Source: Pseudohongiella sp.
GTDB taxonomy: Bacteria; Pseudomonadota; Gammaproteobacteria; Pseudomonadales; Pseudohongiellaceae
Assembly (NCBI GenBank): GCA_030651695.1
Contig: JAUSCD010000019.1
Location: 1-64,000 of the forward strand
DNA: 64,000 bases
Direction of reading: 5' to 3'
Shown: piece by piece, positions 1 through 64,000 of the stretch
Numbering within the stretch: position 1 is the first letter of the stretch
Layout: each line of letters begins with the position of its first letter
The notes under the pieces: model-generated
Seen by the model: only the letters and a program-made list of their open reading frames with translations
Database searches by the model: none
What the model was told of the DNA's origin: nothing
Translations under genes and position numbers: made by a program

Positions 1-131
1 AAGCGTGAGGACTGTCTGAGCTCCGAGCCCGCGGAGCGGGCGAGGGCGAGTTCCGCAACGCCGGGCGCCCCTAAGAGGATGCGGCCGGTCTGCTGCAACA
101 ACCCGCTCCCGTTGCGGCCCCACCCCGATCA
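1..131 (+). repeat. Structured element copy A (3' part only)
   Basis: This is the right half of the roughly 200-bp palindromic element described under copies B-F; the left half lies before the window. The inner segment has an apical hairpin CCCGC-GGA-GCGGG around 28-40, a C(GNA)G-type loop. The right outer arm, 29 bases at 87-115, has the same sequence as the right arm of copy B. The copy sits immediately past the 3' end of the His-rich protein gene on the minus strand. Assignment rests on direct alignment with the five complete copies in this window. Confidence 0.85.
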
Positions 132-178
132 ACCTCAACCAGCCCCCGCTATGGAGAATGCCAGCCAGAAGCTAACCC

Positions 179-832
179 TCAGTGCTGATGCCCACCAAAA
201 CCGCCGGTCGCCATCATCAGATGATGCGGCTGATGGTGATTGCCCTGAACCATAAAACCCGCGAACCCAAGCCCACGGATTTTTGCCACGTCATTCGCAT
301 GGTCAGTAGTGACCACCAAGGTCACACCATTTGCCAACTCCGATGTTGCCGCTGACCAGCGGCTGTCCTGACTGACCTGACGGGCGTGTGCGGTGACCAT
401 ACGTTTGATCGACGCTGCAGTCTCGGTATCTCCTGTCACGGTATATCGCATACCACCTTCGATTTGCTCACCAGCTACTTGTGCGTACAAGGTCACACGA
501 TGCATATCCACCAAGTGATCACGCAGCGCATCAATATTAACTTTTGACCAGTCGGTTGCCGGGTCCGCACTCAGAATAGAGACGATCTCCTGAATGGCAG
601 CAAAGGCGTCCTGACCCGCCTGTGTGGGCTGCGTAGCGGCCGCGGCATGATTCATCGTTTGCTGACCGCCCACTTGATGAGTCATGTGGCCGGCATGTTG
701 ACTATGATCGGGTTGCTGAGCCTGAGAGCCACCGTGTTGGCTGTGATCGGCTTGCTGGGCAACAACTGCGGTGCTCAGTACTGCAGCGAATGCGAGTGTG
801 CCTGTGAAGGCGAGTGCGTGAGTGAGTTTCAT
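179..832 (-). CDS. His-rich exported protein, possible metal-binding
   Basis: A 217-residue protein with a clear Sec signal peptide (basic start, hydrophobic core to about residue 23, AVVA then QQ). Residues 26-70 are rich in His and Gln and contain DHSQH twice (29-33 and 42-46). The C terminus is again His-rich (HHQPHH at 199-204, terminal GGHQH). Between them lies a roughly 110-residue alpha/beta region I cannot assign to a named family. The ATG at 832 has an AGGA-type ribosome site seven bases upstream. It is divergent from a Crp/Fnr regulator with an HCH motif, so a periplasmic role in binding copper, zinc or nickel is a reasonable inference, not shown. Confidence 0.75.
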   Translation of the reverse strand: MKLTHALAFTGTLAFAAVLSTAVVAQQADHSQHGGSQAQQPDHSQHAGHMTHQVGGQQTMNHAAAATQPTQAGQDAFAAIQEIVSILSADPATDWSKVNIDALRDHLVDMHRVTLYAQVAGEQIEGGMRYTVTGDTETAASIKRMVTAHARQVSQDSRWSAATSELANGVTLVVTTDHANDVAKIRGLGFAGFMVQGNHHQPHHLMMATGGFGGHQH

Positions 833-911
833 GAGGGATCCTTGATGATTTCAGATATTTGTGAAAAAGAGTCTAGCTCTCTTACCCGCATTTACCTATG
901 ATCCGAATCAT

Positions 912-1535
912 ATGACATCAGATCTCGACAAACTTCTTGGATTGCTCTCGGCAAACCAATACCCCCAAAAAACACTGCAGGCCGGGGAACACCTGTTCCG
1001 GCAACACCAACCAGTTCACGCAATTTTTGGCGTGAAATCCGGGCGCGTGCGCTTGTACCGGGATTTGGCAGACGGATCCTCTGTGACCCTGCACGTAGCC
1101 CGGACAGGCACTGCATTTGCTGAGGCCACCTTGTTTGCCGAACGTTACCACTGCCATGCCATTGCCGAGATCAACAGCATTGTAGTCACACTGGACAGCG
1201 CTGAGGTATTAAGGGCAATGTCACTGAACCCCGACCTGGCGATCAACCTCAGCCGTCAGCTGGCAGCTCAGGTTCGCGACATGCGCGCCCTGCTGTCACT
1301 TCGAGACATCCGGTCTGCAGACGAGCGCCTTCTGGCATGGCTGCGCCAGAGAGCAAACAGCCAAACTTTGACGATATACCTCGACAGAACCTGGACAGGT
1401 ATTTCAGAAGAGCTCGGACTCAGCAAAGAGGCTGTCTATCGCAGCCTGGCAAAGCTTCAACAACAAAACATAATCCTGCGCCAGCGAGACAAGATGAACA
1501 ACCACGAAACCATAACATTGCATCACCCACCCTGA
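912..1535 (+). CDS. Crp/Fnr family transcriptional regulator
   Basis: A 207-residue protein if started at the ATG at 912. A GTG at 861 would add 17 residues that do not resemble the family; neither start has a good ribosome site. Residues about 15-120 are a cyclic-nucleotide-binding beta-roll (GEHLFRQHQPVHAIFGVKSG), and 160-183 a winged helix-turn-helix (TGISEELGLSKEAVYRSLAKL). It lacks the FNR cysteine set. Tyr-His-Cys-His at 79-82 is a possible metal or redox site. About 80 bases separate it from the divergent His-rich exported protein, which it may control. Its stop codon lies inside repeat copy B. Confidence 0.85.
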   Translation: MTSDLDKLLGLLSANQYPQKTLQAGEHLFRQHQPVHAIFGVKSGRVRLYRDLADGSSVTLHVARTGTAFAEATLFAERYHCHAIAEINSIVVTLDSAEVLRAMSLNPDLAINLSRQLAAQVRDMRALLSLRDIRSADERLLAWLRQRANSQTLTIYLDRTWTGISEELGLSKEAVYRSLAKLQQQNIILRQRDKMNNHETITLHHPP

Positions 1536-1743
1536 TCCGGAGTGAGCTACGGGAGCGGGTTGTTGCAGCAGACCAATCAGGCCGCGCTTATCCTCTGAGG
1601 AGGTGCCCGAAAAAGCGTGAGGACTGTCTGAGCTCCGAGCCCGCGAAGCGCGCGAGGGCGAGTTCCTCAACGCCGGGCGCCCGCTCAGAGGATGCGGCCG
1701 TCTGCTGCAACAACCCGCTCCCGTTGCGGCCACACCCCGATCA
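1533..1743 (+). repeat. Structured element copy B
   Basis: A complete copy, about 211 bp, between two convergent genes. The outer left arm is GCTACGGGAGCGGG... (29 bases, 1546-1574) and the right arm 1698-1726. The left strand carries the conserved AATCA bulge just after the outer arm and a second short bulge (GCTT). An inner arm (ATCCTCTGAG...) precedes an apical hairpin with a C(GAA)G loop. Pairing extends outward to TGATC/GATCA, so the TGA stop of the Crp/Fnr gene is the first base triplet of the element. This copy is the least perfectly paired (one A.C, one G.G, one T.T). Confidence 0.9.
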
Positions 1744-1750
1744 AAAACAG

Positions 1751-2437
1751 TCAACGCCGCAACACCATCAACCAGCGCCCGATATTGAGAATACTCGCCA
1801 AAGCACCCGCAAAATAAGTTAAAGCAGCCGCCTTCAAAACCTGACGGGCCCCCTTGTGCTGCTCCTCAGTAATGTACTCACCCTCAATCAAAATCGGCAG
1901 CGCCTTGTTAAAACTCGCATCCCATTCCTCAGGTAAAACAATCAGATACGCCATCGCGCCCAAAAGCTGAAGAATAATGCTCAAACCAATCACGACACCT
2001 ATCGCGATGGGTGAGCGCAGTACAATCGCTGCAACGGGCACCGACATCATTAAAGCCACGCCCCACTTACCCAGCTTTGAAGCCAACGGCATGTACTCCT
2101 TGCGCAACTCAAATATTTTCTCATTGCGGAAGCACTGGATAGCGTGACCTACCTCATGAGCAGCAACCGCTACTGCGGTTACCGAACGGCCGTGGTAGTT
2201 GCTCGGGCTAAGCCGCACCGCTTTTGCAGCCGGATCAAAGTGATCACGCCCCTCGTCAGTCTCCTCGACAATAAAACCTTCCAGCTGAAAGCGCTGAACC
2301 AGATGATTCGCCAGTTCACCACCTGTGCCTCGCATATCAGGGTCCTCACGGTGATGTTTTTTCATCACATGACGCACCCACAGTTGGGGAAAGTAAGCGC
2401 TGATGATCAGTAAAAGTCCGAGTACTGCAAAAATCAT
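1751..2437 (-). CDS. YugP-like membrane zinc metallopeptidase
   Basis: A 228-residue protein of the neutral zinc metallopeptidase family PF04298 (B. subtilis YugP). It has an N-terminal membrane anchor (about 2-18), the zinc-binding HEVGH motif at 94-98 following SVTAVAVAA, and two further hydrophobic segments (about 120-165 and the C-terminal 205-225). Length and layout are normal for the family; the physiological substrate is not established. Its 3' end abuts repeat copy B and its start is 28 bases from the Fur box that serves the divergent small gene, so it may also be iron-responsive; that is inference from spacing. Confidence 0.88.
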   Translation of the reverse strand: MIFAVLGLLLIISAYFPQLWVRHVMKKHHREDPDMRGTGGELANHLVQRFQLEGFIVEETDEGRDHFDPAAKAVRLSPSNYHGRSVTAVAVAAHEVGHAIQCFRNEKIFELRKEYMPLASKLGKWGVALMMSVPVAAIVLRSPIAIGVVIGLSIILQLLGAMAYLIVLPEEWDASFNKALPILIEGEYITEEQHKGARQVLKAAALTYFAGALASILNIGRWLMVLRR

Positions 2438-2464
2438 AGTGTGAAATTACCCATTTACTATTTA

Positions 2465-2483
2465 AATGATAATCATTATCATT
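2465..2483. promoter_or_regulatory. Fur box (perfect palindrome)
   Basis: AATGATAATCATTATCATT is a perfect 9-1-9 palindrome containing the ideal 7-1-7 Fur core TGATAAT-N-ATTATCA. It lies between divergent genes, 21 bases before the ATG of the 63-residue protein and 28 bases before the start of the YugP-like protease. Iron-dependent repression by Fur is the expected behaviour of such a site; no Fur gene is in the window. Confidence 0.9.
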
Positions 2484-2503
2484 TGATGCGGGAGGTAGCC
2501 AAT

Positions 2504-2695
2504 ATGTCTGGATATCTAATATACGCAAAATTGCAGGAAGGTAGACCTGTTTTGCAGGTTGTTGATGCTGATACGCAACGCGTTTGCCTGAATTGGGATT
2601 GCCCGTCTGTGCAGGACGCGGGGGCGCCTGAGGTACAGAAGTTGTTTCGGCAGCTGATGTTGCTGACTTGTCGGCAGTCTTTGTTGGGTGGCTGA
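2504..2695 (+). CDS. Small Fur-box-controlled protein, unknown function
   Basis: A 63-residue protein starting at the ATG at 2504, chosen because GGGAGGT lies seven bases upstream; an upstream in-frame start at 2441 would run through the Fur box and is unlikely. No signal peptide, membrane segment or recognised domain is visible. It has two cysteines (LNWDCPS and LLTCRQS) and a charged, soluble composition. I do not recognise the family. Placement directly behind a perfect Fur box implies expression under iron limitation, so a role in iron uptake, sparing or signalling is a guess from context. Confidence 0.7.
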   Translation: MSGYLIYAKLQEGRPVLQVVDADTQRVCLNWDCPSVQDAGAPEVQKLFRQLMLLTCRQSLLGG

Positions 2696-2702
2696 TTCTA
2701 AA

Positions 2703-2762
2703 AACACTCTGATCAGGAGGCGCATCGGGCGCGGGTGACCGCACCGGACGCTGATCTGTGTT
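2703..2762 (-). terminator. Hairpin terminator between convergent genes
   Basis: AACAC-TCT-GATCAG pairs with CTGATC-T-GTGTT across a GC-rich loop that contains a second small hairpin (GGTG/CACC). Read on the minus strand the stem is followed by GTTTTTAG, so it can end transcription of the acyl-CoA dehydrogenase operon and back-stop the small Fur-box gene. Confidence 0.55.
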
Positions 2763-2796
2763 GGCGACTACCGTGCCCAATCAGGACTTGGGACTA

Positions 2797-3942
2797 TCAG
2801 AATCCCCGCAGCGTAGCGTACCGGTCGCGATGAAACAGTGCATCCCCCAGCGTCTGCTGCGCCACGCGCGCCCGCTTCAGGAAGAAACCAAGATCAAACT
2901 CATCAGTCATACCGATGCCGCCATGCATCTGCACACCCTCGTTGCTGATCAGGGCAGAGACTTCTGAGAGTTTGGCTTTGCACATACTCGCCAGCGCGGG
3001 AATGTCTTCGGCTTCGTCGCCTCGATCAAGTTCGGACAGCGCTTTTCGTACCAGGGATTTGCACAACTCAACCTCTGAGTACATCAGAGCCGCGCGATGC
3101 TGCAATGCCTGAAACGCGCCAATCTGTACACCAAACTGTGTGCGTTGTTTCAGGTAATCTACGATGCGATCAAATACTTCCTGGATGCTGCCCAACATTT
3201 CAGCGGACAGACCAATACGCGCGATATCCAGTGTGCGCTGCAATGCGGGCCAGCCGGCGCCTTCAGCGCCCATTAATGCATTCGCCGGCACTTTGACCTT
3301 GTCAAAACTGACATTGGCGGCGCTGCGACTATCGACCATACTCAGCGGCTGGATGCTGATCCCTGGGGCATTGACGTCCACCACAAACAGACTGATGCCA
3401 TCGGTATCACCCGCTTTGCCTGCACTACGCGCCACTATGACAAAATGATCCGCGGCTGCAGCATCGAGTACAAACTTCTTGTGGCCACTCAACTCATATC
3501 CATCAGCAGTTTTCACCGCGCTGAGTGCTACCTGCGCCGGATTGTGGAAAGCGCCTTCCTCGAGTGCAAACGCCACAATGGATTCGCCGGAGGCAATAGC
3601 AGGCAACAGCGCCGATTTTTGTGCCTCGCTTCCCGCCAGATTAATCGCGGTGGCACTCAACAAAACGGTTGATACCAGCGGCGCTGGCACCAGGGTGCGA
3701 CCTGTTTCTTCCAGCACTATGCCCAATCCGGAATAACCGAACTCAAAACCACCGTAGGCTTCCGGGACAGTCATACCTGCCCAACCCAGCTCCACCATGC
3801 TCTGCCAAAGTTCTTTGGGGTAACCCAGCGGATCTTTTGTGTCGCGCATTTTCCGTAGCACCGCAACCGGCGCCTGCTCTCGACAGAAACTGCGGGCGGA
3901 TTCCTGCAACATCACCTGATCTTCATTAAATACTAATGACAT
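2797..3942 (-). CDS. Acyl-CoA dehydrogenase family protein, small-subunit type
   Basis: A 381-residue acyl-CoA dehydrogenase fold protein: N-terminal helical domain, beta middle domain and C-terminal helical domain with MHGGIGMTDEFDLGFF near residues 339-354. It lacks the YEGT motif carrying the usual catalytic glutamate near the C terminus, ending instead in a short tail. This is typical of the partner subunit in heteromeric acyl-CoA dehydrogenases such as steroid side-chain FadE pairs. It lies 14 bases downstream of the other dehydrogenase in the same operon, so a heterotetramer acting on a bulky or branched acyl-CoA is likely. Start ATG with GGGAG upstream. Confidence 0.88.
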   Translation of the reverse strand: MSLVFNEDQVMLQESARSFCREQAPVAVLRKMRDTKDPLGYPKELWQSMVELGWAGMTVPEAYGGFEFGYSGLGIVLEETGRTLVPAPLVSTVLLSATAINLAGSEAQKSALLPAIASGESIVAFALEEGAFHNPAQVALSAVKTADGYELSGHKKFVLDAAAADHFVIVARSAGKAGDTDGISLFVVDVNAPGISIQPLSMVDSRSAANVSFDKVKVPANALMGAEGAGWPALQRTLDIARIGLSAEMLGSIQEVFDRIVDYLKQRTQFGVQIGAFQALQHRAALMYSEVELCKSLVRKALSELDRGDEAEDIPALASMCKAKLSEVSALISNEGVQMHGGIGMTDEFDLGFFLKRARVAQQTLGDALFHRDRYATLRGF

Positions 3943-3956
3943 ATTGTGCAGCTCCC

Positions 3957-5207
3957 TTATAGCTTGCCGCTTTGTTTTTCGATCATGGAGGTCATGTCGG
4001 GCAAGCCGAGCACACGTTTGGCGATCACATTCAGCTGTACCTCGTAGGTACCACCTTCGATCGAGTTACCTTTGGAGCGCAGCCACTCGCGTGCGACTGC
4101 CAACTCTTCGCTGGCAAAATCGGAAGCATCCTCTGTTAAGGACTCCCAGCCCAGTGCCTGAGTACCCACCGCCTGCAACAACAATTCATAACGACGTTTG
4201 TTCAGCTCACAGCCATAGTTTTTTAACATGGACGAGGTGGCGTTGGGGCCCTTGCTGAGTTTGGCTTCCTGAGCAGAGCGCTGCGAGGTTAACGCAAATG
4301 CCTCGCTGTCTATTCTGAACTGGGCAATCTGATCGCGCAGCGCCGGGTCAGACAATTTGTCTGTGTCGCCGCGATACTTCATGGCAGTCTGCTCGAGATT
4401 GCCGCTGAGTCCGCCACGATTATTGCGACCACTGGTGAGACCAAAGCCGGAGATCATGGTGCGTTCGTGCTGCAACAGACGTTTGGCAATGGTCCAGCCG
4501 TCATTCAGACGACCCACAACATTACCCGCAGGTACGCGCGCATCATCAAAAAACGTTTCGCAGAACACCGAATTGCCGCTGATTAATTTGATTGGTTTGG
4601 TGGTGACGCCGGGGGTCTGCATATCAAACAGAATAAAGCTGATGCCGTTATGTTTTGGTACATCAAAATCCGTGCGCACCAGACAGAAAATCCAGTCGGC
4701 TTTGTCAGCGTACGAGGTCCATATTTTAGAACCGTTAATAACGTAGTGATCACCATCCAGGATAGCTTTACATGCCAGACCCGCCAGATCAGAACCTGCA
4801 CCGGGTTCGCTGTAGCCCTGACACCAGCGGATTTCACCGCGCACAATTTTCGGAATATGTTCCAGCTTCTGCTCGTGTGTTGCCATTTCCAGTAACACCG
4901 GCCCAAGCATACTGATACCAAAACTGACCAGCGGCGGCCGCGCGCTGATGCGCTGCATCTCTTCCGCAAGAATCAGACTCTGTGCCTTGTCCAGGCCACC
5001 ACCGCCATACTCAGCCGACCAGGTCGGGCAAGTCCAGCCCTTGGCAGCCATACGATCCAGCCACAGTTTGCTGTCAGGATTTTTGTACACGGCGTGACGA
5101 CCGCCCCAGACCACTTCGTCCTCGGGTGCCGGTGTACGCATGGATGCTGGACAGTTCTCCTCCAGCCAAGCGCGTGTTTGCGCGCGGAATGATTCCAGAT
5201 CAGACAA
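3957..5207 (-). CDS. Acyl-CoA dehydrogenase family protein, large-subunit type
   Basis: A 416-residue flavoprotein from the TTG at 5207, preferred because GGGGAG precedes it by seven bases; a TTG at 5231 has no ribosome site. It has the flavin-contacting CQGYSEPGAGSDLAG and IWTSYADKADW segments of this superfamily. The C-terminal motif is EGGTYEVQ, which puts glycine where medium-chain enzymes have the catalytic glutamate of YEGT. A glutamate in LLQHERT of the middle helices could serve instead, as in long-chain/isovaleryl-type enzymes; that is inference. First gene of a two-gene operon with the smaller paralogue. Confidence 0.88.
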   Translation of the reverse strand: MSDLESFRAQTRAWLEENCPASMRTPAPEDEVVWGGRHAVYKNPDSKLWLDRMAAKGWTCPTWSAEYGGGGLDKAQSLILAEEMQRISARPPLVSFGISMLGPVLLEMATHEQKLEHIPKIVRGEIRWCQGYSEPGAGSDLAGLACKAILDGDHYVINGSKIWTSYADKADWIFCLVRTDFDVPKHNGISFILFDMQTPGVTTKPIKLISGNSVFCETFFDDARVPAGNVVGRLNDGWTIAKRLLQHERTMISGFGLTSGRNNRGGLSGNLEQTAMKYRGDTDKLSDPALRDQIAQFRIDSEAFALTSQRSAQEAKLSKGPNATSSMLKNYGCELNKRRYELLLQAVGTQALGWESLTEDASDFASEELAVAREWLRSKGNSIEGGTYEVQLNVIAKRVLGLPDMTSMIEKQSGKL

Positions 5208-5356
5208 GATGTTGCTCCCCTGTTTTGCCAATTGTTGTCGTTATAAATCGATTATCGAACGGCCACTCGAAGTGTAGCAACCGCTGCTTTGACAAGCCAG
5301 ACAGGAAAATGACTGGAACGGTGATTTGTGCAGCTAAAAATAACGCTGAGGTTTAC

Positions 5357-6247
5357 TCAGCGCGCCATCTGCCTGATCAACCTCGGCAGGCGCCCATCAA
5401 TAAACATGAGCCCGACAAAAATGACAATCATGCCCACAACATGCGAGGGCAGAATAACTTCTCCGAGAAACCAGAATCCGAGAAAAATTGCTGAGATCGG
5501 CGCAATCAACGTGGTTGTTGAGAAATTGGTGGCGCCCACTTTTGGCAACAAGCGATACATAATCTGAAAGGTAAAGGCAGTGGAGATCAGTCCGATTGCC
5601 AACGCTGCCATCCAGGTTGTCGGCAACAGCATCACTGGCAAACCCTCGGCCACCAGGGCCACTGGCACCGACACGACGGCAGCACCTGTCAGTGCAATAG
5701 ATGACAGAGCCGTCGCTTCGACCATACGGAAACTGCGCGCAATATTCAGCGCCAATGCATAACACAGCGTCGCCAGCAAACAGGCCGCAATCGCCCACAA
5801 CTTGGAGTTACCCTCCATCTGCAAAGCAGGCGAAGCCAGAATCGCCACCCCCGTAAATCCGGCAACAACCCCAACTGCCTTGGTCCAGCTCATGCGCTCA
5901 CCGTTCACCCAGTAATGCGACACAATCACCGTCATGATGGGTGTCAAAGCATTCACAATCGCCGCCACACCACTGGCCAGATTAGCTTGTGCCAACGGAA
6001 ACAGTGCAAACGGAATCGCATAGTTCAGCACACCCAACATGCCCAATTTAAACCACAGCATCGGCTCACGCGGCACTGCCTTGCCGCGCACAAACAGAAA
6101 CAGCCAACAGCCCAGCGCCCCAATGCTGACTCGCAGCGCCGTCACCCACAACGGCCCCAGTTCACGAATCAACAAAGCATTAAAAATAAACGAACCGCCC
6201 CAGACTGCTCCCAAAAACACAATCCAGAACCACTGACGAGTAGTCAT
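5357..6247 (-). CDS. EamA/DMT-family transporter
   Basis: A 296-residue inner-membrane protein with about ten hydrophobic segments in two EamA repeats (residues about 5-138 and 150-285), the usual drug/metabolite-transporter layout. The opening WFWIVFLGAVWGGSFIFNALLIRELGP is characteristic. Such proteins export amino acids, purines or drugs; substrate cannot be read from sequence. ATG start at 6247. Transcribed alone: 125 bases separate it from the acyl-CoA dehydrogenase operon and repeat copy C lies upstream of its promoter region. Confidence 0.88.
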   Translation of the reverse strand: MTTRQWFWIVFLGAVWGGSFIFNALLIRELGPLWVTALRVSIGALGCWLFLFVRGKAVPREPMLWFKLGMLGVLNYAIPFALFPLAQANLASGVAAIVNALTPIMTVIVSHYWVNGERMSWTKAVGVVAGFTGVAILASPALQMEGNSKLWAIAACLLATLCYALALNIARSFRMVEATALSSIALTGAAVVSVPVALVAEGLPVMLLPTTWMAALAIGLISTAFTFQIMYRLLPKVGATNFSTTTLIAPISAIFLGFWFLGEVILPSHVVGMIVIFVGLMFIDGRLPRLIRQMAR

Positions 6248-6356
6248 GACGCGACACCAAAAAGAAAACGCACGAATTATGCGCCTCTTTCAGCAATCGT
6301 CACAGCCGTTTCTTGCTGTAATGCAGAACCCACCACAAGCTGTATCGAAAAGAGAA

Positions 6357-6550
6357 CCGGAGTGAGCATCGGGAGGGCGCCGTGACACCGGACCAATCAG
6401 GCCGCGCATATCTTCTGCGTGTCCGACCGAGAAAACGCGAGCACTGTTCGAACTCCGAGTGCGCAGCACGAGGGTGAGTTGCGCAGCGTCGGTCGGGCAC
6501 GCAGAAGATGCGGCCGGTCCGGTGTCACGGCGCCCTCCCGATGCGGCTGG
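6357..6550 (+). repeat. Structured element copy C
   Basis: The cleanest copy. The outer arms 6366-6394 and 6516-6544 are a perfect 29-bp inverted repeat (GCATCGGGAGGGCGCC...). The left strand then has AATCA unpaired, GGCCGC pairing with GCGGCC, a second four-base bulge, and an inner arm ATCTTCTGCGTGTCCGACCG that matches its partner except for one T.G. The apical hairpin is GTGC-GCA-GCAC. The copy occupies most of the 340-base gap between the DMT transporter start and the TetR gene end. No other feature was seen in that gap. Confidence 0.92.
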
Positions 6551-6587
6551 CCCAGATCGAAACTCGCAACAGCATCAACCAGCACTC

Positions 6588-7253
6588 TTAGACCCACTCC
6601 GCCCGACCCAGCTTCTCCCGATCAAGCGCCGCCGCCACCCAGAAATCAAACGCAGCAAACACACACTGCTCACGCGTCATACCGACTTTCTCAAAAGTCT
6701 TGCGACGCGCAGCATCTGTCATCAACGTAAAATAACAAGCCCAGGCAAACTCAACATCCACATCATCACGCAGATAAGGCGTCAGCCGCTCACGCATTGC
6801 CCGCATACTTTCATACAGAGAATCGATATAAACTTTATACAGATCCGGATAACCGGTTTTAAGATCCAGCCAGAACGCTGTTGAATACTGAGCATCGTTT
6901 TCTACCCACACCTTGATGCGGTAACGCAGGATATCCATCAGGTTGTCAGTAGCATAGGCAGTAATGGGTTTATGAACCCGGGCCTCCCACCGCACAATCA
7001 GTTCATGCACCAGGTCTTCCTTGTTAGTGAAGTACTTGTACAACGTCTTGGTGCTCATGCGCAGAGAACTGGCCAGTTGCCCCATTGAAATAGAACGAAT
7101 ACCCAACACTTTGGCCTTGCGCGCAAACTCATCCACAATCTGGTTTGCCACGCAGGCACTACTGTCTTCCGGAATACGGCTGACCAGTTTTTGATCCGGC
7201 TTGTCCCCCGGGACATACGTCTGTTTGTGTATTACTGCAGTATTGGATGTCAT
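6588..7253 (-). CDS. TetR family transcriptional regulator
   Basis: A 221-residue regulator with an N-terminal helix-turn-helix about residues 50-80 (MGQLASSLRMSTKTLYKYF then TNKEDLV) and a helical ligand domain. It carries an unusual 35-residue N-terminal extension. It is the last gene of the operon DUF1592 - DUF1552 - unknown exported protein - TetR, 15 bases after its neighbour, so it probably autoregulates that operon in response to a small molecule. The ligand is unknown. Confidence 0.88.
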   Translation of the reverse strand: MTSNTAVIHKQTYVPGDKPDQKLVSRIPEDSSACVANQIVDEFARKAKVLGIRSISMGQLASSLRMSTKTLYKYFTNKEDLVHELIVRWEARVHKPITAYATDNLMDILRYRIKVWVENDAQYSTAFWLDLKTGYPDLYKVYIDSLYESMRAMRERLTPYLRDDVDVEFAWACYFTLMTDAARRKTFEKVGMTREQCVFAAFDFWVAAALDREKLGRAEWV

Positions 7254-7268
7254 GACTCTTCGTTTCTC

Positions 7269-8528
7269 TCAGCGAGGCGGCAGTATGACGGCATTCGGTC
7301 CTGCCTGATACTCCGCATTGGGATCTATCACCAGACCATCGATAATCCTTGAACGGCCAACCATTGGACCACTTTCCGCAGGCAGCGGAGGAGCCTGATC
7401 CTTGTAGGAAATCACTTGGGTCGCCACCTCACTGGCGTCCGGTGTCATCACAAACGCAGGCAAGGCATCAACCCTTAAGGCGTAAGAGATATGCGTGTTT
7501 TCCTCACTACTGCCATCAGGATGATAATCGGCGCCACGACGAAGTGCGTAATACACAGACGGCAATTCAACCCAGGTCAGCGATTCGATCACTGGGCCAC
7601 GCGCATTGACCCAACCCTGATACACCGGCAGCCACGGACGGTAACCGCCCACATATCCGCGCAAGGTACCATCGTCCTTCATTTCAAGTTTGATCTGAGC
7701 CTGCAGTAACTCAAGATCACGCGTATATCCCGGGTCACGTAGCACAACTGGTGTGGGCTCACGGGACTCGATGACACCATTAACGGTGCGCGCCGGAAAC
7801 AGACCTTCATACCTGGCATGAGGCTGGATACGGTAGGTGTAGTGCGGGGAGATATTACCATCGCCACCTTTCACCATATTGTCCTGGCTCATGTAAAAAC
7901 CGACCATGACGTTATCATCATTGGACGGATCATCGCCTTCACCAGACACAACAATCACCATGGTCCAAGATCCATTGCGCATGCCGTCGTTAAACTGCAT
8001 GGCACCACTGGAAAGACGCTCCGGGCCACGATAGGTTTTCCAGCAGCCAAGCGTTTTGTAGAACGTGTTGTCGATGCCAGCTTCACCTGACGGGCTGACA
8101 AAACCGGTGTCCGTATTGCCGTCAAGATTGAGCCCTTCAGCTACGTTTCCTGTCATTGGATACAAGCCGGGGTCTGGATAGGACGTCGGATTTACATACA
8201 CGTTTGCGCGGTCTTTGCCACGAAACGCCATCTGGTTCTGCCCATGTGTGGGACTGCGTGTCGGATTGGCCGGATTACGCAACCACTCCGCTTCCTCGCG
8301 CGTATAGCCGGCACGCATCAGCACATCAACCCAGTCCTGCTCAGGATTGACGCCTTGCGGGCAATCGCTGCCCGGGCCTTCAATACCTGCTTCGCCTGCA
8401 AAATACATTGCCGGTTCATTCCATTCGATAACATAGGAACGCTGCCACTCGGCCTGCGCCGCTATTGGCAGCATCAAAGCTGTCACAGAAACAAAAAGTG
8501 CTTTATTTATTTTAGTTTTGTTAAGCAT
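7269..8528 (-). CDS. Exported protein of unknown function in the DUF1552/DUF1592 operon
   Basis: A 419-residue protein with a Sec signal peptide (KTKINKALFVSVTALMLP then IAAQA|E). The mature part is rich in aromatic residues, prolines and glycines with three or so cysteines, suggesting a beta-rich secreted or periplasmic fold. I recognise no domain. ATG at 8528 is preceded by a strong GGGGGAGAGG site. It is the third gene of the operon behind DUF1592 and DUF1552 proteins and 15 bases ahead of the TetR gene, so it very likely acts in the same pathway. Confidence 0.8.
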   Translation of the reverse strand: MLNKTKINKALFVSVTALMLPIAAQAEWQRSYVIEWNEPAMYFAGEAGIEGPGSDCPQGVNPEQDWVDVLMRAGYTREEAEWLRNPANPTRSPTHGQNQMAFRGKDRANVYVNPTSYPDPGLYPMTGNVAEGLNLDGNTDTGFVSPSGEAGIDNTFYKTLGCWKTYRGPERLSSGAMQFNDGMRNGSWTMVIVVSGEGDDPSNDDNVMVGFYMSQDNMVKGGDGNISPHYTYRIQPHARYEGLFPARTVNGVIESREPTPVVLRDPGYTRDLELLQAQIKLEMKDDGTLRGYVGGYRPWLPVYQGWVNARGPVIESLTWVELPSVYYALRRGADYHPDGSSEENTHISYALRVDALPAFVMTPDASEVATQVISYKDQAPPLPAESGPMVGRSRIIDGLVIDPNAEYQAGPNAVILPPR

Positions 8529-8547
8529 GGACCTCTCCCCCTGAGCC

Positions 8548-9903
8548 TTAGGCTATCACGTCGCTGACAGCTCTGGCCGTACGCATGGAGCCGGTGCCAA
8601 ATTCCCCTGCCGGAGCGCCAGCAAGTTGCATCGCAGTTAACGACACACGCGTTACTGACTCACCGGGCGCGTGAATATGCTGCCCCGCTTTGTGACGTCC
8701 GCCCGCGCCACCTGCCAACATCATGGGGATATTCTCCAGTGAGTGGATCTTGGCATAACCGGTGTCGCTGAATGCCAGCACCAGACAGTTATCCAGCAAG
8801 GTGCCACTTCCCTCTTTTATGGCGTCCAGCTCTTCCAGGAATGCCCCGAACCCTTCCATTACCAAACCGGCAAGCTTGCTGGTTTCAGGCTGATAACCCA
8901 GCTGCGCATGCGTAGGTTCGTCATGCGTAATCTGGTGGTATATTTTGCTTTGCCCCGCAATATAGGTTTCCGAAGTACCGCCTGTATGAACAAAGTTGAA
9001 GACGCGGGATTGATCACATGCAAGACCCATAGCAAGCAAGCGCGCCATCACGCGGGTATTACTGTTGACCACATCAACTGATCCGGCCCGCTCGAGCTCT
9101 GAAGGTGAACGCGGTAGCACACAGGCATCACGAGGTTCCGGACGCTGTAATTGCACTGCCAGCTGATTCTCCATCTCGCGCAGCGACGTAAAATATTGCT
9201 CTAGCTTGATCTGATCCTCGTGACCCACGCTGCGCATCAGCGAATGGCGCTGATCGGTGACGGCAGATAACACACTCTGACGCAACATAATGGCCGGATC
9301 CGGCGCCCAGTTTTCGCTGTTGGGATCCTGAAAACCTTCGCCAAACAAACGCTGATACAATGCCAGTGGCGACTGATCCGGAGATGCAAAGGTAGAGCCG
9401 GTCCGGGTTGAATAGCTTACTGGACGTCTCGACACTGAAGCATCAATGTCCAGCACTTTAAAGCGGGTTGAACCGCCTATGGCGTCTGCAACTTTGGTAT
9501 CCAGCGTGGCTCCGTCAAAACGACCACTGGCTGCCGGTGCCACACCCGACAGAATGGAAGCATGCCCGCTCCAATGCACCAGATTCGGCCGGGTGTCAGG
9601 TATCGCCCGAAAACCGGAAAACACCGAAACTTTGTTTTTTAACGCTGCAATTGCTTCCAACTCAGGTGTAATTTCATAATCAAAACCGGTTTTTTGTGGC
9701 ACCCAGCGCGTACCACCTGCTGGCGTATCAGTTAGCCCCAAACCCCAGAAATAGGTACCAAACCGCGTAGGAATAGTGCTGCCGTCAGCATAAGCATTCC
9801 CGTTTTCATTAAGAAAAAGATTCAGCATGGGCAGACCCAGACTGACCGTTGCGCCTCCAAGCATGCCCTTAAGCAGTGAACGACGATTGATTTTTTTACT
9901 CAT
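8548..9903 (-). CDS. DUF1552 domain protein, probable Tat substrate
   Basis: A 451-residue protein of family PF07586 (DUF1552). The N terminus NRRSLLKGMLGGATVSLGLP is a twin-arginine-type signal. The body is alkaline-phosphatase/sulfatase-superfamily-like in tone (conserved HWSGHASILSG near residues 123-133, and SDTGYAKIHSLENIPMMLAG near 385-404), a comparison I make cautiously. The family is almost always encoded next to DUF1592 cytochrome-like proteins, as here (20 bases downstream). Biochemical function is not established. ATG with GGGGAAT upstream. Confidence 0.85.
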   Translation of the reverse strand: MSKKINRRSLLKGMLGGATVSLGLPMLNLFLNENGNAYADGSTIPTRFGTYFWGLGLTDTPAGGTRWVPQKTGFDYEITPELEAIAALKNKVSVFSGFRAIPDTRPNLVHWSGHASILSGVAPAASGRFDGATLDTKVADAIGGSTRFKVLDIDASVSRRPVSYSTRTGSTFASPDQSPLALYQRLFGEGFQDPNSENWAPDPAIMLRQSVLSAVTDQRHSLMRSVGHEDQIKLEQYFTSLREMENQLAVQLQRPEPRDACVLPRSPSELERAGSVDVVNSNTRVMARLLAMGLACDQSRVFNFVHTGGTSETYIAGQSKIYHQITHDEPTHAQLGYQPETSKLAGLVMEGFGAFLEELDAIKEGSGTLLDNCLVLAFSDTGYAKIHSLENIPMMLAGGAGGRHKAGQHIHAPGESVTRVSLTAMQLAGAPAGEFGTGSMRTARAVSDVIA

Positions 9904-9923
9904 GATTCATTCCCCTGCTGCTG

Positions 9924-11600
9924 TTATTGGGCAGATGCTGCACTGGCCACGTTATTTGTGTTTTGTTGCGCACCTTGCGGTATCACCACGTTAAAAAACT
10001 CCGGCGTCAGAGCAATCTGACTGAACAGTGCCGGCACGCGATAACCATTCTCTGCAAAACGCTCAATCTGTGTATTGATGTAAGGGCGTTCAGCACTGCC
10101 GGGCATACGCGCAGCCCCATAGGCATACACATTTCGCACCAGACACGACGACGCCCGGGGATCGTTGTAGAGGAATTGGCCCAGACCCTGTGCCCCGACA
10201 AACTTATTGCCAAACAAGTCAGCGTTAACATCAATCAACTGGCCATTCTCGTACTTGCGTAGCTGCCCCATACCGTCAAAATGCTCCAGCGCCAGACCAG
10301 GCGGATCACTGCGCTGATGGCAGACAATACATCCCGGATTGCTCATATGATCCAGCAGGCGCTCACGCGAAGTGGCAGCGCTGCTGTCGACCACTGAAGA
10401 GAAATCTACGTCAGCCGGCGGCTCAGGCGTGTGTTCACACAGGAAAATCTCGTGCAGCTTGATGCCGCGGATTGTTGGCGACGAAGTCCCCGGATGCGCG
10501 TAAAGCGACAGGAAACCTATTTGAGAAAATATGCCAGAGCGCTCCGCCGAATCGGGAAATGTGTAGGGTGCCCACTCTTCACTGGACGCAAACGGCACCT
10601 GATAAACTGCAGCCAATGGTCGATTGAGGAACGTCTCATTGGAAGTAAAAATCTCGCGATAATCACGCTCTTTCACAACCAGCAAATCAACCAGTGTTCT
10701 GATCATTTGCTGTTGCGCGCTATCTGCCACCAGCTGATTGAATTTGGGATAGATGGTGGCATCTTTAATCATGCTGTCGAAACCATCAATCTGCATCATG
10801 TCGACCAGAAATGCCTGTATGCCGTCCTGCACCCGGGGCGAACTGCTCAGGCGCTGCACCTGAGCATTTAACCCGTTTTCCGTGTGTAACTCACCACTGC
10901 GTGCTGCTGCAAGCAACTCTTTATCAGGAGAGGTGTTCCAGAACAGATAGGATAGTCGTGACGCACGCGACCAGGCATCCAGTCTCCAGTTATCAGCATT
11001 CTCAGGATCAGGCTCTGCGCGCTCGATACGAAAGAGGTATTCCGGTGCCGTTAACATACTGCTCAGGGCCAGCTGCAGCCCGGTATAAAAGTCACCTGAT
11101 TGTTCAGTGCCAAGTGCAGCAGCGTCCAGTCTTGCTTCCACTTCAGCAGAGCTCAGAGGGCGACGGAATAACTGCTCACCATAAGTGCTGATAAATTGCT
11201 CCGCGCACACCCGATCAAATTCAGCCGGGGAGGCAGGAGCGCAAGGCATTACCGCGTGACGCATCTGCTCACTGAAAACCTGCCTTGAGATGTCCAGCGA
11301 CAGGTTGAAGTACTGCTCAAACCCCGCCGCTGTCAGCGACAGCGTAGCGCTACCCAGCGCCAACAGGCCGATTTCACGGCGCTCCGGCTCAAAACGGCCA
11401 GTGATTTGAATGTCCTCACCAAAAATATCCTCAATACTTTGACGATACTGGGGCTCAGTGAGGCGGCGCACGGCAACAACCACAGGTTCTTTGTGAGTTG
11501 CCAGGGTTGAGTCATCTGCTATGACAACAGTGCTGTGGGCTGCCACATGCAGCACTACTCCCACAGACAGCGTCAAAACAAACAGGCGAGCTGATTTCAT
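9924..11600 (-). CDS. DUF1592-family multidomain protein with one CxxCH haem site
   Basis: A 558-residue exported protein starting at the ATG at 11600 (signal MKSARLFVLTLSVGVVLHVAA); an upstream in-frame extension runs into a repeat and is rejected. Domains follow the order DUF1587 (about 40-70), DUF1595 (120-190), DUF1592 (205-330), DUF1588 (350-450) and DUF1585 (460-535). A single CIVCH in DUF1588 is a c-type haem motif, so the protein may carry electrons in the periplasm. First gene of the operon with DUF1552, an unknown exported protein and TetR. Such sets are best known from Planctomycetes; function remains unknown. Confidence 0.85.
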   Translation of the reverse strand: MKSARLFVLTLSVGVVLHVAAHSTVVIADDSTLATHKEPVVVAVRRLTEPQYRQSIEDIFGEDIQITGRFEPERREIGLLALGSATLSLTAAGFEQYFNLSLDISRQVFSEQMRHAVMPCAPASPAEFDRVCAEQFISTYGEQLFRRPLSSAEVEARLDAAALGTEQSGDFYTGLQLALSSMLTAPEYLFRIERAEPDPENADNWRLDAWSRASRLSYLFWNTSPDKELLAAARSGELHTENGLNAQVQRLSSSPRVQDGIQAFLVDMMQIDGFDSMIKDATIYPKFNQLVADSAQQQMIRTLVDLLVVKERDYREIFTSNETFLNRPLAAVYQVPFASSEEWAPYTFPDSAERSGIFSQIGFLSLYAHPGTSSPTIRGIKLHEIFLCEHTPEPPADVDFSSVVDSSAATSRERLLDHMSNPGCIVCHQRSDPPGLALEHFDGMGQLRKYENGQLIDVNADLFGNKFVGAQGLGQFLYNDPRASSCLVRNVYAYGAARMPGSAERPYINTQIERFAENGYRVPALFSQIALTPEFFNVVIPQGAQQNTNNVASAASAQ

Positions 11601-11782
11601 GATGGGCGGACCTTTTTCTTTATTCTGGTTATTTTTTGAAATGCTGGCGCATTGAGCATGGAAAATATGATTGTTTCTATATTTTCCGTTGAGTTTGAGT
11701 CTACCTGCTTGAGTTGGGTTGTCAATATATGGGTGGCTGGATATGGGTGGCTGGTCAGAAAGCATAAGTAGCTGACAGGAGA

Positions 11783-11964
11783 GCATCGGGAGGCGGCCGC
11801 GGTACCGGACCGGCCGCATCCTCTGCGCTGTCGACCGTCGCTGCGCAACTCGCCTTCGCTCGCTTCGCGGGCTCAGAGCTCAGACAGTGCTCGCTCTTTC
11901 CGGTCGACAACGCAGAGGATAAACGCGTCCTGATTGGTCCGGCACCGCGGCCGCCTCCCGATGC
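11783..11964 (-). repeat. Structured element copy D (inverted orientation)
   Basis: The only copy on the minus strand. The outer arms 11783-11811 and 11936-11964 (29 bases, GCATCGGGAGGCGGCC...) match except one position, which is G.T when read in element orientation. The AATCA bulge is conserved, the inner arm has one T.G, and the apical loop is C(GAA)G. It lies in the 394-base gap between the DUF1592 start at 11600 and a possible 41-residue ORF. It is upstream of the DUF1592 promoter region rather than next to a gene's 3' end. Confidence 0.9.
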
Positions 11965-11994
11965 TGTGCCAGATTCCGGCTTCACTTGCTCCGA

Positions 11995-12120
11995 TTATTT
12001 CTGTTGTTCTGACGTGTAGATTGTTCTGATTAGAAGTAGCCCTATCGGCGCCATGAGCAGAAACATCAACGACCAGAGCATTGTGTAGTGCCACATTTCG
12101 TCGCCGGGCAGATGACTCAT
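11995..12120 (-). CDS. Possible 41-residue single-span membrane protein
   Basis: An ATG-to-TAA frame of 42 codons between repeat copies D and E. The predicted product starts MSHLPGDEMWHYT, has one hydrophobic segment (MLWSLMFLLMAPIGLLLIR), and ends TIYTSEQQK: a charged end, a membrane helix and an Arg at the boundary, as in genuine small membrane proteins. No ribosome site is visible. I do not recognise a family. It could equally be a chance frame; expression data or conservation would decide. Confidence 0.4.
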   Translation of the reverse strand: MSHLPGDEMWHYTMLWSLMFLLMAPIGLLLIRTIYTSEQQK

Positions 12121-12163
12121 TGAAATCGCTTTGGGATCGACACGCGCTCCGCATCACTTCAAT

Positions 12164-12355
12164 CCGGAGTGAGCAGCGGGAGGGCGCTGCAGTGCCGGAC
12201 CAATCAGGCCGCGCTTATCTTCTGGCTGTCCGACCGAAAAAACGCGAGCACTGTTTGAACTCTGAGCGGCGCAGCCGCGAAGGTGAGTTGCGCAGCGTCG
12301 GTCGGACAGCCAGAGGATGCGGCCGGTCCGGTGCTGCAGCGCCCTCCCGATGCGG
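12164..12355 (+). repeat. Structured element copy E
   Basis: Complete copy. Outer arms 12173-12201 and 12325-12353 (GCAGCGGGAGGGCGCTGC...) pair with one G.A mismatch and two wobble positions; the inner arm has one T.G. AATCA and GCTT bulges are on the left strand only, and the apical hairpin is GCGGC-GCA-GCCGC. It ends 30 bases before a second, shorter palindrome and 129 bases from the 3' end of the serine hydrolase gene. Confidence 0.92.
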
Positions 12356-12384
12356 CCATCCAAAAAAACAGTGAACCCTGTCAA

Positions 12385-12471
12385 GGCAGACTGCGTGTGA
12401 CAGAAAGTGTTTTGCAAACAATCAGGCGCGTAGCGTCGTTTGCAAAAACTTTGTGTCACCCGCAGTCTGCC
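12385..12471 (+). repeat. Long palindrome with the same plan as the A-F elements
   Basis: Left arm 12385-12419 (GGCAGACTGCGTGTGACA...) pairs with right arm 12438-12471 with two mismatches and one bulged G. At the top of the stem the left strand has AATCA unpaired, then GGCGC-GTA-GCGTC, a small hairpin with a C(GTA)G loop. The arms have no sequence similarity to copies A-F, yet the AATCA bulge and GNA loop are shared. It starts 13 bases past the stop of the serine hydrolase gene on the minus strand and could also act as its terminator. Confidence 0.8.
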
Positions 12472-12483
12472 TGCCCAGAATAA

Positions 12484-13785
12484 CTAGTCAACAATCGCCT
12501 GATTCACCACATTATGGAACCCCTCACGCAACCTGATATGACTATAAGGCCGAATCTGCGTCAGGATGATCGCCACCAACTCCTCCTCCGGATCAATCCA
12601 GAACAAAGTTCCAAAAGCCCCACCCCAGGACACAGAACCCTCAGTATCCGACGTATGCGCCACCGCCCGATCCAGCACCACCGAGTAACCCAGACCAAAA
12701 CCCATACCCGGCCCGCTGAGCCACAGCGGCAGATCCCCTGTGTGATTGGCAAAAATCAGCTCAACAGTTTTAGACCCAAGCAAACGCACACCATCCAGCT
12801 CTCCACCATTCAACATCATTTGCTGGAAACGAATATAGTCATGCGCAGTGGAAACCAGTCCGCCAGCGCCAGAGAAAAAGGCGCGCGGACCAGACACGTA
12901 ATTGCTTCGCTCATCACCAACTTCCGTCAGCATCATGCGGTTACCATTGGCAGCGTCAGGGCCATACAAAGTAGCGAAACGATTAACTTTATCCGCCGGT
13001 ATGTAGAAATGGGTGTCGTTCATTTGCAGCGGCTCGAAAATCCTTTCACGTAAGAACGTATCCAGATCGTCGCCGGAAATAACTTCCACCAGGCGCCCCA
13101 CCACACTTGTGGCGGCAGAATATTCCCATCTCGTGCCCGGCTCATAGCGAAGTGGCAACGTTGCAAGTCGCTCAGTCCAGCTCGCAAGATTTTCCTCTCC
13201 ACGCACGCGCGACACTTCAGAATAACGCGGAATATCACCACGATAACTGTTCATCAGACCAGCGGTGTGAGTCAGCATATGCGTAAAATTGATAGGGGTT
13301 TTTACTGGTTCAAGTGTCACGGAGCCATCCGCCTGCTCCACTTCCACCATCATATTTTTAAATTCAGGTAACCAGTCAGAAATAGGATCATCAAGCTGAA
13401 ACCAGCCTTCTTCATACAGCATCATCAACGCTACTGATGCAATCGGTTTGGTCATCGACGCCATCCGGAAAATAGTGTCAGTCGTCATTGGTTGATTGCG
13501 TTCAACATCCTTCATACCCTGCGCGCTGAAGTGAACCACCTTACCCCGGCGCGCCACCAGCGTCACGGTGCCGGCAACCATTTCATTGTCAATATAGCGC
13601 TGGGTAAACGCATCAATACGTTGCAACCGCTCCGCAGACATACCCACCGATTCCGGATCAGCCATAGGCAATCCAGATGCAGGGGTTTGGGCGTGAGTCA
13701 TCCAGGAAGCGGATGTCAGCGTGATGGCAGCCACCAGTTTCAATGAAATTCTCAACAAGCCATACGAATGTTTTAACTGTGACAT
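12484..13785 (-). CDS. Serine hydrolase, class C beta-lactamase / family VIII esterase-like
   Basis: A 433-residue exported protein from the ATG at 13785 (GAGGTG five bases upstream; a TTG at 13797 is less likely). After a signal peptide ending near THAQ, the beta-lactamase fold has the SxxK nucleophile in MASMTKPIAS (about 110-119), a Tyr in WEYSAATSVVG, and SWGGAFGTLFWIDP where lactamases have KTG. The WGG variant is typical of EstB-type esterases, so ester rather than lactam hydrolysis is more likely. It lies alone between palindromes and the next hydrolase gene (53 bases apart). Confidence 0.87.
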   Translation of the reverse strand: MSQLKHSYGLLRISLKLVAAITLTSASWMTHAQTPASGLPMADPESVGMSAERLQRIDAFTQRYIDNEMVAGTVTLVARRGKVVHFSAQGMKDVERNQPMTTDTIFRMASMTKPIASVALMMLYEEGWFQLDDPISDWLPEFKNMMVEVEQADGSVTLEPVKTPINFTHMLTHTAGLMNSYRGDIPRYSEVSRVRGEENLASWTERLATLPLRYEPGTRWEYSAATSVVGRLVEVISGDDLDTFLRERIFEPLQMNDTHFYIPADKVNRFATLYGPDAANGNRMMLTEVGDERSNYVSGPRAFFSGAGGLVSTAHDYIRFQQMMLNGGELDGVRLLGSKTVELIFANHTGDLPLWLSGPGMGFGLGYSVVLDRAVAHTSDTEGSVSWGGAFGTLFWIDPEEELVAIILTQIRPYSHIRLREGFHNVVNQAIVD

Positions 13786-13838
13786 CTGACACCTCAATTA
13801 TTTATTATGGTTTTTAGAACTGACGCACCCGCCCACTT

Positions 13839-14837
13839 TCAGTTATTCAAAAAACGTAGCATCTCCTGATTCAACAAATCCGGTGCTTCCAGATGTGGGT
13901 TGTGACCCACGTCAGGAAAAAGCACCAACGACCCATTTGGCAACAGATCCACGGCACGCTGAGCGGTCTGCGGATAATCAGGCCCGTCCACTGCTCCCCC
14001 AACAAGCAGCGTCGGTGTGTTGATACTTGGCCAGAAAGCATCAACTGGCAGGGCAGTCAATTGATTGTTCATTGATCTCACCAGATTCAGGCGATGAAAA
14101 TCGCCGCTCAATGCGTGGCCGTAACGAATACGCACATGCTCCATATACTCAGGACGCCAGTTCACAATGCGATTCTGCTCCTGACGAAGATTTGCTGCGT
14201 AATGCGCCTGCAGATCCGGCTCAGGCACACCTGCACTTGGTGCGCTCCAGGCACGCCCCCGCTCCGAATTATTTAGCGCAATCGGATTAACCATGATCAG
14301 ATGTGATACCCGATCAGGATAGATATGAGCATAGCTGCTTGCCAGCCGCCCGCCCAACGAGTGCCCGGCTATCGCTGCCTGCTCAATACCCAGGTGATCA
14401 AGGATAGCCATGACATTGGAAGCATGCAGATTAACATCATACGGAATGACAGGTTTTGAAGAGCGCCCCCAACCCAACCGGTCGATAGCGATCACTCTGA
14501 AGCCGGCTGCTGCCAACGCCCCCATCGTGTTTTCCCAATACCAACTGTAATAACTGCTGCCGTGCAGCAGCACAACGGCGCGACCATTGGCAGCAGCCGT
14601 CGGGGCGGCATCCATATAAGCAATGCGCACATCCTGACCATAAAGATTGCGATGCAGGAATTGCACTGGATATGGATAAGGAATCTCTTCCAGATTGATA
14701 GATACCGGCCCCCAATGGGAAGGCGGACTGTCCGACGGAGCCTGCGACAACGACACAGCAGGTAAAACAAAAAGTAGCACCGCAGCAAAAACTGCCGCAG
14801 CCATTCCGGATCGAAGCAAACGAGTCAGTCGAGGCAT
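13839..14837 (-). CDS. Exported alpha/beta hydrolase
   Basis: A 332-residue alpha/beta-hydrolase from the ATG at 14837 (GGGGA seven bases upstream; a start at 14876 lacks one). It has an N-terminal signal peptide (MPRLTRLLRSG then a hydrophobic stretch to about residue 32). Catalytic triad candidates are Ser in AGHSLGGRLASS, Asp in VGGAVDGPDYP and His in FPDVGHNPHLE. The oxyanion region is VVLLHGSSYYSWYW. Substrate unknown. Upstream of the family VIII esterase in the same direction, so the two may act together on an ester substrate in the periplasm. Confidence 0.87.
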   Translation of the reverse strand: MPRLTRLLRSGMAAAVFAAVLLFVLPAVSLSQAPSDSPPSHWGPVSINLEEIPYPYPVQFLHRNLYGQDVRIAYMDAAPTAAANGRAVVLLHGSSYYSWYWENTMGALAAAGFRVIAIDRLGWGRSSKPVIPYDVNLHASNVMAILDHLGIEQAAIAGHSLGGRLASSYAHIYPDRVSHLIMVNPIALNNSERGRAWSAPSAGVPEPDLQAHYAANLRQEQNRIVNWRPEYMEHVRIRYGHALSGDFHRLNLVRSMNNQLTALPVDAFWPSINTPTLLVGGAVDGPDYPQTAQRAVDLLPNGSLVLFPDVGHNPHLEAPDLLNQEMLRFLNN

Positions 14838-14951
14838 GCGAATATCCCCTGTTCTAATTATCGGATAGAACCACATTCAAACATGATCAACACGATCTGA
14901 CAAACCAACAGACATCCCAGCACATAAACCCGAAAAGCGCGCTGCCTGCAA

Positions 14952-15146
14952 TTCCAGAGTGAGCAACGGGAGCGGGCAGCCGCGCCGGACCAATCAGGCC
15001 GCGCTTATCCTTTAACGGGGCGCCCGAAAAAGCGTGAGCACTGTTCGAATCCGGAGCGGCGCAGCCGCGACGTTGAGTTGCGCAACGCCGGGCGCCCCGT
15101 TAAAGGATGCGGCCGGTCCGGTGCGGCTGCCCGCTCCCGTTGCGAC
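14952..15146 (+). repeat. Structured element copy F
   Basis: Complete copy. Outer arms 14963-14991 and 15115-15143 (GCAACGGGAGCGGGCAGC...) pair throughout with a single G.T. The inner arm ATCCTTTAACGGGGCGCCCG is perfectly matched although its sequence differs from copies C-E. Bulges AATCA and GCTT are on the left strand, apical hairpin GCGGC-GCA-GCCGC. It fills most of the gap between the alpha/beta hydrolase start and the alcohol dehydrogenase 3' end (46 bases away). The rest of that gap shows nothing. Confidence 0.92.
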
Positions 15147-15191
15147 TGCACTATGCCTTCAACACTAACCCAAAGTTTCAGACCAATAAAA

Positions 15192-16229
15192 TCAGGCCCG
15201 CAAAACCACCCGCCCCTGAACCTTCCCAGCCTTCAGATCAGCCAGCGCCTGAGAAACATCAGCGAGTGGACGCTCCTCAATCTGAATTGGCGCAATCTTG
15301 CCCGCCCGTACCAGCTCCATCAGCTCACCCATCTCCTGCAGGCTACCCACATAACTACCCTGGATAATACGCGCACTCATCGGAATAAACGGCAAGGGTA
15401 TGTTAAGCGCCCCACCGTACAGTCCAACAATAATGATCTTGCCGCCCTTGCGCAGACAGCCCATACCAAAATTGACCGACGCCTCAGCGCCCACAAAATC
15501 AATCACAGCATACGCGCCGCCATTACAAAGTGTCTTGATTGCTTTCACAGACGCTTTGTCACCGGAATTAAACACAGCCTTGGCACCCAGCTCTTTTGCC
15601 GCCGCCAGCTTGTTGTCATCGATATCCACAACAATCGGCTGCAGTCCCAGCGCCAGTGCCACCTGCAAGGTCATCATGCCTACGCCACCTGCACCAATCA
15701 GCACAAGCTCGTCACCTTCAACCAGCGGACCAACTTTTTTCAGCGAGCTGTACGCGGTCAGACCCGAGCAAGCATAAGTTGATGCCAGTGAATCAGCCAC
15801 ATCACCCTTGTCAAAAAGATAACGTGGATGCGGCACCATCACATGATCAGCAAAACCGCCCTGCGCCATTGTGCCCAGTCCGCGACCCGGCGTGCACAGA
15901 TGTTCTTCACCACGACGGCAGCTGGGGCACTCACCACAACCAATCCATGGGAATACCACCCGGCGATCACCGATCTTCACATCATTGGCATCCGGCCCGA
16001 CAGCAACCACTTCACCAAAAATTTCATGGCCCAATACCAGACCCGGACGCCCGACCTCGAGTTTTTTATCGTTGCCGAGATTAAACTCACCGTCGTGCAA
16101 ATGAATGTCCGAGTGACATACACCACAGGCGACCATTTTCACCAGCACCTCAGTACCTTGCGGAACCGGGGTGTCTGCCTCAACACGTTGCAGCGGCGCG
16201 CCGGGCGCCGCAGTCTGATAAGAAATCAT
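15192..16229 (-). CDS. Zinc-dependent alcohol dehydrogenase
   Basis: A 345-residue medium-chain dehydrogenase that oxidises alcohols with NAD(P). Catalytic zinc ligands Cys38, His68 and Glu69 (CGVCHSD, GHEIFG), and structural zinc Cys98, 101, 104 and 112 (CGECPSCRRGEEHLC) are all present. The cofactor fold is GAGGVGMMTLQVA near 172. Start ATG with AAGGG upstream. It is the last gene of a run with the bifunctional beta-oxidation protein (23 bases) and thiolase, suggesting it feeds alcohol-derived acyl chains into beta-oxidation or handles a hydroxyl intermediate. Confidence 0.9.
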   Translation of the reverse strand: MISYQTAAPGAPLQRVEADTPVPQGTEVLVKMVACGVCHSDIHLHDGEFNLGNDKKLEVGRPGLVLGHEIFGEVVAVGPDANDVKIGDRRVVFPWIGCGECPSCRRGEEHLCTPGRGLGTMAQGGFADHVMVPHPRYLFDKGDVADSLASTYACSGLTAYSSLKKVGPLVEGDELVLIGAGGVGMMTLQVALALGLQPIVVDIDDNKLAAAKELGAKAVFNSGDKASVKAIKTLCNGGAYAVIDFVGAEASVNFGMGCLRKGGKIIIVGLYGGALNIPLPFIPMSARIIQGSYVGSLQEMGELMELVRAGKIAPIQIEERPLADVSQALADLKAGKVQGRVVLRA

Positions 16230-16252
16230 GAAATTGCCCTTGTAAAAATGCC

Positions 16253-18358
16253 TTAAGCGTTGGCTTTAGCCCAGTCAGCAAATGTTTTGCCTTCGTCAGC
16301 AAGTTTTTGCAACAACGGTGCGGGCTTCCAATAGTCGCTGCCCTGAGTTTTTGCAAACTCATTGATGCGCTCAACTACCTTTTTCAGTCCAACCTGATCG
16401 GCGTAATGCATTGGCCCGCCTTTGGCAACGGGGAAACCGTAGCCGGACAGGTACACAATGTCGATATCGCCCGGACGCTGGGCAATGCCTTCTTCCAGAA
16501 TCAGTGCACCTTCATTGATCAATGGGAAGAACAGACGATCAACAATTTCTTCCTCACTGATGTCACGTTGAGTGATACCCAGCTCGGCAGCTTTCTGTTT
16601 GATCAACGCTTCAACTTCCGGATCAGCCTGGCGTGCACGCGTGGCCGGATCATATTTGTAATACCCGGCACCTGTCTTCTGACCCATACGACCCATTTCG
16701 ACCAGTGCGCTGGCGATGCAATGTGTTCTGGGGTCATGCACAACATCGGTACGTGCCTGACGCGCTTTATAACCAATATCCAGGCCGGCGAGATCACCCA
16801 CTGCCAGCGGACCCATGGCCATGCCGAATTTTTCTGCGACAGCATCAACCTGGGTTGGTGTGGCGCCATCAAGCAACAGCATATGTGCCTGACGACCGTA
16901 ACCGGTCAGCATACGGTTGCCAATAAAGCCATAGCATACGCGTGACAGCACACAAACCTTGCCGATCTTTTTGCCGATCTGCATCACAGTCGCCAGTACT
17001 TCATGAGAAGTTTTGTCTGCACGTACCACTTCCAGCAGCTTCATCACATTAGCCGGGCTGAAGAAATGCATACCCACAACATCCTGCGGACGTTTTGTGG
17101 CTTCAGCAATCATGTTTACATCCTGGTAAGAGGTGTTTGACGCCAGAATCGCACCGGGTTTACACACGGCATCCAGTTTTGCGAACACTTCTTTTTTAAC
17201 ATCAGGATTTTCGAATACCGCTTCAATGACCATATCTGCATCGCCGATATCGTCATAGCTGGTAGTGCCGGTAATCAGGCCGACCCGCTTTTCCATATCC
17301 GCTTCTGACATTTTGCCTTTCTGCACGGTGATGCTGTAATTCTTGCGGATCACGCCCAGTCCACGCTCCAGCGCTTCTGCACTGAGTTCAACCAGCTTGA
17401 CCGGAATACCGACGTTGGCAAAACACATGGCGATACCACCACCCATGGTGCCGCTGCCGACAATGGCAACCTGTTTGATATCACGCACAGCGGTGTCTTT
17501 CGGCAAATCTTTGATCTTGGCTGCTTCACGCTCGGCAAAAAATGCATGACGCATGGCTTTGGATTGTGGTGAGCTCACCAGTTCCATAAACAGTTTGCGC
17601 TCAACCTCCAGACCAGCATCCATAGGCTGGCCTACTGCAGCTTCAACGCAGGACACAATTCGATCCTGCGCGATCTGACCACGTGCACGCTTTGCAATCT
17701 GCTTGCGATAAGCATCAAAAAAACCCGGCTCAATGCTGGCAGGATCAATGTTGATATCCCGTATACGCTTGAGTTTGGCACCTGACTCCACCAGATCGTG
17801 GGCATAAGCAATCGCGCCAGCCTGCAAATCTTCGCTGCCCAATACTTCATCAAGCAAACCCATATCGGACGCTTTAGCTGCAGCAATCGGGTCGCCGGTT
17901 GTGATCATTTCCAGAGCCGATTTTACGCCGGCAATACGAGGCACACGCTGGGTACCGCCCGCACCAGGCAGCAGACCGAGTTTCACTTCCGGCAGGCCCA
18001 CTTTGGCAGACGGCACCGCACAACGGTAATGACAAGCCAGTGCAACTTCAAATCCGCCGCCCAGCGCTGTGCCGTGGATGGCTGCAATCACCAGCTTGGA
18101 AGAATTTTCGATAGCACCCAGTACATCGGGCAGTGATGGCGCCATTGGCGGTTTGCCAAATTCAGTGATGTCAGCGCCGGCAATAAATGTGCGACCGTCA
18201 CACATCAGCACGATGGCTTCTGATGCATCTTTCTGTGCAGCGGTTACTGCATTCAGAATGCCTTCCCGCACGGCCTGAGACAGCGCGTTAACAGGCGGGC
18301 TGTTAACTTTGATAACACCAATATTATTGATAACTTCGTAACTGACAACACTGGACAT
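16253..18358 (-). CDS. Bifunctional enoyl-CoA hydratase / 3-hydroxyacyl-CoA dehydrogenase
   Basis: A 701-residue FadB/FadJ-like protein. The N-terminal crotonase domain (about 1-190) has [18 protein letters not shown] and the catalytic Glu in [17 protein letters not shown]. The Rossmann domain (about 290-470) has [15 protein letters not shown] and catalytic His in [15 protein letters not shown]. Two C-terminal dehydrogenase domains follow. Order and length match peroxisomal-type bifunctional enzymes. It performs two successive beta-oxidation steps, and the thiolase just upstream performs the next. ATG with AAGGG upstream. Confidence 0.92.
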
Positions 18359-18415
18359 GAGTGGATCCCTTACAGAGTAAATTGAAATGGGTAATAGAAT
18401 TTTTTTATGTATCTG

Positions 18416-19630
18416 TCAGTCAAGCCGCTCAATGATGGCAGCAACACCCTGACCAATACCGATGCATAAACTCACCATTGCGTAACGACCACCTGTGCGC
18501 TCAAGTTGACGCACCGTGCTCAGCGCAATTCGCGCACCAGATGCACCCAGTGGATGACCTACGGCAATCGCTCCGCCATTGGGGTTAACGCGCGAATCTG
18601 CAAAATCAACCTCCAGCAGTTTCAGGCAGCCCAGTACCTGGGTAGCAAAAGCTTCGTTGATTTCGATGACATCCATATCTTTTAAAGTCAGGCCCGCACG
18701 CGCCAGTGCTTTGCGCGCGGCAAACACCGGGCCCAGCCCCATTACACGCGGTTCAACACCAGCAACTGCGCCGGCAATGATACGGGCGCGCGGTTTGACG
18801 CCATATTTATCGCCGATGGCTTTGTTGCCAATGATGATGGCCGCTGCGCCGTCGTTAATCCCGGAAGCGTTGCCGGCAGTAACCACGCCGCCGTCAAACA
18901 GCGAGCGCAGGCCACCCAGTACGTCCAGTGTGGAGTCAGCGCGTGGGTGCTCGTCTGCATCAACCACCAGCGGAGGTAATTTTTTGCCGCGGGATACTTC
19001 AGTCGCGATAATTTCGCCTTGAAAGAATCCTGCTGCACGCGCGGCTTCGTATTTTGCTTGTGAGCCAGCGGCAAAAACATCGCTCTGTTCACGGGTGATA
19101 CCCAGATCGCTGGCAATATTGTCAGCAGTCTGCGGCATGGTATCTTCACCAAAATTTCTGGCGATCAGCGGATTGGTGAAGCGGGCACCAAGTGTACTGT
19201 CAGCAATCTGTTGGCCGCGATCAAAGGCGGACTGCGCCTTGGATAAAATCAGCGGCGCGCGGCTCATGGATTCCACGCCTCCGGCCAGGAATAACTCGCC
19301 CTCACCGGTTTTAACACCACGGCTGGCATCGAGCACTGCGGCCAGACCTGAACCGCACAGCCTGTTCACCGTAAGACCACCCACACTGGTTGGCATACCA
19401 GCCAGCAACGCGGCAAAACGCCCGACGTTGCGACAGTCTTCCCCTGCCTGGTTGGTGTTGCCCATGATGACGTCTTCATAGGCGTCAGGGCTGAATACAT
19501 TGCGACCCACAACAGTACGGATCACGTGGGCCAGCAAATCATCGGGACGGATTGATGAAAGGCTGCCGCCGTGACGGCCGAATGCCGTACGTGCACCATC
19601 ATAAATATAGGCTTCGTTTGATTGACTCAT
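18416..19630 (-). CDS. Acetyl-CoA acyltransferase (thiolase)
   Basis: A 404-residue thiolase from the ATG at 19630; upstream residues are not family-like. Nucleophile Cys92 in NRLCGSGLAAV, His in VGHPLGASGAR and the C-terminal Cys in SLCIGIGQG are present, so it should be active. It cleaves 3-ketoacyl-CoA to acetyl-CoA and a shortened acyl-CoA. Gene order thiolase - bifunctional protein - alcohol dehydrogenase on one strand suggests co-transcription from the divergent promoter region shared with an acyl-CoA dehydrogenase. Confidence 0.92.
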   Translation of the reverse strand: MSQSNEAYIYDGARTAFGRHGGSLSSIRPDDLLAHVIRTVVGRNVFSPDAYEDVIMGNTNQAGEDCRNVGRFAALLAGMPTSVGGLTVNRLCGSGLAAVLDASRGVKTGEGELFLAGGVESMSRAPLILSKAQSAFDRGQQIADSTLGARFTNPLIARNFGEDTMPQTADNIASDLGITREQSDVFAAGSQAKYEAARAAGFFQGEIIATEVSRGKKLPPLVVDADEHPRADSTLDVLGGLRSLFDGGVVTAGNASGINDGAAAIIIGNKAIGDKYGVKPRARIIAGAVAGVEPRVMGLGPVFAARKALARAGLTLKDMDVIEINEAFATQVLGCLKLLEVDFADSRVNPNGGAIAVGHPLGASGARIALSTVRQLERTGGRYAMVSLCIGIGQGVAAIIERLD

Positions 19631-19743
19631 AGACTCAGTTCTCTTGTTCCCCATAACATACCTATCAGGCAGGCTGGGCCGCATGGTAGCACATGCCTCC
19701 GGAGCGTGGAATTCGACTCCGGACGCTCGTTCGGGGTATTATG

Positions 19744-19759
19744 CCGAACTTTCGTTCGG
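19744..19759. promoter_or_regulatory. Palindromic operator candidate, CCGAAC-N4-GTTCGG
   Basis: CCGAACTTTCGTTCGG is a perfect 6-4-6 inverted repeat in the roughly 200-base divergent region between thiolase and acyl-CoA dehydrogenase. A partial copy (CTCGTTCGG) lies just before it, and CTCCGGA occurs twice slightly further left. Position suggests joint control of both beta-oxidation units by a TetR- or MerR-like regulator; no cognate regulator is adjacent. Confidence 0.5.
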
Positions 19760-19829
19760 TAGAAAAACCGTACGTTAAACCTATTCGTATAACCGTCTTG
19801 AAGCAGTTGTATCCAGAAAGAGGCCTAGC

Positions 19830-20978
19830 ATGATCCGAGACCAGGAAACCCTTAATCAACTCATTGATATAGTTGAACGTTTTGTCCGCGAAAGACTGAT
19901 GCCGGCTGAACATCAGGTTGCTGAAGAGTACAAAGTACCGGATGACATCATCCAGGAAATGAAAGAACTTGGGTTGTTTGGCATGACCATCCCGGAAGAA
20001 TACGGCGGGCTGGGTCTGACCATGGAAGAAGAGATCCATGTGGCCATGGCGCTGGGCCGGACCTCGCCTGCATTCCGCTCAATTCTGGGCACCAATAACG
20101 GCATCGGTTCGGCCGCGGTGGTGTTTGACGGCACCGAAGAGCAGAAACAGAAATTCCTTCCCAAATATGCCAGCGGTGAGTGGGTTGGTTGTTTCTGTCT
20201 GACCGAGCCGGATGTTGGTTCTGACGCCGGCGCTCTGAAAACAACGGCTGTGCGTGACGGTGATCATTACATCATCAACGGTACCAAGCGCTACATCACC
20301 AACGCGCCGGTAGCAGACACTTTCAACGTAATGGCACGCACCAATCCTGACATCAAAGGCGCGCGCGGCATCTCCGCATTTATTGTCGAAAAAGGCACAC
20401 CAGGGATCAGTCTTGGCGCCATCGATAAAAAGATGGGCCAGGCGGGCTCACTGACCTGTGACGTCATTTTCGAAAACTGCCGCGTCCCTGCTGCCAATCT
20501 GATTGGCAAAGAAGGCGACGGTTTTATCACTGCTATGAAAGTACTTGATCGTGGCCGTCTGCATATTGCGGGTTTCAGCGTAGGTATTGCTGAGCGTCTG
20601 ATTGACGACGCACTGCGTTACGCCATTGACCGCAAACAGTTTGGTGTCGCGATTGCCGAACATCAACTGATTCAGGCCATGCTGGCCGACTCAAAGACTG
20701 AATCCTATGCCGCGCGCTGCATGGTGCTGGACGCTGCGCGCATGCGTGATGATGGCAAAAATGTCAGCACAGAGTCTGCTGCCTGCAAACTGTTCGCCAC
20801 TGAAATGGTGGGACGCGTTGCCGATCGGGCTGTGCAGATTCATGGTGGCGCAGGTTATATCTCTGAATACGCAGTCGAGCGCTTCTACCGGGACGTGCGC
20901 TTGTTCCGTCTGTACGAGGGTACATCGCAGATTCAGCAGATCATCATTGCGCGCAACATGATCAAGGCCGCGTCCTGA
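19830..20978 (+). CDS. Acyl-CoA dehydrogenase (canonical)
   Basis: A 382-residue flavoprotein with every usual element: CFCLTEPDVGSDAGALKT, the RYITNAPVADTFNVMAR segment, RKQFGVAIAEHQLIQ, IHGGAGYISEYAVERFYRD, and the catalytic glutamate motif YEGTSQIQQIIIARNM near the end. Unlike the two dehydrogenase pairs in this window it should work alone as a homotetramer on straight-chain or short branched acyl-CoAs. ATG with an AGAGG site. Divergent from the thiolase operon, with which it forms a complete beta-oxidation set. Confidence 0.92.
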   Translation: MIRDQETLNQLIDIVERFVRERLMPAEHQVAEEYKVPDDIIQEMKELGLFGMTIPEEYGGLGLTMEEEIHVAMALGRTSPAFRSILGTNNGIGSAAVVFDGTEEQKQKFLPKYASGEWVGCFCLTEPDVGSDAGALKTTAVRDGDHYIINGTKRYITNAPVADTFNVMARTNPDIKGARGISAFIVEKGTPGISLGAIDKKMGQAGSLTCDVIFENCRVPAANLIGKEGDGFITAMKVLDRGRLHIAGFSVGIAERLIDDALRYAIDRKQFGVAIAEHQLIQAMLADSKTESYAARCMVLDAARMRDDGKNVSTESAACKLFATEMVGRVADRAVQIHGGAGYISEYAVERFYRDVRLFRLYEGTSQIQQIIIARNMIKAAS

Positions 20979-21004
20979 GTTGTTGCGGAAACGCCCCACT
21001 GGCA

Positions 21005-21031
21005 CTGAGCAGCACCCACTGCGCTGCTCAG
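21005..21031 (+). terminator. Stem-loop after acyl-CoA dehydrogenase
   Basis: CTGAGCAGC and GCTGCTCAG form a perfect nine-base stem around a nine-base loop, 27 bases after the stop codon. No uridine tract follows, so intrinsic termination is uncertain; an mRNA 3'-end stabiliser is also possible. Confidence 0.5.
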
Positions 21032-21191
21032 ACGCCAAACCCATTTGATTTATATCAGTTTTGTGACAATAAAATCGTCCCGGACCTGCAGAAAAACAGG
21101 AAATTTGCTTGTAATTCCCCAAAAAATACATAAACTGCGTTCCCTCTGCGAAATTCGGGCTTTGTCACACAGCCCGGCAGACAATCTGAAA

Positions 21192-21341
21192 ATGGCCATC
21201 GAAAGACCCTTTTTCTACTTATCAACAAACCAACCACGCATGGTGTGGAGGCTTAATAGTCCAGACGACTTGGCCCGATTCGTAAACAGTTACGAAAACT
21301 ATCGGCATCAAATACAGCGTCACAATCGGTCTATGAGTTAA
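21192..21341 (+). CDS. Possible 49-residue protein upstream of speD
   Basis: A short frame from the ATG at 21192, ending 26 bases before speD. The product (begins MAIERPFFYLSTNQPRM) is basic and aromatic with a plausible helical C terminus. No ribosome site is evident and I recognise no family. It is the only content I see in the 389-base region between the acyl-CoA dehydrogenase and speD besides the stem-loop. It may be a leader peptide for polyamine control, an independent small gene or a chance frame. Confidence 0.3.
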   Translation: MAIERPFFYLSTNQPRMVWRLNSPDDLARFVNSYENYRHQIQRHNRSMS

Positions 21342-21367
21342 GCACCGCTTTTTTTGGGGCAAGGATT

Positions 21368-21886
21368 ATGAGCACAATCTCCTCCATTAAAGAGACTCTC
21401 AAAACTGACATCGCCCGTCAGGACAATGCCAGCGCAAAAGACACCAGTGCTAACGAGAGCGAATGGCCGACATTTATCGGGCAACCGGATGCCGAAGCCA
21501 AAGACCATTTTATTCAACGCAATGGTCTTGAGTTTGCCGGTACACACCTGCTGATTGATTTCTGGGGTGCGCATAATCTGGCTGATCTGAGTCTGATGGA
21601 AACCACGTTCCGTGAATGTGTCGAAAAATGCGGCGCCACGCTGCTGCATATTCACCTGCATCACTTTACGCCCAATGGCGGAATTTCAGGTGTTGCCGTG
21701 CTGGCTGAATCACATATCAGCGTGCATACCTGGCCAGAACGCGGTTACGCAGCTTTTGATATTTTTATGTGTGGCGACGCGCAACCGGAAAAAGCTATTC
21801 CCATTCTGAAAGGCGCTTTCAAGCCTGAGCGCGTAATCGTGGGCGAACAATTGCGCGGCCTGACCCAGACGGCTTCTGACAATTGA
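21368..21886 (+). CDS. speD: S-adenosylmethionine decarboxylase proenzyme
   Basis: A 172-residue SpeH/SpeD-class proenzyme. It self-cleaves between Glu114 and Ser115 ([13 protein letters not shown]), the serine becoming the pyruvoyl cofactor; His120 and Cys135 match the usual catalytic residues. It makes decarboxylated AdoMet, the aminopropyl donor. The N-terminal 45 residues are a longer than usual, polar extension. ATG with AAGGA upstream. Its TGA stop overlaps the TTG start of speE, so the two are translationally coupled. Confidence 0.93.
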
Positions 21887-22746
21887 GCCACCCTGATTCC
21901 CGCAATCTGTGGACGGAAACTCTGTACTCCACGTATGGCCAGAGTTTCCGTATTGATGAGATCCTGTTTGAGGACAAATCAGAACACCAGCATCTGCTGA
22001 TATTCCGCAATGAACAGTTTGGCCGAGTGATGGCGTTGGACGGCATCGTTCAGACCACCGAGCGAGATGAATTTATTTATCACGAAATGCTGACGCATGT
22101 GCCATTGATTACACATGGGGATGCACAGCGTGTATTGATCATAGGCGGCGGCGACGGCGGAATTCTGCGGGAAGTCTGCAAACACAGAAATGTCACTCAC
22201 ATCACGCAGGTCGAAATTGACCGAGCAGTGATTGATCTGGCCAGACAGTATCTGCCTGATCATAGTAACGGTGCCTATGACGACGCCCGCGCCAACATTA
22301 TTATCGGCGATGGATTTGATTTTGTGCAGACCACTGATGAACGTTTTGACGTCATCATTTCTGATTCGACAGATCCGCTTGGGCCAGGCGAGGTCCTGTT
22401 CAGTAAAGACTTCTACGCAGGCTGTCAGCGCAGCCTGAAGCCCGGCGGAATTCTGGTGACACAAAACGGTGTGCCATTCATGCAGACGGACGAACTCAGC
22501 AATACAGCCGCCCGCCTGTCGCGCCTGTTCAAGGATTGGTCGTTCTATGGGGCTGCCGTTCCCACCTATATTGGTGGCCTTATGACCTTTGCCTGGGCCA
22601 GTGACAACCCGGCCTTGCGCCAGACCGAACTGTCTACGCTCAAACAGCGCTGGCTTGCGCGAGGCATCACGTCTCGTTACTACACCCCTGAACTGCATCA
22701 GGCATCATTTGCTTTGCCTCAGTATTTGCTGGATCTACTCAAGTAG
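21883..22746 (+). CDS. speE: Polyamine aminopropyltransferase (spermidine synthase)
   Basis: A 287-residue SpeE that transfers the aminopropyl group to putrescine. It shows the full family signature: [33 protein letters not shown] (AdoMet-type loop), [16 protein letters not shown] and catalytic [15 protein letters not shown]. The TTG start at 21883 overlaps the speD stop by four bases. It is cytoplasmic and complete, in contrast to the spermidine-synthase-like pair near 30 kb. Confidence 0.94.
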
Positions 22747-22788
22747 CGATATGCTGCTTCCTACAGGCATCAGTTGTCAGGGAGCAGT

Positions 22789-23550
22789 ATGTCCGGCGAG
22801 CAGTTCAGAATCCTCACGCTTAATATCCACAAAGGTTTTGCGCTAGGCCCCAAACGACTGGTGCTGTCCCATATCCGGGATCATCTGCGCGCCAGCAATG
22901 CTAACCTGGTGTTTCTACAAGAGGTGGTGGGCGACAATCAGCGACACCGTAAATCGCTTAAACTCTGGCCTGCCGGCACCCAGCTGGAATTTTTGGCCGA
23001 CACCGTCTGGTCACATCATGCCTACGGTAAAAACGCCATTTACCAGCACGGTCATCATGGCAACGCCATCCTGAGCGAACACCCTTTCCTGAACTGGGAT
23101 AATATTGATGCGTCCTTTATGAATTTTTCGCAACGTGGATTTCTTCACGGGACTATCAAGGGAAACATTCACCTGATCTGCATTCATCTTGGTTTGCTGG
23201 AGCGCGAACGTAAGCTGCAAACTTTCAGACTGATCGACTACATCAAACGCACGGTACATGATGAACACCCGCTGATCATTGCAGGTGACCTTAACGACTG
23301 GCGTCGATCCACCCATCGCGCGCTGAAAGAGCAATTAGGCGTAGTAGAAGCCTATGAATACCTGCATGGGCGCTGCGCCGCAACTTTCCCGGCGTTTTAT
23401 CCGGTATTGCCTATGGACAGAATTTATCTCAGGGGTTTTGCGGTACATGCAAGTGACACACTCGCGGGTGACAACTGGCGGGAATTCTCGGATCATTGCG
23501 CATTGATGACAGACATAAGTCTTCTGGACACAAGCGCATGGACACGCTGA
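22789..23550 (+). CDS. Endonuclease/exonuclease/phosphatase (EEP) family protein
   Basis: A 253-residue protein from the ATG at 22789 (GGGAG upstream; a TTG at 22774 is weaker). It carries EEP fold motifs: LTLNIHKGFA with the metal-binding Asn, LVFLQEVVG with Glu, HLGLLERERKLQ with His, IIAGDLNDWRR with Asp-Asn, and the final SDHCALMTDI with Asp-His. It is a metal-dependent phosphodiesterase. Its end overlaps the PLD gene by 13 bases; pairing with cardiolipin-synthase-like genes is common (as with ybhP-clsB in E. coli), hinting at lipid metabolism. Confidence 0.88.
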   Translation: MSGEQFRILTLNIHKGFALGPKRLVLSHIRDHLRASNANLVFLQEVVGDNQRHRKSLKLWPAGTQLEFLADTVWSHHAYGKNAIYQHGHHGNAILSEHPFLNWDNIDASFMNFSQRGFLHGTIKGNIHLICIHLGLLERERKLQTFRLIDYIKRTVHDEHPLIIAGDLNDWRRSTHRALKEQLGVVEAYEYLHGRCAATFPAFYPVLPMDRIYLRGFAVHASDTLAGDNWREFSDHCALMTDISLLDTSAWTR

Positions 23551-24965
23551 CACAGCCTGCATGGTTGATTTACATACTCCCTTTTGCATGGCTGCTGATG
23601 GGGCTGAGCACCGCTGCACACGTATTGCTGAACAAACGCGACCCCAAGTCCGCGTTTGGCTGGATTGCACTCTGTATTATTCTGCCGGTTGCCGGACCAA
23701 TACTGTATCTGGTATTCGGTATCAATCGGGTTCACAACCGTGCTCAGCGCAATTACCTGGTAAAAGTTCCACGCGACGCCTTGCTGACGATTGCCGAGCC
23801 CCCCGGCACAAACTTCAGACCCTTGTCAAATATCGGTGAAAATCTGACTGAAAAGGGCCTCAGCGACTGCCTGGACTTCAGGATACTTGAGAATGGCGAA
23901 TCGCTTTACCCGGCCATGCTTGAGCACATCAATGGCGCCAGCAAAAGAATTCTGCTCTCCTCTTATATCTTCGACAATAACAGCAGTGGAATTGCTATTG
24001 CCGAAGCGTTAGCCGCGGCCGTGAAACGCGGCGTTGACGTCAAGGTGATTGTTGACGGCATGGGCGAATTCATGAGCCTGCCAAGAATCGGCGGCCGCCT
24101 GAAACAACTCGGCGTGCCATTCCAGCGATTTAACCCCATCTCATTGTTTCCGCCCGCTCTGAATATCAATATGCGCAGCCATCGCAAGCTGCTGATAATT
24201 GATGGCGAATGGGCCTTCACTGGTGGCCAGAATATTGGTGACCGCCACTTGGCCAACAATATTAAGAACCCGCATCGGGTACTCGACATCCACTTCCAGC
24301 TACGCGGCAAAATTGTCGACGAACTGGAATGGGCGTTCCTGCAGGATTGGTACTATTGTTTAAACAAGGATAGTCCGCCGCCGTTCGAGGGAAGCAACGT
24401 TTCCAAACCAGACGCAAACATATGGGCACGCCTGGTGCTGGATGGCCCGAATAAAGATCTGGACAAACTCAACCATCTGATTGTTGGTGTGATCTCGGCA
24501 GCAACTCGCGAAGTGCTGATCATGACTCCGTATTTTTTGCCAACTTTCGATCTTATTGGTGCGTTGATCGCTGCTCATCTGCGCGGGGTATCAGTACAGA
24601 TTCTTCTTCCCGGCCACAACAATATCGAGCTTGTGCATTGGGCCATGCAAAATACTCTCAAACAACTGCTTGAGTCGGGACTCGATATCCGCTACCAACC
24701 ACCGCCTTTTGTCCATTCGAAATTACTGCTGGTAGACGACGAATACGCTTTGATAGGCTCAGCCAACATGGATCCCCGCAGCTTGCGCCTGAACTATGAG
24801 CTGGGATTGGAAGTGTTTTCGAAACACGTCAACGGCTGTCTGCGTGAACATTTTATTTCACGTGCCAAGAGTTCTGCTCCAGTCACACTGGAGCAGATAA
24901 ATGGCAGGTCATTGCCGGTCAAACTCAGAGATTCGTTAATGTGGCTTTTTTCACCGTATCTGTGA
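23538..24965 (+). CDS. cls: Cardiolipin synthase-like phospholipase D family protein
   Basis: A 475-residue membrane protein from the ATG at 23538. Two N-terminal helices (about 8-29 and 40-60) precede two PLD domains, each with an HKD motif: H215-K217-D222 (SHRKLLIID) and H394-K396-D401 (HSKLLLVDD). This is the plan of bacterial cardiolipin synthase, which joins two phosphatidylglycerols. It overlaps the EEP gene upstream by 13 bases, and its 3' end overlaps the convergent stress-protein gene by 41 bases. Confidence 0.9.
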   Translation: MDTLTQPAWLIYILPFAWLLMGLSTAAHVLLNKRDPKSAFGWIALCIILPVAGPILYLVFGINRVHNRAQRNYLVKVPRDALLTIAEPPGTNFRPLSNIGENLTEKGLSDCLDFRILENGESLYPAMLEHINGASKRILLSSYIFDNNSSGIAIAEALAAAVKRGVDVKVIVDGMGEFMSLPRIGGRLKQLGVPFQRFNPISLFPPALNINMRSHRKLLIIDGEWAFTGGQNIGDRHLANNIKNPHRVLDIHFQLRGKIVDELEWAFLQDWYYCLNKDSPPPFEGSNVSKPDANIWARLVLDGPNKDLDKLNHLIVGVISAATREVLIMTPYFLPTFDLIGALIAAHLRGVSVQILLPGHNNIELVHWAMQNTLKQLLESGLDIRYQPPPFVHSKLLLVDDEYALIGSANMDPRSLRLNYELGLEVFSKHVNGCLREHFISRAKSSAPVTLEQINGRSLPVKLRDSLMWLFSPYL

Positions 24966-25845
24966 ACCCGCCGGGCTTGATGACAAGCACATCCTGATCC
25001 ACATGGTCTAATAGTTTTTCTGCCGTGCTCCCCACCAGAAAGCGGTCGATCGCAGAACGCGAAACTGCGCCCATTACCAATACACTCGCATCCACCTGCT
25101 TCAGTAATGCCGGCAGAGACTCCATGACCTCGCGCTCATCAATATGTAACCGGGTTTGCGGAATATCATAGTCAACCAGCAGCTCAGCTGTTTTCGCACG
25201 ATAGGCTTCCACGTCAGCACGCAACGCATAGACCCCGGAGACAGGCGGCTGGTAACAGGAGTGAAACAAAAAGATACTGCCCGTGGTTGCAGTTGCCAGT
25301 GATTTGCCAGCTGACGTCAATAACTGATCGAGCTCTGCTGGTTTGTCGTTGGTATGACTGGGGTCAACAGCGACCACAAATACCGGATGTTCCGGCCAGG
25401 CTTTGTCCTTGACCAACAAGACAGGACAAGGGCAGAAGCGCAAAAGCTGCCAGTCCTGGTGAGAAAGAAGCAAGCGCGAAATTTTTTCGTGGTTGCGTGT
25501 GCTCTGCACAAGCAGATCAGGCTTGCTCTGCAACACCTTGTGAATGATCTGCCGATATGGTGGATTGCCCCAGAGCGCGTCCACACTCACTTTAAAACCC
25601 TGCTGGCGGATAACCGCTGCCATATCTTCAAGCAACTGACGGTTGCGTTGAATATGTTCCTGGCGCAGGATGGCAGCCTGAGGCGGGTCGAAATAGAACC
25701 CGTCTTCTAGATAGCTGCTGTGGTCACAAATCAGCAGCTCAAGCTCAGCGCCCATCTGTCTGGCCAGACGAATAGCCTTGTCCAACGCCAACTGGCTATC
25801 CAGCGCCGGCTCTACAATCACAAGTATCTTGTTCACAGATAGCAT
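24925..25845 (-). CDS. Universal stress protein, tandem-domain (UspE-like)
   Basis: A 306-residue protein from the ATG at 25845, preceded by AGGAGA. It has two Usp domains (about 5-145 and 160-300). The second ends with VLVMGAVSRSAIDRFLVGSTAEKLL and DVLVIKPGG, matching the G-x2-G-x9-GS/T nucleotide loop in reduced form. UspE-type proteins act in stress survival. It is divergent from a single-domain Usp and near an FNR homologue, an arrangement common where Anr/FNR controls stress proteins under low oxygen. Confidence 0.9.
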   Translation of the reverse strand: MLSVNKILVIVEPALDSQLALDKAIRLARQMGAELELLICDHSSYLEDGFYFDPPQAAILRQEHIQRNRQLLEDMAAVIRQQGFKVSVDALWGNPPYRQIIHKVLQSKPDLLVQSTRNHEKISRLLLSHQDWQLLRFCPCPVLLVKDKAWPEHPVFVVAVDPSHTNDKPAELDQLLTSAGKSLATATTGSIFLFHSCYQPPVSGVYALRADVEAYRAKTAELLVDYDIPQTRLHIDEREVMESLPALLKQVDASVLVMGAVSRSAIDRFLVGSTAEKLLDHVDQDVLVIKPGGFTDTVKKATLTNL

Positions 25846-25938
25846 TACAGTCTCCTGCGTAATAGATGGCGTTGTTCCGCTCCGGTCAGAGATTATGCCA
25901 ATCGTACAGGCTTGGCAATGCACCACCCTGAAGCAACC

Positions 25939-25952
25939 TTGATCCAGGTCAG
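25939..25952 (+). promoter_or_regulatory. FNR/Anr-like half-conserved site
   Basis: TTGAT-CCAG-GTCAG has one perfect FNR half-site and a second half matching ATCAA in three of five bases. It lies about 95 bases before the single-domain stress-protein start, and a -10-like TACACT follows at 25977, roughly the class II distance. The FNR homologue encoded just downstream makes this a plausible target. The degenerate half leaves real doubt. Confidence 0.35.
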
Positions 25953-26040
25953 CTTCTCATTTGACGTATCGTCAGTTACACTTCTCGATATAAGGCGTAT
26001 ATTTGTTGTGCCTGCTTCGCTGTCTATGGAGAAAGTTGTC

Positions 26041-26475
26041 ATGAGCTATAGCAATTTGATCGTGGCAGTCGACCTGTCCAACGAGTCGGATAAAATAATC
26101 GAGCGGGCGCTGGAGCTCTCCGGCAATGACGCTGGGCGACTGACTCTGGTGCATGTGGTAGAACCTGTGGCAGCGGCTTATCCGATCGACGCTTATGCCA
26201 TAAATATGACAAAACTGCAGGAAGAGGCGATGGCCATAGCAGCGCAACGGCTGGCAGGTATCGCGCAGAGATTCGGTATATCTCCGGCTCGCCAGCTTGT
26301 GCTGGCGGGGGCTGCGGCGACCGAGGTCCGCGCCAAAGCTGAGGAAATGAACGCGGATCTGATTGTAATTGGCAGCCACGGCACCTCAGGCTGGAAACTG
26401 CTGTTAGGCTCAACTGCCAACAAGGTACTGCACGGGGCATCCTGCGACATTATGACCGTGCGTGTGGGTAAATAG
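26041..26475 (+). CDS. Universal stress protein, single domain
   Basis: A 144-residue UspA-family protein from the ATG at 26041 (GGAG upstream). It opens with YSNLIVAVDLSNESDK and has the ATP-binding loop LIVIGSHGTSGWKLLLGST with NKVLHGASCDIMTVRV at the end, so it is probably an ATP-binding Usp. It is divergent from the tandem Usp across about 195 bases and 26 bases upstream of the FNR homologue, possibly co-transcribed with it. Confidence 0.9.
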   Translation: MSYSNLIVAVDLSNESDKIIERALELSGNDAGRLTLVHVVEPVAAAYPIDAYAINMTKLQEEAMAIAAQRLAGIAQRFGISPARQLVLAGAAATEVRAKAEEMNADLIVIGSHGTSGWKLLLGSTANKVLHGASCDIMTVRVGK

Positions 26476-26501
26476 GCTTTATCACGCCACACAGGAATCC
26501 A

Positions 26502-27308
26502 ATGTCTGAAGTCAGCATTAAAACTATCTCCGGGGCGAACGGTGCCAGCGTTAATTCGTCAGCGATTCTGGCCAGCAGTGTCACTGTTCTCAATCCGCGG
26601 CCCTGCCCGCATAATCCGACAGTCAGTTGCAGCAGCTGCCGGCTCAGTGATCTGTGCCTGCCAATCGCGCTTAATAAAAGCGAAATTGTGCAACTTGATG
26701 AAATAATCGAACGTAATCGTCCGCTTAAAAAAGGCGAACATCTGTATCGTCAGCGGGATGAATTCCGTTCGGTGTTTGCGGTACGCAGTGGCAGCTTCAA
26801 ATCTTACGTGTTGGGGGCTGACGGTCAGAGCAGGGTCACCGGCTTCTTTATGCCAGGCGAAATTATTGGCATGGACGGCATAGGCAGTCGTGTTCACGGT
26901 GTTTCCACAATGGCGCTGGAGCATGCATCAATCTGCGAAATCCCGTTTTCGCAACTGGAAAAACTCAGCCATCAGCTACCTAATCTGCAGAGCCGCTTTT
27001 TTGCCATCATGAGCAATGAAATCGTCAAAGATCAGCAGATCCACACGCTTCTGAGCAGTTACACTGCAGAACAACGATTGGCGTCGTTTTTACTCAGCCT
27101 ATCTGCTCGGTACGCGCGTTGCCAGTTATCACCAGAACGTTTTCTGCTGCACATGACACGCAGCGACATCGGTGAGTACCTTGGCCTGACACTGGAAACC
27201 GTCAGTCGTGTATTTTCTGCGTTGCAGAAAAAAGAAATTATTCTGGTGAAAAGTCGCGAAATTGAAATCTGCGATATGCACAGACTTAAAGCCATCCTTG
27301 GCGAGTGA
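26502..27308 (+). CDS. fnr: FNR/Anr-type oxygen-sensing regulator
   Basis: A 268-residue Crp/Fnr protein with the FNR cluster ligands: Cys43-x2-Cys46-x5-Cys52 (SCSSCRLSDLC) plus Cys145 in HASICEIPF, aligned with E. coli Cys20, 23, 29 and 122. These bind an oxygen-labile 4Fe-4S cluster. The recognition helix has TLETVSRVFSALQ with the E--SR pattern that reads TTGAT. The N terminus is about 20 residues longer than in E. coli. Adjacent stress-protein and sulfide genes are typical members of its regulon, by inference. Confidence 0.92.
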   Translation: MSEVSIKTISGANGASVNSSAILASSVTVLNPRPCPHNPTVSCSSCRLSDLCLPIALNKSEIVQLDEIIERNRPLKKGEHLYRQRDEFRSVFAVRSGSFKSYVLGADGQSRVTGFFMPGEIIGMDGIGSRVHGVSTMALEHASICEIPFSQLEKLSHQLPNLQSRFFAIMSNEIVKDQQIHTLLSSYTAEQRLASFLLSLSARYARCQLSPERFLLHMTRSDIGEYLGLTLETVSRVFSALQKKEIILVKSREIEICDMHRLKAILGE

Positions 27309-27335
27309 GTCCAACCTTCCCGGCTACGGAATGTT

Positions 27336-28199
27336 CTACAAACGGTTCACCGGTATCTTGAAGTAAACAGTACCGTTGTCTTCCGCTGGCGGCATCTGTC
27401 CCGCTCTTACGTTGAGCTGGATTGACGGAAGAATCAGTCTGGGCATCGCCAAAGACCGGTCACGCGCTTGCCGCATTGTGACAAAGTCCTCCTCTGATAC
27501 ACCATCATGCACATGTATGTTGTGCTTTTTCTGATCGGCTACGGTGGTCACGTACTGATGATCGCGCCGGCCATCAGGATAGTCATGGCACATAAACAAG
27601 CGCGTGCTGTCGTCCATGCCAAGCAGACGCTGTATGGAATGATAGAGGGTATGCGCGTTGCCGCCCGGGAAGTCACATCGCGCTGTCCCGACGTCTGGCA
27701 TAAATAGCGTATCACCCACAAACACCGCATCTCCGATTCGCCAGGACATGTCTGCCGGCGTATGGCCTGGCGTGTAAATTACCTCAGCGTCGAGCTCTCC
27801 GACATTGAAGGTTTCCCCCTCGGCAAATAATTTGTCGAACTGGCTACCATCCGTCAGGAATTGCTTCTCCAGATTAAAAACTTCCCGGAATATTTTCTGT
27901 ACCTCGACAATTTTGTCACCAATCGCAATCCGTCCGCCAAGCTGATCACGAATGAACGGCGCAGCCGACAGGTGATCGGCGTGCGCGTGGGTTTCCAGCA
28001 CCCAGTCAACCGTCAGCTTGTGCGCCCGCACAAAGTCGACCAGGCGTTGCGCGCCATCAGTGCGGGTACGGCCTGATTTAGGGTCGTAGTCCAGCACCGG
28101 GTCAATCACAGCAGCACGACCGCCTTCCTGGTCGTACACCACGTAACTGAAAGTCTCTGAATCCTTGTCCAGGAACGCCTCAACAAAAGCCTTTCTCAT
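27336..28199 (-). CDS. Persulfide dioxygenase-type metallo-beta-lactamase (Blh/ETHE1-like)
   Basis: A 287-residue MBL-fold protein with THAHADHLSA (HAHADH at 71-76), the second His in YTPGHTPADMSW and later metal residues in VFVGDTLFMPDVGTARCDF and FMCHDYPDGRR. This pattern is that of ETHE1/Blh enzymes, which oxidise glutathione or free persulfide to sulfite using one iron. It is divergent from a BigR-like repressor gene and two YeeE-type transporter genes, reproducing the blh-bigR sulfide detoxification locus of Xylella and Agrobacterium. Confidence 0.9.
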   Translation of the reverse strand: MRKAFVEAFLDKDSETFSYVVYDQEGGRAAVIDPVLDYDPKSGRTRTDGAQRLVDFVRAHKLTVDWVLETHAHADHLSAAPFIRDQLGGRIAIGDKIVEVQKIFREVFNLEKQFLTDGSQFDKLFAEGETFNVGELDAEVIYTPGHTPADMSWRIGDAVFVGDTLFMPDVGTARCDFPGGNAHTLYHSIQRLLGMDDSTRLFMCHDYPDGRRDHQYVTTVADQKKHNIHVHDGVSEEDFVTMRQARDRSLAMPRLILPSIQLNVRAGQMPPAEDNGTVYFKIPVNRL

Positions 28200-28226
28200 A
28201 ATGTATCTCCAATTAATTGAGCACTT

Positions 28227-28269
28227 GCAAATAAATTACTTGAAAACATTATATAAGTAAATATATTAT
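28227..28269. promoter_or_regulatory. AT-rich palindromes, probable BigR operators
   Basis: In the divergent region, CAAATAAATTACTTG (28227-28241) is a nearly perfect 15-base palindrome and ATTATATAAGTAAATATATTAT (split here as ATTATATAAGT and AAATATATTAT, 28248-28269) is an imperfect inverted repeat. BigR binds an AT-rich palindrome overlapping the promoter of its own operon. Position and composition fit that, but the exact half-site is my inference. Confidence 0.55.
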
Positions 28270-28306
28270 TTAAATCGTAATCATTAGCAAACAATTGGTA
28301 CCGTCC

Positions 28307-28675
28307 ATGCAAACATCTACTACCGGCCAAGAAGGCAGTTCCGGATCGCAGGGAAGTTCATTAATCATGAATGTCTCAGATATGCGGCAAAACGCAGGCG
28401 CAGCCACCAGCCTGCTCAAGACCTTGGCCCACGAGGACAGGTTGATGCTTCTGTGCCAGCTGTGCGAAAGAGAAATGTGTGTCAGCGAACTAGAGCAGGT
28501 GCTGGATATCCATCAACCCAGTCTTTCACAACAGCTTGGGGTGTTGCGCCGCGAAGGACTGGTAGAAACCCGCCGCGATGGGAAACACATTTATTACCGG
28601 GTGAGTCCGGGCCCAGCACTACTGATATTGCAACAACTCCATACCATTTTCTGTTCTCAGGAGAACACCTTATGA
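28307..28675 (+). CDS. bigR: ArsR-family persulfide sensor BigR
   Basis: A 122-residue winged-helix repressor from the ATG at 28307; alternatives are TTG at 28295 and an ATG at 28367 that better fits family length. ArsR features: LLKTLAHEDRLMLLCQL, DIHQPSLSQQLGVLRREGLVETRR and KHIYYRVSPG. Two sensing cysteines of BigR are conserved: one in MLLCQLCE and one in [12 protein letters not shown] at the C terminus, which form a polysulfide link when sulfide is oxidised. It should repress the divergent dioxygenase and its own transporter operon. Stop overlaps the next start (ATGA). Confidence 0.9.
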   Translation: MQTSTTGQEGSSGSQGSSLIMNVSDMRQNAGAATSLLKTLAHEDRLMLLCQLCEREMCVSELEQVLDIHQPSLSQQLGVLRREGLVETRRDGKHIYYRVSPGPALLILQQLHTIFCSQENTL

Positions 28676-29106
28676 CAATCGACTGGATTGCATTCACACC
28701 ATGGACAGCACTGGCCGGAGGCGCATTGATTGGCCTCGCAGCAGCCGCGTTTGTCCTGCTTAACGGTCGCATAGCCGGGATTTCCGGCATCGTGGGCGGC
28801 CTCCTCTCTCCACAGAAAGGCGATATCCTGTGGCGGATACTGTTTGTCGCCGGCATTGTGCTGGCCCCCTTGCTTTGGCTGCTCAGCGGACCATTGCCGG
28901 ATATGCAGATTGACGCCAGCTATCCCATGCTGATCGTGGCGGGCCTGATCGTCGGGATCAGCACCCGATACGGTTCCGGCTGCACCAGCGGCCACGGCGT
29001 GTGCGGCATATCACGTCTGTCGCCGCGCTCGATCGTGGCTACTCTGGCGTTCATGTTTACCGGTTTTGTGACTGTCTACATCATGCGTCATTTGTTGGGA
29101 ATCTGA
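28672..29106 (+). CDS. YeeE/YedE family sulfur transporter, first half
   Basis: A 144-residue inner-membrane protein from the ATG at 28672, overlapping the bigR stop by four bases. It has four hydrophobic segments and the YeeE/YedE signature [21 protein letters not shown] with two cysteines, matching the thiosulfate-channel motif with a conserved Cys. It works with the next gene as two halves of a sulfur-compound permease. In blh-bigR loci this pair probably exports or imports thiosulfate or sulfite. Confidence 0.9.
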
Positions 29107-29114
29107 GGAGCAAC

Positions 29115-29543
29115 ATGAACAAACATTTTATTTCAGCATTTATAAGCGGACTTGTTTTTGGTCTGGGTCTGTTGGTGTCTGGCATGGCCAACCCGGACAA
29201 GGTCTTATCATTTCTGGATCTGGCTGGAGCCTGGGATCCTTCGCTGGCCCTGGTTATGGCAGGTGCTATAGCTGTAGGCCTGGTTGCTTTCGCCGCGATC
29301 AAAGGCCGCACGCATTCGCTGCTGGGCGAACCGCTGAGACTCCCGGCTAAGAAGGATCTGGACCTCCGCCTCATCATGGGCAGCCTGGGTTTTGGCGTAG
29401 GCTGGGGACTGGCTGGTTTTTGCCCCGGGCCAGCCTTGGTGGCGCTTGGCGCCGGAGCTCCGAAGGCAGCGGTGTTTGTAGCCGCAATGCTTGCAGGGAT
29501 GGCAATTTACGAGCTGCTGGAAAAAACCAGAGCGCGGGCATAA
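29115..29543 (+). CDS. YeeE/YedE family sulfur transporter, second half (DUF6691)
   Basis: A 142-residue membrane protein from the ATG at 29115 with GAGGAG upstream. It has four helices and the motif GFGVGWGLAGFCPGPALVALG with a single conserved Cys. It pairs with the preceding gene (8-base gap) to make the complete two-pseudo-repeat channel. Last gene of the bigR operon; its end is 15 bases from the convergent spermidine-synthase-like gene. Confidence 0.9.
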   Translation: MNKHFISAFISGLVFGLGLLVSGMANPDKVLSFLDLAGAWDPSLALVMAGAIAVGLVAFAAIKGRTHSLLGEPLRLPAKKDLDLRLIMGSLGFGVGWGLAGFCPGPALVALGAGAPKAAVFVAAMLAGMAIYELLEKTRARA

Positions 29544-29558
29544 CCCCACGTAAAAGCC

Positions 29559-30455
29559 CTAATTCAGCAAATTGGCGGGGGAATACTGGTCGGTCAGAAT
29601 GCGCGTGGACGTGTTCCAGTCTGCACGCGTACTGAGCTGCGCCGGGTACTCGAGAAAATTGATACCATAAGGTCTGAGCTTTTCGTACAGCGCCCGCGCC
29701 GGCGCATGAAGCTCGGCAACGGAAGGCATGTTCTGTTTTTTGGCCAGAATAATGCGGTTACCGCTACCTGCAGTTTTAAAATTCAGAAACTCCCCAAACA
29801 CGGACTGGTAGGTAACCGACTCATAGTCATACAGCCGGCTGGATGCAAATGTGTTGGCAACCACCACACCTTCCGGAGTTAGTATCTGGCTGACTTCCTG
29901 AAGAAACTCCTGTGTGAGCAAATGCTCGGGAATGTACTCGCCCGAAAACGCATCCAGAACGATGTAGTCGTACTGCTCACCACGCAACCCCGCCCGCTTG
30001 ATAAAGACGCGCGCATCCACAACGTGATTGACCAGTTTGTCGTCTTCCACAAAGTTAAAATAGTCTCTGGCAACTTTTACCACAGCCTGGTCCACTTCCA
30101 GCACGTCTATGCTTGCGTCCGGAAAAAGCTCTCGCATTACCGTCGGTATGGTTCCGCCCCCCAGACCCGCAACCAGAATCCGTTGCGGATCCGGATTCAG
30201 CAACAGGCCGGCAAAACTCATACGGGTGTAATTAAACACCAGTCTTTTAGGATCACGCAGATCGATACAAGTCTGATTCATGTCACCACGATGTATATTA
30301 AACAACATACATCGCTGATTGTTGAATTCAGTCACCACGACATCGCGATATTGGGAACGTTCTTCGTGAATTATGGTGCGTTGGGCTACAGCACGGCCGT
30401 TAAAACTGAACCAGGCCAGTACCATCATCAACACGGTCAGCACAATTTTATTCAC
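29559..30455 (-). CDS. Spermidine synthase-like protein with N-terminal membrane segment
   Basis: A 298-residue protein whose fold is that of spermidine synthase/AdoMet methyltransferases: ILVAGLGGGTIPTVMRELF, DVLEVDQAVVKVARDYF and YIVLDAFSGEYIPEHLLTQEF. The catalytic aspartates of true SpeE are only partly preserved. It starts with a hydrophobic helix (IVLTVLMMVLAWFSF then NGRAVAQ) that is either a signal peptide or the last membrane span of a split protein. GTG start at 30455 overlaps the stop of the membrane gene by four bases. Not a second housekeeping spermidine synthase. Confidence 0.85.
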   Translation of the reverse strand: MNKIVLTVLMMVLAWFSFNGRAVAQRTIIHEERSQYRDVVVTEFNNQRCMLFNIHRGDMNQTCIDLRDPKRLVFNYTRMSFAGLLLNPDPQRILVAGLGGGTIPTVMRELFPDASIDVLEVDQAVVKVARDYFNFVEDDKLVNHVVDARVFIKRAGLRGEQYDYIVLDAFSGEYIPEHLLTQEFLQEVSQILTPEGVVVANTFASSRLYDYESVTYQSVFGEFLNFKTAGSGNRIILAKKQNMPSVAELHAPARALYEKLRPYGINFLEYPAQLSTRADWNTSTRILTDQYSPANLLN

Positions 30456-31120
30456 AAGGCATCCTCTCGTGAATCACGGCGGTCAGCCAACATCACGGCC
30501 AGCGCACATAATAAGAGGGCAATCACACAGCCCCACATCACCTGATCCAGATTAAACCACAAAACAAAATAAAACGAAGTAGCCAGGGTTCCCAGTGCGC
30601 TACCCAGTGTGGACACAAAATATAACAATCCCGCCACCCCGCCACTGCCTTCCTGAGACGACACCATCAATCTGACCGAATATGGTGACACCATGCCCAT
30701 CACACAGATCGGTAGAAAATAAAGTAACCCGGCTGTCAGCAGGGAACCATAACGGGGATCTTCTATGGTCATAAAAATGCGGGTCATGACCGGATCGGCA
30801 AAATAAATGATCGGAAGGCAAAGCAATGCAGCGATTACAAAGAATGAGGCAAACTGCCGGCTGTTGGGAGTGCGGGTGGACAACTTGCCGCCCCATAAAT
30901 AGCCCAGAGACAAAGACAGCATAAAAACTGTAATGATACTGCCCCAGACATACACACTGCTGCCGAAATAAGGCGCCATCACGCGCCCGCCCAGCAATTC
31001 TATCGACATGATGGAAAAACCGTTAATAAAGGCTACTGTCAGAATCACCCAGCGCCCGAACGCTGATCGAGCCAATCCCTGCTCCGCCCTGGAACTTCGT
31101 TTTACCTTGTTTTTCTTCAC
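30452..31120 (-). CDS. Membrane half of a split spermidine synthase-like transporter
   Basis: A 222-residue protein from the GTG at 31120, an extension upstream would collide with the divergent MATE gene. About six membrane helices, opening with WVILTVAFINGFSIMSIELLGGRVMAPYFGSSVYVWGS (residues about 20-57), which is the N-terminal membrane region of the fused MFS/spermidine-synthase proteins. The synthase-like domain follows as a separate overlapping gene, so an ancestral fusion has probably been split, or never joined. Transported substrate unknown. Confidence 0.82.
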   Translation of the reverse strand: MKKNKVKRSSRAEQGLARSAFGRWVILTVAFINGFSIMSIELLGGRVMAPYFGSSVYVWGSIITVFMLSLSLGYLWGGKLSTRTPNSRQFASFFVIAALLCLPIIYFADPVMTRIFMTIEDPRYGSLLTAGLLYFLPICVMGMVSPYSVRLMVSSQEGSGGVAGLLYFVSTLGSALGTLATSFYFVLWFNLDQVMWGCVIALLLCALAVMLADRRDSREDAL

Positions 31121-31259
31121 TGTTTGTCGCCTGCACGGTGCCACTCGGGGTGGCAAGCGTACCACAGCCACAAGGGAAAAATCAGTGCGTTCAATTGCCA
31201 AAACCCGGGCATGAGCGTATGCTCGGCGCGCTGCAAACAGCCCATACCCGGCCTTTTTT

Positions 31260-32645
31260 ATGTCCTCGAAAAATCCTGATTCGACCGCGACTGCTGAATC
31301 CACGCCGCCGCCTGCGCCACCAGCGCTCAAACTCAGCCTGTTCAAACTGGCCGGGCCTACTATTATCGGCAATTTGTTGCTGTCCTTTGTGCATCTGGCA
31401 GCGATCAAAATTGTCGCTGAACTGGGTGCGGACGCCGTAGCAGCAGTAATAGCTGCAGACCGCATTTATATGGCCGTGCAGCTGATTATTTTTTCCATTA
31501 CCGCTGGCACCACCGCCATGGTTGCCTACGCCTGGGGCAGCCGCAACTACGCGGAGGCTGATCGGGTCGTCAAAATGTCATCCTTGCTGACGCTGGGGGC
31601 ATCGTTGCTGCTCTGTGTACTGATTCAATGGCTGGCAACGCCACTGGTTGCCATCTTTGGTTTGCGCGGCGAAACTTTGGCTGAAGCTGCCTTTTATCTT
31701 AAAGTGCTGATTTATTTTAATGTGTTTTTCTCGTTTCTGGCGGTAATGAGCGCAGCGTTAAGAGCAGCGGGCGATGCACTGACGCCCGTGTGGATTGCAG
31801 CCATCGGCAATATCGTCAACGTCGCACTGGCCTATGTACTGGTTTATGGTATCGGCCCCTTCCCTGCTTTGGGCATCAAAGGCGCGGCTTACGCTGCCGG
31901 CATTTCCTATTCCATTGTGAGTATCATCTTTTTCTGGATGTGGCGGACACAGCGTTTGCTATTAAAACCAGAAAAACAGGTATTTATGCAACGCGATCGG
32001 GCCCGAAGGCTTATCCGCATTGCAGTTCCCGCGGGCATTGAACAGTCCATTTTTAATGTATCGATCATCGCGTTTATGTGGGTCGTCTCGCTGTACGGCA
32101 CCGAAGCATTTACTGCCTACGGTATTGGCGTAAATATTCTTTCAATTTCAATTGTAATTGGTATGGGCTTTGCCATCGCCACTGCCACCATGGCAGGCCA
32201 GAATCTGGGCGCGGGTTTGCCCGAAGAAGCAGAACGGGCAGCCTGGCGTAATCTGAAAATTTCATTTTGCACCATGGCCGTACTGGGCTTGGTAATTGGA
32301 CTCAATGCACGATTTATTGGCAGTTTCTTCATCACTGATCCACTGGTGCTGGACTATCTGGTGGCACTGACAGTAATGGTTGCTGTCGTGCAGCCAATGA
32401 TGTCGATTGAATTCACTCTGGGTGGAGCGCTGAGAGGCGCCGGTGACACAAAATCGCCGGCACGCATCACACTGATGGGGTTTCTGTTCGGGCGGGTTCT
32501 GCTTACGGCGGTATTTTACTTCATGGAGCTCGGCATCTACTGGGTGTATGGCGCTTTGATTGCCGATTACATCATCAAGTCGGCCATGTACTTTTACGTG
32601 TTCCGTAAAGGGCGCTGGAAAACTGCGTTCGCAGGTGGCCGCTGA
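31260..32645 (+). CDS. MATE family efflux transporter
   Basis: A 461-residue inner-membrane protein with twelve predicted helices in two MatE halves (about 20-185 and 240-405), the multidrug and toxin extrusion plan: sodium- or proton-driven export of cationic compounds. LFKLAGPTIIGNLLLSFVHL opens the first half and LGGALRGAGDTKSPARITLMG lies in the second. No good ribosome site precedes the ATG, so the true start could differ slightly. The stop codon abuts the next start, suggesting coupling with the AEC carrier. Confidence 0.92.
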   Translation: MSSKNPDSTATAESTPPPAPPALKLSLFKLAGPTIIGNLLLSFVHLAAIKIVAELGADAVAAVIAADRIYMAVQLIIFSITAGTTAMVAYAWGSRNYAEADRVVKMSSLLTLGASLLLCVLIQWLATPLVAIFGLRGETLAEAAFYLKVLIYFNVFFSFLAVMSAALRAAGDALTPVWIAAIGNIVNVALAYVLVYGIGPFPALGIKGAAYAAGISYSIVSIIFFWMWRTQRLLLKPEKQVFMQRDRARRLIRIAVPAGIEQSIFNVSIIAFMWVVSLYGTEAFTAYGIGVNILSISIVIGMGFAIATATMAGQNLGAGLPEEAERAAWRNLKISFCTMAVLGLVIGLNARFIGSFFITDPLVLDYLVALTVMVAVVQPMMSIEFTLGGALRGAGDTKSPARITLMGFLFGRVLLTAVFYFMELGIYWVYGALIADYIIKSAMYFYVFRKGRWKTAFAGGR

Positions 32646-33575
32646 ATGGGTCTGGTGGAAGGCATATTCCCGGTTCTGACACTTGCACTTGCCGGTTACC
32701 TTGCTTCGCGCAGCGGTTATTTGCAAACGCCGGAAACCATGGCGCTATCCAAGTTCACCTTTAATCTGATCATCCCCTGTCTGCTCTTTGTGAATATGGT
32801 GCACGCCGATATTCCGGACAACTTTGGTGTCGATTTCCTTCTCGCATTTTATCTGCCTGTGCTCTGCGTATATCTGATAGCAGTTTTGCTTGCCCGTTTT
32901 TGGCTGGCCGCTGACACCAACTTTCAATCTGTGTTCGCAATGGCAACAACCTACTCTAATACCACCGTGGTAGGTATTCCACTTGTGTTGCAGACACTTG
33001 GCAGTGAAGCACTGCTGCCCCTGTTTTTGATCATTGCCACACAAAACCTGGTCCTGTTCAGTGTAGGAACCGTTGTTGCGGAACGCGAACACTTTGACGT
33101 CAGGGCCATGTTAAAAAGCATCACCCGCCTGATAAAACAGCTGTTAAGCAGCCCGTTGACCGCCAGCCTGCTTGCAGGGCTGGCGTTCAATCTGCTGGCA
33201 ATCCCCTTGTATCAACCGTTGGATACCAGTATGACTTTGATGTCGGAAGCAGCCATCCCGTGCGCGCTGTTTATCCTCGGCACCACTTTGCACCAGTACA
33301 AAGTGGGACATCAGATAAAACCGGCTTTGATCATTACAGGCTTGAAACTGTTGCTGCTTCCGCTGTTGATGGCGCTATCAATGCTGGTGGCATTTGATAT
33401 TGATCCGCTTTGGGCCAAAACAGCGATTCTGGGCGCTGCCATGCCAGTGGGCATCAGCGCTTATGTGTTTTCTATCCGCTACAACACCGGACAGGCTGCA
33501 GTTGCCGCCGCCTCGGTTATTTCCACACTGGCGAGCCTGTTTCCACTGACACTGGTTTTGTTGCTGGTTCCCTGA
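32646..33575 (+). CDS. AEC family transporter
   Basis: A 309-residue protein with about ten helices in two groups of five, PF03547 (auxin efflux carrier/malonate transporter-like): LVEGIFPVLTLALAGYLASRSG at the start and LLMALSMLVAFDIDP in the second half. It begins directly after the MATE stop codon, so the two are translationally coupled, with the AGGTGG of the MATE end acting as the ribosome site. Family members carry organic acids or amino acids; substrate not evident. Confidence 0.9.
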   Translation: MGLVEGIFPVLTLALAGYLASRSGYLQTPETMALSKFTFNLIIPCLLFVNMVHADIPDNFGVDFLLAFYLPVLCVYLIAVLLARFWLAADTNFQSVFAMATTYSNTTVVGIPLVLQTLGSEALLPLFLIIATQNLVLFSVGTVVAEREHFDVRAMLKSITRLIKQLLSSPLTASLLAGLAFNLLAIPLYQPLDTSMTLMSEAAIPCALFILGTTLHQYKVGHQIKPALIITGLKLLLLPLLMALSMLVAFDIDPLWAKTAILGAAMPVGISAYVFSIRYNTGQAAVAAASVISTLASLFPLTLVLLLVP

Positions 33576-33608
33576 TTGGGGCTGCAGACTTTATCATCAT
33601 GCAGTCAA

Positions 33609-34688
33609 TCAGAGCCTTGAACGGCCGATTACCAACTCACACATCTGGCGCAGACTATGTACCTTGTCGATCAGGCGTGCAAAGCGCTGGTCTTTGGTCA
33701 GCCCCTGAGCATAACGATAATAAATCTGCTGACCTATACCTGCCAGACGGAACAGACCAAAACAAAAATAAAAATCAATGTTGTCGACAGCAATACCTGT
33801 GCGCTCGCTGAACCGCTCGACGATTTCTGCCCGGGTTGGTGCGCCGGGCGCATCACTTGGCATAGCACGATACTGACGGAAAAACTCAGGATCACCTGCT
33901 TCCGCCCAGTAACCGAGTGTACAGCCCAGATCCATCAGCGGATCACCAACCGTAGCCATTTCCCAATCCAGCACACCAATGACTTTCATCGGATCATCGA
34001 GCGACCAGATCACGTTATCTAACTTGTAGTCGTTGTGAATAATACCAACCACACCGCTTTCGGCCGGCATCTTGTCACGTAACCATGCCATCACCGGATC
34101 AAAGTCTGGAGCATCAGGCGTTAATGCTGCGGCATAACGCTTGCTCCATCCGTCAACCTGGCGTGTGACATACCCCTGAGGTTTGCCAAAGTCAGTCAAC
34201 CCTGCTTTTTGTAAATCGACAGAATGCAAATCACCCAGCACATCAAAAAGTGCAAAAAACTGCTGCCGCACCTGGTCCGGAGACAAGTCCAGACCGGCCG
34301 GATATTCACGGCGAATAACCAGACCCTCGATATAAGACATCAGATAAAAATCGCATCCGAGAACTGCATGGTCATCGCAGAAATGGATGGGTTTTGGTGC
34401 ATAGGGAAAAACTTTGTCAAGCGCAGTCAGAATCCTGAACTCCCGCCCCATGTCATGCGCGGACTTGACCTTGCTGCCAAATGGCGGACGACGCAACACC
34501 CACTTCTGATCACCGCTGCTGAGCAGGTAGGTCAGATTGGAGTAACCACCGGGAAACTGTTTAACCTGAAGGTTTTCGACCTGTGCACCCAGCACCGGCC
34601 GCAGATGCTCACGTAACACATCCATATCCAGCTCTTCGCCGTCACGAACCGTTTGCGCCTGATCTACCAATTGATCGAGTTTTGACAT
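33609..34688 (-). CDS. Aminoglycoside phosphotransferase-like kinase (ACAD10/11 type)
   Basis: A 359-residue APH-fold protein from the ATG at 34688 (AAGGGA upstream). It keeps the kinase core: Brenner-type GIIHNDYKLDNVIWS with catalytic Asp, and LDWEMATVGDPLMDLG with the metal-binding Asp. Such proteins are fused to or encoded with acyl-CoA dehydrogenases (human ACAD10/11), where the kinase phosphorylates a 4-hydroxyacyl-CoA before removal of the hydroxyl. The nearby dehydrogenase pair supports such a role here; that is inference. Last gene of the minus-strand run starting at 37967. Confidence 0.85.
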   Translation of the reverse strand: MSKLDQLVDQAQTVRDGEELDMDVLREHLRPVLGAQVENLQVKQFPGGYSNLTYLLSSGDQKWVLRRPPFGSKVKSAHDMGREFRILTALDKVFPYAPKPIHFCDDHAVLGCDFYLMSYIEGLVIRREYPAGLDLSPDQVRQQFFALFDVLGDLHSVDLQKAGLTDFGKPQGYVTRQVDGWSKRYAAALTPDAPDFDPVMAWLRDKMPAESGVVGIIHNDYKLDNVIWSLDDPMKVIGVLDWEMATVGDPLMDLGCTLGYWAEAGDPEFFRQYRAMPSDAPGAPTRAEIVERFSERTGIAVDNIDFYFCFGLFRLAGIGQQIYYRYAQGLTKDQRFARLIDKVHSLRQMCELVIGRSRL

Positions 34689-34722
34689 TTGCAATCCCTT
34701 ATTGTTTTGTACACATCCGGCT

Positions 34723-35427
34723 TTACCGGAAGGTAATCAATTCACGCAAGCCGGGTGTTTCCAGGTGTGGCAAGGCGTTGAAACAACCGAGCGATACTTT
34801 CCCCCGGCCGTACACAAGACGTGTAACCGAGCTGTTATGAACCATCCAGTTGGCTTCGATAACACGATTATCGGGCAAGTTCAGTGCGCGCTGCAATGCC
34901 AGTGCGATCACGCCACCGGATGTTGAGATCAGCACCCGGGCGCCGCCTGTGTGCAACTGCATCAACTCATCAAGCGTGCCATGCACACGCGCCTGAAAAT
35001 CCTTCCACGATTCAAAATCCGCATCACCGCTGTCAGCTTGCAACGTTCCGTTTATCCAATGCTGCGTCGCAGCCTCAAGTACCAGCTGAAAGGCTTTACG
35101 ATCTTTGATCGGAAGAGCGAGGCCTGCAGGAAAACCCTCGTGTATGGCATGGTCGCGCAGATAAATACGCAACAAAGGATCGCCGTTATATTCGTTAAAA
35201 CCAGCATGAATTACCGTGCTTTCGCTTTTGACCAAAGGCTGAAGCGCAGCTGCGGTTTCCTGCTGACGAATCAGTGTACCGGCATAACACGCATCAAACT
35301 GCTCTCCCAGCGCCTGCCAGTGCTGCGAGAGTATTTGCGCCTGCCTCAATCCTACAGGGCTGAGTTTGTCGTACGAATCTGCGCCGAAAGAAGCCTGTCC
35401 ATGGCGCACCAGAATCAATTCACTCAC
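34723..35427 (-). CDS. Histidine phosphatase family protein
   Basis: A 234-residue member of the phosphoglycerate-mutase superfamily. The nucleophile is in LVRHGQASFGADSYD (RHG at residues 8-10), the second active-site region SPVGLRQAQIL. Later RVLISTSGGVIALALQ supplies Ser in place of the usual His region. A GTG start at 35427 follows GGAGAAG. It could be a small-molecule or protein phosphatase. In front of the kinase-like gene by 34 bases, in the same direction, so a phospho-intermediate is plausible. Confidence 0.85.
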   Translation of the reverse strand: MSELILVRHGQASFGADSYDKLSPVGLRQAQILSQHWQALGEQFDACYAGTLIRQQETAAALQPLVKSESTVIHAGFNEYNGDPLLRIYLRDHAIHEGFPAGLALPIKDRKAFQLVLEAATQHWINGTLQADSGDADFESWKDFQARVHGTLDELMQLHTGGARVLISTSGGVIALALQRALNLPDNRVIEANWMVHNSSVTRLVYGRGKVSLGCFNALPHLETPGLRELITFR

Positions 35428-35492
35428 CGATCTTCTCCATTTGATTGTACGGCATCAGCAAAACAAACCGAAAAACCAACCCGATATCGTTT

Positions 35493-35529
35493 AAAAAAAC
35501 GGGGCTGTACTGCATGGCAGTCAGCCCCG
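35493..35529 (-). terminator. Rho-independent terminator after acyl-CoA dehydrogenase pair
   Basis: On the minus strand the stem CGGGGCTG...CAGCCCCG, extended by ACTGC/GCAGT and a short loop, is followed by a run of seven T's. It lies 26 bases past the stop of the dehydrogenase gene ending at 35556, and separates that pair from the phosphatase/kinase genes. Confidence 0.8.
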
Positions 35530-35555
35530 ATTTAATTACCGCAGATTGGTCACGC

Positions 35556-36689
35556 TTATAATGAGGCGTAACGAACCAGCTGATAATCTGTATTGCCAAA
35601 CAGGTTTTCTATAGTGGTAACACGCTTGAAGTAGTGACCTACATCCAGTTCATCCGTGCAGGCAATGCCACCGTGCAGTTGCACAGATTCCTGTCCCACC
35701 TTACGCATGGCACGACCCACACGCGCTTTGGCAGCCGCTACGGCTTTTGCCTTTTCAGCATCTGACGCAGTTGTGTCCAGTTTCATCGCCGCCATGATCA
35801 CAATCGAACGAGCCAACTGGCATTCGATAAACATTTCAGACATACGGTGCTGCAGAGCCTGGAACGTACCAATGGCGACACCAAACTGCTTACGGGTTTT
35901 GGTGTATTCAACGGTTTTTTTCAGCAGGCAATCCATTGCACCCACTGCTTCCGCACTGACAGCCAATGCCGCGCGGTCAATAACCCGCTCCAACGCTGTT
36001 AATGCTTTGCCTTCTGCGCCTAACAGAGAGTCGGCTGAAACCTTTACATCGTTGAATTGAACCTCGGCAGCCCGATGGCCATCGACTGCGGTGTACTCGC
36101 GCTTGCTGATACCGGAAGCTGATGCATCCACCACAAAAACAGAAATGCCATCCCGATCAAATTTCTCACCTGATGTTCTGGCTACCACCAGCAACTTGTT
36201 CGCAGCCGGCCCGTTCAATACCAGCACTTTGTTGCCATTAATAACATAAGAGGCGCCGTCTTTTTTAGCACTGGTGCCGACGCTGGCCAGATTATAACGG
36301 CTGTCCGGCTCTGCGTACGCCGTTGCCAGTTGCAAAGAGCCTTCCATCACTGCAGATAACATAGCTTCTTTTTGCGCTGCGCTGCCGAGCTCTGAAATCA
36401 GTCCACCACCCAGAACGGCCGTCGCCAGAAACGGCTCAACAACCATTCCCTTGCCAAACTCTTCCATGACGACCATCAGGTCCACTGCTGACCCGCCAAA
36501 ACCACCGTCCTCCTCTTTAAAAGGAACCGTGAGCCAGCCCAGTTCGGCAAAAAGTGACCAGTACTCCGCACTGAATCCGGTGTCGGTTTTGATAATCTTG
36601 CGGCGCGTGTCAAAGTCGTACTGGCTGTAAACGAACTTCTGCACACTGTCCTGCAGCATCTGCTGCTCATCACTATAAGAAAAATCCAC
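35556..36689 (-). CDS. Acyl-CoA dehydrogenase family protein, small-subunit type
   Basis: A 377-residue acyl-CoA dehydrogenase fold with IACTDELDVGHYFKR near the end and a C terminus lacking the YEGT/GGSNEIQ element, as in the smaller subunit near 3 kb. It has KVLVLNGPAANKLLVVAR in the middle domain. GTG start at 36689, AGAGGT upstream. It follows the larger subunit after 78 bases and is closed by a strong terminator. The two genes probably make one heteromeric enzyme for bulky acyl-CoAs. Confidence 0.88.
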   Translation of the reverse strand: MDFSYSDEQQMLQDSVQKFVYSQYDFDTRRKIIKTDTGFSAEYWSLFAELGWLTVPFKEEDGGFGGSAVDLMVVMEEFGKGMVVEPFLATAVLGGGLISELGSAAQKEAMLSAVMEGSLQLATAYAEPDSRYNLASVGTSAKKDGASYVINGNKVLVLNGPAANKLLVVARTSGEKFDRDGISVFVVDASASGISKREYTAVDGHRAAEVQFNDVKVSADSLLGAEGKALTALERVIDRAALAVSAEAVGAMDCLLKKTVEYTKTRKQFGVAIGTFQALQHRMSEMFIECQLARSIVIMAAMKLDTTASDAEKAKAVAAAKARVGRAMRKVGQESVQLHGGIACTDELDVGHYFKRVTTIENLFGNTDYQLVRYASL

Positions 36690-36767
36690 GTTATTACCTC
36701 TTTTCTAACCCGGTCTATGTGAATAACCGGGTCCGTTTGGCTGACCCGGCCAATGGCCAGTGTGCGA

Positions 36768-37967
36768 TTACAGGCCCAGCACTGCTTTGCTGATAATGTT
36801 TTTCTGGATCTCGTTGGATCCACCGTAAATCGATTTTTTACGGTTATTGAAGTACACATTAGAGCTGTTTGCCAACGAGCCTTTGCCTACTCTGTCACCG
36901 TCAAATCCTTCGGCGAACTGCTCCGGAATATGCGGCAGGCTGTGGTAAGCCGCGACTTCCATATACAACTCATCAATAAACTGGGTTGCCTCGGTGCCTA
37001 CTACCTTCAGGATCGAAGATTCCGGACCTGGTGCCTTGCCCACACTGACGGCCGCGAGTGTGCGCAGTTCTGCGTACTCAAGTGCCAGCACCTGGATTTC
37101 AACTTCAGCCAGTTTTCGCGCGAACACGGTGTTATTCAGCAGACTGCCACCAAAACCATCAGGGGTATTAGCGGCCAGATCACGCAGCTTGCGCAGTTTG
37201 AGTTTGGAATTCGGCACTTGAGCGATATTGGTACGCTCGTGCGTTAACAGAACTTTGGCGTAGGTCCAGCCCTGATTTTCTTCACCAATCAGGTTCTCAA
37301 CCGGCACCCGCACATTGTCAAAGTGCACTTCGTTAACTTCTGGTTCGTCGTCCAGCAGATATATGGGAGACACCTTAATACCCGGTGTTTTCATGTCGAT
37401 AAGCAGAAAGCTGATGCCTTCCTGTTTCTTGGCGGTACTGTCAGTGCGGACCAGACAGAATATCCAGTCGGCATATTGACCCAACGTCGTCCAGGTTTTG
37501 GTGCCGTTAACTACATAATGGTCACCGTCGCGCACGGCTGTCGTTTTCAGTGACGCGAGGTCAGAACCTGAATTTGGCTCGGAATAACCCTGACACCACC
37601 AAACGTTGCTGGCCAGGATGTCAGGCAGGAATCGTTTCTTCTGCTCCTCGTTGCCGTAGCTGTAGATTACCGGGGCAACCATTTTGACACCAAAAGCCAC
37701 CGGTTCCATGGCGCCGTAAAGGCCCATTTCCATGGCAAAAATATACTTTTGAGTCGGAGTCCAGCCGGTGCCACCATATTCAACAGGCCAGTTGGGAGCT
37801 ACCCAGCCTTTTTTGTAGAGAATTTTTTGCCAACGCACAAAGTCGTCTTTTTCCAGACGAATGCCGTTATCGACTTTGTGTTTGATATCCTGCGGAAACT
37901 CCGCCTTCAAGAAGTCCTGTACTTCTTTCTGAAATTTTAATTCTTCAGCAGTGAAATCAGCGTTCAC
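36768..37967 (-). CDS. Acyl-CoA dehydrogenase family protein, large-subunit type
   Basis: A 399-residue flavoprotein with CQGYSEPNSGSDLASLKT, WTTLGQYADWIFCLVRTD and the C-terminal YGGSNEIQKNIISKAVLG. Glycine occupies the place of the glutamate of YEGT, as in the larger subunit near 4 kb; LLTHERTNIA offers an alternative base. GTG start at 37967 with GGGAG upstream. First gene of a unit with the smaller paralogue, divergent from a PECR-like reductase across a 298-base region. Confidence 0.88.
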   Translation of the reverse strand: MNADFTAEELKFQKEVQDFLKAEFPQDIKHKVDNGIRLEKDDFVRWQKILYKKGWVAPNWPVEYGGTGWTPTQKYIFAMEMGLYGAMEPVAFGVKMVAPVIYSYGNEEQKKRFLPDILASNVWWCQGYSEPNSGSDLASLKTTAVRDGDHYVVNGTKTWTTLGQYADWIFCLVRTDSTAKKQEGISFLLIDMKTPGIKVSPIYLLDDEPEVNEVHFDNVRVPVENLIGEENQGWTYAKVLLTHERTNIAQVPNSKLKLRKLRDLAANTPDGFGGSLLNNTVFARKLAEVEIQVLALEYAELRTLAAVSVGKAPGPESSILKVVGTEATQFIDELYMEVAAYHSLPHIPEQFAEGFDGDRVGKGSLANSSNVYFNNRKKSIYGGSNEIQKNIISKAVLGL

Positions 37968-38265
37968 AGGGATTCTCCCGAATCATTTTGAAATCAAATG
38001 GTTGTAGTGCGTTACAGCTCTCATTCCGGTGAAATGATCAAAGGCAAATACGATGCTGCATCGCGGACAGATCAAACGAGCCTTTGTTCGATGGCCGCCC
38101 AAGGAGCCCGACTTTACCACTTTTCACAGCCATTGAAAACGAAATGGCCGAACAGTTGTTCTATGTCAAAAACAGGTCAATGCTGGTCATTGCACAAGGT
38201 TCGCCGATATCATCCGGATTCACCTGACAGGCCTGTGCCGCTGATACGAAAATAAGGATAGTGAT

Positions 38266-39099
38266 ATGCCACACCGCTCCCCTCTGGATACCTTTGCACC
38301 TGATCTTTTTAAAGGTAAAACGGCGCTGATCACCGGCGGAGGGCGCGGCATAGGCCTGGCCGCCGCTGAGGCTTTTGCCCGACTGGGCGCCAATATTGTG
38401 ATTGCCAGCCGACGGGAAGAAAACCTGCTGCCGGCCGCTGAAAAAATTCGGACTATGGGCGCCGAATGTCTGGCAATACCAATGAATATCCGCAACCCGG
38501 ATGAGGTGGACGCGCTCGTGGCCCAAAGTTGTGAGCGCTTCGGACATATCGATTTTCTGATCAACAATGCCGGCGGCCAGTTCCCTGCGCGTCCTTCCGA
38601 GATCAGCGACAATGGCTGGCGTGCCGTGGTTGACCTGAATCTGAATGGAACCTGGAATATGTGCAGCCGGGTTTCGCCATTAATGGTGGAACGCGGGTTT
38701 GGTGCCATCATCAACATAGTTCACGTGTACTCTTTCAACCGCGGCGCACCGCCGTTTGTGCACTCTGGAGCTGCCCGTGCCGGCGTCGTCAGCATGACTC
38801 AGTCAATGTCGTATTATCTGGCGCGGCACGGGGTCACGATCAACGCATTGGCCCCCGGAACCATTGATACACGTGGTGTTCACGAAGAAGAGTTTGCCTC
38901 GGCTGAATATGACAATCTGGCAGAAACCACTTTGCGCGATGTGCCGGCGCACAGAATGGGCACGGCAGAAGAGATGGCCGCGATCACACTGTTTTTATGC
39001 TCACCCGCTGCCCGCTACATTAACGGCGCCAGCATCGTTGCTGACGGCGCCCAGTTTATGGGCAACTGGGCACCTATGGTTGACCCCGAAAAGTATTAG
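38266..39099 (+). CDS. SDR family oxidoreductase, PECR/2,4-dienoyl-CoA reductase-like
   Basis: A 277-residue short-chain dehydrogenase with the NADPH loop TGGGRGIGLAAAEAFARLG (res about 23-40) and NNAGGQFPA. Instead of YxxxK it has FVHSGAARAGVVSMTQS, as in peroxisomal trans-2-enoyl-CoA reductases and dienoyl-CoA reductases. So it probably reduces a CoA-bound double bond, not a ketone. It is divergent from the acyl-CoA dehydrogenase pair and would suit degradation of unsaturated or branched chains. AAGGA site; ATG. Confidence 0.87.
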   Translation: MPHRSPLDTFAPDLFKGKTALITGGGRGIGLAAAEAFARLGANIVIASRREENLLPAAEKIRTMGAECLAIPMNIRNPDEVDALVAQSCERFGHIDFLINNAGGQFPARPSEISDNGWRAVVDLNLNGTWNMCSRVSPLMVERGFGAIINIVHVYSFNRGAPPFVHSGAARAGVVSMTQSMSYYLARHGVTINALAPGTIDTRGVHEEEFASAEYDNLAETTLRDVPAHRMGTAEEMAAITLFLCSPAARYINGASIVADGAQFMGNWAPMVDPEKY

Positions 39100-39167
39100 A
39101 CGATAATGGCGCTGTCTTGCGGTAAACACCACGGGATGATGACCATAAATGGGCAGTGGAGAAGAGC

Positions 39168-39965
39168 ATGGATTGGCTGCAGATTTTAGTGTTGGCGGTG
39201 GTACAGGGGGTAACAGAATTCCTGCCAATCTCCAGTTCAGCACATTTAATTCTTGTTCCCGTTCTGACGTCCTGGGACGATCAGGGTCTTGCTTTTGATG
39301 TGGCTCTGCATCTGGGCAGCCTGGCTGCGGTCATCGTCTATTTCAGACAGGACATTTCCTCGATGACACTCAGCTGGTCGAGATCGCTGGTCACGCGCAA
39401 ACCGGATGAGGATGCAAAACTGGCCTGGGCTGTGTTGCTCGGTACAATTCCGGTGGGATTGGCAGGGCTGTTGTTCGACGATGCCATTTCCAATGTGCTG
39501 CGCTCCCCATTGTATCTGGCAGCTGGCATGATCGGATTTGGTCTTCTGTTGGGTTGGGCTGACTGGACACACAAGGGCACACGGACAGAACGTCAGATGA
39601 GCTGGAAAGACGTACTCATCATCGGAGTGGCGCAAGCCCTTGCATTATTTCCGGGCACTTCACGCTCTGGCATCACCATCACCGCAGCCCTGCTGTTGGG
39701 GCTCAGCCGGGACGCTGCAGCGCGCTTTTCCTTTCTGCTGTCTATTCCTGTCATTCTGATTGCCTGTGCATTAAAAGCGGCAGAGCTACTGAGCAGCGAT
39801 ATCGTTCCTGACTGGAATGCGATGGCCACTGGCGTTGCGCTGTCCGGCCTGAGCGCCTACCTGTGCATACACTTCTTCCTGACGTTTATCCGGAAAATTG
39901 GCATGCAACCTTTTGTGATTTACCGACTGGTGTTGGGTATTGTGTTGATCGCAATATTTATCTGA
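39168..39965 (+). CDS. uppP: Undecaprenyl-diphosphatase
   Basis: A 265-residue BacA/UppP integral membrane enzyme from the ATG at 39168, the GGAGAAG before it being its ribosome site. Signature segments GVTEFLPISSSAHL (active-site region 1) and FPGTSRSGITITAALLLGL (region 2, with Arg) are intact, and about eight helices are predicted. It dephosphorylates undecaprenyl diphosphate to recycle the lipid carrier for peptidoglycan and confers low-level bacitracin resistance. Monocistronic; 68 bases after the SDR gene. Confidence 0.94.
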   Translation: MDWLQILVLAVVQGVTEFLPISSSAHLILVPVLTSWDDQGLAFDVALHLGSLAAVIVYFRQDISSMTLSWSRSLVTRKPDEDAKLAWAVLLGTIPVGLAGLLFDDAISNVLRSPLYLAAGMIGFGLLLGWADWTHKGTRTERQMSWKDVLIIGVAQALALFPGTSRSGITITAALLLGLSRDAAARFSFLLSIPVILIACALKAAELLSSDIVPDWNAMATGVALSGLSAYLCIHFFLTFIRKIGMQPFVIYRLVLGIVLIAIFI

Positions 39966-39984
39966 ATCCACTTGATACCTGGCA

Positions 39985-41361
39985 TCACCAGTCAAAATGC
40001 ACTGACCTTACCGGCCTGAGCCCAACAAGCGACACCATCAGAGCAAAAAGCATCAGAACCGGCACCACAAAAAGCATCAGTGAGCCGGTGCTCTGGCCGC
40101 TCAAACCGGTAAGCCCCACAATGACATACACCAGTGCTGCCGCCATGTGCAGAAACATATAGAAAACCACCAACTGATGTCGTGTCCGGCTGACAGCGGG
40201 CGCTGCGCCAAACAAAAACCATTTCAGTGTGACAAACAGCCCCAGCAGATCAGTTGGCCAGAACAGCAGCAGATTGATGTTGGCGTGGGTGTCCAGATGG
40301 GAAGAGAACAACCAGCCGAATGTCATTAGTATGCCGTAGATGCCGCTAAACAGAACTACCAACATCCCAACCAGCCCCATGATGCGATAGCTCAATGCTG
40401 ATGCACGCAATGTAAACCCGGGCTGGCTGGAGAAAGCGGCAATCGAAGCACGTCGCACACTCAACAGCAAAAGCAAAAGCGGCAACAGTAGCAGAGCCAC
40501 CACATAATAAGGATTGATTCCCGGTGCAGGTGGCGTGAATTGTGCCAGCACTTCGCTGCGATCGAGCAGGCCCAGTCGATTGAGCTGATTGCGAAGTTGC
40601 GCCGGTAGAAACATCTGTTCCCACTGACTCATGCGCCGGTCTATGCGCTCATTCATCAATACATCAAGCGAAAACGCAATCAACGGCAGACTCGCATAAT
40701 GCGACTGCACTTCATCGCGGAAGGTGTTCGGAGAAAACGTGCGACTGCGCTCGGCAATGGAGCCGCCCAATGCCTCATCAAGATAATCCCGGACGCGTGT
40801 AGTGCAGTTATCGAAAAAATAATCATAATCGTAGACCAGATTTTCCTGGCGCAGATTCCAGGCCAGACGCTGATACAGCCGCTGTTTCTGAGCCGTGGTT
40901 AACACCAGTCTGTCCTGCCAGACTGTGCGCGCTTCCGCCTGATAACGACCAAGCTCCCAATGCGGAGGCGAGACACCCAGTTGGTACTCCATTATGCCGA
41001 GCGCAAAATTGGCAGCAAACCGCACATAACCCACGCTGGCATCAAACAGACCCCAGTTAAACACAATGTCCGTTCCCGAGTTTTCGTCCACCATACGCAA
41101 TGCAGTGTGTCCGAAGTTATCCCAGACCTGATTGCCCACATCCACGGTGATCAGATAAAACTCAACGCGATTGAAATCGGCTGGCATACGAATGGCAGAG
41201 GCGTTGTCTATTGCCGTCAGTAACGCGGGAGCGGTCGCATCGTCCTGATTTTGTGCAAAAGCATGATGGGGCCAGGATACCGCCGCGAGCAGATACACCA
41301 ACCAGAATAGAATCAGGGCAGGCTTTGGACCGGTTTGATAATTACGAGTGGAGGAAGTCAA
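39985..41361 (-). CDS. DUF4105 / Lnb-type membrane protein
   Basis: A 458-residue protein, N-terminal signal or anchor (about 14-37), a periplasmic DUF4105 domain (about 60-270) with DVGNQVWDNFGHTALRM, FNWGLFDAS and NCTTRVRDYLDEALGG, then four or five helices to the C terminus. The conserved His and Cys suggest a papain-like/NlpC-type thiol active site. Domain databases now link DUF4105 to Lnb, proposed lipoprotein N-acyl-type transferases; I use that only as a lead. TTG start at 41361; no better start downstream. Convergent with uppP, 20 bases apart. Confidence 0.8.
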   Translation of the reverse strand: MTSSTRNYQTGPKPALILFWLVYLLAAVSWPHHAFAQNQDDATAPALLTAIDNASAIRMPADFNRVEFYLITVDVGNQVWDNFGHTALRMVDENSGTDIVFNWGLFDASVGYVRFAANFALGIMEYQLGVSPPHWELGRYQAEARTVWQDRLVLTTAQKQRLYQRLAWNLRQENLVYDYDYFFDNCTTRVRDYLDEALGGSIAERSRTFSPNTFRDEVQSHYASLPLIAFSLDVLMNERIDRRMSQWEQMFLPAQLRNQLNRLGLLDRSEVLAQFTPPAPGINPYYVVALLLLPLLLLLLSVRRASIAAFSSQPGFTLRASALSYRIMGLVGMLVVLFSGIYGILMTFGWLFSSHLDTHANINLLLFWPTDLLGLFVTLKWFLFGAAPAVSRTRHQLVVFYMFLHMAAALVYVIVGLTGLSGQSTGSLMLFVVPVLMLFALMVSLVGLRPVRSVHFDW

Positions 41362-41624
41362 TGATCTGCGAAGCTTCTTGTAGTTGATCTGTTGTAGTTA
41401 AGCTTTTGTATCGGCCGGATTTTTATAAGGTTTATTATTTGACCCAGGGGCACTCCGCCGGACCTGCGCCATCATATCAAAGAAAACCACTCGATCAAGA
41501 GCTGAAAATCTGCTGTTTTTTTGTCCCTGGCATTTGTCGCCATCGTTTGGCACAACCTTGCCGTGATCAGAATCAATGCCTATGATAACCGCCTTTACCA
41601 ATAAAGCCTGCGGAGATTTACGCC

Positions 41625-43178
41625 ATGAATGGTGCCAGAGCCCTGATTGAAACACTTGCTGACTGTGGCGTTGAACTTTGCCTGGCCAATCCAGGCACCT
41701 CGGAAATGCATCTGGTGCAGGCCCTTGACCAGGTCCCGAAAATGCGCAGCGTGCTGGCTCTGTTCGAAGGCGTATGTACAGGCGCAGCCGATGGTTACGG
41801 CCGCATGACCGGCAAACCCGCCGCCACACTGCTGCACCTTGGTCCCGGGCTTGCAAATGGCATAGCCAATCTGCATAACGCACGCAAAGCCGGCACACCC
41901 ATCATCAATCTGATTGGCAACCATCCGCAATTCCACATGGGCTTTGATGCACCGCTGACGTCAGATATCGATACCCTGGCACGCAACTTCTCATGCTGGA
42001 TCAAATCCTGCAGTACAGCCGAAACGCTGGCACAGGACGGCGCGGAAGCCTTTACTGCCACCCTGCGTGCCACTCCGGGCTCACAGGGCCAGATCTCTAC
42101 ACTGATACTGGGCGCCGATGCGGCATGGGGCGACTCTCCGGGCACGGCCAAACCAAATGGCATTCCACGCCGCGCCCTTGTGGATAGTCAGAACGTCGAG
42201 CAGGTTGCGCGAATTCTGGAAAGTGGCGAAACATGTGTGGTCATTATGGAGCATGATGCAATTAAAACTGCCTCGCTGGAGCAGGCTGGCAAAATTGCTG
42301 CCAAGACTGGATGCCGCATCATGTCGGGCACCTTCCCCGCGCGCGTGGATGGTGGCGCCGGCACGGTCAATGTAGAGCGTATGCCTTATTTCCCCGAGCA
42401 TATCCTGGCTTCGTTTGCCGGTGTACAACACCTGATTCTGGTTGGCGCACAGATACCTGCCAGCTTTTTTGCTTATCGTACAACGCCCAGCCGTCTGGTG
42501 CCTGAAGGCTGTCAGGTGCATACGCTGGCCCGCATTGAAGAAGACGCGCTGGACGCCCTGTCGCAGTTGGTCGACCGCCTTGGCGCCGGAGCTTCGGTAG
42601 CCAAACGCTTTAACAAGGCCGATGTCGCACTACCAACTGGCGAAATGAACACGCGCAATATGATTCAGGCAATAGCAGCAACCTTGCCTGAAAACGTGAT
42701 CGTTGCTACTGACTCCGGGCTGGGCAATGCTACCCACCCGGCTTGCCAGACCTCAGCCCCCCACAGCTGGCTTAGCCTGACAGGCGGCTCTATTGGTCAG
42801 GGCAGCCCGGTAGCCACGGGCGCTGCATTAGCCTGCCCGGATCGTCGGGTTCTGGCCCTGCTGGGTGATGGCGGCGCGGCTTATACAATTCAGAGCTTAT
42901 GGACGCAGGCGCGTGAGCAATTGAATGTTACAACCGTCATCTTTGCTAACCGTAAGTACAATATTCTCAACATTGAATATGGCCGTCTCGGTGTGACTGA
43001 AGTGGGGCCGATTGCTGCCAGTCTGTTTGATATCGGTAATCCCGATATTGACTGGGCCATGATGGCAAACAGTTTTGGTGTACCGTCGGCGACGGCGCGC
43101 AGTGCGGAAGAACTGACCGCGCTGCTTACCCGCAGTTATAAACAGGATGGTCCATTCCTGATTCAGGCAGTTTGTTGA
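41625..43178 (+). CDS. Thiamine diphosphate-dependent enzyme, acetolactate synthase-like
   Basis: A 517-residue ThDP enzyme. N-terminal LCLANPGTSEMHLVQ and ALFEGVCTGAADGYGRMTG contain the activating Glu. The C-terminal GDG...N ThDP/Mg motif is ALLGDGGAAYTIQ... with NRKYNILN following. The C-terminal domain has TGGSIGQGSPVATGAALACP. Family annotation is acetolactate synthase large subunit, but related to benzoylformate or pyruvate decarboxylases; no small subunit is nearby, so a 2-oxoacid decarboxylase or lyase is as likely. ATG with GGAG. The 263 bases before it show no other feature. Confidence 0.87.
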   Translation: MNGARALIETLADCGVELCLANPGTSEMHLVQALDQVPKMRSVLALFEGVCTGAADGYGRMTGKPAATLLHLGPGLANGIANLHNARKAGTPIINLIGNHPQFHMGFDAPLTSDIDTLARNFSCWIKSCSTAETLAQDGAEAFTATLRATPGSQGQISTLILGADAAWGDSPGTAKPNGIPRRALVDSQNVEQVARILESGETCVVIMEHDAIKTASLEQAGKIAAKTGCRIMSGTFPARVDGGAGTVNVERMPYFPEHILASFAGVQHLILVGAQIPASFFAYRTTPSRLVPEGCQVHTLARIEEDALDALSQLVDRLGAGASVAKRFNKADVALPTGEMNTRNMIQAIAATLPENVIVATDSGLGNATHPACQTSAPHSWLSLTGGSIGQGSPVATGAALACPDRRVLALLGDGGAAYTIQSLWTQAREQLNVTTVIFANRKYNILNIEYGRLGVTEVGPIAASLFDIGNPDIDWAMMANSFGVPSATARSAEELTALLTRSYKQDGPFLIQAVC

Positions 43179-43208
43179 GCTAACGCAATACAACTACTGC
43201 TGAATTTC

Positions 43209-43253
43209 GCCAACATTTGGGCAAGAAAACCAAGATCTGGCAGCTGTGTTGGC
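43209..43253 (+). terminator. Stem-loop after the ThDP enzyme gene
   Basis: GCCAACA and TGTTGGC form a seven-base stem enclosing 31 bases, about 30 bases past the stop codon. No T-run follows, so it is a weak candidate for a terminator or an mRNA-end structure. Confidence 0.3.
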
Positions 43254-43395
43254 AACAACGACCGCCGCTCGCAGTATCTTGCTGATATTTATTGAATAAA
43301 TTTGTGGCATGGTTCTCGCAGCGATAACTGCGTATACCTTACCTTTGTTTGTTCAATTCGTTTGCCGGGACGTATTCCGGATGGAGCCGAAAGAT

Positions 43396-43671
43396 ATGAA
43401 TATCATCAAGAATCTGTGCACTCTGATTGTGTTCGCTGTGCTGTTTGTGCTCGCGCTGCCACTAATCGGAGCAGGGCTTGGATTAATGGTGTTGTTCGGC
43501 GCTGCCATCATCTGGTTGTTGCCGATTTTGCTGATCCTGAATTCTGATCAAACCACCGGCGGCGAGAAACTGGCATGGATACTGGCGATTATTTTCCTGT
43601 CGTGGTTTGCATGGATATTCTATTTTCTGCTGGCCCCAATCAAACCACGTCGGGACTACTGGCAGCAGTGA
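43396..43671 (+). CDS. Small membrane protein (about 91 residues), unknown
   Basis: Preferred start is the ATG at 43396 with GGAG upstream; an ATG at 43381 is close by. The product is very hydrophobic, with three likely helices (LCTLIVFAVLFVLALPL, GLGLMVLFGAAIIWLLPILL, WILAIIFLSWFAWIFYFLL) and a basic end (KPRRDYWQQ). It looks like a PLDc_N/phage-shock-C-type small envelope protein but I cannot fix a family. It ends 22 bases before the amidohydrolase. Confidence 0.6.
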   Translation: MNIIKNLCTLIVFAVLFVLALPLIGAGLGLMVLFGAAIIWLLPILLILNSDQTTGGEKLAWILAIIFLSWFAWIFYFLLAPIKPRRDYWQQ

Positions 43672-43693
43672 TGCCGGTTATGAACAGGTAAGT

Positions 43694-44758
43694 ATGACCT
43701 CACAAAATATTGCGTTTGTTCCGGGCTCCGATGCCTGGCTAAATCAGGTTCAGGAAGACATCATCGATCCGGAACGGCGCATCATTGATCCCCATCACCA
43801 CTTGTGGCGCAACCGTTTTGATCGCGACTATCTGCTGGATGATCTGTGGGCCGATACTGGCAGTGGACATAATATCGAGCAGACAATTTTTGTAGAGTGT
43901 CATGCTTTTTATGACAAAAACGCACCGGAACATCAGCAATCATTGGGCGAAACCCGTGCCATCAGCGACATTGCGCTGCAAAGTCACAAACGCCAGAATC
44001 AAACCAGTGGCAGAACCAACAGCACCATTACCGGAATTGTGGCCAAGGTAGATCTTTGTCTGGGCGAGAAGCCGGAATTGCTGCGAGACATCATAGGCCA
44101 GCACGCCAGCATTGCCGGCAAACTACTCAAGGGCTTCCGCCATTCCGGCGCTCACGATGCGCGCCCCGAAGACCTGACCATTCCCGGGCGTGCACCTGCC
44201 TACCTGTATGGCAAAGAGAGCTTCCGCAAGGGACTGAGAGTTCTGGGAGAACTGGGTTTAACGTACGACACCTGGCACTATCATCATCAGAATGAAGATT
44301 TTTGTGATCTTGCTGAAGCGACACCTGACACTACACTGATACTTGACCACTTTGGCACACCACTGGGGGTTGGTATTTATCGCGGCTCACGCGATGCCAT
44401 CTTTGCGCAATGGAAGCAAGATATAAAACGTCTTTCCCGCTGCCCGAATGTTTACGCCAAACTTGGCGGACTGGCGATGCCGGACAATGGTTTCGGCTGG
44501 GATAAACGAGACAGACCGGCTGACTCCGATGAACTTGTGCGATGGCAGCAGAAATACTTTCTGCATACCATCGAATGTTTCGGTCCCGGACGATGCATGT
44601 TCGAAAGCAATTTCCCGGTAGACAAACTGTCAGTCAGTTACCCGGTAGTCTGGAACGCTTTCAAAAAAATGGTAGCCGATTTCAGTGAAGCGGAAAAACA
44701 CGCTTTGTTCTACGCAACGGCGGCAAATGTTTACGGGCTTACGCCTCGCGACGTTTGA
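43694..44758 (+). CDS. Amidohydrolase family protein (Amidohydro_2)
   Basis: A 354-residue metal-dependent hydrolase from the ATG at 43694. The HxH site is IIDPHHHLWRN (res 29-39); TLILDHFGTPLG gives the fourth-strand His/Asp pair and MFESNFPVDKL the late metal-binding Asp. This PF04909 layout covers lactonases and decarboxylases of aromatic acids. Substrate unknown. It is next to a ThDP enzyme and overlaps the convergent PaaI thioesterase by 20 bases at the 3' end. Confidence 0.88.
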   Translation: MTSQNIAFVPGSDAWLNQVQEDIIDPERRIIDPHHHLWRNRFDRDYLLDDLWADTGSGHNIEQTIFVECHAFYDKNAPEHQQSLGETRAISDIALQSHKRQNQTSGRTNSTITGIVAKVDLCLGEKPELLRDIIGQHASIAGKLLKGFRHSGAHDARPEDLTIPGRAPAYLYGKESFRKGLRVLGELGLTYDTWHYHHQNEDFCDLAEATPDTTLILDHFGTPLGVGIYRGSRDAIFAQWKQDIKRLSRCPNVYAKLGGLAMPDNGFGWDKRDRPADSDELVRWQQKYFLHTIECFGPGRCMFESNFPVDKLSVSYPVVWNAFKKMVADFSEAEKHALFYATAANVYGLTPRDV

Positions 44759-45188
44759 CACGCTTAACAACAGCGCTGCTGGTCAGTACAGTGTTGCCGT
44801 TTACCTCAATGACGGCGCGTACAAATATCAGTGATCCGCCTTTGCGCGTAACCTCACCGCGACCGGTCACCAGATCGCCTTCAAATGCAGGACCTACAAA
44901 TTCATTATTGCAGGTCACTGTGACTACCGCTTCGTGAGTGCCGCCGATGGCGGCAATACACAACGTGTAGTCGGCAAACATCATCAGAATTCCACCGTGC
45001 AGGGTTTTGTGCGCATTACAATTTTCCGGCTTCACACGAAACGCTGTCTGCACTTTGTCAGAACCTTCACTCTGGGTTTCCACCGCGAAAAAGAACGGAC
45101 CATTGTGGTCCTCCGCAGCATCGCCTTCCCAGTGCTGAAAATGTGATGCAATGCCATAGTTCTCAGGTTTTTGCTCGATCTTGCTCAC
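44739..45188 (-). CDS. PaaI-type acyl-CoA thioesterase (hotdog fold)
   Basis: A 149-residue hotdog-fold protein with CNAHKTLHGGILMMFADYTLCIAA, which carries the HGG and Asp motif of PaaI thioesterases, and VTCNNEFVGPAFEGDLVTGRGEVTRKG. It hydrolyses acyl- or aryl-CoA esters. GTG start at 45188, next to the stop of the lipoprotein gene. Its C-terminal coding end overlaps the convergent amidohydrolase by 20 bases. Confidence 0.88.
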   Translation of the reverse strand: MSKIEQKPENYGIASHFQHWEGDAAEDHNGPFFFAVETQSEGSDKVQTAFRVKPENCNAHKTLHGGILMMFADYTLCIAAIGGTHEAVVTVTCNNEFVGPAFEGDLVTGRGEVTRKGGSLIFVRAVIEVNGNTVLTSSAVVKRVKRREA

Positions 45189-45368
45189 TCAGTCTTCATC
45201 CTTATCATCACCCGTGGCGACATCAATGACAGCGCCAGCAACCTTGAATGGCACCTTGGCAACTTCCAGTGTGACATCCACTGCTGTACCAACAACGGTG
45301 CCCAGACATGCTGTCAGCGATGACAATAAAATGGAAGCCAGCACCAATCGAAATGCACCGCGTCTCAT
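45189..45368 (-). CDS. Small lipoprotein
   Basis: A 59-residue protein from the ATG at 45368 (AGGAG upstream). The signal MRRGAFRLVLASILLSSLTAC ends in a lipobox (LTAC), so Cys is lipid-anchored. The mature part is only about 39 residues: a repeating valine/alanine/lysine helix and an acidic tail GDDKDED. Such short lipoproteins occur often but I know no function for this one. It is co-directional with the thioesterase that starts at the next base. Confidence 0.7.
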   Translation of the reverse strand: MRRGAFRLVLASILLSSLTACLGTVVGTAVDVTLEVAKVPFKVAGAVIDVATGDDKDED

Positions 45369-45404
45369 GTGCTTCTCCTGCCACAAAAAATCCTGATAGC
45401 CAAG

Positions 45405-46502
45405 TCAGACATGGCCACTTCGTCTGGTCGTAATGGGTTGGATACTTTCAATACCTTTGCCATTGTTGACCAGATCACGAAGCTCCTGCGCCAGCCTTTC
45501 ACTTTCTCCCAGCACACGATGCCAGTAATCAATGCGCTTGTCTGTCGGCATATATTTGAAATCGTTGCGATCGGGAATTTTGCCATAGGGCAAACTGCGT
45601 ACAAAATCCAGCGAGGGAGATATCAACAACACGTTGTCAAAATGTCGGGGGTTGGCGCGCCGCCATGCCGCAAATTTATCAAACCAACCGGGAACAATAC
45701 CCGCATAAAAGTGCGGGTACAGTACCAGCCCGCGCTGTTGATTAAAAGGCAAATCCAGATGGTAATCAGTAATTCCACCATCACGGTAGACAGTGTCTGC
45801 ATTGCCCGGCATGTTAGTCACGCGCTCCATAACCTGAGGAATCGATCCGGTTGCCATTAATACTTCCCGCACATTTTTAGCAGTAATTACCCGGTACTGC
45901 GTCGGGTATTCACTTAACCAGTCCGGATCAGGCACGTCCATCTCATTGTGGAACACGTGGCGCTCAAAAAAATATCCCAGCAATCGCCTGTCTGCCATGT
46001 TTGAAATCGCAGCCAGCAACAGACCTGCATTGAGTTTTAACCGGTTATCGGACTGAACCCATCCTTTAGCCCGGTCTGTAATCACATACAATCGCCGCGC
46101 CGGGTTGCCTGTGATGTCAACAGCACCGCTATCACCCAACATGTAATCGAGCATGAGGCGCGCCTCACGGCTTATCTCATGAATGTCTGGCCGTTCGGAG
46201 TAGGTTTGCCTGGAGTATCGGTCAGCCAGACGCTGCAACGCAGCAACAGGGCCGGAGTGAGCGTAGCACGCCAGTCTCCACGCACCTGCCGAGGACCCGA
46301 TCATACGTAAGGGTGTCTGTTTTGTTGTTTTCTGGCGGTCAACAAAGAATTCACCCGCCAGATAACGGTCTATCCCATACAACACAAACCATTTCGGACC
46401 GCCGGAAGCTCCGGCAAGCCAGCTGACATCCGCAGGGCGCAAACCATTGGACTGCAGATGTTCCAATGCTTTGGGGCCTGCAAAAAGACGAATGTCAGAC
46501 AT
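45405..46502 (-). CDS. Patatin-like phospholipase
   Basis: A 365-residue patatin-fold enzyme: the oxyanion region is WLAGASGGPKWF (res about 29-40), nucleophile in MIGSSAGAW (GxSAG variant) and catalytic Asp in YRDGGITDYHLDLP. It is a lipid acyl hydrolase. No signal peptide, so cytoplasmic. The catalytic pair Ser-Asp is intact. Start ATG at 46502. The neighbourhood (thioesterase, lipoprotein) does not fix a substrate. Confidence 0.88.
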   Translation of the reverse strand: MSDIRLFAGPKALEHLQSNGLRPADVSWLAGASGGPKWFVLYGIDRYLAGEFFVDRQKTTKQTPLRMIGSSAGAWRLACYAHSGPVAALQRLADRYSRQTYSERPDIHEISREARLMLDYMLGDSGAVDITGNPARRLYVITDRAKGWVQSDNRLKLNAGLLLAAISNMADRRLLGYFFERHVFHNEMDVPDPDWLSEYPTQYRVITAKNVREVLMATGSIPQVMERVTNMPGNADTVYRDGGITDYHLDLPFNQQRGLVLYPHFYAGIVPGWFDKFAAWRRANPRHFDNVLLISPSLDFVRSLPYGKIPDRNDFKYMPTDKRIDYWHRVLGESERLAQELRDLVNNGKGIESIQPITTRRSGHV

Positions 46503-46645
46503 TTGGGTAATCCCTGTGTAAGCTGGACTGCATTATAATTAAAACTTATGACCGATCCAGCTTGCTGTGTCACAAATTATTACAGCTTTGATGCGGATGG
46601 AGATGGTTTGATGGCATCAGACATCGTTAGTATTGAGGACAACAA

Positions 46646-47419
46646 ATGTCATACGACAGGTTACGAATTATGAATACAAGATCCGGCTTCAAAACTGCTG
46701 CTCTGGCTGTGGCGCTTATATCAGGCTCAGGCTCGCTGTTGCTGACAGCAGCACCGACACTGGCTCAGACCGGAGCCACGCAGCAGGATAGAGCTCTCGC
46801 CTCCACCAATGAGTTGGCCCAACGCCACTATCGCCGCGGCAACACCTACAATAACCTTGAACGCTTTGACGAGGCGGTGACCGAGTACCAGTTGGCCGTG
46901 GCCGCGGACCCAAATCTCGCTGACGCATATCGCAATCTTGCCAATATCTTTCTTTCGCAGGACAAGTTCAACGAGGCTATTACCAATCTGCAGCGCTTTA
47001 TCGCGCTGCAGAATAACCAGCCGGGCACCCCGCTGACAGCATCGCTGAAGACGGTAGGTGAACTGCTGCGCAGGGCTGAGCGCTTTGACGAAGCTATCGA
47101 CTACGATATTCGCGCCATTGCAGCCGACCCGCGTGATGATTCACAGGTACATCTGATGGCAAACCGTTATGACAACGCCGGCCATTCAGATAAAGCCATA
47201 CGCATTTACCAGCAGGCTGTCGCGTCAATTCCGGGCAATGCGTTTATGAACCGCAACCTTGGCCGACTGCTTGAGCGCGAAGGCCGTCTGGAAGATGCGC
47301 TGGCACAGTACAAAAAGGCTGCTGAGACGGACACCAGTGCGCAATACTACCGTGAGCTGATTCAGAATCTGGAAGCCCGGCTGGCACAAATGCAGGGCTC
47401 AGTAATCGCTCAAGGTTAA
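46646..47419 (+). CDS. Exported tetratricopeptide-repeat protein
   Basis: A 257-residue protein with a signal-like N terminus (about 14-42, ending near TLAQ) and four or five TPR units: YRRGNTYNNLERFDEAVTEY, YRNLANIFLSQDKFNEAI, ERFDEAIDYDIRAI, YDNAGHSDKAIRIYQ and RLLEREGRLEDALAQYKKA. TPR proteins scaffold periplasmic complexes. ATG at 46646 has a GAGG site, an ATG at 46670 is an alternative. Convergent with the aminopeptidase, ending 10 bases away. Partner unknown. Confidence 0.82.
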   Translation: MSYDRLRIMNTRSGFKTAALAVALISGSGSLLLTAAPTLAQTGATQQDRALASTNELAQRHYRRGNTYNNLERFDEAVTEYQLAVAADPNLADAYRNLANIFLSQDKFNEAITNLQRFIALQNNQPGTPLTASLKTVGELLRRAERFDEAIDYDIRAIAADPRDDSQVHLMANRYDNAGHSDKAIRIYQQAVASIPGNAFMNRNLGRLLEREGRLEDALAQYKKAAETDTSAQYYRELIQNLEARLAQMQGSVIAQG

Positions 47420-47429
47420 CGCGCAAGTA

Positions 47430-48485
47430 TTAGTGACGGGTGATTTGCAGGCGTAAAGCCTGCAGACGCTCAATTTCTGTGGTTCTTTGCGCTGCCGGCA
47501 ATTTTGCCAGCCTCTCTACCGCCAGATAGAAATCTTCCAGACTGTTATCGCAGTCCGCATATATCTGCTCGAAAGCAGGCACCCAGTCAAAATAGGCACC
47601 CACTGTCGCCAATTTGGCGTTATTCAGCTCACCTGCAAACCATCCGCGGTACCCATCAGCATCCGGCCGTTGTTGCCAGTCACTGCGCATCTGCTCAAAC
47701 AACTGTTGTTTTTGCTCTGCCAGCTCCGCCGCGTTGTCACCGCCCATGGCGTAAAGCTGACGAAACTGCTCGCGATAGGCAATTACAAAATCTGCAAAAC
47801 CCTGCTGGGCATCCAGCGCTGAGGTAACGCCGGCAAACTGTTCCGGCCTGCCTTGCTGATGCAGCCAGAGACGCAGCCCCTGCTGCTCAACAAAGGTGGC
47901 AAAACTTTCGTTAAAACGGGTGTCGCCCGGCACATAAATACGTTGATGTGAAAGTTCATGGAAAACAAGTCCGGCAAGCTGGGAATCAGAGCGCCTCAGC
48001 ACGGTGGCGGGCAAAGGATCTTTGAACCACCCCAGTGTCGAGTACGCATCAACACCACCAACAAAAACGTCGTACCCCTGCGCGGCCAGTCGCCTTGCGT
48101 ATTGAGTGGCAGCTTGCTCGGAAAAATATCCCCGATAAGCAACACAGCCCGCTATCGGGAAACACCAACTGATCAGATCAACAGAATTCCACGGTGCTGC
48201 AAACACATTCCACACAATGTGCTGACGTCCGGGATCGACATAGGTAGTAAAACTCCCCGCAGCATCCAGACCAAGTTCTGCCTCAGCAAAGTCGCGGGCG
48301 CTTTCCACCAACAATAACTGCTCGCGCAGACGCGGCTCCAGTAAAGGATCTGCCACTAAACGCTGTATGGGCTCTCTGCCCAGGAGGATGGCGGCCTGCC
48401 CCTGGACGGCCTGCGCGTAGTAGGCGATGCTGTCACAGCCCGTCATTACAGGGAAAACAAGTAACAGCGCCAGCCATCGGATCAT
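47430..48485 (-). CDS. Putative aminopeptidase lipoprotein (PF10023)
   Basis: A 351-residue lipoprotein (signal then VFPVMTGCD, lipobox-like at Cys16) of the predicted aminopeptidase family. The family signature is YYAQAVQGQAAILLGREPI near the N terminus; a zinc-binding HELSH in FHELSHQRIYVPGD with a downstream Glu in FNESFATFVEQQG makes a gluzincin-like site. The mature domain contains SVDLISWCFPIAGCVAYRG. Start ATG with AGGA. Substrate undetermined. Confidence 0.88.
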   Translation of the reverse strand: MIRWLALLLVFPVMTGCDSIAYYAQAVQGQAAILLGREPIQRLVADPLLEPRLREQLLLVESARDFAEAELGLDAAGSFTTYVDPGRQHIVWNVFAAPWNSVDLISWCFPIAGCVAYRGYFSEQAATQYARRLAAQGYDVFVGGVDAYSTLGWFKDPLPATVLRRSDSQLAGLVFHELSHQRIYVPGDTRFNESFATFVEQQGLRLWLHQQGRPEQFAGVTSALDAQQGFADFVIAYREQFRQLYAMGGDNAAELAEQKQQLFEQMRSDWQQRPDADGYRGWFAGELNNAKLATVGAYFDWVPAFEQIYADCDNSLEDFYLAVERLAKLPAAQRTTEIERLQALRLQITRH

Positions 48486-48505
48486 GGATCGTTCCTGCTG
48501 ATGAC

Positions 48506-49300
48506 CTAGCGTGGCACCAGTTCGATTTCAAACAGATGAGCCCAGAGCTTGCCAGTGACATAAAGCTGTTCCGTGTCGGCATTCCAGGCGATACCGTTTA
48601 ACACCGCTTCACTTCCGCCTGTTTGAGTCTGATCAACCAGCCCGGTCAGGTCCACAACAGCAGTGACCTGACCCGTTGCCGGATCAATACGCACCAGTTG
48701 CTGACTCATCCAGACATTGGCCCAGACTTCACCATTGATGTATTCCAGTTCATTCAACTGGTAAAGGGGCTGGGCCGCGATTTGTACCGACAGCTGTTTT
48801 ACCGGTTGAAATGTGGCCGGATCAATAAAATACAGCTGATCGCTGCCATCACTCAATATCAGATGTTCTCCATCAAAGGTCAGGCCCCAACCCTCGCGTG
48901 GCCAATAATGTGATGTAACAGGCTCGAATGTGGCCAGGTCGTAAACAAAAACCATATTCTCACGCCATGTCAGCTGGAATATCTGATTGTTTGCAACTGC
49001 GATGCCTTCACCAAAATAGCGGGATGACAGTGCTCGACTCTTGATAACCGAACCGTCTTCCAGCTTTATGTGCATAAGCGCAGATTGACCATTACGTCCG
49101 GTGCCTTCGTAAAGCTCACCGTCGTAAAATAGCAATCCTTGAGTAAAAGAGCGGATATTGTGCGGATAGGTATTGACTACTTTGTAGCCATAAACCGGAA
49201 CTCCGGTTTCCTGCGCATGCAGCGGCAGCACCAGAGGCAGCAAGCACAGCAATACAAACTGGCCCTTGAGCCATCGCCGGTGTAATTGCGTTAACAACAT
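48506..49300 (-). CDS. Glutaminyl-peptide cyclotransferase (bacterial beta-propeller type)
   Basis: A 264-residue exported protein from the ATG at 49300 (GGAGA nine bases upstream). After the signal peptide (LLCLLPLVLPLHAQ) the beta-propeller has YPHNIRSFTQGLLFYDGELYEGTGRNGQS, WRENMVFVYD, HLILSDGSDQLYFID, LNELEYINGEVWANVW, and GIAWNADTEQLYVTGKLW, the PF05096 pattern. It cyclises N-terminal Gln of exported peptides to pyroglutamate. Divergent from the HIT gene. Confidence 0.9.
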   Translation of the reverse strand: MLLTQLHRRWLKGQFVLLCLLPLVLPLHAQETGVPVYGYKVVNTYPHNIRSFTQGLLFYDGELYEGTGRNGQSALMHIKLEDGSVIKSRALSSRYFGEGIAVANNQIFQLTWRENMVFVYDLATFEPVTSHYWPREGWGLTFDGEHLILSDGSDQLYFIDPATFQPVKQLSVQIAAQPLYQLNELEYINGEVWANVWMSQQLVRIDPATGQVTAVVDLTGLVDQTQTGGSEAVLNGIAWNADTEQLYVTGKLWAHLFEIELVPR

Positions 49301-49355
49301 GTTATGTTTCTCCGCGGCCAAGTGCCGAGCTTCAGTCTATGCAGGAGAAGACCCA

Positions 49356-49703
49356 ATGACAAGCCAATGCCTGTTTTGTCGTATCGCCGCGGGCGACATT
49401 CCTTCAAATAAAGTATACAGCGATGACGATGTTTACGCGTTCCGCGATATTAATCCGGCGGCACCTCAGCATATTCTGGTCATTCCGCGTAAACATCTCA
49501 GCAGCCTTAATGACGCCGGCCCTGAAGATCAGGCGCTTATGGGCAAGTTGCTGCTAAGCGCACGCTCCATTGCTCAGGAGCTCGGATTTGCCGATGACGG
49601 CTTCCGCACCGTAATTAACACGGGCGAGCACGGCGGCCAGACCGTTTTCCATATTCATGTGCATGTGCTGAGCGGGCGGCATCTGAGCTGGCCGCCGGGC
49701 TAG
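49356..49703 (+). CDS. Histidine triad (HIT) nucleotide-binding protein
   Basis: A 115-residue HIT protein (HINT subgroup) from the ATG at 49356 with AGGAGAAG upstream. CLFCRIAAGDIPSNKVYSDDDV and the triad GQTVFHIHVHVLSGR are the family signature; a phosphoramidase acting on aminoacyl-adenylates is known for homologues. Cysteines CLFC may bind zinc. It is followed after three bases by the convergent mtnA, so transcription from both sides overlaps. Confidence 0.93.
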   Translation: MTSQCLFCRIAAGDIPSNKVYSDDDVYAFRDINPAAPQHILVIPRKHLSSLNDAGPEDQALMGKLLLSARSIAQELGFADDGFRTVINTGEHGGQTVFHIHVHVLSGRHLSWPPG

Positions 49704-49706
49704 CCC

Positions 49707-50804
49707 TTAGCGGATCTGTATTTTCAGAGACAACAGACCCTGCACGGTGGCCGGAAACACGCCCAGCTCGGTGATCAGTCCGGTCACCAGTCGCGCGGGC
49801 GTGACGTCGAATCCGTAGTTGCTGACCCGGGTTCCCGGGTGTGATGTCTGAACGCGTCTGAGTTGTCCTGCATCATCAATTCCCTGCACATGTGTTACTT
49901 CATCTGCAGCGCGCTCTTCAATCGGAATCTCACTCACCCCATCGGCAGCTTCAAAATCCACGGTTGATACCGGCAAGGCAGCATAAAATGGAATCAGGTT
50001 GTCATACGCTGCCAACGCCTTGAGGTATGTACCAATCTTGTTGCAGACATCACCGGTTGAGGTTGTGCGATCACTTCCCACCAGGCAGATGTCCACCTGC
50101 CCGTGTTGCATCAGATGTCCGCCAGCATTGTCAGTGATCAGAGTATGAGGCACTGAACTTTGCGCCAGCTCCCAGGCTGTCAGTGAAGCACCCTGGTTAC
50201 GCGGTCGCGTCTCATCTACCCAGACGTGCACAGGCAGGCCGGCAAGTTTCGCCTTATACACCGGCGCCAATGCCGTGCCCCATGCGCCTGTGGCCAGCCA
50301 TCCCGCATTGCAGTGCGTAAGAATATTCAACACTGTGTCCTGCCCTTGCAGCTCGCGTTTTTGCTGGTAGAGCTTTGTGAGGATATCCAATCCGAAATCA
50401 CCAATGGCACCACATGCAGCCGCATCCTCTGCAAGCAGTCTTTGCGCAAGTTCAAGTGCAGCCGGCGCCAGTTGTTGCTCTGGCAGATCTTTCAGGCTGT
50501 TATACATGCGGTCCAGAGCCCAGCGCAGATTCACAGCTGTAGGACGCGTCCTGAGCAACGACTCACAAGCATAACGCAGACTGCCGCTGTCAGTGCGGAC
50601 GGACAGATAAACACCAAAAGCGGCTGTGATACCGATTAGCGGTGCTCCCCGGACTTTCATGCTGACAATCGCGTCTGCCGCCTGCTCCAGAGTATTCAAC
50701 GCCAGCACTTCAACCTCAAACGGCAGGCGGGTCTGATCAATTACCTTCAGACAGTTGTCCTGCCCGTCATACCAAAGTGTGGTTTGTTGGGGGGCGCTAC
50801 TCAT
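49707..50804 (-). CDS. mtnA: S-methyl-5-thioribose-1-phosphate isomerase
   Basis: A 365-residue isomerase converting methylthioribose 1-phosphate to methylthioribulose 1-phosphate in methionine salvage, a use for the methylthioadenosine made by speE. Motifs: VRGAPLIGITAAFG, HCNAGWLATGAWGTA with catalytic Cys, VDETRPRNQGASLTAWEL and catalytic Asp region SDRTTSTGDVCNKIGTY. ATG at 50804 or 50810 (AAAGGA upstream). No other salvage genes are adjacent; the unit is monocistronic. Confidence 0.93.
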   Translation of the reverse strand: MSSAPQQTTLWYDGQDNCLKVIDQTRLPFEVEVLALNTLEQAADAIVSMKVRGAPLIGITAAFGVYLSVRTDSGSLRYACESLLRTRPTAVNLRWALDRMYNSLKDLPEQQLAPAALELAQRLLAEDAAACGAIGDFGLDILTKLYQQKRELQGQDTVLNILTHCNAGWLATGAWGTALAPVYKAKLAGLPVHVWVDETRPRNQGASLTAWELAQSSVPHTLITDNAGGHLMQHGQVDICLVGSDRTTSTGDVCNKIGTYLKALAAYDNLIPFYAALPVSTVDFEAADGVSEIPIEERAADEVTHVQGIDDAGQLRRVQTSHPGTRVSNYGFDVTPARLVTGLITELGVFPATVQGLLSLKIQIR

Positions 50805-50856
50805 TACCATTATTCCTTTGAAATCTGGATTTTGAAAACCGTTGAGCCAGAAACGC

Positions 50857-50880
50857 AAAACGCACCCTGAGGTGCGTTTT
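50857..50880. terminator. Bidirectional rho-independent terminator
   Basis: AAAACGCACC-CTGA-GGTGCGTTTT is a perfect ten-base stem with a four-base loop, flanked by A and T on both sides. It lies 39 bases past the stop of the minus-strand exbD gene and ends it before mtnA. Confidence 0.85.
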
Positions 50881-50919
50881 GTATTTATTGGTGATCACTA
50901 TACCAGCATATCCCGATAA

Positions 50920-51336
50920 TCAGGGCTCTACGATAGAGATTGCAGAGATACCAGCCTGTCTGGAAGCATCCATAATCATCACCAGCGTATCAACGTTGGA
51001 ACGATTATCAGGACGAATGATCACAGAAGCAGCAGGGTTTTCAGCTTTCAAGCGGTCAATGTTCGCACGCAACTGGCTTTCCAGAATGGCACGCGGCTCA
51101 CCGTTCAGACGAATTTCATTGTTCTGGCTGATTTCCACCAGAATGTTGCGCAGATCATCATCCTGCTCGGGTGGAGGCTGATCATTATTCTCGTTACTGG
51201 CCGCATCAATGGCCTGTTCCGACAGGAAGGTTGCGGTTACCACGAAGAAAATCAACAGGATAAATACAACGTCCAACATCGGAGTCAAATCGATATTACC
51301 TTCATCCTTCTTGCGACTACCAGCCAGCTTTTTCAT
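50920..51336 (-). CDS. ExbD/TolR family protein, orphan
   Basis: A 138-residue inner-membrane protein: a basic N terminus (KKLAGSRKKDEGN), the conserved IDLTPMLDVVFILLIFFVVTATFL membrane segment with the proton-pathway Asp, and a periplasmic region with PPPEQDDDLRNILVEISQNNEIR. It energises a TonB-type or other outer-membrane process with a MotA-like ExbB partner. No ExbB, TonB or TolQ gene is adjacent, so the partner is elsewhere. It has a strong terminator after it. Confidence 0.87.
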   Translation of the reverse strand: MKKLAGSRKKDEGNIDLTPMLDVVFILLIFFVVTATFLSEQAIDAASNENNDQPPPEQDDDLRNILVEISQNNEIRLNGEPRAILESQLRANIDRLKAENPAASVIIRPDNRSNVDTLVMIMDASRQAGISAISIVEP

Positions 51337-51417
51337 TATTAGCTACCACTTAATTATAACTATTTGTTTTTATGGGCTTTAACGTCTGCACGCCAAAAGC
51401 CATCAAGGTCTGTAGCC

Positions 51418-51444
51418 TGGGGCCATCTCAGACAGTAGGCCCCA
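51418..51444. other. GC-rich stem-loop after TetR gene
   Basis: TGGGGCC and GGCCCCA pair around a 13-base loop in the space between the TetR gene (minus strand, ends 51498) and exbD. No uridine tract, so the function is uncertain: terminator, attenuator or structure in the exbD 5' leader. Confidence 0.35.
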
Positions 51445-51497
51445 AGTATACCTGATAAACATCAGCCGACAACAGGCAAAGCTGACAAGCTAAAATC

Positions 51498-52082
51498 TTA
51501 TTTCAGTGACTTCAGAGTGAAGGCTATAACCTCAGCCAGCTGTTTACCGGTTTTGCCTTCGCGTGAGTGGACCCGCAGACCGCTGAGAAGATTGAGCAGC
51601 ACATCAGCTGCCAATTCGCTGTTGACACCGGCAGCCAGTTGACCGGCTTTTTCAGCATCTTTCAATCGTCCCAGCAATGCCTTGCGGATAACACCATAGT
51701 AGTTCTTGAGCAGTTTCTGTATTTCTTTGTCGTAGTTGATGCTTTCACAGAAGGAATTTACCAGCAGACAGCCCATGCCACGACGCTTGTTGCTTGTGCC
51801 GACAACAGAAATGTCGAAATACTTTTCGATCGCAGCCCAAGGTGCCAGATCATTATTATTCAGACTTGCAGTCAACTCGGCATCCACCAGCTTGCTGTAG
51901 TGTTCGAGACAGGACTTGAAAAATGTGTCCTTATCGCCAAAAGAGTTGTACAGGGTGCCACGATTTATGCCGGTGACATCCAGTAATTTTTGAACAGAGC
52001 TCGCTTCAAAACCTTCGCGCCAGAACTGCTCCATGGCATTCGTCAGTACTTCTTCGTAAACAAACTCAACAGGTCTTGCCAT
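51498..52082 (-). CDS. TetR/AcrR family transcriptional regulator
   Basis: A 194-residue repressor: N-terminal helix-turn-helix in SVQKLLDVTGINRGTLYNSFGDKDTFFKSC (res about 23-52) and a helical effector domain containing GCLLVNSFCES, a pattern of the YcdC/AcrR_C-related group where a Cys sits near the ligand pocket. Ligand and target genes unknown; neighbours are exbD and DUF445. A 230-base non-coding stretch with no clear feature lies before it. Confidence 0.88.
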   Translation of the reverse strand: MARPVEFVYEEVLTNAMEQFWREGFEASSVQKLLDVTGINRGTLYNSFGDKDTFFKSCLEHYSKLVDAELTASLNNNDLAPWAAIEKYFDISVVGTSNKRRGMGCLLVNSFCESINYDKEIQKLLKNYYGVIRKALLGRLKDAEKAGQLAAGVNSELAADVLLNLLSGLRVHSREGKTGKQLAEVIAFTLKSLK

Positions 52083-52312
52083 AATTATTCACACACTCTT
52101 TATCTGATGTAATTGATAAACGGGGATTTCATAACGACACCGACAGACAACAATTTTCTGATCGAGGAAGATGGGAAGGATTCTAGACTATCAATGGCGA
52201 ATTCTGCATCTAATGATACAAAATGCCACAATTAAACAATATCAGGACATGAATGGGCAGACTTGTGTCTGTAAACAAACAACTTAACGTTCCCGAATTC
52301 ACAACAGGGGGT

Positions 52313-53038
52313 TCAGAAAACTGAAAGCCCTGCAAAAACCAGCCCCATCAAAGCGCCGATCACACCTCCCCAGACCACCAGCCAACCCAGGTGTTCCCGA
52401 ATCATTTTCTGTACGATAACGCGCACTTGTTCCGGCGTCAGCTCCTGCAATCGCCGCTCCACCAAATCTTCGATCCGTGCAACAACTGCATCACTGTGCG
52501 TCGCAGCAGCGAGCTGCTCGGTGAAGCGACGCTGGAATTCGTCCGACTCCACCATCTCAAGCATAAAAGTACGCATTCGCTCATTAAACGGCTCTCGCAA
52601 ACCGGCCAATGCCTTCGGCCCGCCTATCATACCCAGCATACCACCCATCGAGGATTGCATGATTGCATCAACCAATGAGTCAAAAGCCTTGTCCAGATTC
52701 ATCTCATCAATCATTGATGGCAGCAGTTTATTGATACCACTGTGCATCATGGTGGAAGAGTCAAAAAAACGATCTATATTTTCGGCATTAAAAAACTGCT
52801 GCATGACCATTTCGCGAATACCACGCTTGAACTCCTCAAAGTGCAGCGCGATCACACCAGAGCCATAAAACCCCGGCACCTTTTCGAACAACATATGGAT
52901 GGCCAACGAATTGGTTATCGCACCGGACAAAGCAAACAAACCGGCACTAAGCACCCACGGCGCAATCGGGTCAGGCAAGAGTAATCCGGCGAGCGCCAGC
53001 GCAGCTGCCACTAAATTGGTCAACAATCCTCTATCCAT
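52313..53038 (-). CDS. DUF445 family membrane protein
   Basis: A 241-residue protein with two N-terminal hydrophobic segments (about 5-48, GALALAGLLLPDPIAPWVLSAG like) and one C-terminal helix (WLVVWGGVIGALMGLVFAGL). Between these lies the DUF445 body with HMLFEKVPGFYGSGVI and a helical, coiled-coil-like segment (RRFTEQLAAATHSDAVVARIEDLVERRL). The function of DUF445 (YjiN-related) proteins is unknown. ATG start. Follows the nitrilase gene after 25 bases in the same direction. Confidence 0.85.
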   Translation of the reverse strand: MDRGLLTNLVAAALALAGLLLPDPIAPWVLSAGLFALSGAITNSLAIHMLFEKVPGFYGSGVIALHFEEFKRGIREMVMQQFFNAENIDRFFDSSTMMHSGINKLLPSMIDEMNLDKAFDSLVDAIMQSSMGGMLGMIGGPKALAGLREPFNERMRTFMLEMVESDEFQRRFTEQLAAATHSDAVVARIEDLVERRLQELTPEQVRVIVQKMIREHLGWLVVWGGVIGALMGLVFAGLSVF

Positions 53039-53063
53039 CTATACATTACCTTTGTAACAGTCT

Positions 53064-53927
53064 TCAGTTTTTACCCATGCGCCGGTGTTTGAACACGGGC
53101 ATACGCTGCCTGATGTCCCGCAGTGCTGCATGATCCATATCTGCAACAACAACGCCTTCGCCGGCCTCCAGAACATCCAGAACCCGCCCCCAGGGATCCA
53201 CAATCATGCTATGCCCGAACGTTTCGCGACGTTCATTGTGCACACCGCCCTGCCCTGCACCAATCATATAACATTGGTTCTCGATAGCACGTGCGCGAAG
53301 CAACACTTCCCAGTGCGCCTCCCCGGTAACCCGGGTGAATGCAGAAGGCACGGTAATGAGATCAACAGTGCTGGCAAAATAGTGCCTGTATAACTCCGGG
53401 AAACGGATGTCATAACAGATCGACAATCCCAATCGTCCACAGTCAGTGTCCAGCCACACGGGGGCATCGCCCGCTTCAAAGCTGTCTGACTCGGCATAAC
53501 GCGATTGCCTGTCGCTGACCTCAACATCGAACAAATGCATTTTGTCGTAACGTGCTGCAAGTTCTCCGACCGGATTGAATACCAGCGAAGCCGGGCGCAC
53601 GCGGCCGTCGGTCAATTCTGTAACTGCCTGCCCGGCTCTCGGCGGGCGGGTAATTAACGGAATAGTGCCACCAACAAGCCAGATGCCAAACTGCTGCGCA
53701 AGGCGCGATAACAAACCCTGCAAAGGCGCAGCCAGATCTCCCTCTCGCTCCGCAAACCGGGCCTGAGGCCCGCCATCAAGCACAGCAAAGTTCTCTGGCA
53801 GCACAACCATGCCTGCACCGCGTTCAGCCGCTTCGGTAACCAGACGTTCTGCACTGGCCATATTGATGTTGATATCTGCAGTGCTCACCATCTGTACGGC
53901 CGCAATGCGCTGAAATTTGCTTGTCAT
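53064..53927 (-). CDS. Nitrilase-superfamily amidase (deaminated glutathione amidase-like)
   Basis: A 287-residue carbon-nitrogen hydrolase from the ATG at 53927; an upstream start at 53972 would enter the yhdP coding region. The Glu-Lys-Cys triad is visible as VVLPENFAVL (Glu), RYDKMHLFDV (Lys) and LGLSICYDIRFPELYR (Cys). This is the Nit1/YafV pattern, repairing dGSH formed by transaminases. Downstream of yhdP by 28 bases, as in other gammaproteobacteria. Confidence 0.92.
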   Translation of the reverse strand: MTSKFQRIAAVQMVSTADININMASAERLVTEAAERGAGMVVLPENFAVLDGGPQARFAEREGDLAAPLQGLLSRLAQQFGIWLVGGTIPLITRPPRAGQAVTELTDGRVRPASLVFNPVGELAARYDKMHLFDVEVSDRQSRYAESDSFEAGDAPVWLDTDCGRLGLSICYDIRFPELYRHYFASTVDLITVPSAFTRVTGEAHWEVLLRARAIENQCYMIGAGQGGVHNERRETFGHSMIVDPWGRVLDVLEAGEGVVVADMDHAALRDIRQRMPVFKHRRMGKN

Positions 53928-53955
53928 AGTTGTCTCAGATGATTGATACACGGCG

Positions 53956-56900
53956 TCAACTGCCACTTGCAAAAACCTGGTATAGCCTTGGCTCCACGGA
54001 ATCCCATGGCCCTTTCAGTGTGTATTGGGCGCTGGTCAGGTTATCCACCTGTTCCCCGAATATGCGATCAAACAGGAACACCCCTATGGCCAGTTGCCAG
54101 TTGATCAGATTGTTGAGCACTGCCAGTCCGCTCAACCAGGGGATATTTTCGCTCACCGGCAGAGTAATATATAAATCAGCATCAATTGTCTGCTCTGCGA
54201 GACTCAATTCGCCAGCCACCTGAAACAGACTGGCCGGTCCAATAATCTGCAGACGGTCAACAATTTTGACTATTCCATCAGTCAGATTGACCTGGCCACT
54301 GATCTCATCATAAGACAGCCCCGAACGCACGAAGTCGTCGCTGAAACGCAATCGCCTGACAACAGCATCGAAATTGATGATGCTGATCAGGCGCAGCGCA
54401 CTGTTGGCGACACCCGCACGCTGCTGAAAACGACCGTTATTGATTTTGATATCCACATCGCCATTTAACCCCAATGCAGAGAAATACGCCGGAGTACCAT
54501 CCCAATTCAGGCGGGCATCGAAACTGGCCGATGAACTTTGCAGGCTGGGTGCGTAGCCATAAGCGCTTAACACAGGTCCTATATCTGTTGCGGTGATTTG
54601 CGCATCCAGTTCACTGCGATGGGTCTGACCGTCATAGATCCAGCGGAATTCTGCAGGCCGGGCAGCATTGCCAATAGACAAGCCCCGCGCTGTTGTCTGC
54701 AGATTACGAAAGCTGGCACCGCTCTCGCCGGCTTCCAGAGTAAAATTCCACGAACCAAAATCGGCTCCGGACAATGTCAGTTTTTCCACTGAAAACTGCA
54801 TTGATGGAAAATTCCGGGGATCAAGTGCGACCAGAGGATCCTCTCTTGGCAACTCATATTCAACGGCAGGCAGATCTTCCAGATCAAACTCACCAACATC
54901 CACTTCGAGCCCGGCGACAGCAGCATCGGGCTCTTCAACAGTGGCTTCATCGGGTGATCCGGCAAGGGGATCGCCCAGTGTTTCAACGAGCGAAGCAACT
55001 ACTGTCTCTGCGATAGTCTCCGGTTCCGGCGCCTCACCCAGATGCAGATAGTCCAGATCAATCCGCCACGGTTCACCGTCGGCCAATGCATACACTACGC
55101 GGCCACTGATATCATCGCCCAACAATCCGAGTTCCCAGGCGTCCGGGATTCTGCGCAAGCTCAAGTTAAGCTGATCAAAATTCTCACCGGCCACCGCAAG
55201 CTCGCCAACGCTGAGCTCAGCCGAACCCTGCAACTGCGAAAGCCAGTTCATTGATCCGCTGGCAACCGCGCCAGTGGCAGGCTCTGTTGTAAACATTTCC
55301 GAAAAGCTGCGCTGCCACTCGGCATAATCAACTTTGGGGAGAGATCCCAGCACTTCGACTCCCGGCGCCGCGGGATTGAGCCGACGAACCCTCAAACCCT
55401 CCGATGTAGCCCCCAAAAATATCAGCCCGCTTTGCGGCAAACCATCAACCAACATCATATTCATCTGCACCAGATCCTGCCATTGCAGATCTATAACAGG
55501 GCCCGCTGGTCGGAATTCCAGCCGTAGATCCATTGCTCTGGCCTGATCAGCTGGTTTGTTAAAAGGCTCAGGCAAACTTACTGCCACGGTCTCCAGATTG
55601 GAACGCACCCGCAAACCCGGGTACCGGGCAGTGCTGCCTACAGCACCGCCACCAGTCGCAGTCTCGCCTGCCGGAAACTGGAGCTCAGCCTGGTAACTCA
55701 GCTCCCCTTCAAATTGGGACAACAATGGTTTGACTGCGGCAGGAAATCCGTTCCACTCCTGAAGAGCATCAGGGCTTGTCACTCCCTCCCAGCTCACCAC
55801 AGTCGAGCGCACATCAGAAGGACTATCTGCCGCAGCAGCCAAAGCACCGGCCACGATACTGGCTGTCAATGGCTGACCCAGAGCGGCACCTGTCAGCCCC
55901 TCACTGCGCAAACCCAGCTCGTCCGAGTATAACAAGCGTCCGGCAAGCGCTTCGATCTGAAGATCATATTCCGGAATAAACAATCTGTTATCTTCAAATG
56001 CAAGCGAGAGAGACACGGCGGGCCGGGCCCCTTCTATGTAGAGCGGGATGCTCAGCTCCAGTTCAATATCGGTGTCGCCTTCGGCTGTCCAACTGGAAAA
56101 ATACTGTGCAATACCTTCTGTAACCGGGGTGCGCTGTAAGTATTGCAAGCCTTGAGCAGCACTGCCACGACCCAGACCACTGACGGTAAGCCAACGCCCG
56201 CCTCCCGGGTTCGGTGTGACGCTGGCAACACTGGAGTTGAAGTTGATACCCAGCGAGCTACCCGCACTAGCGGAAATGTCGACCTGCCCGTTATCCACCA
56301 CTACAAACCCGTCCAGTTCCTCAAGTTCAGGCCAGGCCGGATCAAAGCGCACAGTGCCATCTGCCACACTAAAGAACATTTGCAATGTACGCTCTACGGG
56401 TTCAGAGTTTTGCTGCACGCGCCCACGGAAAATCAACCCACTGCCGGCGCCTTCGCCCGCCAGTACGGCATCATTGACCCACCCCAACACACCTTGCGCA
56501 GAACGAGGCGCATTCGGAGCGGTTGGCAGGTAAGGCGCCTTCCGGCTGATATCCACTGCCAGCGCTCCGAGCTGAAGCTCAATATCGATGTAGCGCTCTT
56601 CGCCCAACTGGATTTCGGTAGCAAACTTCCCCCGCGCATTTACAATATCGGACTCTGCCACCACCACTCCGCTGGCAATCCGGATGTTTGCATCACCGAC
56701 TGCATCAACAAGGAAACCAACCCGCCCATTAACACGGTCATAGTTCCAGATGTCGTTAAACAGATTGGGCAGATGCATCGACAAACTTGTACTGTCGACT
56801 TCCACAAAACCCCGGGCGAGTGCCGACCCGGCATCAATATTCAATTCGGCGTAACCATCGACTCCCCAGAATGAAGGTGCGCCACGAAAAGCGCTGATCG

Positions 56901-58131
56901 CACCCTGCTCGATATTGCTGACCAGACTGATAGCTGAGAGTGCGTTGTCCGCAAAACTCGCATTAAGCTTGAGTCGCTGCAGCTGTCCTCTCGGGTTGAA
57001 ACCGAGGACCTCTTCAGTCAATCGCGCATCAAGTGGTAAAGTTGTCAGGATTCGGGAAAGCATACCCAGTTCGAGTGCTTCCAGTTGCAACTCCGCCGCC
57101 GCACCGGGTTGGTAGCTGAGCGACAGATCACCCTGCGGCCATGACTGCCCTGCGAGTTCAAATGACATATCGTCGGCATACAATACCCACAGATTGCGTT
57201 CGACTTCGTGACTGATATGAAGACTGCGCACGCGCATATTTTCGAGCGCTAATATCTCACCGGAATGTCCTTCAGACTGAGAATTTATGGTCAGATCACC
57301 CTGACCTGTGAACACCAGATTGCGCACCTGCCCATTTTCGAAATCTACCCACAGCTCTCCTGCAACATCGGTCTCTGCAACATCAACCGAAGCATCTCCG
57401 TTAGCGGGAAATGCTGGCATAAAAACGCTGTAATCCGCCCGCGGCAATCTCAGGTAGGCTTGTCCGCCCAGTTCGGCGAGAACAGATCCGGTCAACTCGG
57501 CATCGATACGGATCAGATCAGAACTTCCGGGAAGTTGTGCCTGAACACTCAGCAGGTGCAAGCCGGGACTATTTTGCAGATCCAGCTGAGCCTGCTCCAG
57601 CGAGGTACTGTTGCCGTCACGATCAATAAAACCAAGATGCGTATCGGTCAGACTCAACCGTGCAAGGCGCGTCAGCAGCTGAAAGACAACCTCGGGACCA
57701 GGAGCAGGACCAGTTCCGGTTACTCCGGCGAGTTGCCAGCGCCCGTCGGACTGTTGCTCAAATCTTATATCCAGCGCTTCGATAACTGTACTGGCGACTA
57801 CCAGCCGGCGCTGCTGCGCGCTCTCCAGCAGAGATGGGGAGACAGAGACACGTTGCAGTTGCAGAGAACTATCCTCGCCCAGTCTCAAGTCTTCCAGAAT
57901 AAAACGGGGGGTAAACTGCAACCACTCACCGGTTAATCGCCCGATACTGACAGGCATGCCGAGCTCCAGAGTCAGGCGCTGTTCAAGCCAGTCTTTGTAA
58001 TCGGCAACACGAGGCGTCAACTGCCGGCCGACACTGACATAGAGTGCCAGGCCGACCAGCATGATCAGCAGTAAAATCGTCAGCGCTCGCAGCACTGCCG
58101 AGGCAAAAGCCCGTGATTTCCGAAGAATCAT
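53956..58131 (-). CDS. yhdP: YhdP, AsmA-like inter-membrane phospholipid transporter
   Basis: A 1391-residue protein with one N-terminal anchor (VLRALTILLLIMLVGLALYVSVG, about 12-36) followed by a long beta-rich region of the DUF3971/TIGR02099 type, similar to AsmA and TamB proteins. Members form hydrophobic bridges between the inner and outer membranes and move phospholipids outward. The C terminus SENIPWLSGLAVLNNLINWQLAIGVFLFDRIFGEQVDNL is well conserved. Size is normal. It is 9 bases from rng, in the conserved rng-yhdP-nit order. Confidence 0.93.
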   Translation of the reverse strand: MILRKSRAFASAVLRALTILLLIMLVGLALYVSVGRQLTPRVADYKDWLEQRLTLELGMPVSIGRLTGEWLQFTPRFILEDLRLGEDSSLQLQRVSVSPSLLESAQQRRLVVASTVIEALDIRFEQQSDGRWQLAGVTGTGPAPGPEVVFQLLTRLARLSLTDTHLGFIDRDGNSTSLEQAQLDLQNSPGLHLLSVQAQLPGSSDLIRIDAELTGSVLAELGGQAYLRLPRADYSVFMPAFPANGDASVDVAETDVAGELWVDFENGQVRNLVFTGQGDLTINSQSEGHSGEILALENMRVRSLHISHEVERNLWVLYADDMSFELAGQSWPQGDLSLSYQPGAAAELQLEALELGMLSRILTTLPLDARLTEEVLGFNPRGQLQRLKLNASFADNALSAISLVSNIEQGAISAFRGAPSFWGVDGYAELNIDAGSALARGFVEVDSTSLSMHLPNLFNDIWNYDRVNGRVGFLVDAVGDANIRIASGVVVAESDIVNARGKFATEIQLGEERYIDIELQLGALAVDISRKAPYLPTAPNAPRSAQGVLGWVNDAVLAGEGAGSGLIFRGRVQQNSEPVERTLQMFFSVADGTVRFDPAWPELEELDGFVVVDNGQVDISASAGSSLGINFNSSVASVTPNPGGGRWLTVSGLGRGSAAQGLQYLQRTPVTEGIAQYFSSWTAEGDTDIELELSIPLYIEGARPAVSLSLAFEDNRLFIPEYDLQIEALAGRLLYSDELGLRSEGLTGAALGQPLTASIVAGALAAAADSPSDVRSTVVSWEGVTSPDALQEWNGFPAAVKPLLSQFEGELSYQAELQFPAGETATGGGAVGSTARYPGLRVRSNLETVAVSLPEPFNKPADQARAMDLRLEFRPAGPVIDLQWQDLVQMNMMLVDGLPQSGLIFLGATSEGLRVRRLNPAAPGVEVLGSLPKVDYAEWQRSFSEMFTTEPATGAVASGSMNWLSQLQGSAELSVGELAVAGENFDQLNLSLRRIPDAWELGLLGDDISGRVVYALADGEPWRIDLDYLHLGEAPEPETIAETVVASLVETLGDPLAGSPDEATVEEPDAAVAGLEVDVGEFDLEDLPAVEYELPREDPLVALDPRNFPSMQFSVEKLTLSGADFGSWNFTLEAGESGASFRNLQTTARGLSIGNAARPAEFRWIYDGQTHRSELDAQITATDIGPVLSAYGYAPSLQSSSASFDARLNWDGTPAYFSALGLNGDVDIKINNGRFQQRAGVANSALRLISIINFDAVVRRLRFSDDFVRSGLSYDEISGQVNLTDGIVKIVDRLQIIGPASLFQVAGELSLAEQTIDADLYITLPVSENIPWLSGLAVLNNLINWQLAIGVFLFDRIFGEQVDNLTSAQYTLKGPWDSVEPRLYQVFASGS

Positions 58132-58140
58132 AAGTGCCTG

Positions 58141-59619
58141 TTAAAACAGAACAACGTCATATTGTTCCTGAGTATACATGGGTTCAACTTCAAACCGGAT
58201 GGTTTTACCCGTCAGCACTTCAAGGTCAGCCAGTGTGCTGGATTCCTCATCCAGCAACCGATCAACAACCACCTGGGACGCCATGACCAACAACTCATCG
58301 TTCTCGTATACCCGTGCCACCCGGACAATTTCCCTGAAAATTTCGTAGCAGATTGTCTCCGGCGTTTTCAGGCGGCCGCGTCCCTCACACACCGGGCAGG
58401 GACTACACAGAATCTGCCCCAGGCTTTCGCGGGTGCGCTTGCGAGTCATTTCCACCAGCCCCAGTTCGGAGATACCGGTCACTGAAGTTCTGGCGTAATC
58501 CTTTTCCAGCGCCTTGGTCAGAGTACGCAGCACCTGGCGCTGATGCTCCGCGTCCTCCATATCAATAAAGTCCAGAATGATAAGCCCGCCCAGATTACGT
58601 ATACGTAACTGCCGGGCGATTGCTGTCGCTGCCTCCAGATTGGTTTTTAATACCGTTTCCGCGTGATTTTTACTACCCAGATAAGCGCCGGTATTTACAT
58701 CAATCGTGGTCATCGCTTCGGTCTGATCAATAATCAAATCGCCGCCTGACTTCAGTTTGACCTGACGCCCAAGAGCTTTGTGAATCTCATCATCTATACC
58801 ATAGAGATCAAAAATTGGTCTCTCGCCGACATAAAGCTCTACACGGTCCTTGAAGTCAGGAATAAAATCCTGAACAAAATTGGCGATCTCTGCAAAAGCC
58901 TCAGTGGTATCTACACGAATTTTTTCAATGTTCGGCGTTATCAGGTCGCGCACAGCACGCAAATACAGCGGCAGGTCGCGATAGAGTACGCGGATCTCTT
59001 TGCTCTTGCCTATGCGTCGTTCAACGGCCGCCCACAACTTGCGCAGAAAACGGATATCTTCCAGCAACTCATCTTCGGTGGCGCCTTCCGCTGCGGTGCG
59101 GATGATAAAACCACCTTTGTCTCGCATGGACTCTTTTTCCACACAGGTTTCCAGCAAGACCTGCAGACGATTGCGCTCTTCCTCGTCCTCAAGCCTCTGA
59201 GAGATTCCAATGTGCAGATTGCGAGGCAGGAACACCAGATGTCTGGAGGGCAGCGTCAAATGCGTGGTCAGCCGGGCTCCCTTGGATCCGATAGGATCTT
59301 TCGCAACCTGCACCACGATCAACTGCCCTTCCCGCAGCAAAAGGCTGATGTCGACCGGATTGTCTTCCTGAACTTCCAGGCCATCGGGACCGATAGGAGC
59401 AATGTCTGCGCTGTGCAAAAATGCTGCACGCTCGAGACCTATATCAACAAACGCAGCCTCCATACCGGGCATCACGCGAACCACTTTGCCCAGAAAAATG
59501 TCACCGACATAACCACTGCGGCTATGCCGCTCCAGGTAGATTTCCTGCAGCAGCCCGTTTTCGATCAAGGCCAGCCGGGTTTCGCGCGGAGTGACGTTTA
59601 TGAGAATTTCTTCACTCAA
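58141..59619 (-). CDS. rng: Ribonuclease G
   Basis: A 492-residue endonuclease of 5S/16S rRNA 5' processing and mRNA decay. The N-terminal S1-like fold has EILINVTPRETRLALIE and GYVGDIFLGKVVRVMPGMEAAFVDIG, the DNase I-like catalytic domain IDVNTGAYLGS and LIILDFIDMEDAEHQ with the metal-binding Asp pair, and the zinc link ILCSPCPVCEGRG. TTG start at 59619 with AGGAG eight bases upstream, starting beside the maf stop. Length is normal for RNase G. Confidence 0.95.
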   Translation of the reverse strand: MSEEILINVTPRETRLALIENGLLQEIYLERHSRSGYVGDIFLGKVVRVMPGMEAAFVDIGLERAAFLHSADIAPIGPDGLEVQEDNPVDISLLLREGQLIVVQVAKDPIGSKGARLTTHLTLPSRHLVFLPRNLHIGISQRLEDEEERNRLQVLLETCVEKESMRDKGGFIIRTAAEGATEDELLEDIRFLRKLWAAVERRIGKSKEIRVLYRDLPLYLRAVRDLITPNIEKIRVDTTEAFAEIANFVQDFIPDFKDRVELYVGERPIFDLYGIDDEIHKALGRQVKLKSGGDLIIDQTEAMTTIDVNTGAYLGSKNHAETVLKTNLEAATAIARQLRIRNLGGLIILDFIDMEDAEHQRQVLRTLTKALEKDYARTSVTGISELGLVEMTRKRTRESLGQILCSPCPVCEGRGRLKTPETICYEIFREIVRVARVYENDELLVMASQVVVDRLLDEESSTLADLEVLTGKTIRFEVEPMYTQEQYDVVLF

Positions 59620-60282
59620 TCAGTTTGCTCCTGTTTCGGCAGACGGTGCATCGGCAAATAGCCGGGCACTGGAAGACAGCGCCGTTGGCACAGAAAACTC
59701 GCGCAACAACTCGGCGGTCTCGAACAATGGCAACCCAACGACGCCGCTATAACTGCCTTCCAGATAATTAATAAACAACGCTCCCAGCCCCTGCACTGCA
59801 TAGCCCCCAGCCTTACCGAGTGGCTCACCGCTTTGCCAGTATGCATCGATATCCTGTTGGCTCAGCACCCGGAAACGCACTTTTGTGGTTGATACACGTA
59901 CCCCGCAGCGTTCGCGTTGCATAACACAGACCGCCGATATGACACGATGCTCACATCCTGAGAGCAGCTTTAACATGCGCTCAGCATCTGCTGCATCCTG
60001 TGGCTTGCCAAGCACCTGATTTTCAACAACAACGATGGTATCGGCACCCAGAACCGGCCTTCCGGCCGCTTCTTTTTCAACAGATTCGACCGCAGCGGCC
60101 TTGGCCTGTGCCAGCCGGCACACGTAGTCATACGCAGGTTCTGCTGACAACCGGGTTTCGTCTACGTCATGAACAATGACCTCGAATTGCACGCCAATCT
60201 GCTCCAGCAGTTCGCGCCGGCGCGGAGACGCAGAGGCCAGAACCAGCGTTTGGAGGGCAGAGCTGTGCGCAGCAGGTTGCAT
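59620..60282 (-). CDS. maf: Maf family nucleotide pyrophosphatase
   Basis: A protein of about 220 residues. Start is uncertain: ATG at 60282 fits family length; ATG at 60327 and TTG at 60375 (overlapping mreD) would add an unconserved head. The Maf fold shows LVLASASPRRRELLEQIG, DTIVVVENQVLGKPQDAADA and KAGGYAVQGLGALFINYLEGSYSGVVGLPLFE. It hydrolyses non-canonical or modified nucleoside triphosphates (dTTP/UTP or m7GTP), limiting their insertion. Lies between mreD and rng. Confidence 0.92.
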   Translation of the reverse strand: MQPAAHSSALQTLVLASASPRRRELLEQIGVQFEVIVHDVDETRLSAEPAYDYVCRLAQAKAAAVESVEKEAAGRPVLGADTIVVVENQVLGKPQDAADAERMLKLLSGCEHRVISAVCVMQRERCGVRVSTTKVRFRVLSQQDIDAYWQSGEPLGKAGGYAVQGLGALFINYLEGSYSGVVGLPLFETAELLREFSVPTALSSSARLFADAPSAETGAN

Positions 60283-60361
60283 AACAGAAGATTCCAATTC
60301 AGGGGGAGGTGAAAAAGCAGGATTCATAGCAGGCGAATTCCTGATAGAAACCCGGCGCGCA

Positions 60362-60850
60362 TCAACGGATATCAAACCCGCGGCGCAACTGTCTCAGGAA
60401 CATAAACAGCCACGGCCAGACAAAGGCGCTGGACAGCGCGCCCAGCAAAAACAGCATACCACCCGGAGCAGTCTGTGCCGTCATGACCTTGATCCAGTAG
60501 GTGCCGGTCATTACCAACCCTACCAGTGCCAGTACTATGCCACTCTGTTGTAAGGACGAAAACAGTCGCAAACGCTGGTGCACACTCAACGTGATATAGG
60601 CAAGCACGGCAAACGTGAGCGCGTGGATACCCAGCATGGAACCCTCAAGAATGTCGGTAAATATACCTGCCATCCACGCAGAACCAATTCCGATCCGATA
60701 CGGCAACGCCATTATCCAGTAGATCAAAACCAACATTACCCATTGTGGCCGATAGTGCATTGCCCACTCCGGAAACGGGACTATCGCCAGCAGGTAAGCC
60801 ACCAGAAAACTGAGCACAACCACCCACATACCATTGGATCTTGGAGTCAT
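60362..60850 (-). CDS. mreD: Rod-shape determining membrane protein MreD
   Basis: A 162-residue inner-membrane protein with five predicted helices; VVVLSFLVAYLLAIVPFPEWAMHYRPQW opens and ILEGSMLGIHALTFAVLAYI lies in the middle. It is part of the elongasome (MreBCD with RodA and PBP2). ATG at 60850 overlaps the mreC stop by four bases. Sequence conservation of MreD is low, so identity rests on length, topology and position. Confidence 0.92.
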   Translation of the reverse strand: MTPRSNGMWVVVLSFLVAYLLAIVPFPEWAMHYRPQWVMLVLIYWIMALPYRIGIGSAWMAGIFTDILEGSMLGIHALTFAVLAYITLSVHQRLRLFSSLQQSGIVLALVGLVMTGTYWIKVMTAQTAPGGMLFLLGALSSAFVWPWLFMFLRQLRRGFDIR

Positions 60851-61812
60851 GGAGCATCTCCCTGCAAAATCTCCGGAGCAGGCAGTTCAGCAGCCGGAGC
60901 CACATCTTCAGAAACGTCAGCGGGAGCCGTCAGCGAATCGGAGCCCGAAGAACCTGAGTCAAAAATAACAGGCGCCCCCATGATCGCTTCATTGTCCGGC
61001 AATACCAGCATCACGTGGCGGGTCCTGTCCATCTGAGCCAGGGGCCGTGCCCGGATCAGCGCAAAAGGCTGGCCCGGATCGTGAACCACGCTGGTCACAC
61101 GGGCGACGGGATAGTCCTTGGGAAATCGCTGCCCGAGCCCGGAACTGACCAACAGATCGCCCACTACAATGTCCGCTGTATCAGGTACAAATTCCAACTC
61201 AAGACCAGGTGCATCTGCCCGCCCTCCGCGCGCAATTGCACGTTCGCCGTTCCGATTGACCTGCACCGGAGTGCCATGGCGGGAATCAGTGATTAAAAGG
61301 ACCCAACTGGTAAACGGCAGCACTTCTTCCACCTGCCCCATCAATCCATGAGCATCAAGCAATGCCTGACCTTCAAAAACGCCGTTGTGGGCGCCGCGGT
61401 TAATCAGCACCCGGCGGGAGCCGGGATCATTGGAAACATTGATGATTTCGGCCGTCATGACCCGCCCCTGAACAGCCTGTGAAGCTTCCTGTAACTCACG
61501 CAGACGACTGTTCTCACTGGCCAGGCCAGCCAGCAATTGCAGCTCGCGCTGGGCAAACAGCAGCTGTTGACGCAATTCGGTATTTTCTTCAAGCAAGTCG
61601 CGCTGGGATACAAAAACGTCGTCTATCCAGGCGGAAACGCGGGCAGGTGTATCTGCCACCCAATACACGGGCGTGGTCAGATAAGCCATGGTGAAACGTA
61701 CCCGGTCCAGATAAGCAAACCGGCTGTCGACATACATAAGCGCCAAGGCCAGTGCCACAAAGGCCACCAGCCTGTATTCAAGCGAAACCGCTTTGATGAA
61801 TAAGGTTTTAAT
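60847..61812 (-). CDS. mreC: Rod-shape determining protein MreC, probable AUU start
   Basis: An inner-membrane-anchored, periplasmic protein of 321 residues if started at the ATT at 61812; with the GTG at 61767 it would be 306. The longer form begins (M)KTLFIKAVSLEYRLVAF, the head normally seen in MreC (K-x-LF-x3-SL), followed by its membrane helix, coiled coil (61560 region: LLEENTELRQQLLFAQRELQ, shown as two parts) and beta domain. AGAGGT is six bases before ATT; GTG has no good site. It organises the elongasome between MreB and PBP2. It is 24 bases after mreB. Confidence 0.93.
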   Translation of the reverse strand: MKTLFIKAVSLEYRLVAFVALALALMYVDSRFAYLDRVRFTMAYLTTPVYWVADTPARVSAWIDDVFVSQRDLLEENTELRQQLLFAQRELQLLAGLASENSRLRELQEASQAVQGRVMTAEIINVSNDPGSRRVLINRGAHNGVFEGQALLDAHGLMGQVEEVLPFTSWVLLITDSRHGTPVQVNRNGERAIARGGRADAPGLELEFVPDTADIVVGDLLVSSGLGQRFPKDYPVARVTSVVHDPGQPFALIRARPLAQMDRTRHVMLVLPDNEAIMGAPVIFDSGSSGSDSLTAPADVSEDVAPAAELPAPEILQGDAP

Positions 61813-61836
61813 AACAGAACCTCTGGCTTTCCGGGA

Positions 61837-63259
<1,423 letters not shown>

Positions 63260-63547
63260 ATGGCATTAAGTAAGAACGATGTGGAAAAAATTGCGCATCT
63301 GGCAAGGCTACAGATTAATGATGCTGATGCCTCTGAAGTTGGCCAGCGTATTTCCAATATCCTTGAGATGATCGACCAGATGCAGAACGTCGATACGTCC
63401 GAAGTAAGCCCTATGGCTCATCCTTTTGACGCAGTTCAGCGCTTGCGCCCGGACCTGGTGACTGAAAAGAACCAGCGCGACTATTACCAGAAGATTGCAC
63501 CGGCAACACAGGATGGACTGTATCTGGTACCACGCGTCATTGAATAA
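63260..63547 (+). CDS. gatC: Asp-tRNA(Asn)/Glu-tRNA(Gln) amidotransferase subunit C
   Basis: A 95-residue Gat[48 protein letters not shown] and a tail [16 protein letters not shown] are strongly conserved. It stabilises the GatAB complex that makes Gln-tRNA(Gln) or Asn-tRNA(Asn) from misacylated tRNAs. Start ATG at 63260, GGGAG upstream. gatA starts 83 bases downstream. Confidence 0.96.
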
Positions 63548-63630
63548 TCAGGGCGTATAAAGGCTGAATCAGAGTTTTTTGAGTCACTCTCACAGATCCG
63601 GATTACGGATCAGCAAGGAACACACCGCTT

Positions 63631-64000
63631 ATGTTGAGCAAAACCGTTGCTGAGTTGGCGACCGCGCTGTCTCAGAAAGAGATCTCTGCCAGGGAACTGA
63701 CACAGGCTTATCTGGATCGTATCGGCCGATTGAATCCTGCGTTAAACGCCTATGTGACCATTACAGCTGACAAGGCACTGGCCCAGGCAGATCTTGCTGA
63801 TGCACGCATTTCACGCGGCGAAGCAGGACCTTTAACAGGCATCCCCATCGCACATAAAGATATTTTTTGTACCCGCGATGTACTGACCGCCTGCGGCTCG
63901 CACATGCTGCACAACTTTATTGCGCCGTACGACGCCTGCGTGGTTGAACGTCTTGAGCAGGCGGGCGCCATCATGCTCGGCAAAACCAATATGGACGAAT
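63631..64000 (+). CDS. gatA: Asp/Glu-tRNA amidotransferase subunit A (partial)
   Basis: The first 123 codons of GatA; the gene runs off the window. [26 protein letters not shown] and [23 protein letters not shown] are the amidase-family features; the Lys of HKD is the first catalytic triad residue, and the two serines lie beyond the window. ATG at 63631 with AAGGA upstream. Confidence 0.95.

Follow-up and report, generated by a model that had tools for sequence, protein, structure and literature searches.

What keeps the arms of a roughly 200-bp repeat paired in every copy when the letters of those arms differ from one copy to the next? The question is raised by a contig of Pseudohongiella sp., of which the first 64,000 nucleotides (the window) were analysed. 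Positions 1-15146 hold five full copies (B to F) and a copy A truncated by the contig start. Copy A (1..125, plus strand) comprises the 3' half only, the contig beginning inside it, and has 100% identity over 115 bp to a copy at contig C23:145303; the plan that the original prediction ascribed to A to F is therefore present in full in B to F and as that half in A. Some contigs of the assembly start or finish inside element copies, so annotation would benefit from a covariance model of the family. Copy B (1537..1744, plus; arms 1546-1573 and 1700-1727) lies between the convergent ORFs 861-1535(+) and 1751-2437(-). Beyond it is an element remnant (2715..2790, minus) with a single outer arm left; the same site carries a full element in genomes G001, G002 and G004 and one truncated at the end of a contig in G005. 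Copy C (6357..6550, plus) is flanked by ORFs 5357-6247(-) and 6588-7253(-). Copy D (11779..11968, minus; arms 11782-11811 and 11936-11965) stands head-to-head with copy E (12164..12360, plus; arms 12173-12201 and 12325-12353), and copy F (14953..15150, plus; arms 14963-14991 and 15115-15143) has 93% identity to a copy at C6:67512 among the matches listed. The genes separating these copies are syntenic in relatives, likewise among the matches listed.

The plan is fixed. On the plus strand, reading ACTGTYYGA...GAGTT, an outer helix of ~29 bp, largely free in sequence, leads to an AATCA bulge, followed inward by a short fixed helix, another bulge and a second helix of free sequence, with an asymmetric internal loop, conserved in sequence, near the tip. 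In copy C the 5' outer arm (6366..6394, plus) pairs with the 3' outer arm (6516..6544, plus) at 29/29 positions, and the repeat finder thus confirmed the full pairing claimed for it. Its AATCA bulge (6395..6399, plus) is near-invariant across the family, its inner arm (6410..6430, plus) has 6489-6509 as partner, and its apical core (6436..6488, plus; GCGAGCACTGTTCGAACTCC...GAGTTGCGCAGC) is common to Halieaceae and Betaproteobacteria; the strong sequence conservation of this core had not been stressed originally. Outer-arm pairing by the same finder was 28/29 in F, 29/30 in D, 27/28 in B and 26/29 in E, and the single mismatch in F and in D, and two of the three in E, are G.T. The bulge, the GGCCGC/GCGGCC helix (GGACGC in D), the second bulge, the inner arm and the apical part recur as described in all five full copies. 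The arms had been said to differ completely, which overstates the case within this genome: their middles differ, but CGGGAG occurs in the outer arm of all five. The swap of GCATC/GATGC (C, D) for GCAAC/GTTGC (F) was correctly noted, B and E each having one mismatch there. Folding as DNA gave -86.8 kcal/mol for copy C against a shuffled mean of -43.6 (z -13.9), and folding as RNA gave z -10.9 for copy B. The common end, where visible, is CGGAGTGAGC or TGGCAC(A/T)AG, and the conserved unpaired positions of the plus strand are rich in A and GA.

Pairing is maintained through changes on both sides. Alignment A1 contains 60 of 61 elements (one was omitted in copying the list), and 32 of the 60 served to build model R1; copies and copy pairs are non-independent throughout. 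Compensatory double changes were found at 54 of 66 pairs, and 94.6% of cells are paired, compared with 72.5% in shuffles that retain relatedness and 35-44% in slid structures. The letters vary freely yet both arms change together, which argues that a folded shape is kept, and the claim that covariation marks a selected structure has in this respect been supported. The strands are not equivalent. Among 154 genus copies with near-full model coverage, a set in which decayed and truncated copies are under-represented, G.T mismatches outnumber A.C by 331 to 108 (40 columns to 10). Placement of the outer arms succeeded for 67 of 181 elements, 24 of 128 non-genus copies among them, and those 24 gave counts of 19 and 1. 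RNA energy is lower for the plus strand in 52 of 60 copies. The excess vanishes in the closest comparisons (G.T 8 and A.C 9; 9 and 9 in the nearest-bin orthologous comparison). The G.T excess points to a hairpin of one strand, rather than a symmetrical palindrome, as the selected shape.

Despite letter changes, pairing stands at 95.2% in the 88 copies at orthologous places, and of the 28 such copies whose flanks are less than 80% identical, 26 retain pairing of at least 93%; if the element had no local function, frequent replacement would be required. Unconstrained drift of copies in place was dropped, as this comparison did not support it. The flank-matched pairs numbered 73, one of which lies within a single genome (G010) and was excluded from the 144 comparisons with other copies. 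In 61 of these 144 the better match was another copy and not the positional ortholog, among the copies compared rather than each genome's full set. Double Watson-Crick changes between positional orthologs comprised 331 transversions and 273 transitions, a pattern unlike that favoured by stepwise G.U intermediates. Paralogs often differ by ~8-12 double and 0-2 single changes, the closest orthologs mostly by single, uncorrected changes, and in at least one case a synteny break carries an element copy. The frequency of better non-orthologous matches and the preponderance of transversions suggest that copying between sites helps to create the covariation. The compensatory change of the original prediction is thus real in that pairing is kept as letters change, but point mutation followed by repair is not its sole source.

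The copies are scattered over the chromosome. The genome itself contains 23 full copies and 3 partial ones, and there are at least 31 matches in the complete genome G009 and at least 13 in G010, 150 of about 1,000-1,100 first-look candidates having been scored in each genome. The element is present in 15/15 genomes of the window's genus and patchily in the order (26/293 genomes, 12/118 genera); among the matches listed, the conserved tip is also found in Halieaceae, Gallionella and other Betaproteobacteria. With its letters free, its shape fixed and many copies per genome in two proteobacterial classes, the family is a natural covariation experiment, in which many arm pairs surround one tip. 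A core-pattern search of viral contigs gave no matches, plasmids gave none to copy B or to a Gallionella copy, and a Burkholderiales-type copy had a single weak plasmid match (63 bases, in a Variovorax record). Spread via mobile genomes was therefore not seen.

The explanation preferred here, and given an even chance of being right, is that the family consists of dispersed palindromic repeats of mobile type, broadly like ERIC, bcr1 and REP, and that a putative enzyme acting in trans recognises their folded strand. The folded plus strand, as single-stranded DNA or RNA, would be the form that is read; only correctly folding copies would spread to new sites or overwrite existing ones; the arm letters would be free to drift provided that both arms agree; and copies would persist chiefly downstream of genes, no promoter being broken there. 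The near-identical copies at unrelated places, A with C23:145303 and F with C6:67512, count in its favour. Counted against it is pairing of at least 90% in 127 of the 154 genus copies (truncated copies excluded beforehand), a level not expected of an old neutral repeat. No target-site duplication of the sort left by a MITE of a DNA transposon could be made out at window sites p1, p2 and p4, two C17 sites and one Gallionella site, where the flanks were too diverged to place the ends; element-free sites exist among those compared, with flank divergence again preventing placement of element ends. No partner enzyme came to light, and neither of the genome's two Y1 transposase genes has an element next to it. 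If a protein reads the folded strand, this would be a new structure-reading mobile system.

The main rival, possible but on balance unlikely, places the selection in cis: an RNA hairpin in the plus-direction transcript, just ahead of the neighbour's stop codon, would act at transcript ends in the manner of an insulator or terminator, blocking convergent read-through or protecting 3' ends. Were the shape to act locally, convergent genes would be separated by a boundary of a new type. Gene context counts in favour of this rival. With longest-ORF calls in place of annotation, 32/61 copies of a first set (which excludes copies less than 600 bases from a locus end and includes the non-genus loci L069-L071) and 28/44 copies of G009 and G010 lie between convergent genes, compared with 23/112 background gaps of at least 30 bases from sampled regions, some themselves holding elements. 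In 51/61 and 36/44 copies a gene's 3' end lies towards the 3' side of the element, at a median of ~40 bases in the second set; of the ten exceptions in the first set, three represent a single orthologous site where an 84-aa ORF went uncalled. Of neighbouring copies no more than 1.5 kb apart, 31/39 are arranged head-to-head, which also suits a transcript-end role, as does the pairing retained at orthologous places. Nevertheless, orientation preference is weak in tandem contexts (19 vs 7 and 8 vs 6 in the two sets), Gallionella and Burkholderiales types, likewise by longest-ORF calls, prefer no side, and site occupants are often unlike the positional ortholog. Moreover, transcription of the nearest gene covers the minus strand, whereas the G.T excess points to the plus, and runs of at least 4 T within 20 bases past the hairpin show no excess (5 plus and 12 minus of 154, against 2 and 13 when shuffled). 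An intrinsic terminator, in which a U-run follows a GC-rich hairpin, was rejected on this count.

The paired copies raise a further and doubtful reading, that the hairpins serve a so far undescribed cassette system, lacking a transposase, as its single-strand recognition sites; a head-to-head pair would bracket a slot beside a gene's 3' end and stay while single cargo genes are swapped. Among Gallionella-type relatives, three genomes have the right-hand gene and the pair in common but differ in cargo, and a fourth lacks both the pair and the cargo. Within the genus of the window, 25/31 head-to-head pairs are separated by less than 600 bases, and among 21 spacers of 30-600 bases the only matches were one orthologous pair and one 32-base stretch. 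REPINs are inverted pairs with a common spacer that move as a unit; a REPIN-like composite unit was rejected for the present element, the order being head-to-head but the spacers mostly unshared.

Somewhat less probable still is palindrome correction, in which template switching during replication copies arm onto arm and the arms agree without selection on shape. The near-random type of the double changes and the paucity of single changes among paralogs are as it predicts. It also predicts equal numbers of G.T and A.C left-overs, and the observed strand asymmetry opposes it as sole cause; it leaves the conserved bulges, fixed spacing, conserved core and location unexplained, and the closest orthologs mostly carry single changes that were never corrected. 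A multicopy family of small-RNA genes with its own plus-strand promoter is very improbable, for although the plus strand folds better and carries the A- and GA-rich unpaired positions, a scan of 110 upstream bases in 152 copies (sigma-70 type only) gave no sigma-70-like signal above shuffles, on which ground such a promoter was rejected, and the 24 bases before the element margin have no positional consensus.

Comparison with databases is in keeping with an element outside the catalogued RNA families. Checked against Rfam 15 as proposed, the window had no match that reached the gathering score, and ten loci of relatives gave two riboswitches, 6S and a tRNA but nothing for the element; below threshold (E up to 5), only long-hairpin models appeared, far under their cut-offs, the best for copy C being MIR918 (31.8 of 268 bits). 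Neither of the refuting outcomes set out with the original prediction came about, as far as these checks reached: no Rfam family matched, and covariation exceeded the shuffled and slid controls. Literature searches with 14- to 16-letter stretches of the element returned nothing pertinent, nor did the excerpts of publications on Halieaceae and palindromes, and a search by words for repeats in Betaproteobacteria gave no match. Poor fits among the systems considered are integron sites, REP/RAYT and a free-standing sRNA gene. Integron attC sites are recognised as a folded single strand, have arms free in sequence, lie just past a stop codon and carry conserved outer AAC/GTT boxes. An attC identity was rejected, since the ends here have no conserved AAC/GTT box (A1 columns 25-27 and 212-214 vary, and pair 26-213 is AU in 25, UA in 14, CG in 9 and GC in 3 of 60) and the genes between copies, syntenic in relatives as listed above, are not cassettes.

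In the published excerpts, REP sequences are palindromic and intergenic, and their movement is attributed to a Y1 enzyme; they measure 20-40 bp and bear GTAG or CGTC tags (PMC3733652), whereas the present element is ~200 bp and lacks such tags. REP/REPIN-RAYT was rejected as mover, there being no element in the 2.6- and 3.3-kb stretches surrounding the two Y1_Tnp genes; palindromes near these genes are GGGGACGGAGGAG or unrelated, one gene being surrounded by another palindrome. BRE of Betaproteobacteria (Hot 2011) is, in the text consulted, a mostly intergenic chromosomal repeat with one transcribed locus, ~90 bp long and often tandem (PMC3110155); compared by description only, it resembles the element's Betaproteobacterial copies in host group and intergenic location and differs in its length and tandem arrangement. 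ERIC/IRU of enterobacteria are described in part of one source as 127-bp intergenic repeats, of a class yielding highly base-paired transcripts, with TA termini and target duplication in tabulated data (PMC2229807). By description only, the element shares with them its intergenic location and strong base pairing, but is longer and has free-sequence arms, and neither such termini nor a target duplication were seen in it. In the excerpts available, bcr1 of the Bacillus cereus group is a folding repeat of ~150 bp with tens of copies per genome and features of mobile elements (PMC6542083, PMC2267715), its mobility being linked in print to a TTTAT motif; it is likewise, by description only, a multicopy folding repeat of mobile type, from a different host phylum.

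Five full imperfect palindromes of about 200 bp lie in the first 15 kb of the window, together with a sixth that the contig start truncates to its 3' half, in agreement with the six copies (A-F) of the original prediction. The fixed plan proposed for them also holds: in all five, outer arms of 28-30 bp are followed inwards by an AATCA bulge, the short helix GGCCGC/GCGGCC (with the exception of GGACGC in copy D), another bulge, an inner helix and the tip. Folding beat shuffled controls by a wide margin in both copies examined (z -13.9 for copy C as DNA, z -10.9 for copy B as RNA). A one-armed remnant is present at 2715-2790, where the relatives G001, G002 and G004 carry a whole element at the same place, and a profile search found no further copy across the remainder of the 64-kb window. 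A separate 29-nt inverted repeat at 12384-12472, flanked by copy E on one side and on the other by the 3' end of an ORF (12484-13797), may be the terminator belonging to that ORF. With a covariance model of 137 positions, the window's own genome gave 28 matches, comprising 23 full copies, three partial copies and two weak hits that merely shadow counted copies on the reverse strand. Several of its contigs start or stop inside a copy; at the end of contig C23 (locus L002, 1478-1697 and beyond) the palindrome runs on into its flanks for about 70 bases, which is probably an artefact of fold-back assembly. The complete genome G009 gave 31 matches and G010 gave 13, each among 150 scored of about 1,000-1,100 first-look candidates. 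Across the order the model matched in 26/293 genomes and 12/118 genera, and blastn located the element in 15/15 genomes of the genus.

The arms were expected to change in a compensatory manner, and an alignment of 60 copies bears this out, with pair-keeping changes on both sides in 54 of 66 consensus pairs. Paired cells amounted to 94.6%, versus 72.5% after shuffling and 34.8-44.4% with one side slid by 1 to 3 columns, and double-change cells to 816 versus a shuffled mean of 224. These shuffles leave the relatedness of copies in place, and therefore copies at the same genomic place were compared as well (73 pairs whose flanks align on either side, all but one of them, 72, interspecies). Summed over four bins, one Watson-Crick pair was exchanged for another in 604 of 4152 pair cells; one-sided differences comprised 174 G·T, 71 A·C and 142 other mismatches, the rest of the changed cells being double changes of other kinds. 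Pairing was 95.2% in the 88 distinct copies involved and 96.9% in the 28 whose flanks were <80% identical. Single changes predominate between close orthologs, and somewhat more distant paralogs show many compensated differences (for example, nine double and no single). Compensated Watson-Crick changes between positional orthologs numbered 331 transversions and 273 transitions, where stepwise compensation via G·U would favour transitions and random choice among the other pairs would yield 2:1.

The plus strand is here the one reading ACTGTYYGA; as G·T on it is A·C on the minus strand, the mismatch ratio reports which strand folds. G·T to A·C was 124:51 over 60 copies (30 to 14 by columns) and 331:108 over 154 copies (40 to 10 by columns), and RNA folding favours the plus strand in 52/60. 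In other taxa the ratio was 19:1 in the 24 of 128 copies with placeable outer arms, which are 22-34 long (28-32 in 20/24). It follows that the form that counts is one strand, as RNA or single-stranded DNA. However, G·T and A·C are balanced in the closest comparisons (8 and 9 in one set, 9 and 9 in the nearest same-place bin), where counts are few and mutually dependent.

The same-place copy was not the most similar one compared in that genome in 61/144 directed comparisons, some by small margins, and some identical-place flanks enclose quite different elements; the turnover thus includes exchange of one member for another at a site, through conversion or re-insertion. Synteny breaks at one copy, C17:96438-96632 (L041, about 2440-2635), as though recombination between copies had taken place: the segment left of C17:96468 is far from the other side in G001 and on a different contig in G002. 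Between G007 (L061) and G012 (L065), a head-to-head pair appears to have been inverted together with its spacer, the genes on either side staying as they were; the gene upstream of the pair, from its translation, is presumably serA. At loci L068, L058 and L055, from several species, the outer end of the element is repeated in short tandem units beyond its 3' side. For the observed shape, strand, copies, turnover and place of the family, the explanation we favour, with as much doubt as confidence, is a repeat of mobile type, recognised in trans through its folded plus strand. A trans-acting enzyme would read that strand, and propagation may be what selects the hairpin shape.

The main rival, a local role at transcript ends, is rather unlikely on its own account and is compatible with the mobile-type reading. 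Gaps between convergent genes hold 32/61 copies in the first set and 28/44 in G009 and G010. The background, taken from sampled regions, is 23 convergent gaps out of 112 that measure ≥30 bases. In the two sets of copies, a gene 3' end faces the plus 3' side of 51/61 and 36/44, and the plus 5' side of 39/61 and 34/44. Orientation preference in tandem contexts is weak (19 to 7 and 8 to 6), T-runs 3' of the hairpin show no excess, and in a broader set the Halieaceae type leans similarly (47 to 14), the Gallionella and Burkholderiales types preferring no side (30 to 15 on each). Neighbours <1.5 kb apart are head-to-head in 31/39 pairs, and in 25/27 with <600 bases between; among 21 spacers of 30-600 bases, sequence was shared only within one orthologous pair and in one short stretch. 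Palindrome correction alone, which would keep the arms matched, is improbable and leaves the strand asymmetry unexplained. That the copies are autonomous sRNA genes is very improbable: no promoter is recognisable, and no sigma-70-like signal was detected upstream of copies.

Beyond the genus, the common part is the tip, whose pattern occurs in at least 118 stretches in Halieaceae, Gallionella/Nitrosomonadales, Thauera/Burkholderiales and a few others, and, among the matches listed, in single Elusimicrobia and Patescibacteria records; viral contigs gave none. Tip pair 102-145 is C-G in 35/60 and G-C in 24/60 copies within a largely invariant internal loop, which by eye would resemble a kink-turn-like loop. 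Outer arms of the Halieaceae copies examined look unrelated between most copies and still pair. Metagenome bins titled Bordetella parapertussis (L084, L097, L110 and similar) hold several Burkholderiales-type copies, and the titles look like misnamings. In Gallionella-type genomes many element pairs stand 0.8-1.8 kb apart and enclose a gene or two, and others are separated by 40-110 bases. Pfam matches were obtained for 4/13 bracketed proteins (DUF4238, CBS, GmrSD_N with HNH, DUF4236), and PADLOC gave one weak match among eight. G370 (L112), G396 (L106) and G382 (L392) have the right-hand gene and element pair in common at one site, with differing cargo (respectively a protein of 285 aa that no Pfam family matches, DUF4238 and DUF4236), and in G377 (L393) the aligned flanks of this site are 20 bases apart. 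This is possibly a slot for exchangeable cargo, a lead rather than proof because G396 is truncated before the left flank and G382 has a different one. In the window's genus, a gene within the wide C17 pair is syntenic in G001, where the adjoining element is absent.

The family is not among the members of Rfam 15, and no published account of it was found in literature coverage without most subscription journals. Its ends are not attC-like, and REP membership is ruled out by length, tag and RAYT flanks, all of which differ. On contig C26 (L038, 792-884, 1925-1977 and 2496-2579), a different palindrome, GGGGACGGAGGAGC, lies around a Y1 transposase gene and may be the true REP of this genome. By behaviour, the family groups with ERIC (PMC2229807), bcr1 (PMC2267715, PMC6542083) and REP (PMC3733652), with further literature on known kinds in PMC3116915 and PMC8266576. 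The comparison with ERIC, bcr1 and BRE, the Betaproteobacterial repeat element (PMC3110155), was by description, and BRE is the one most worth comparing by sequence.
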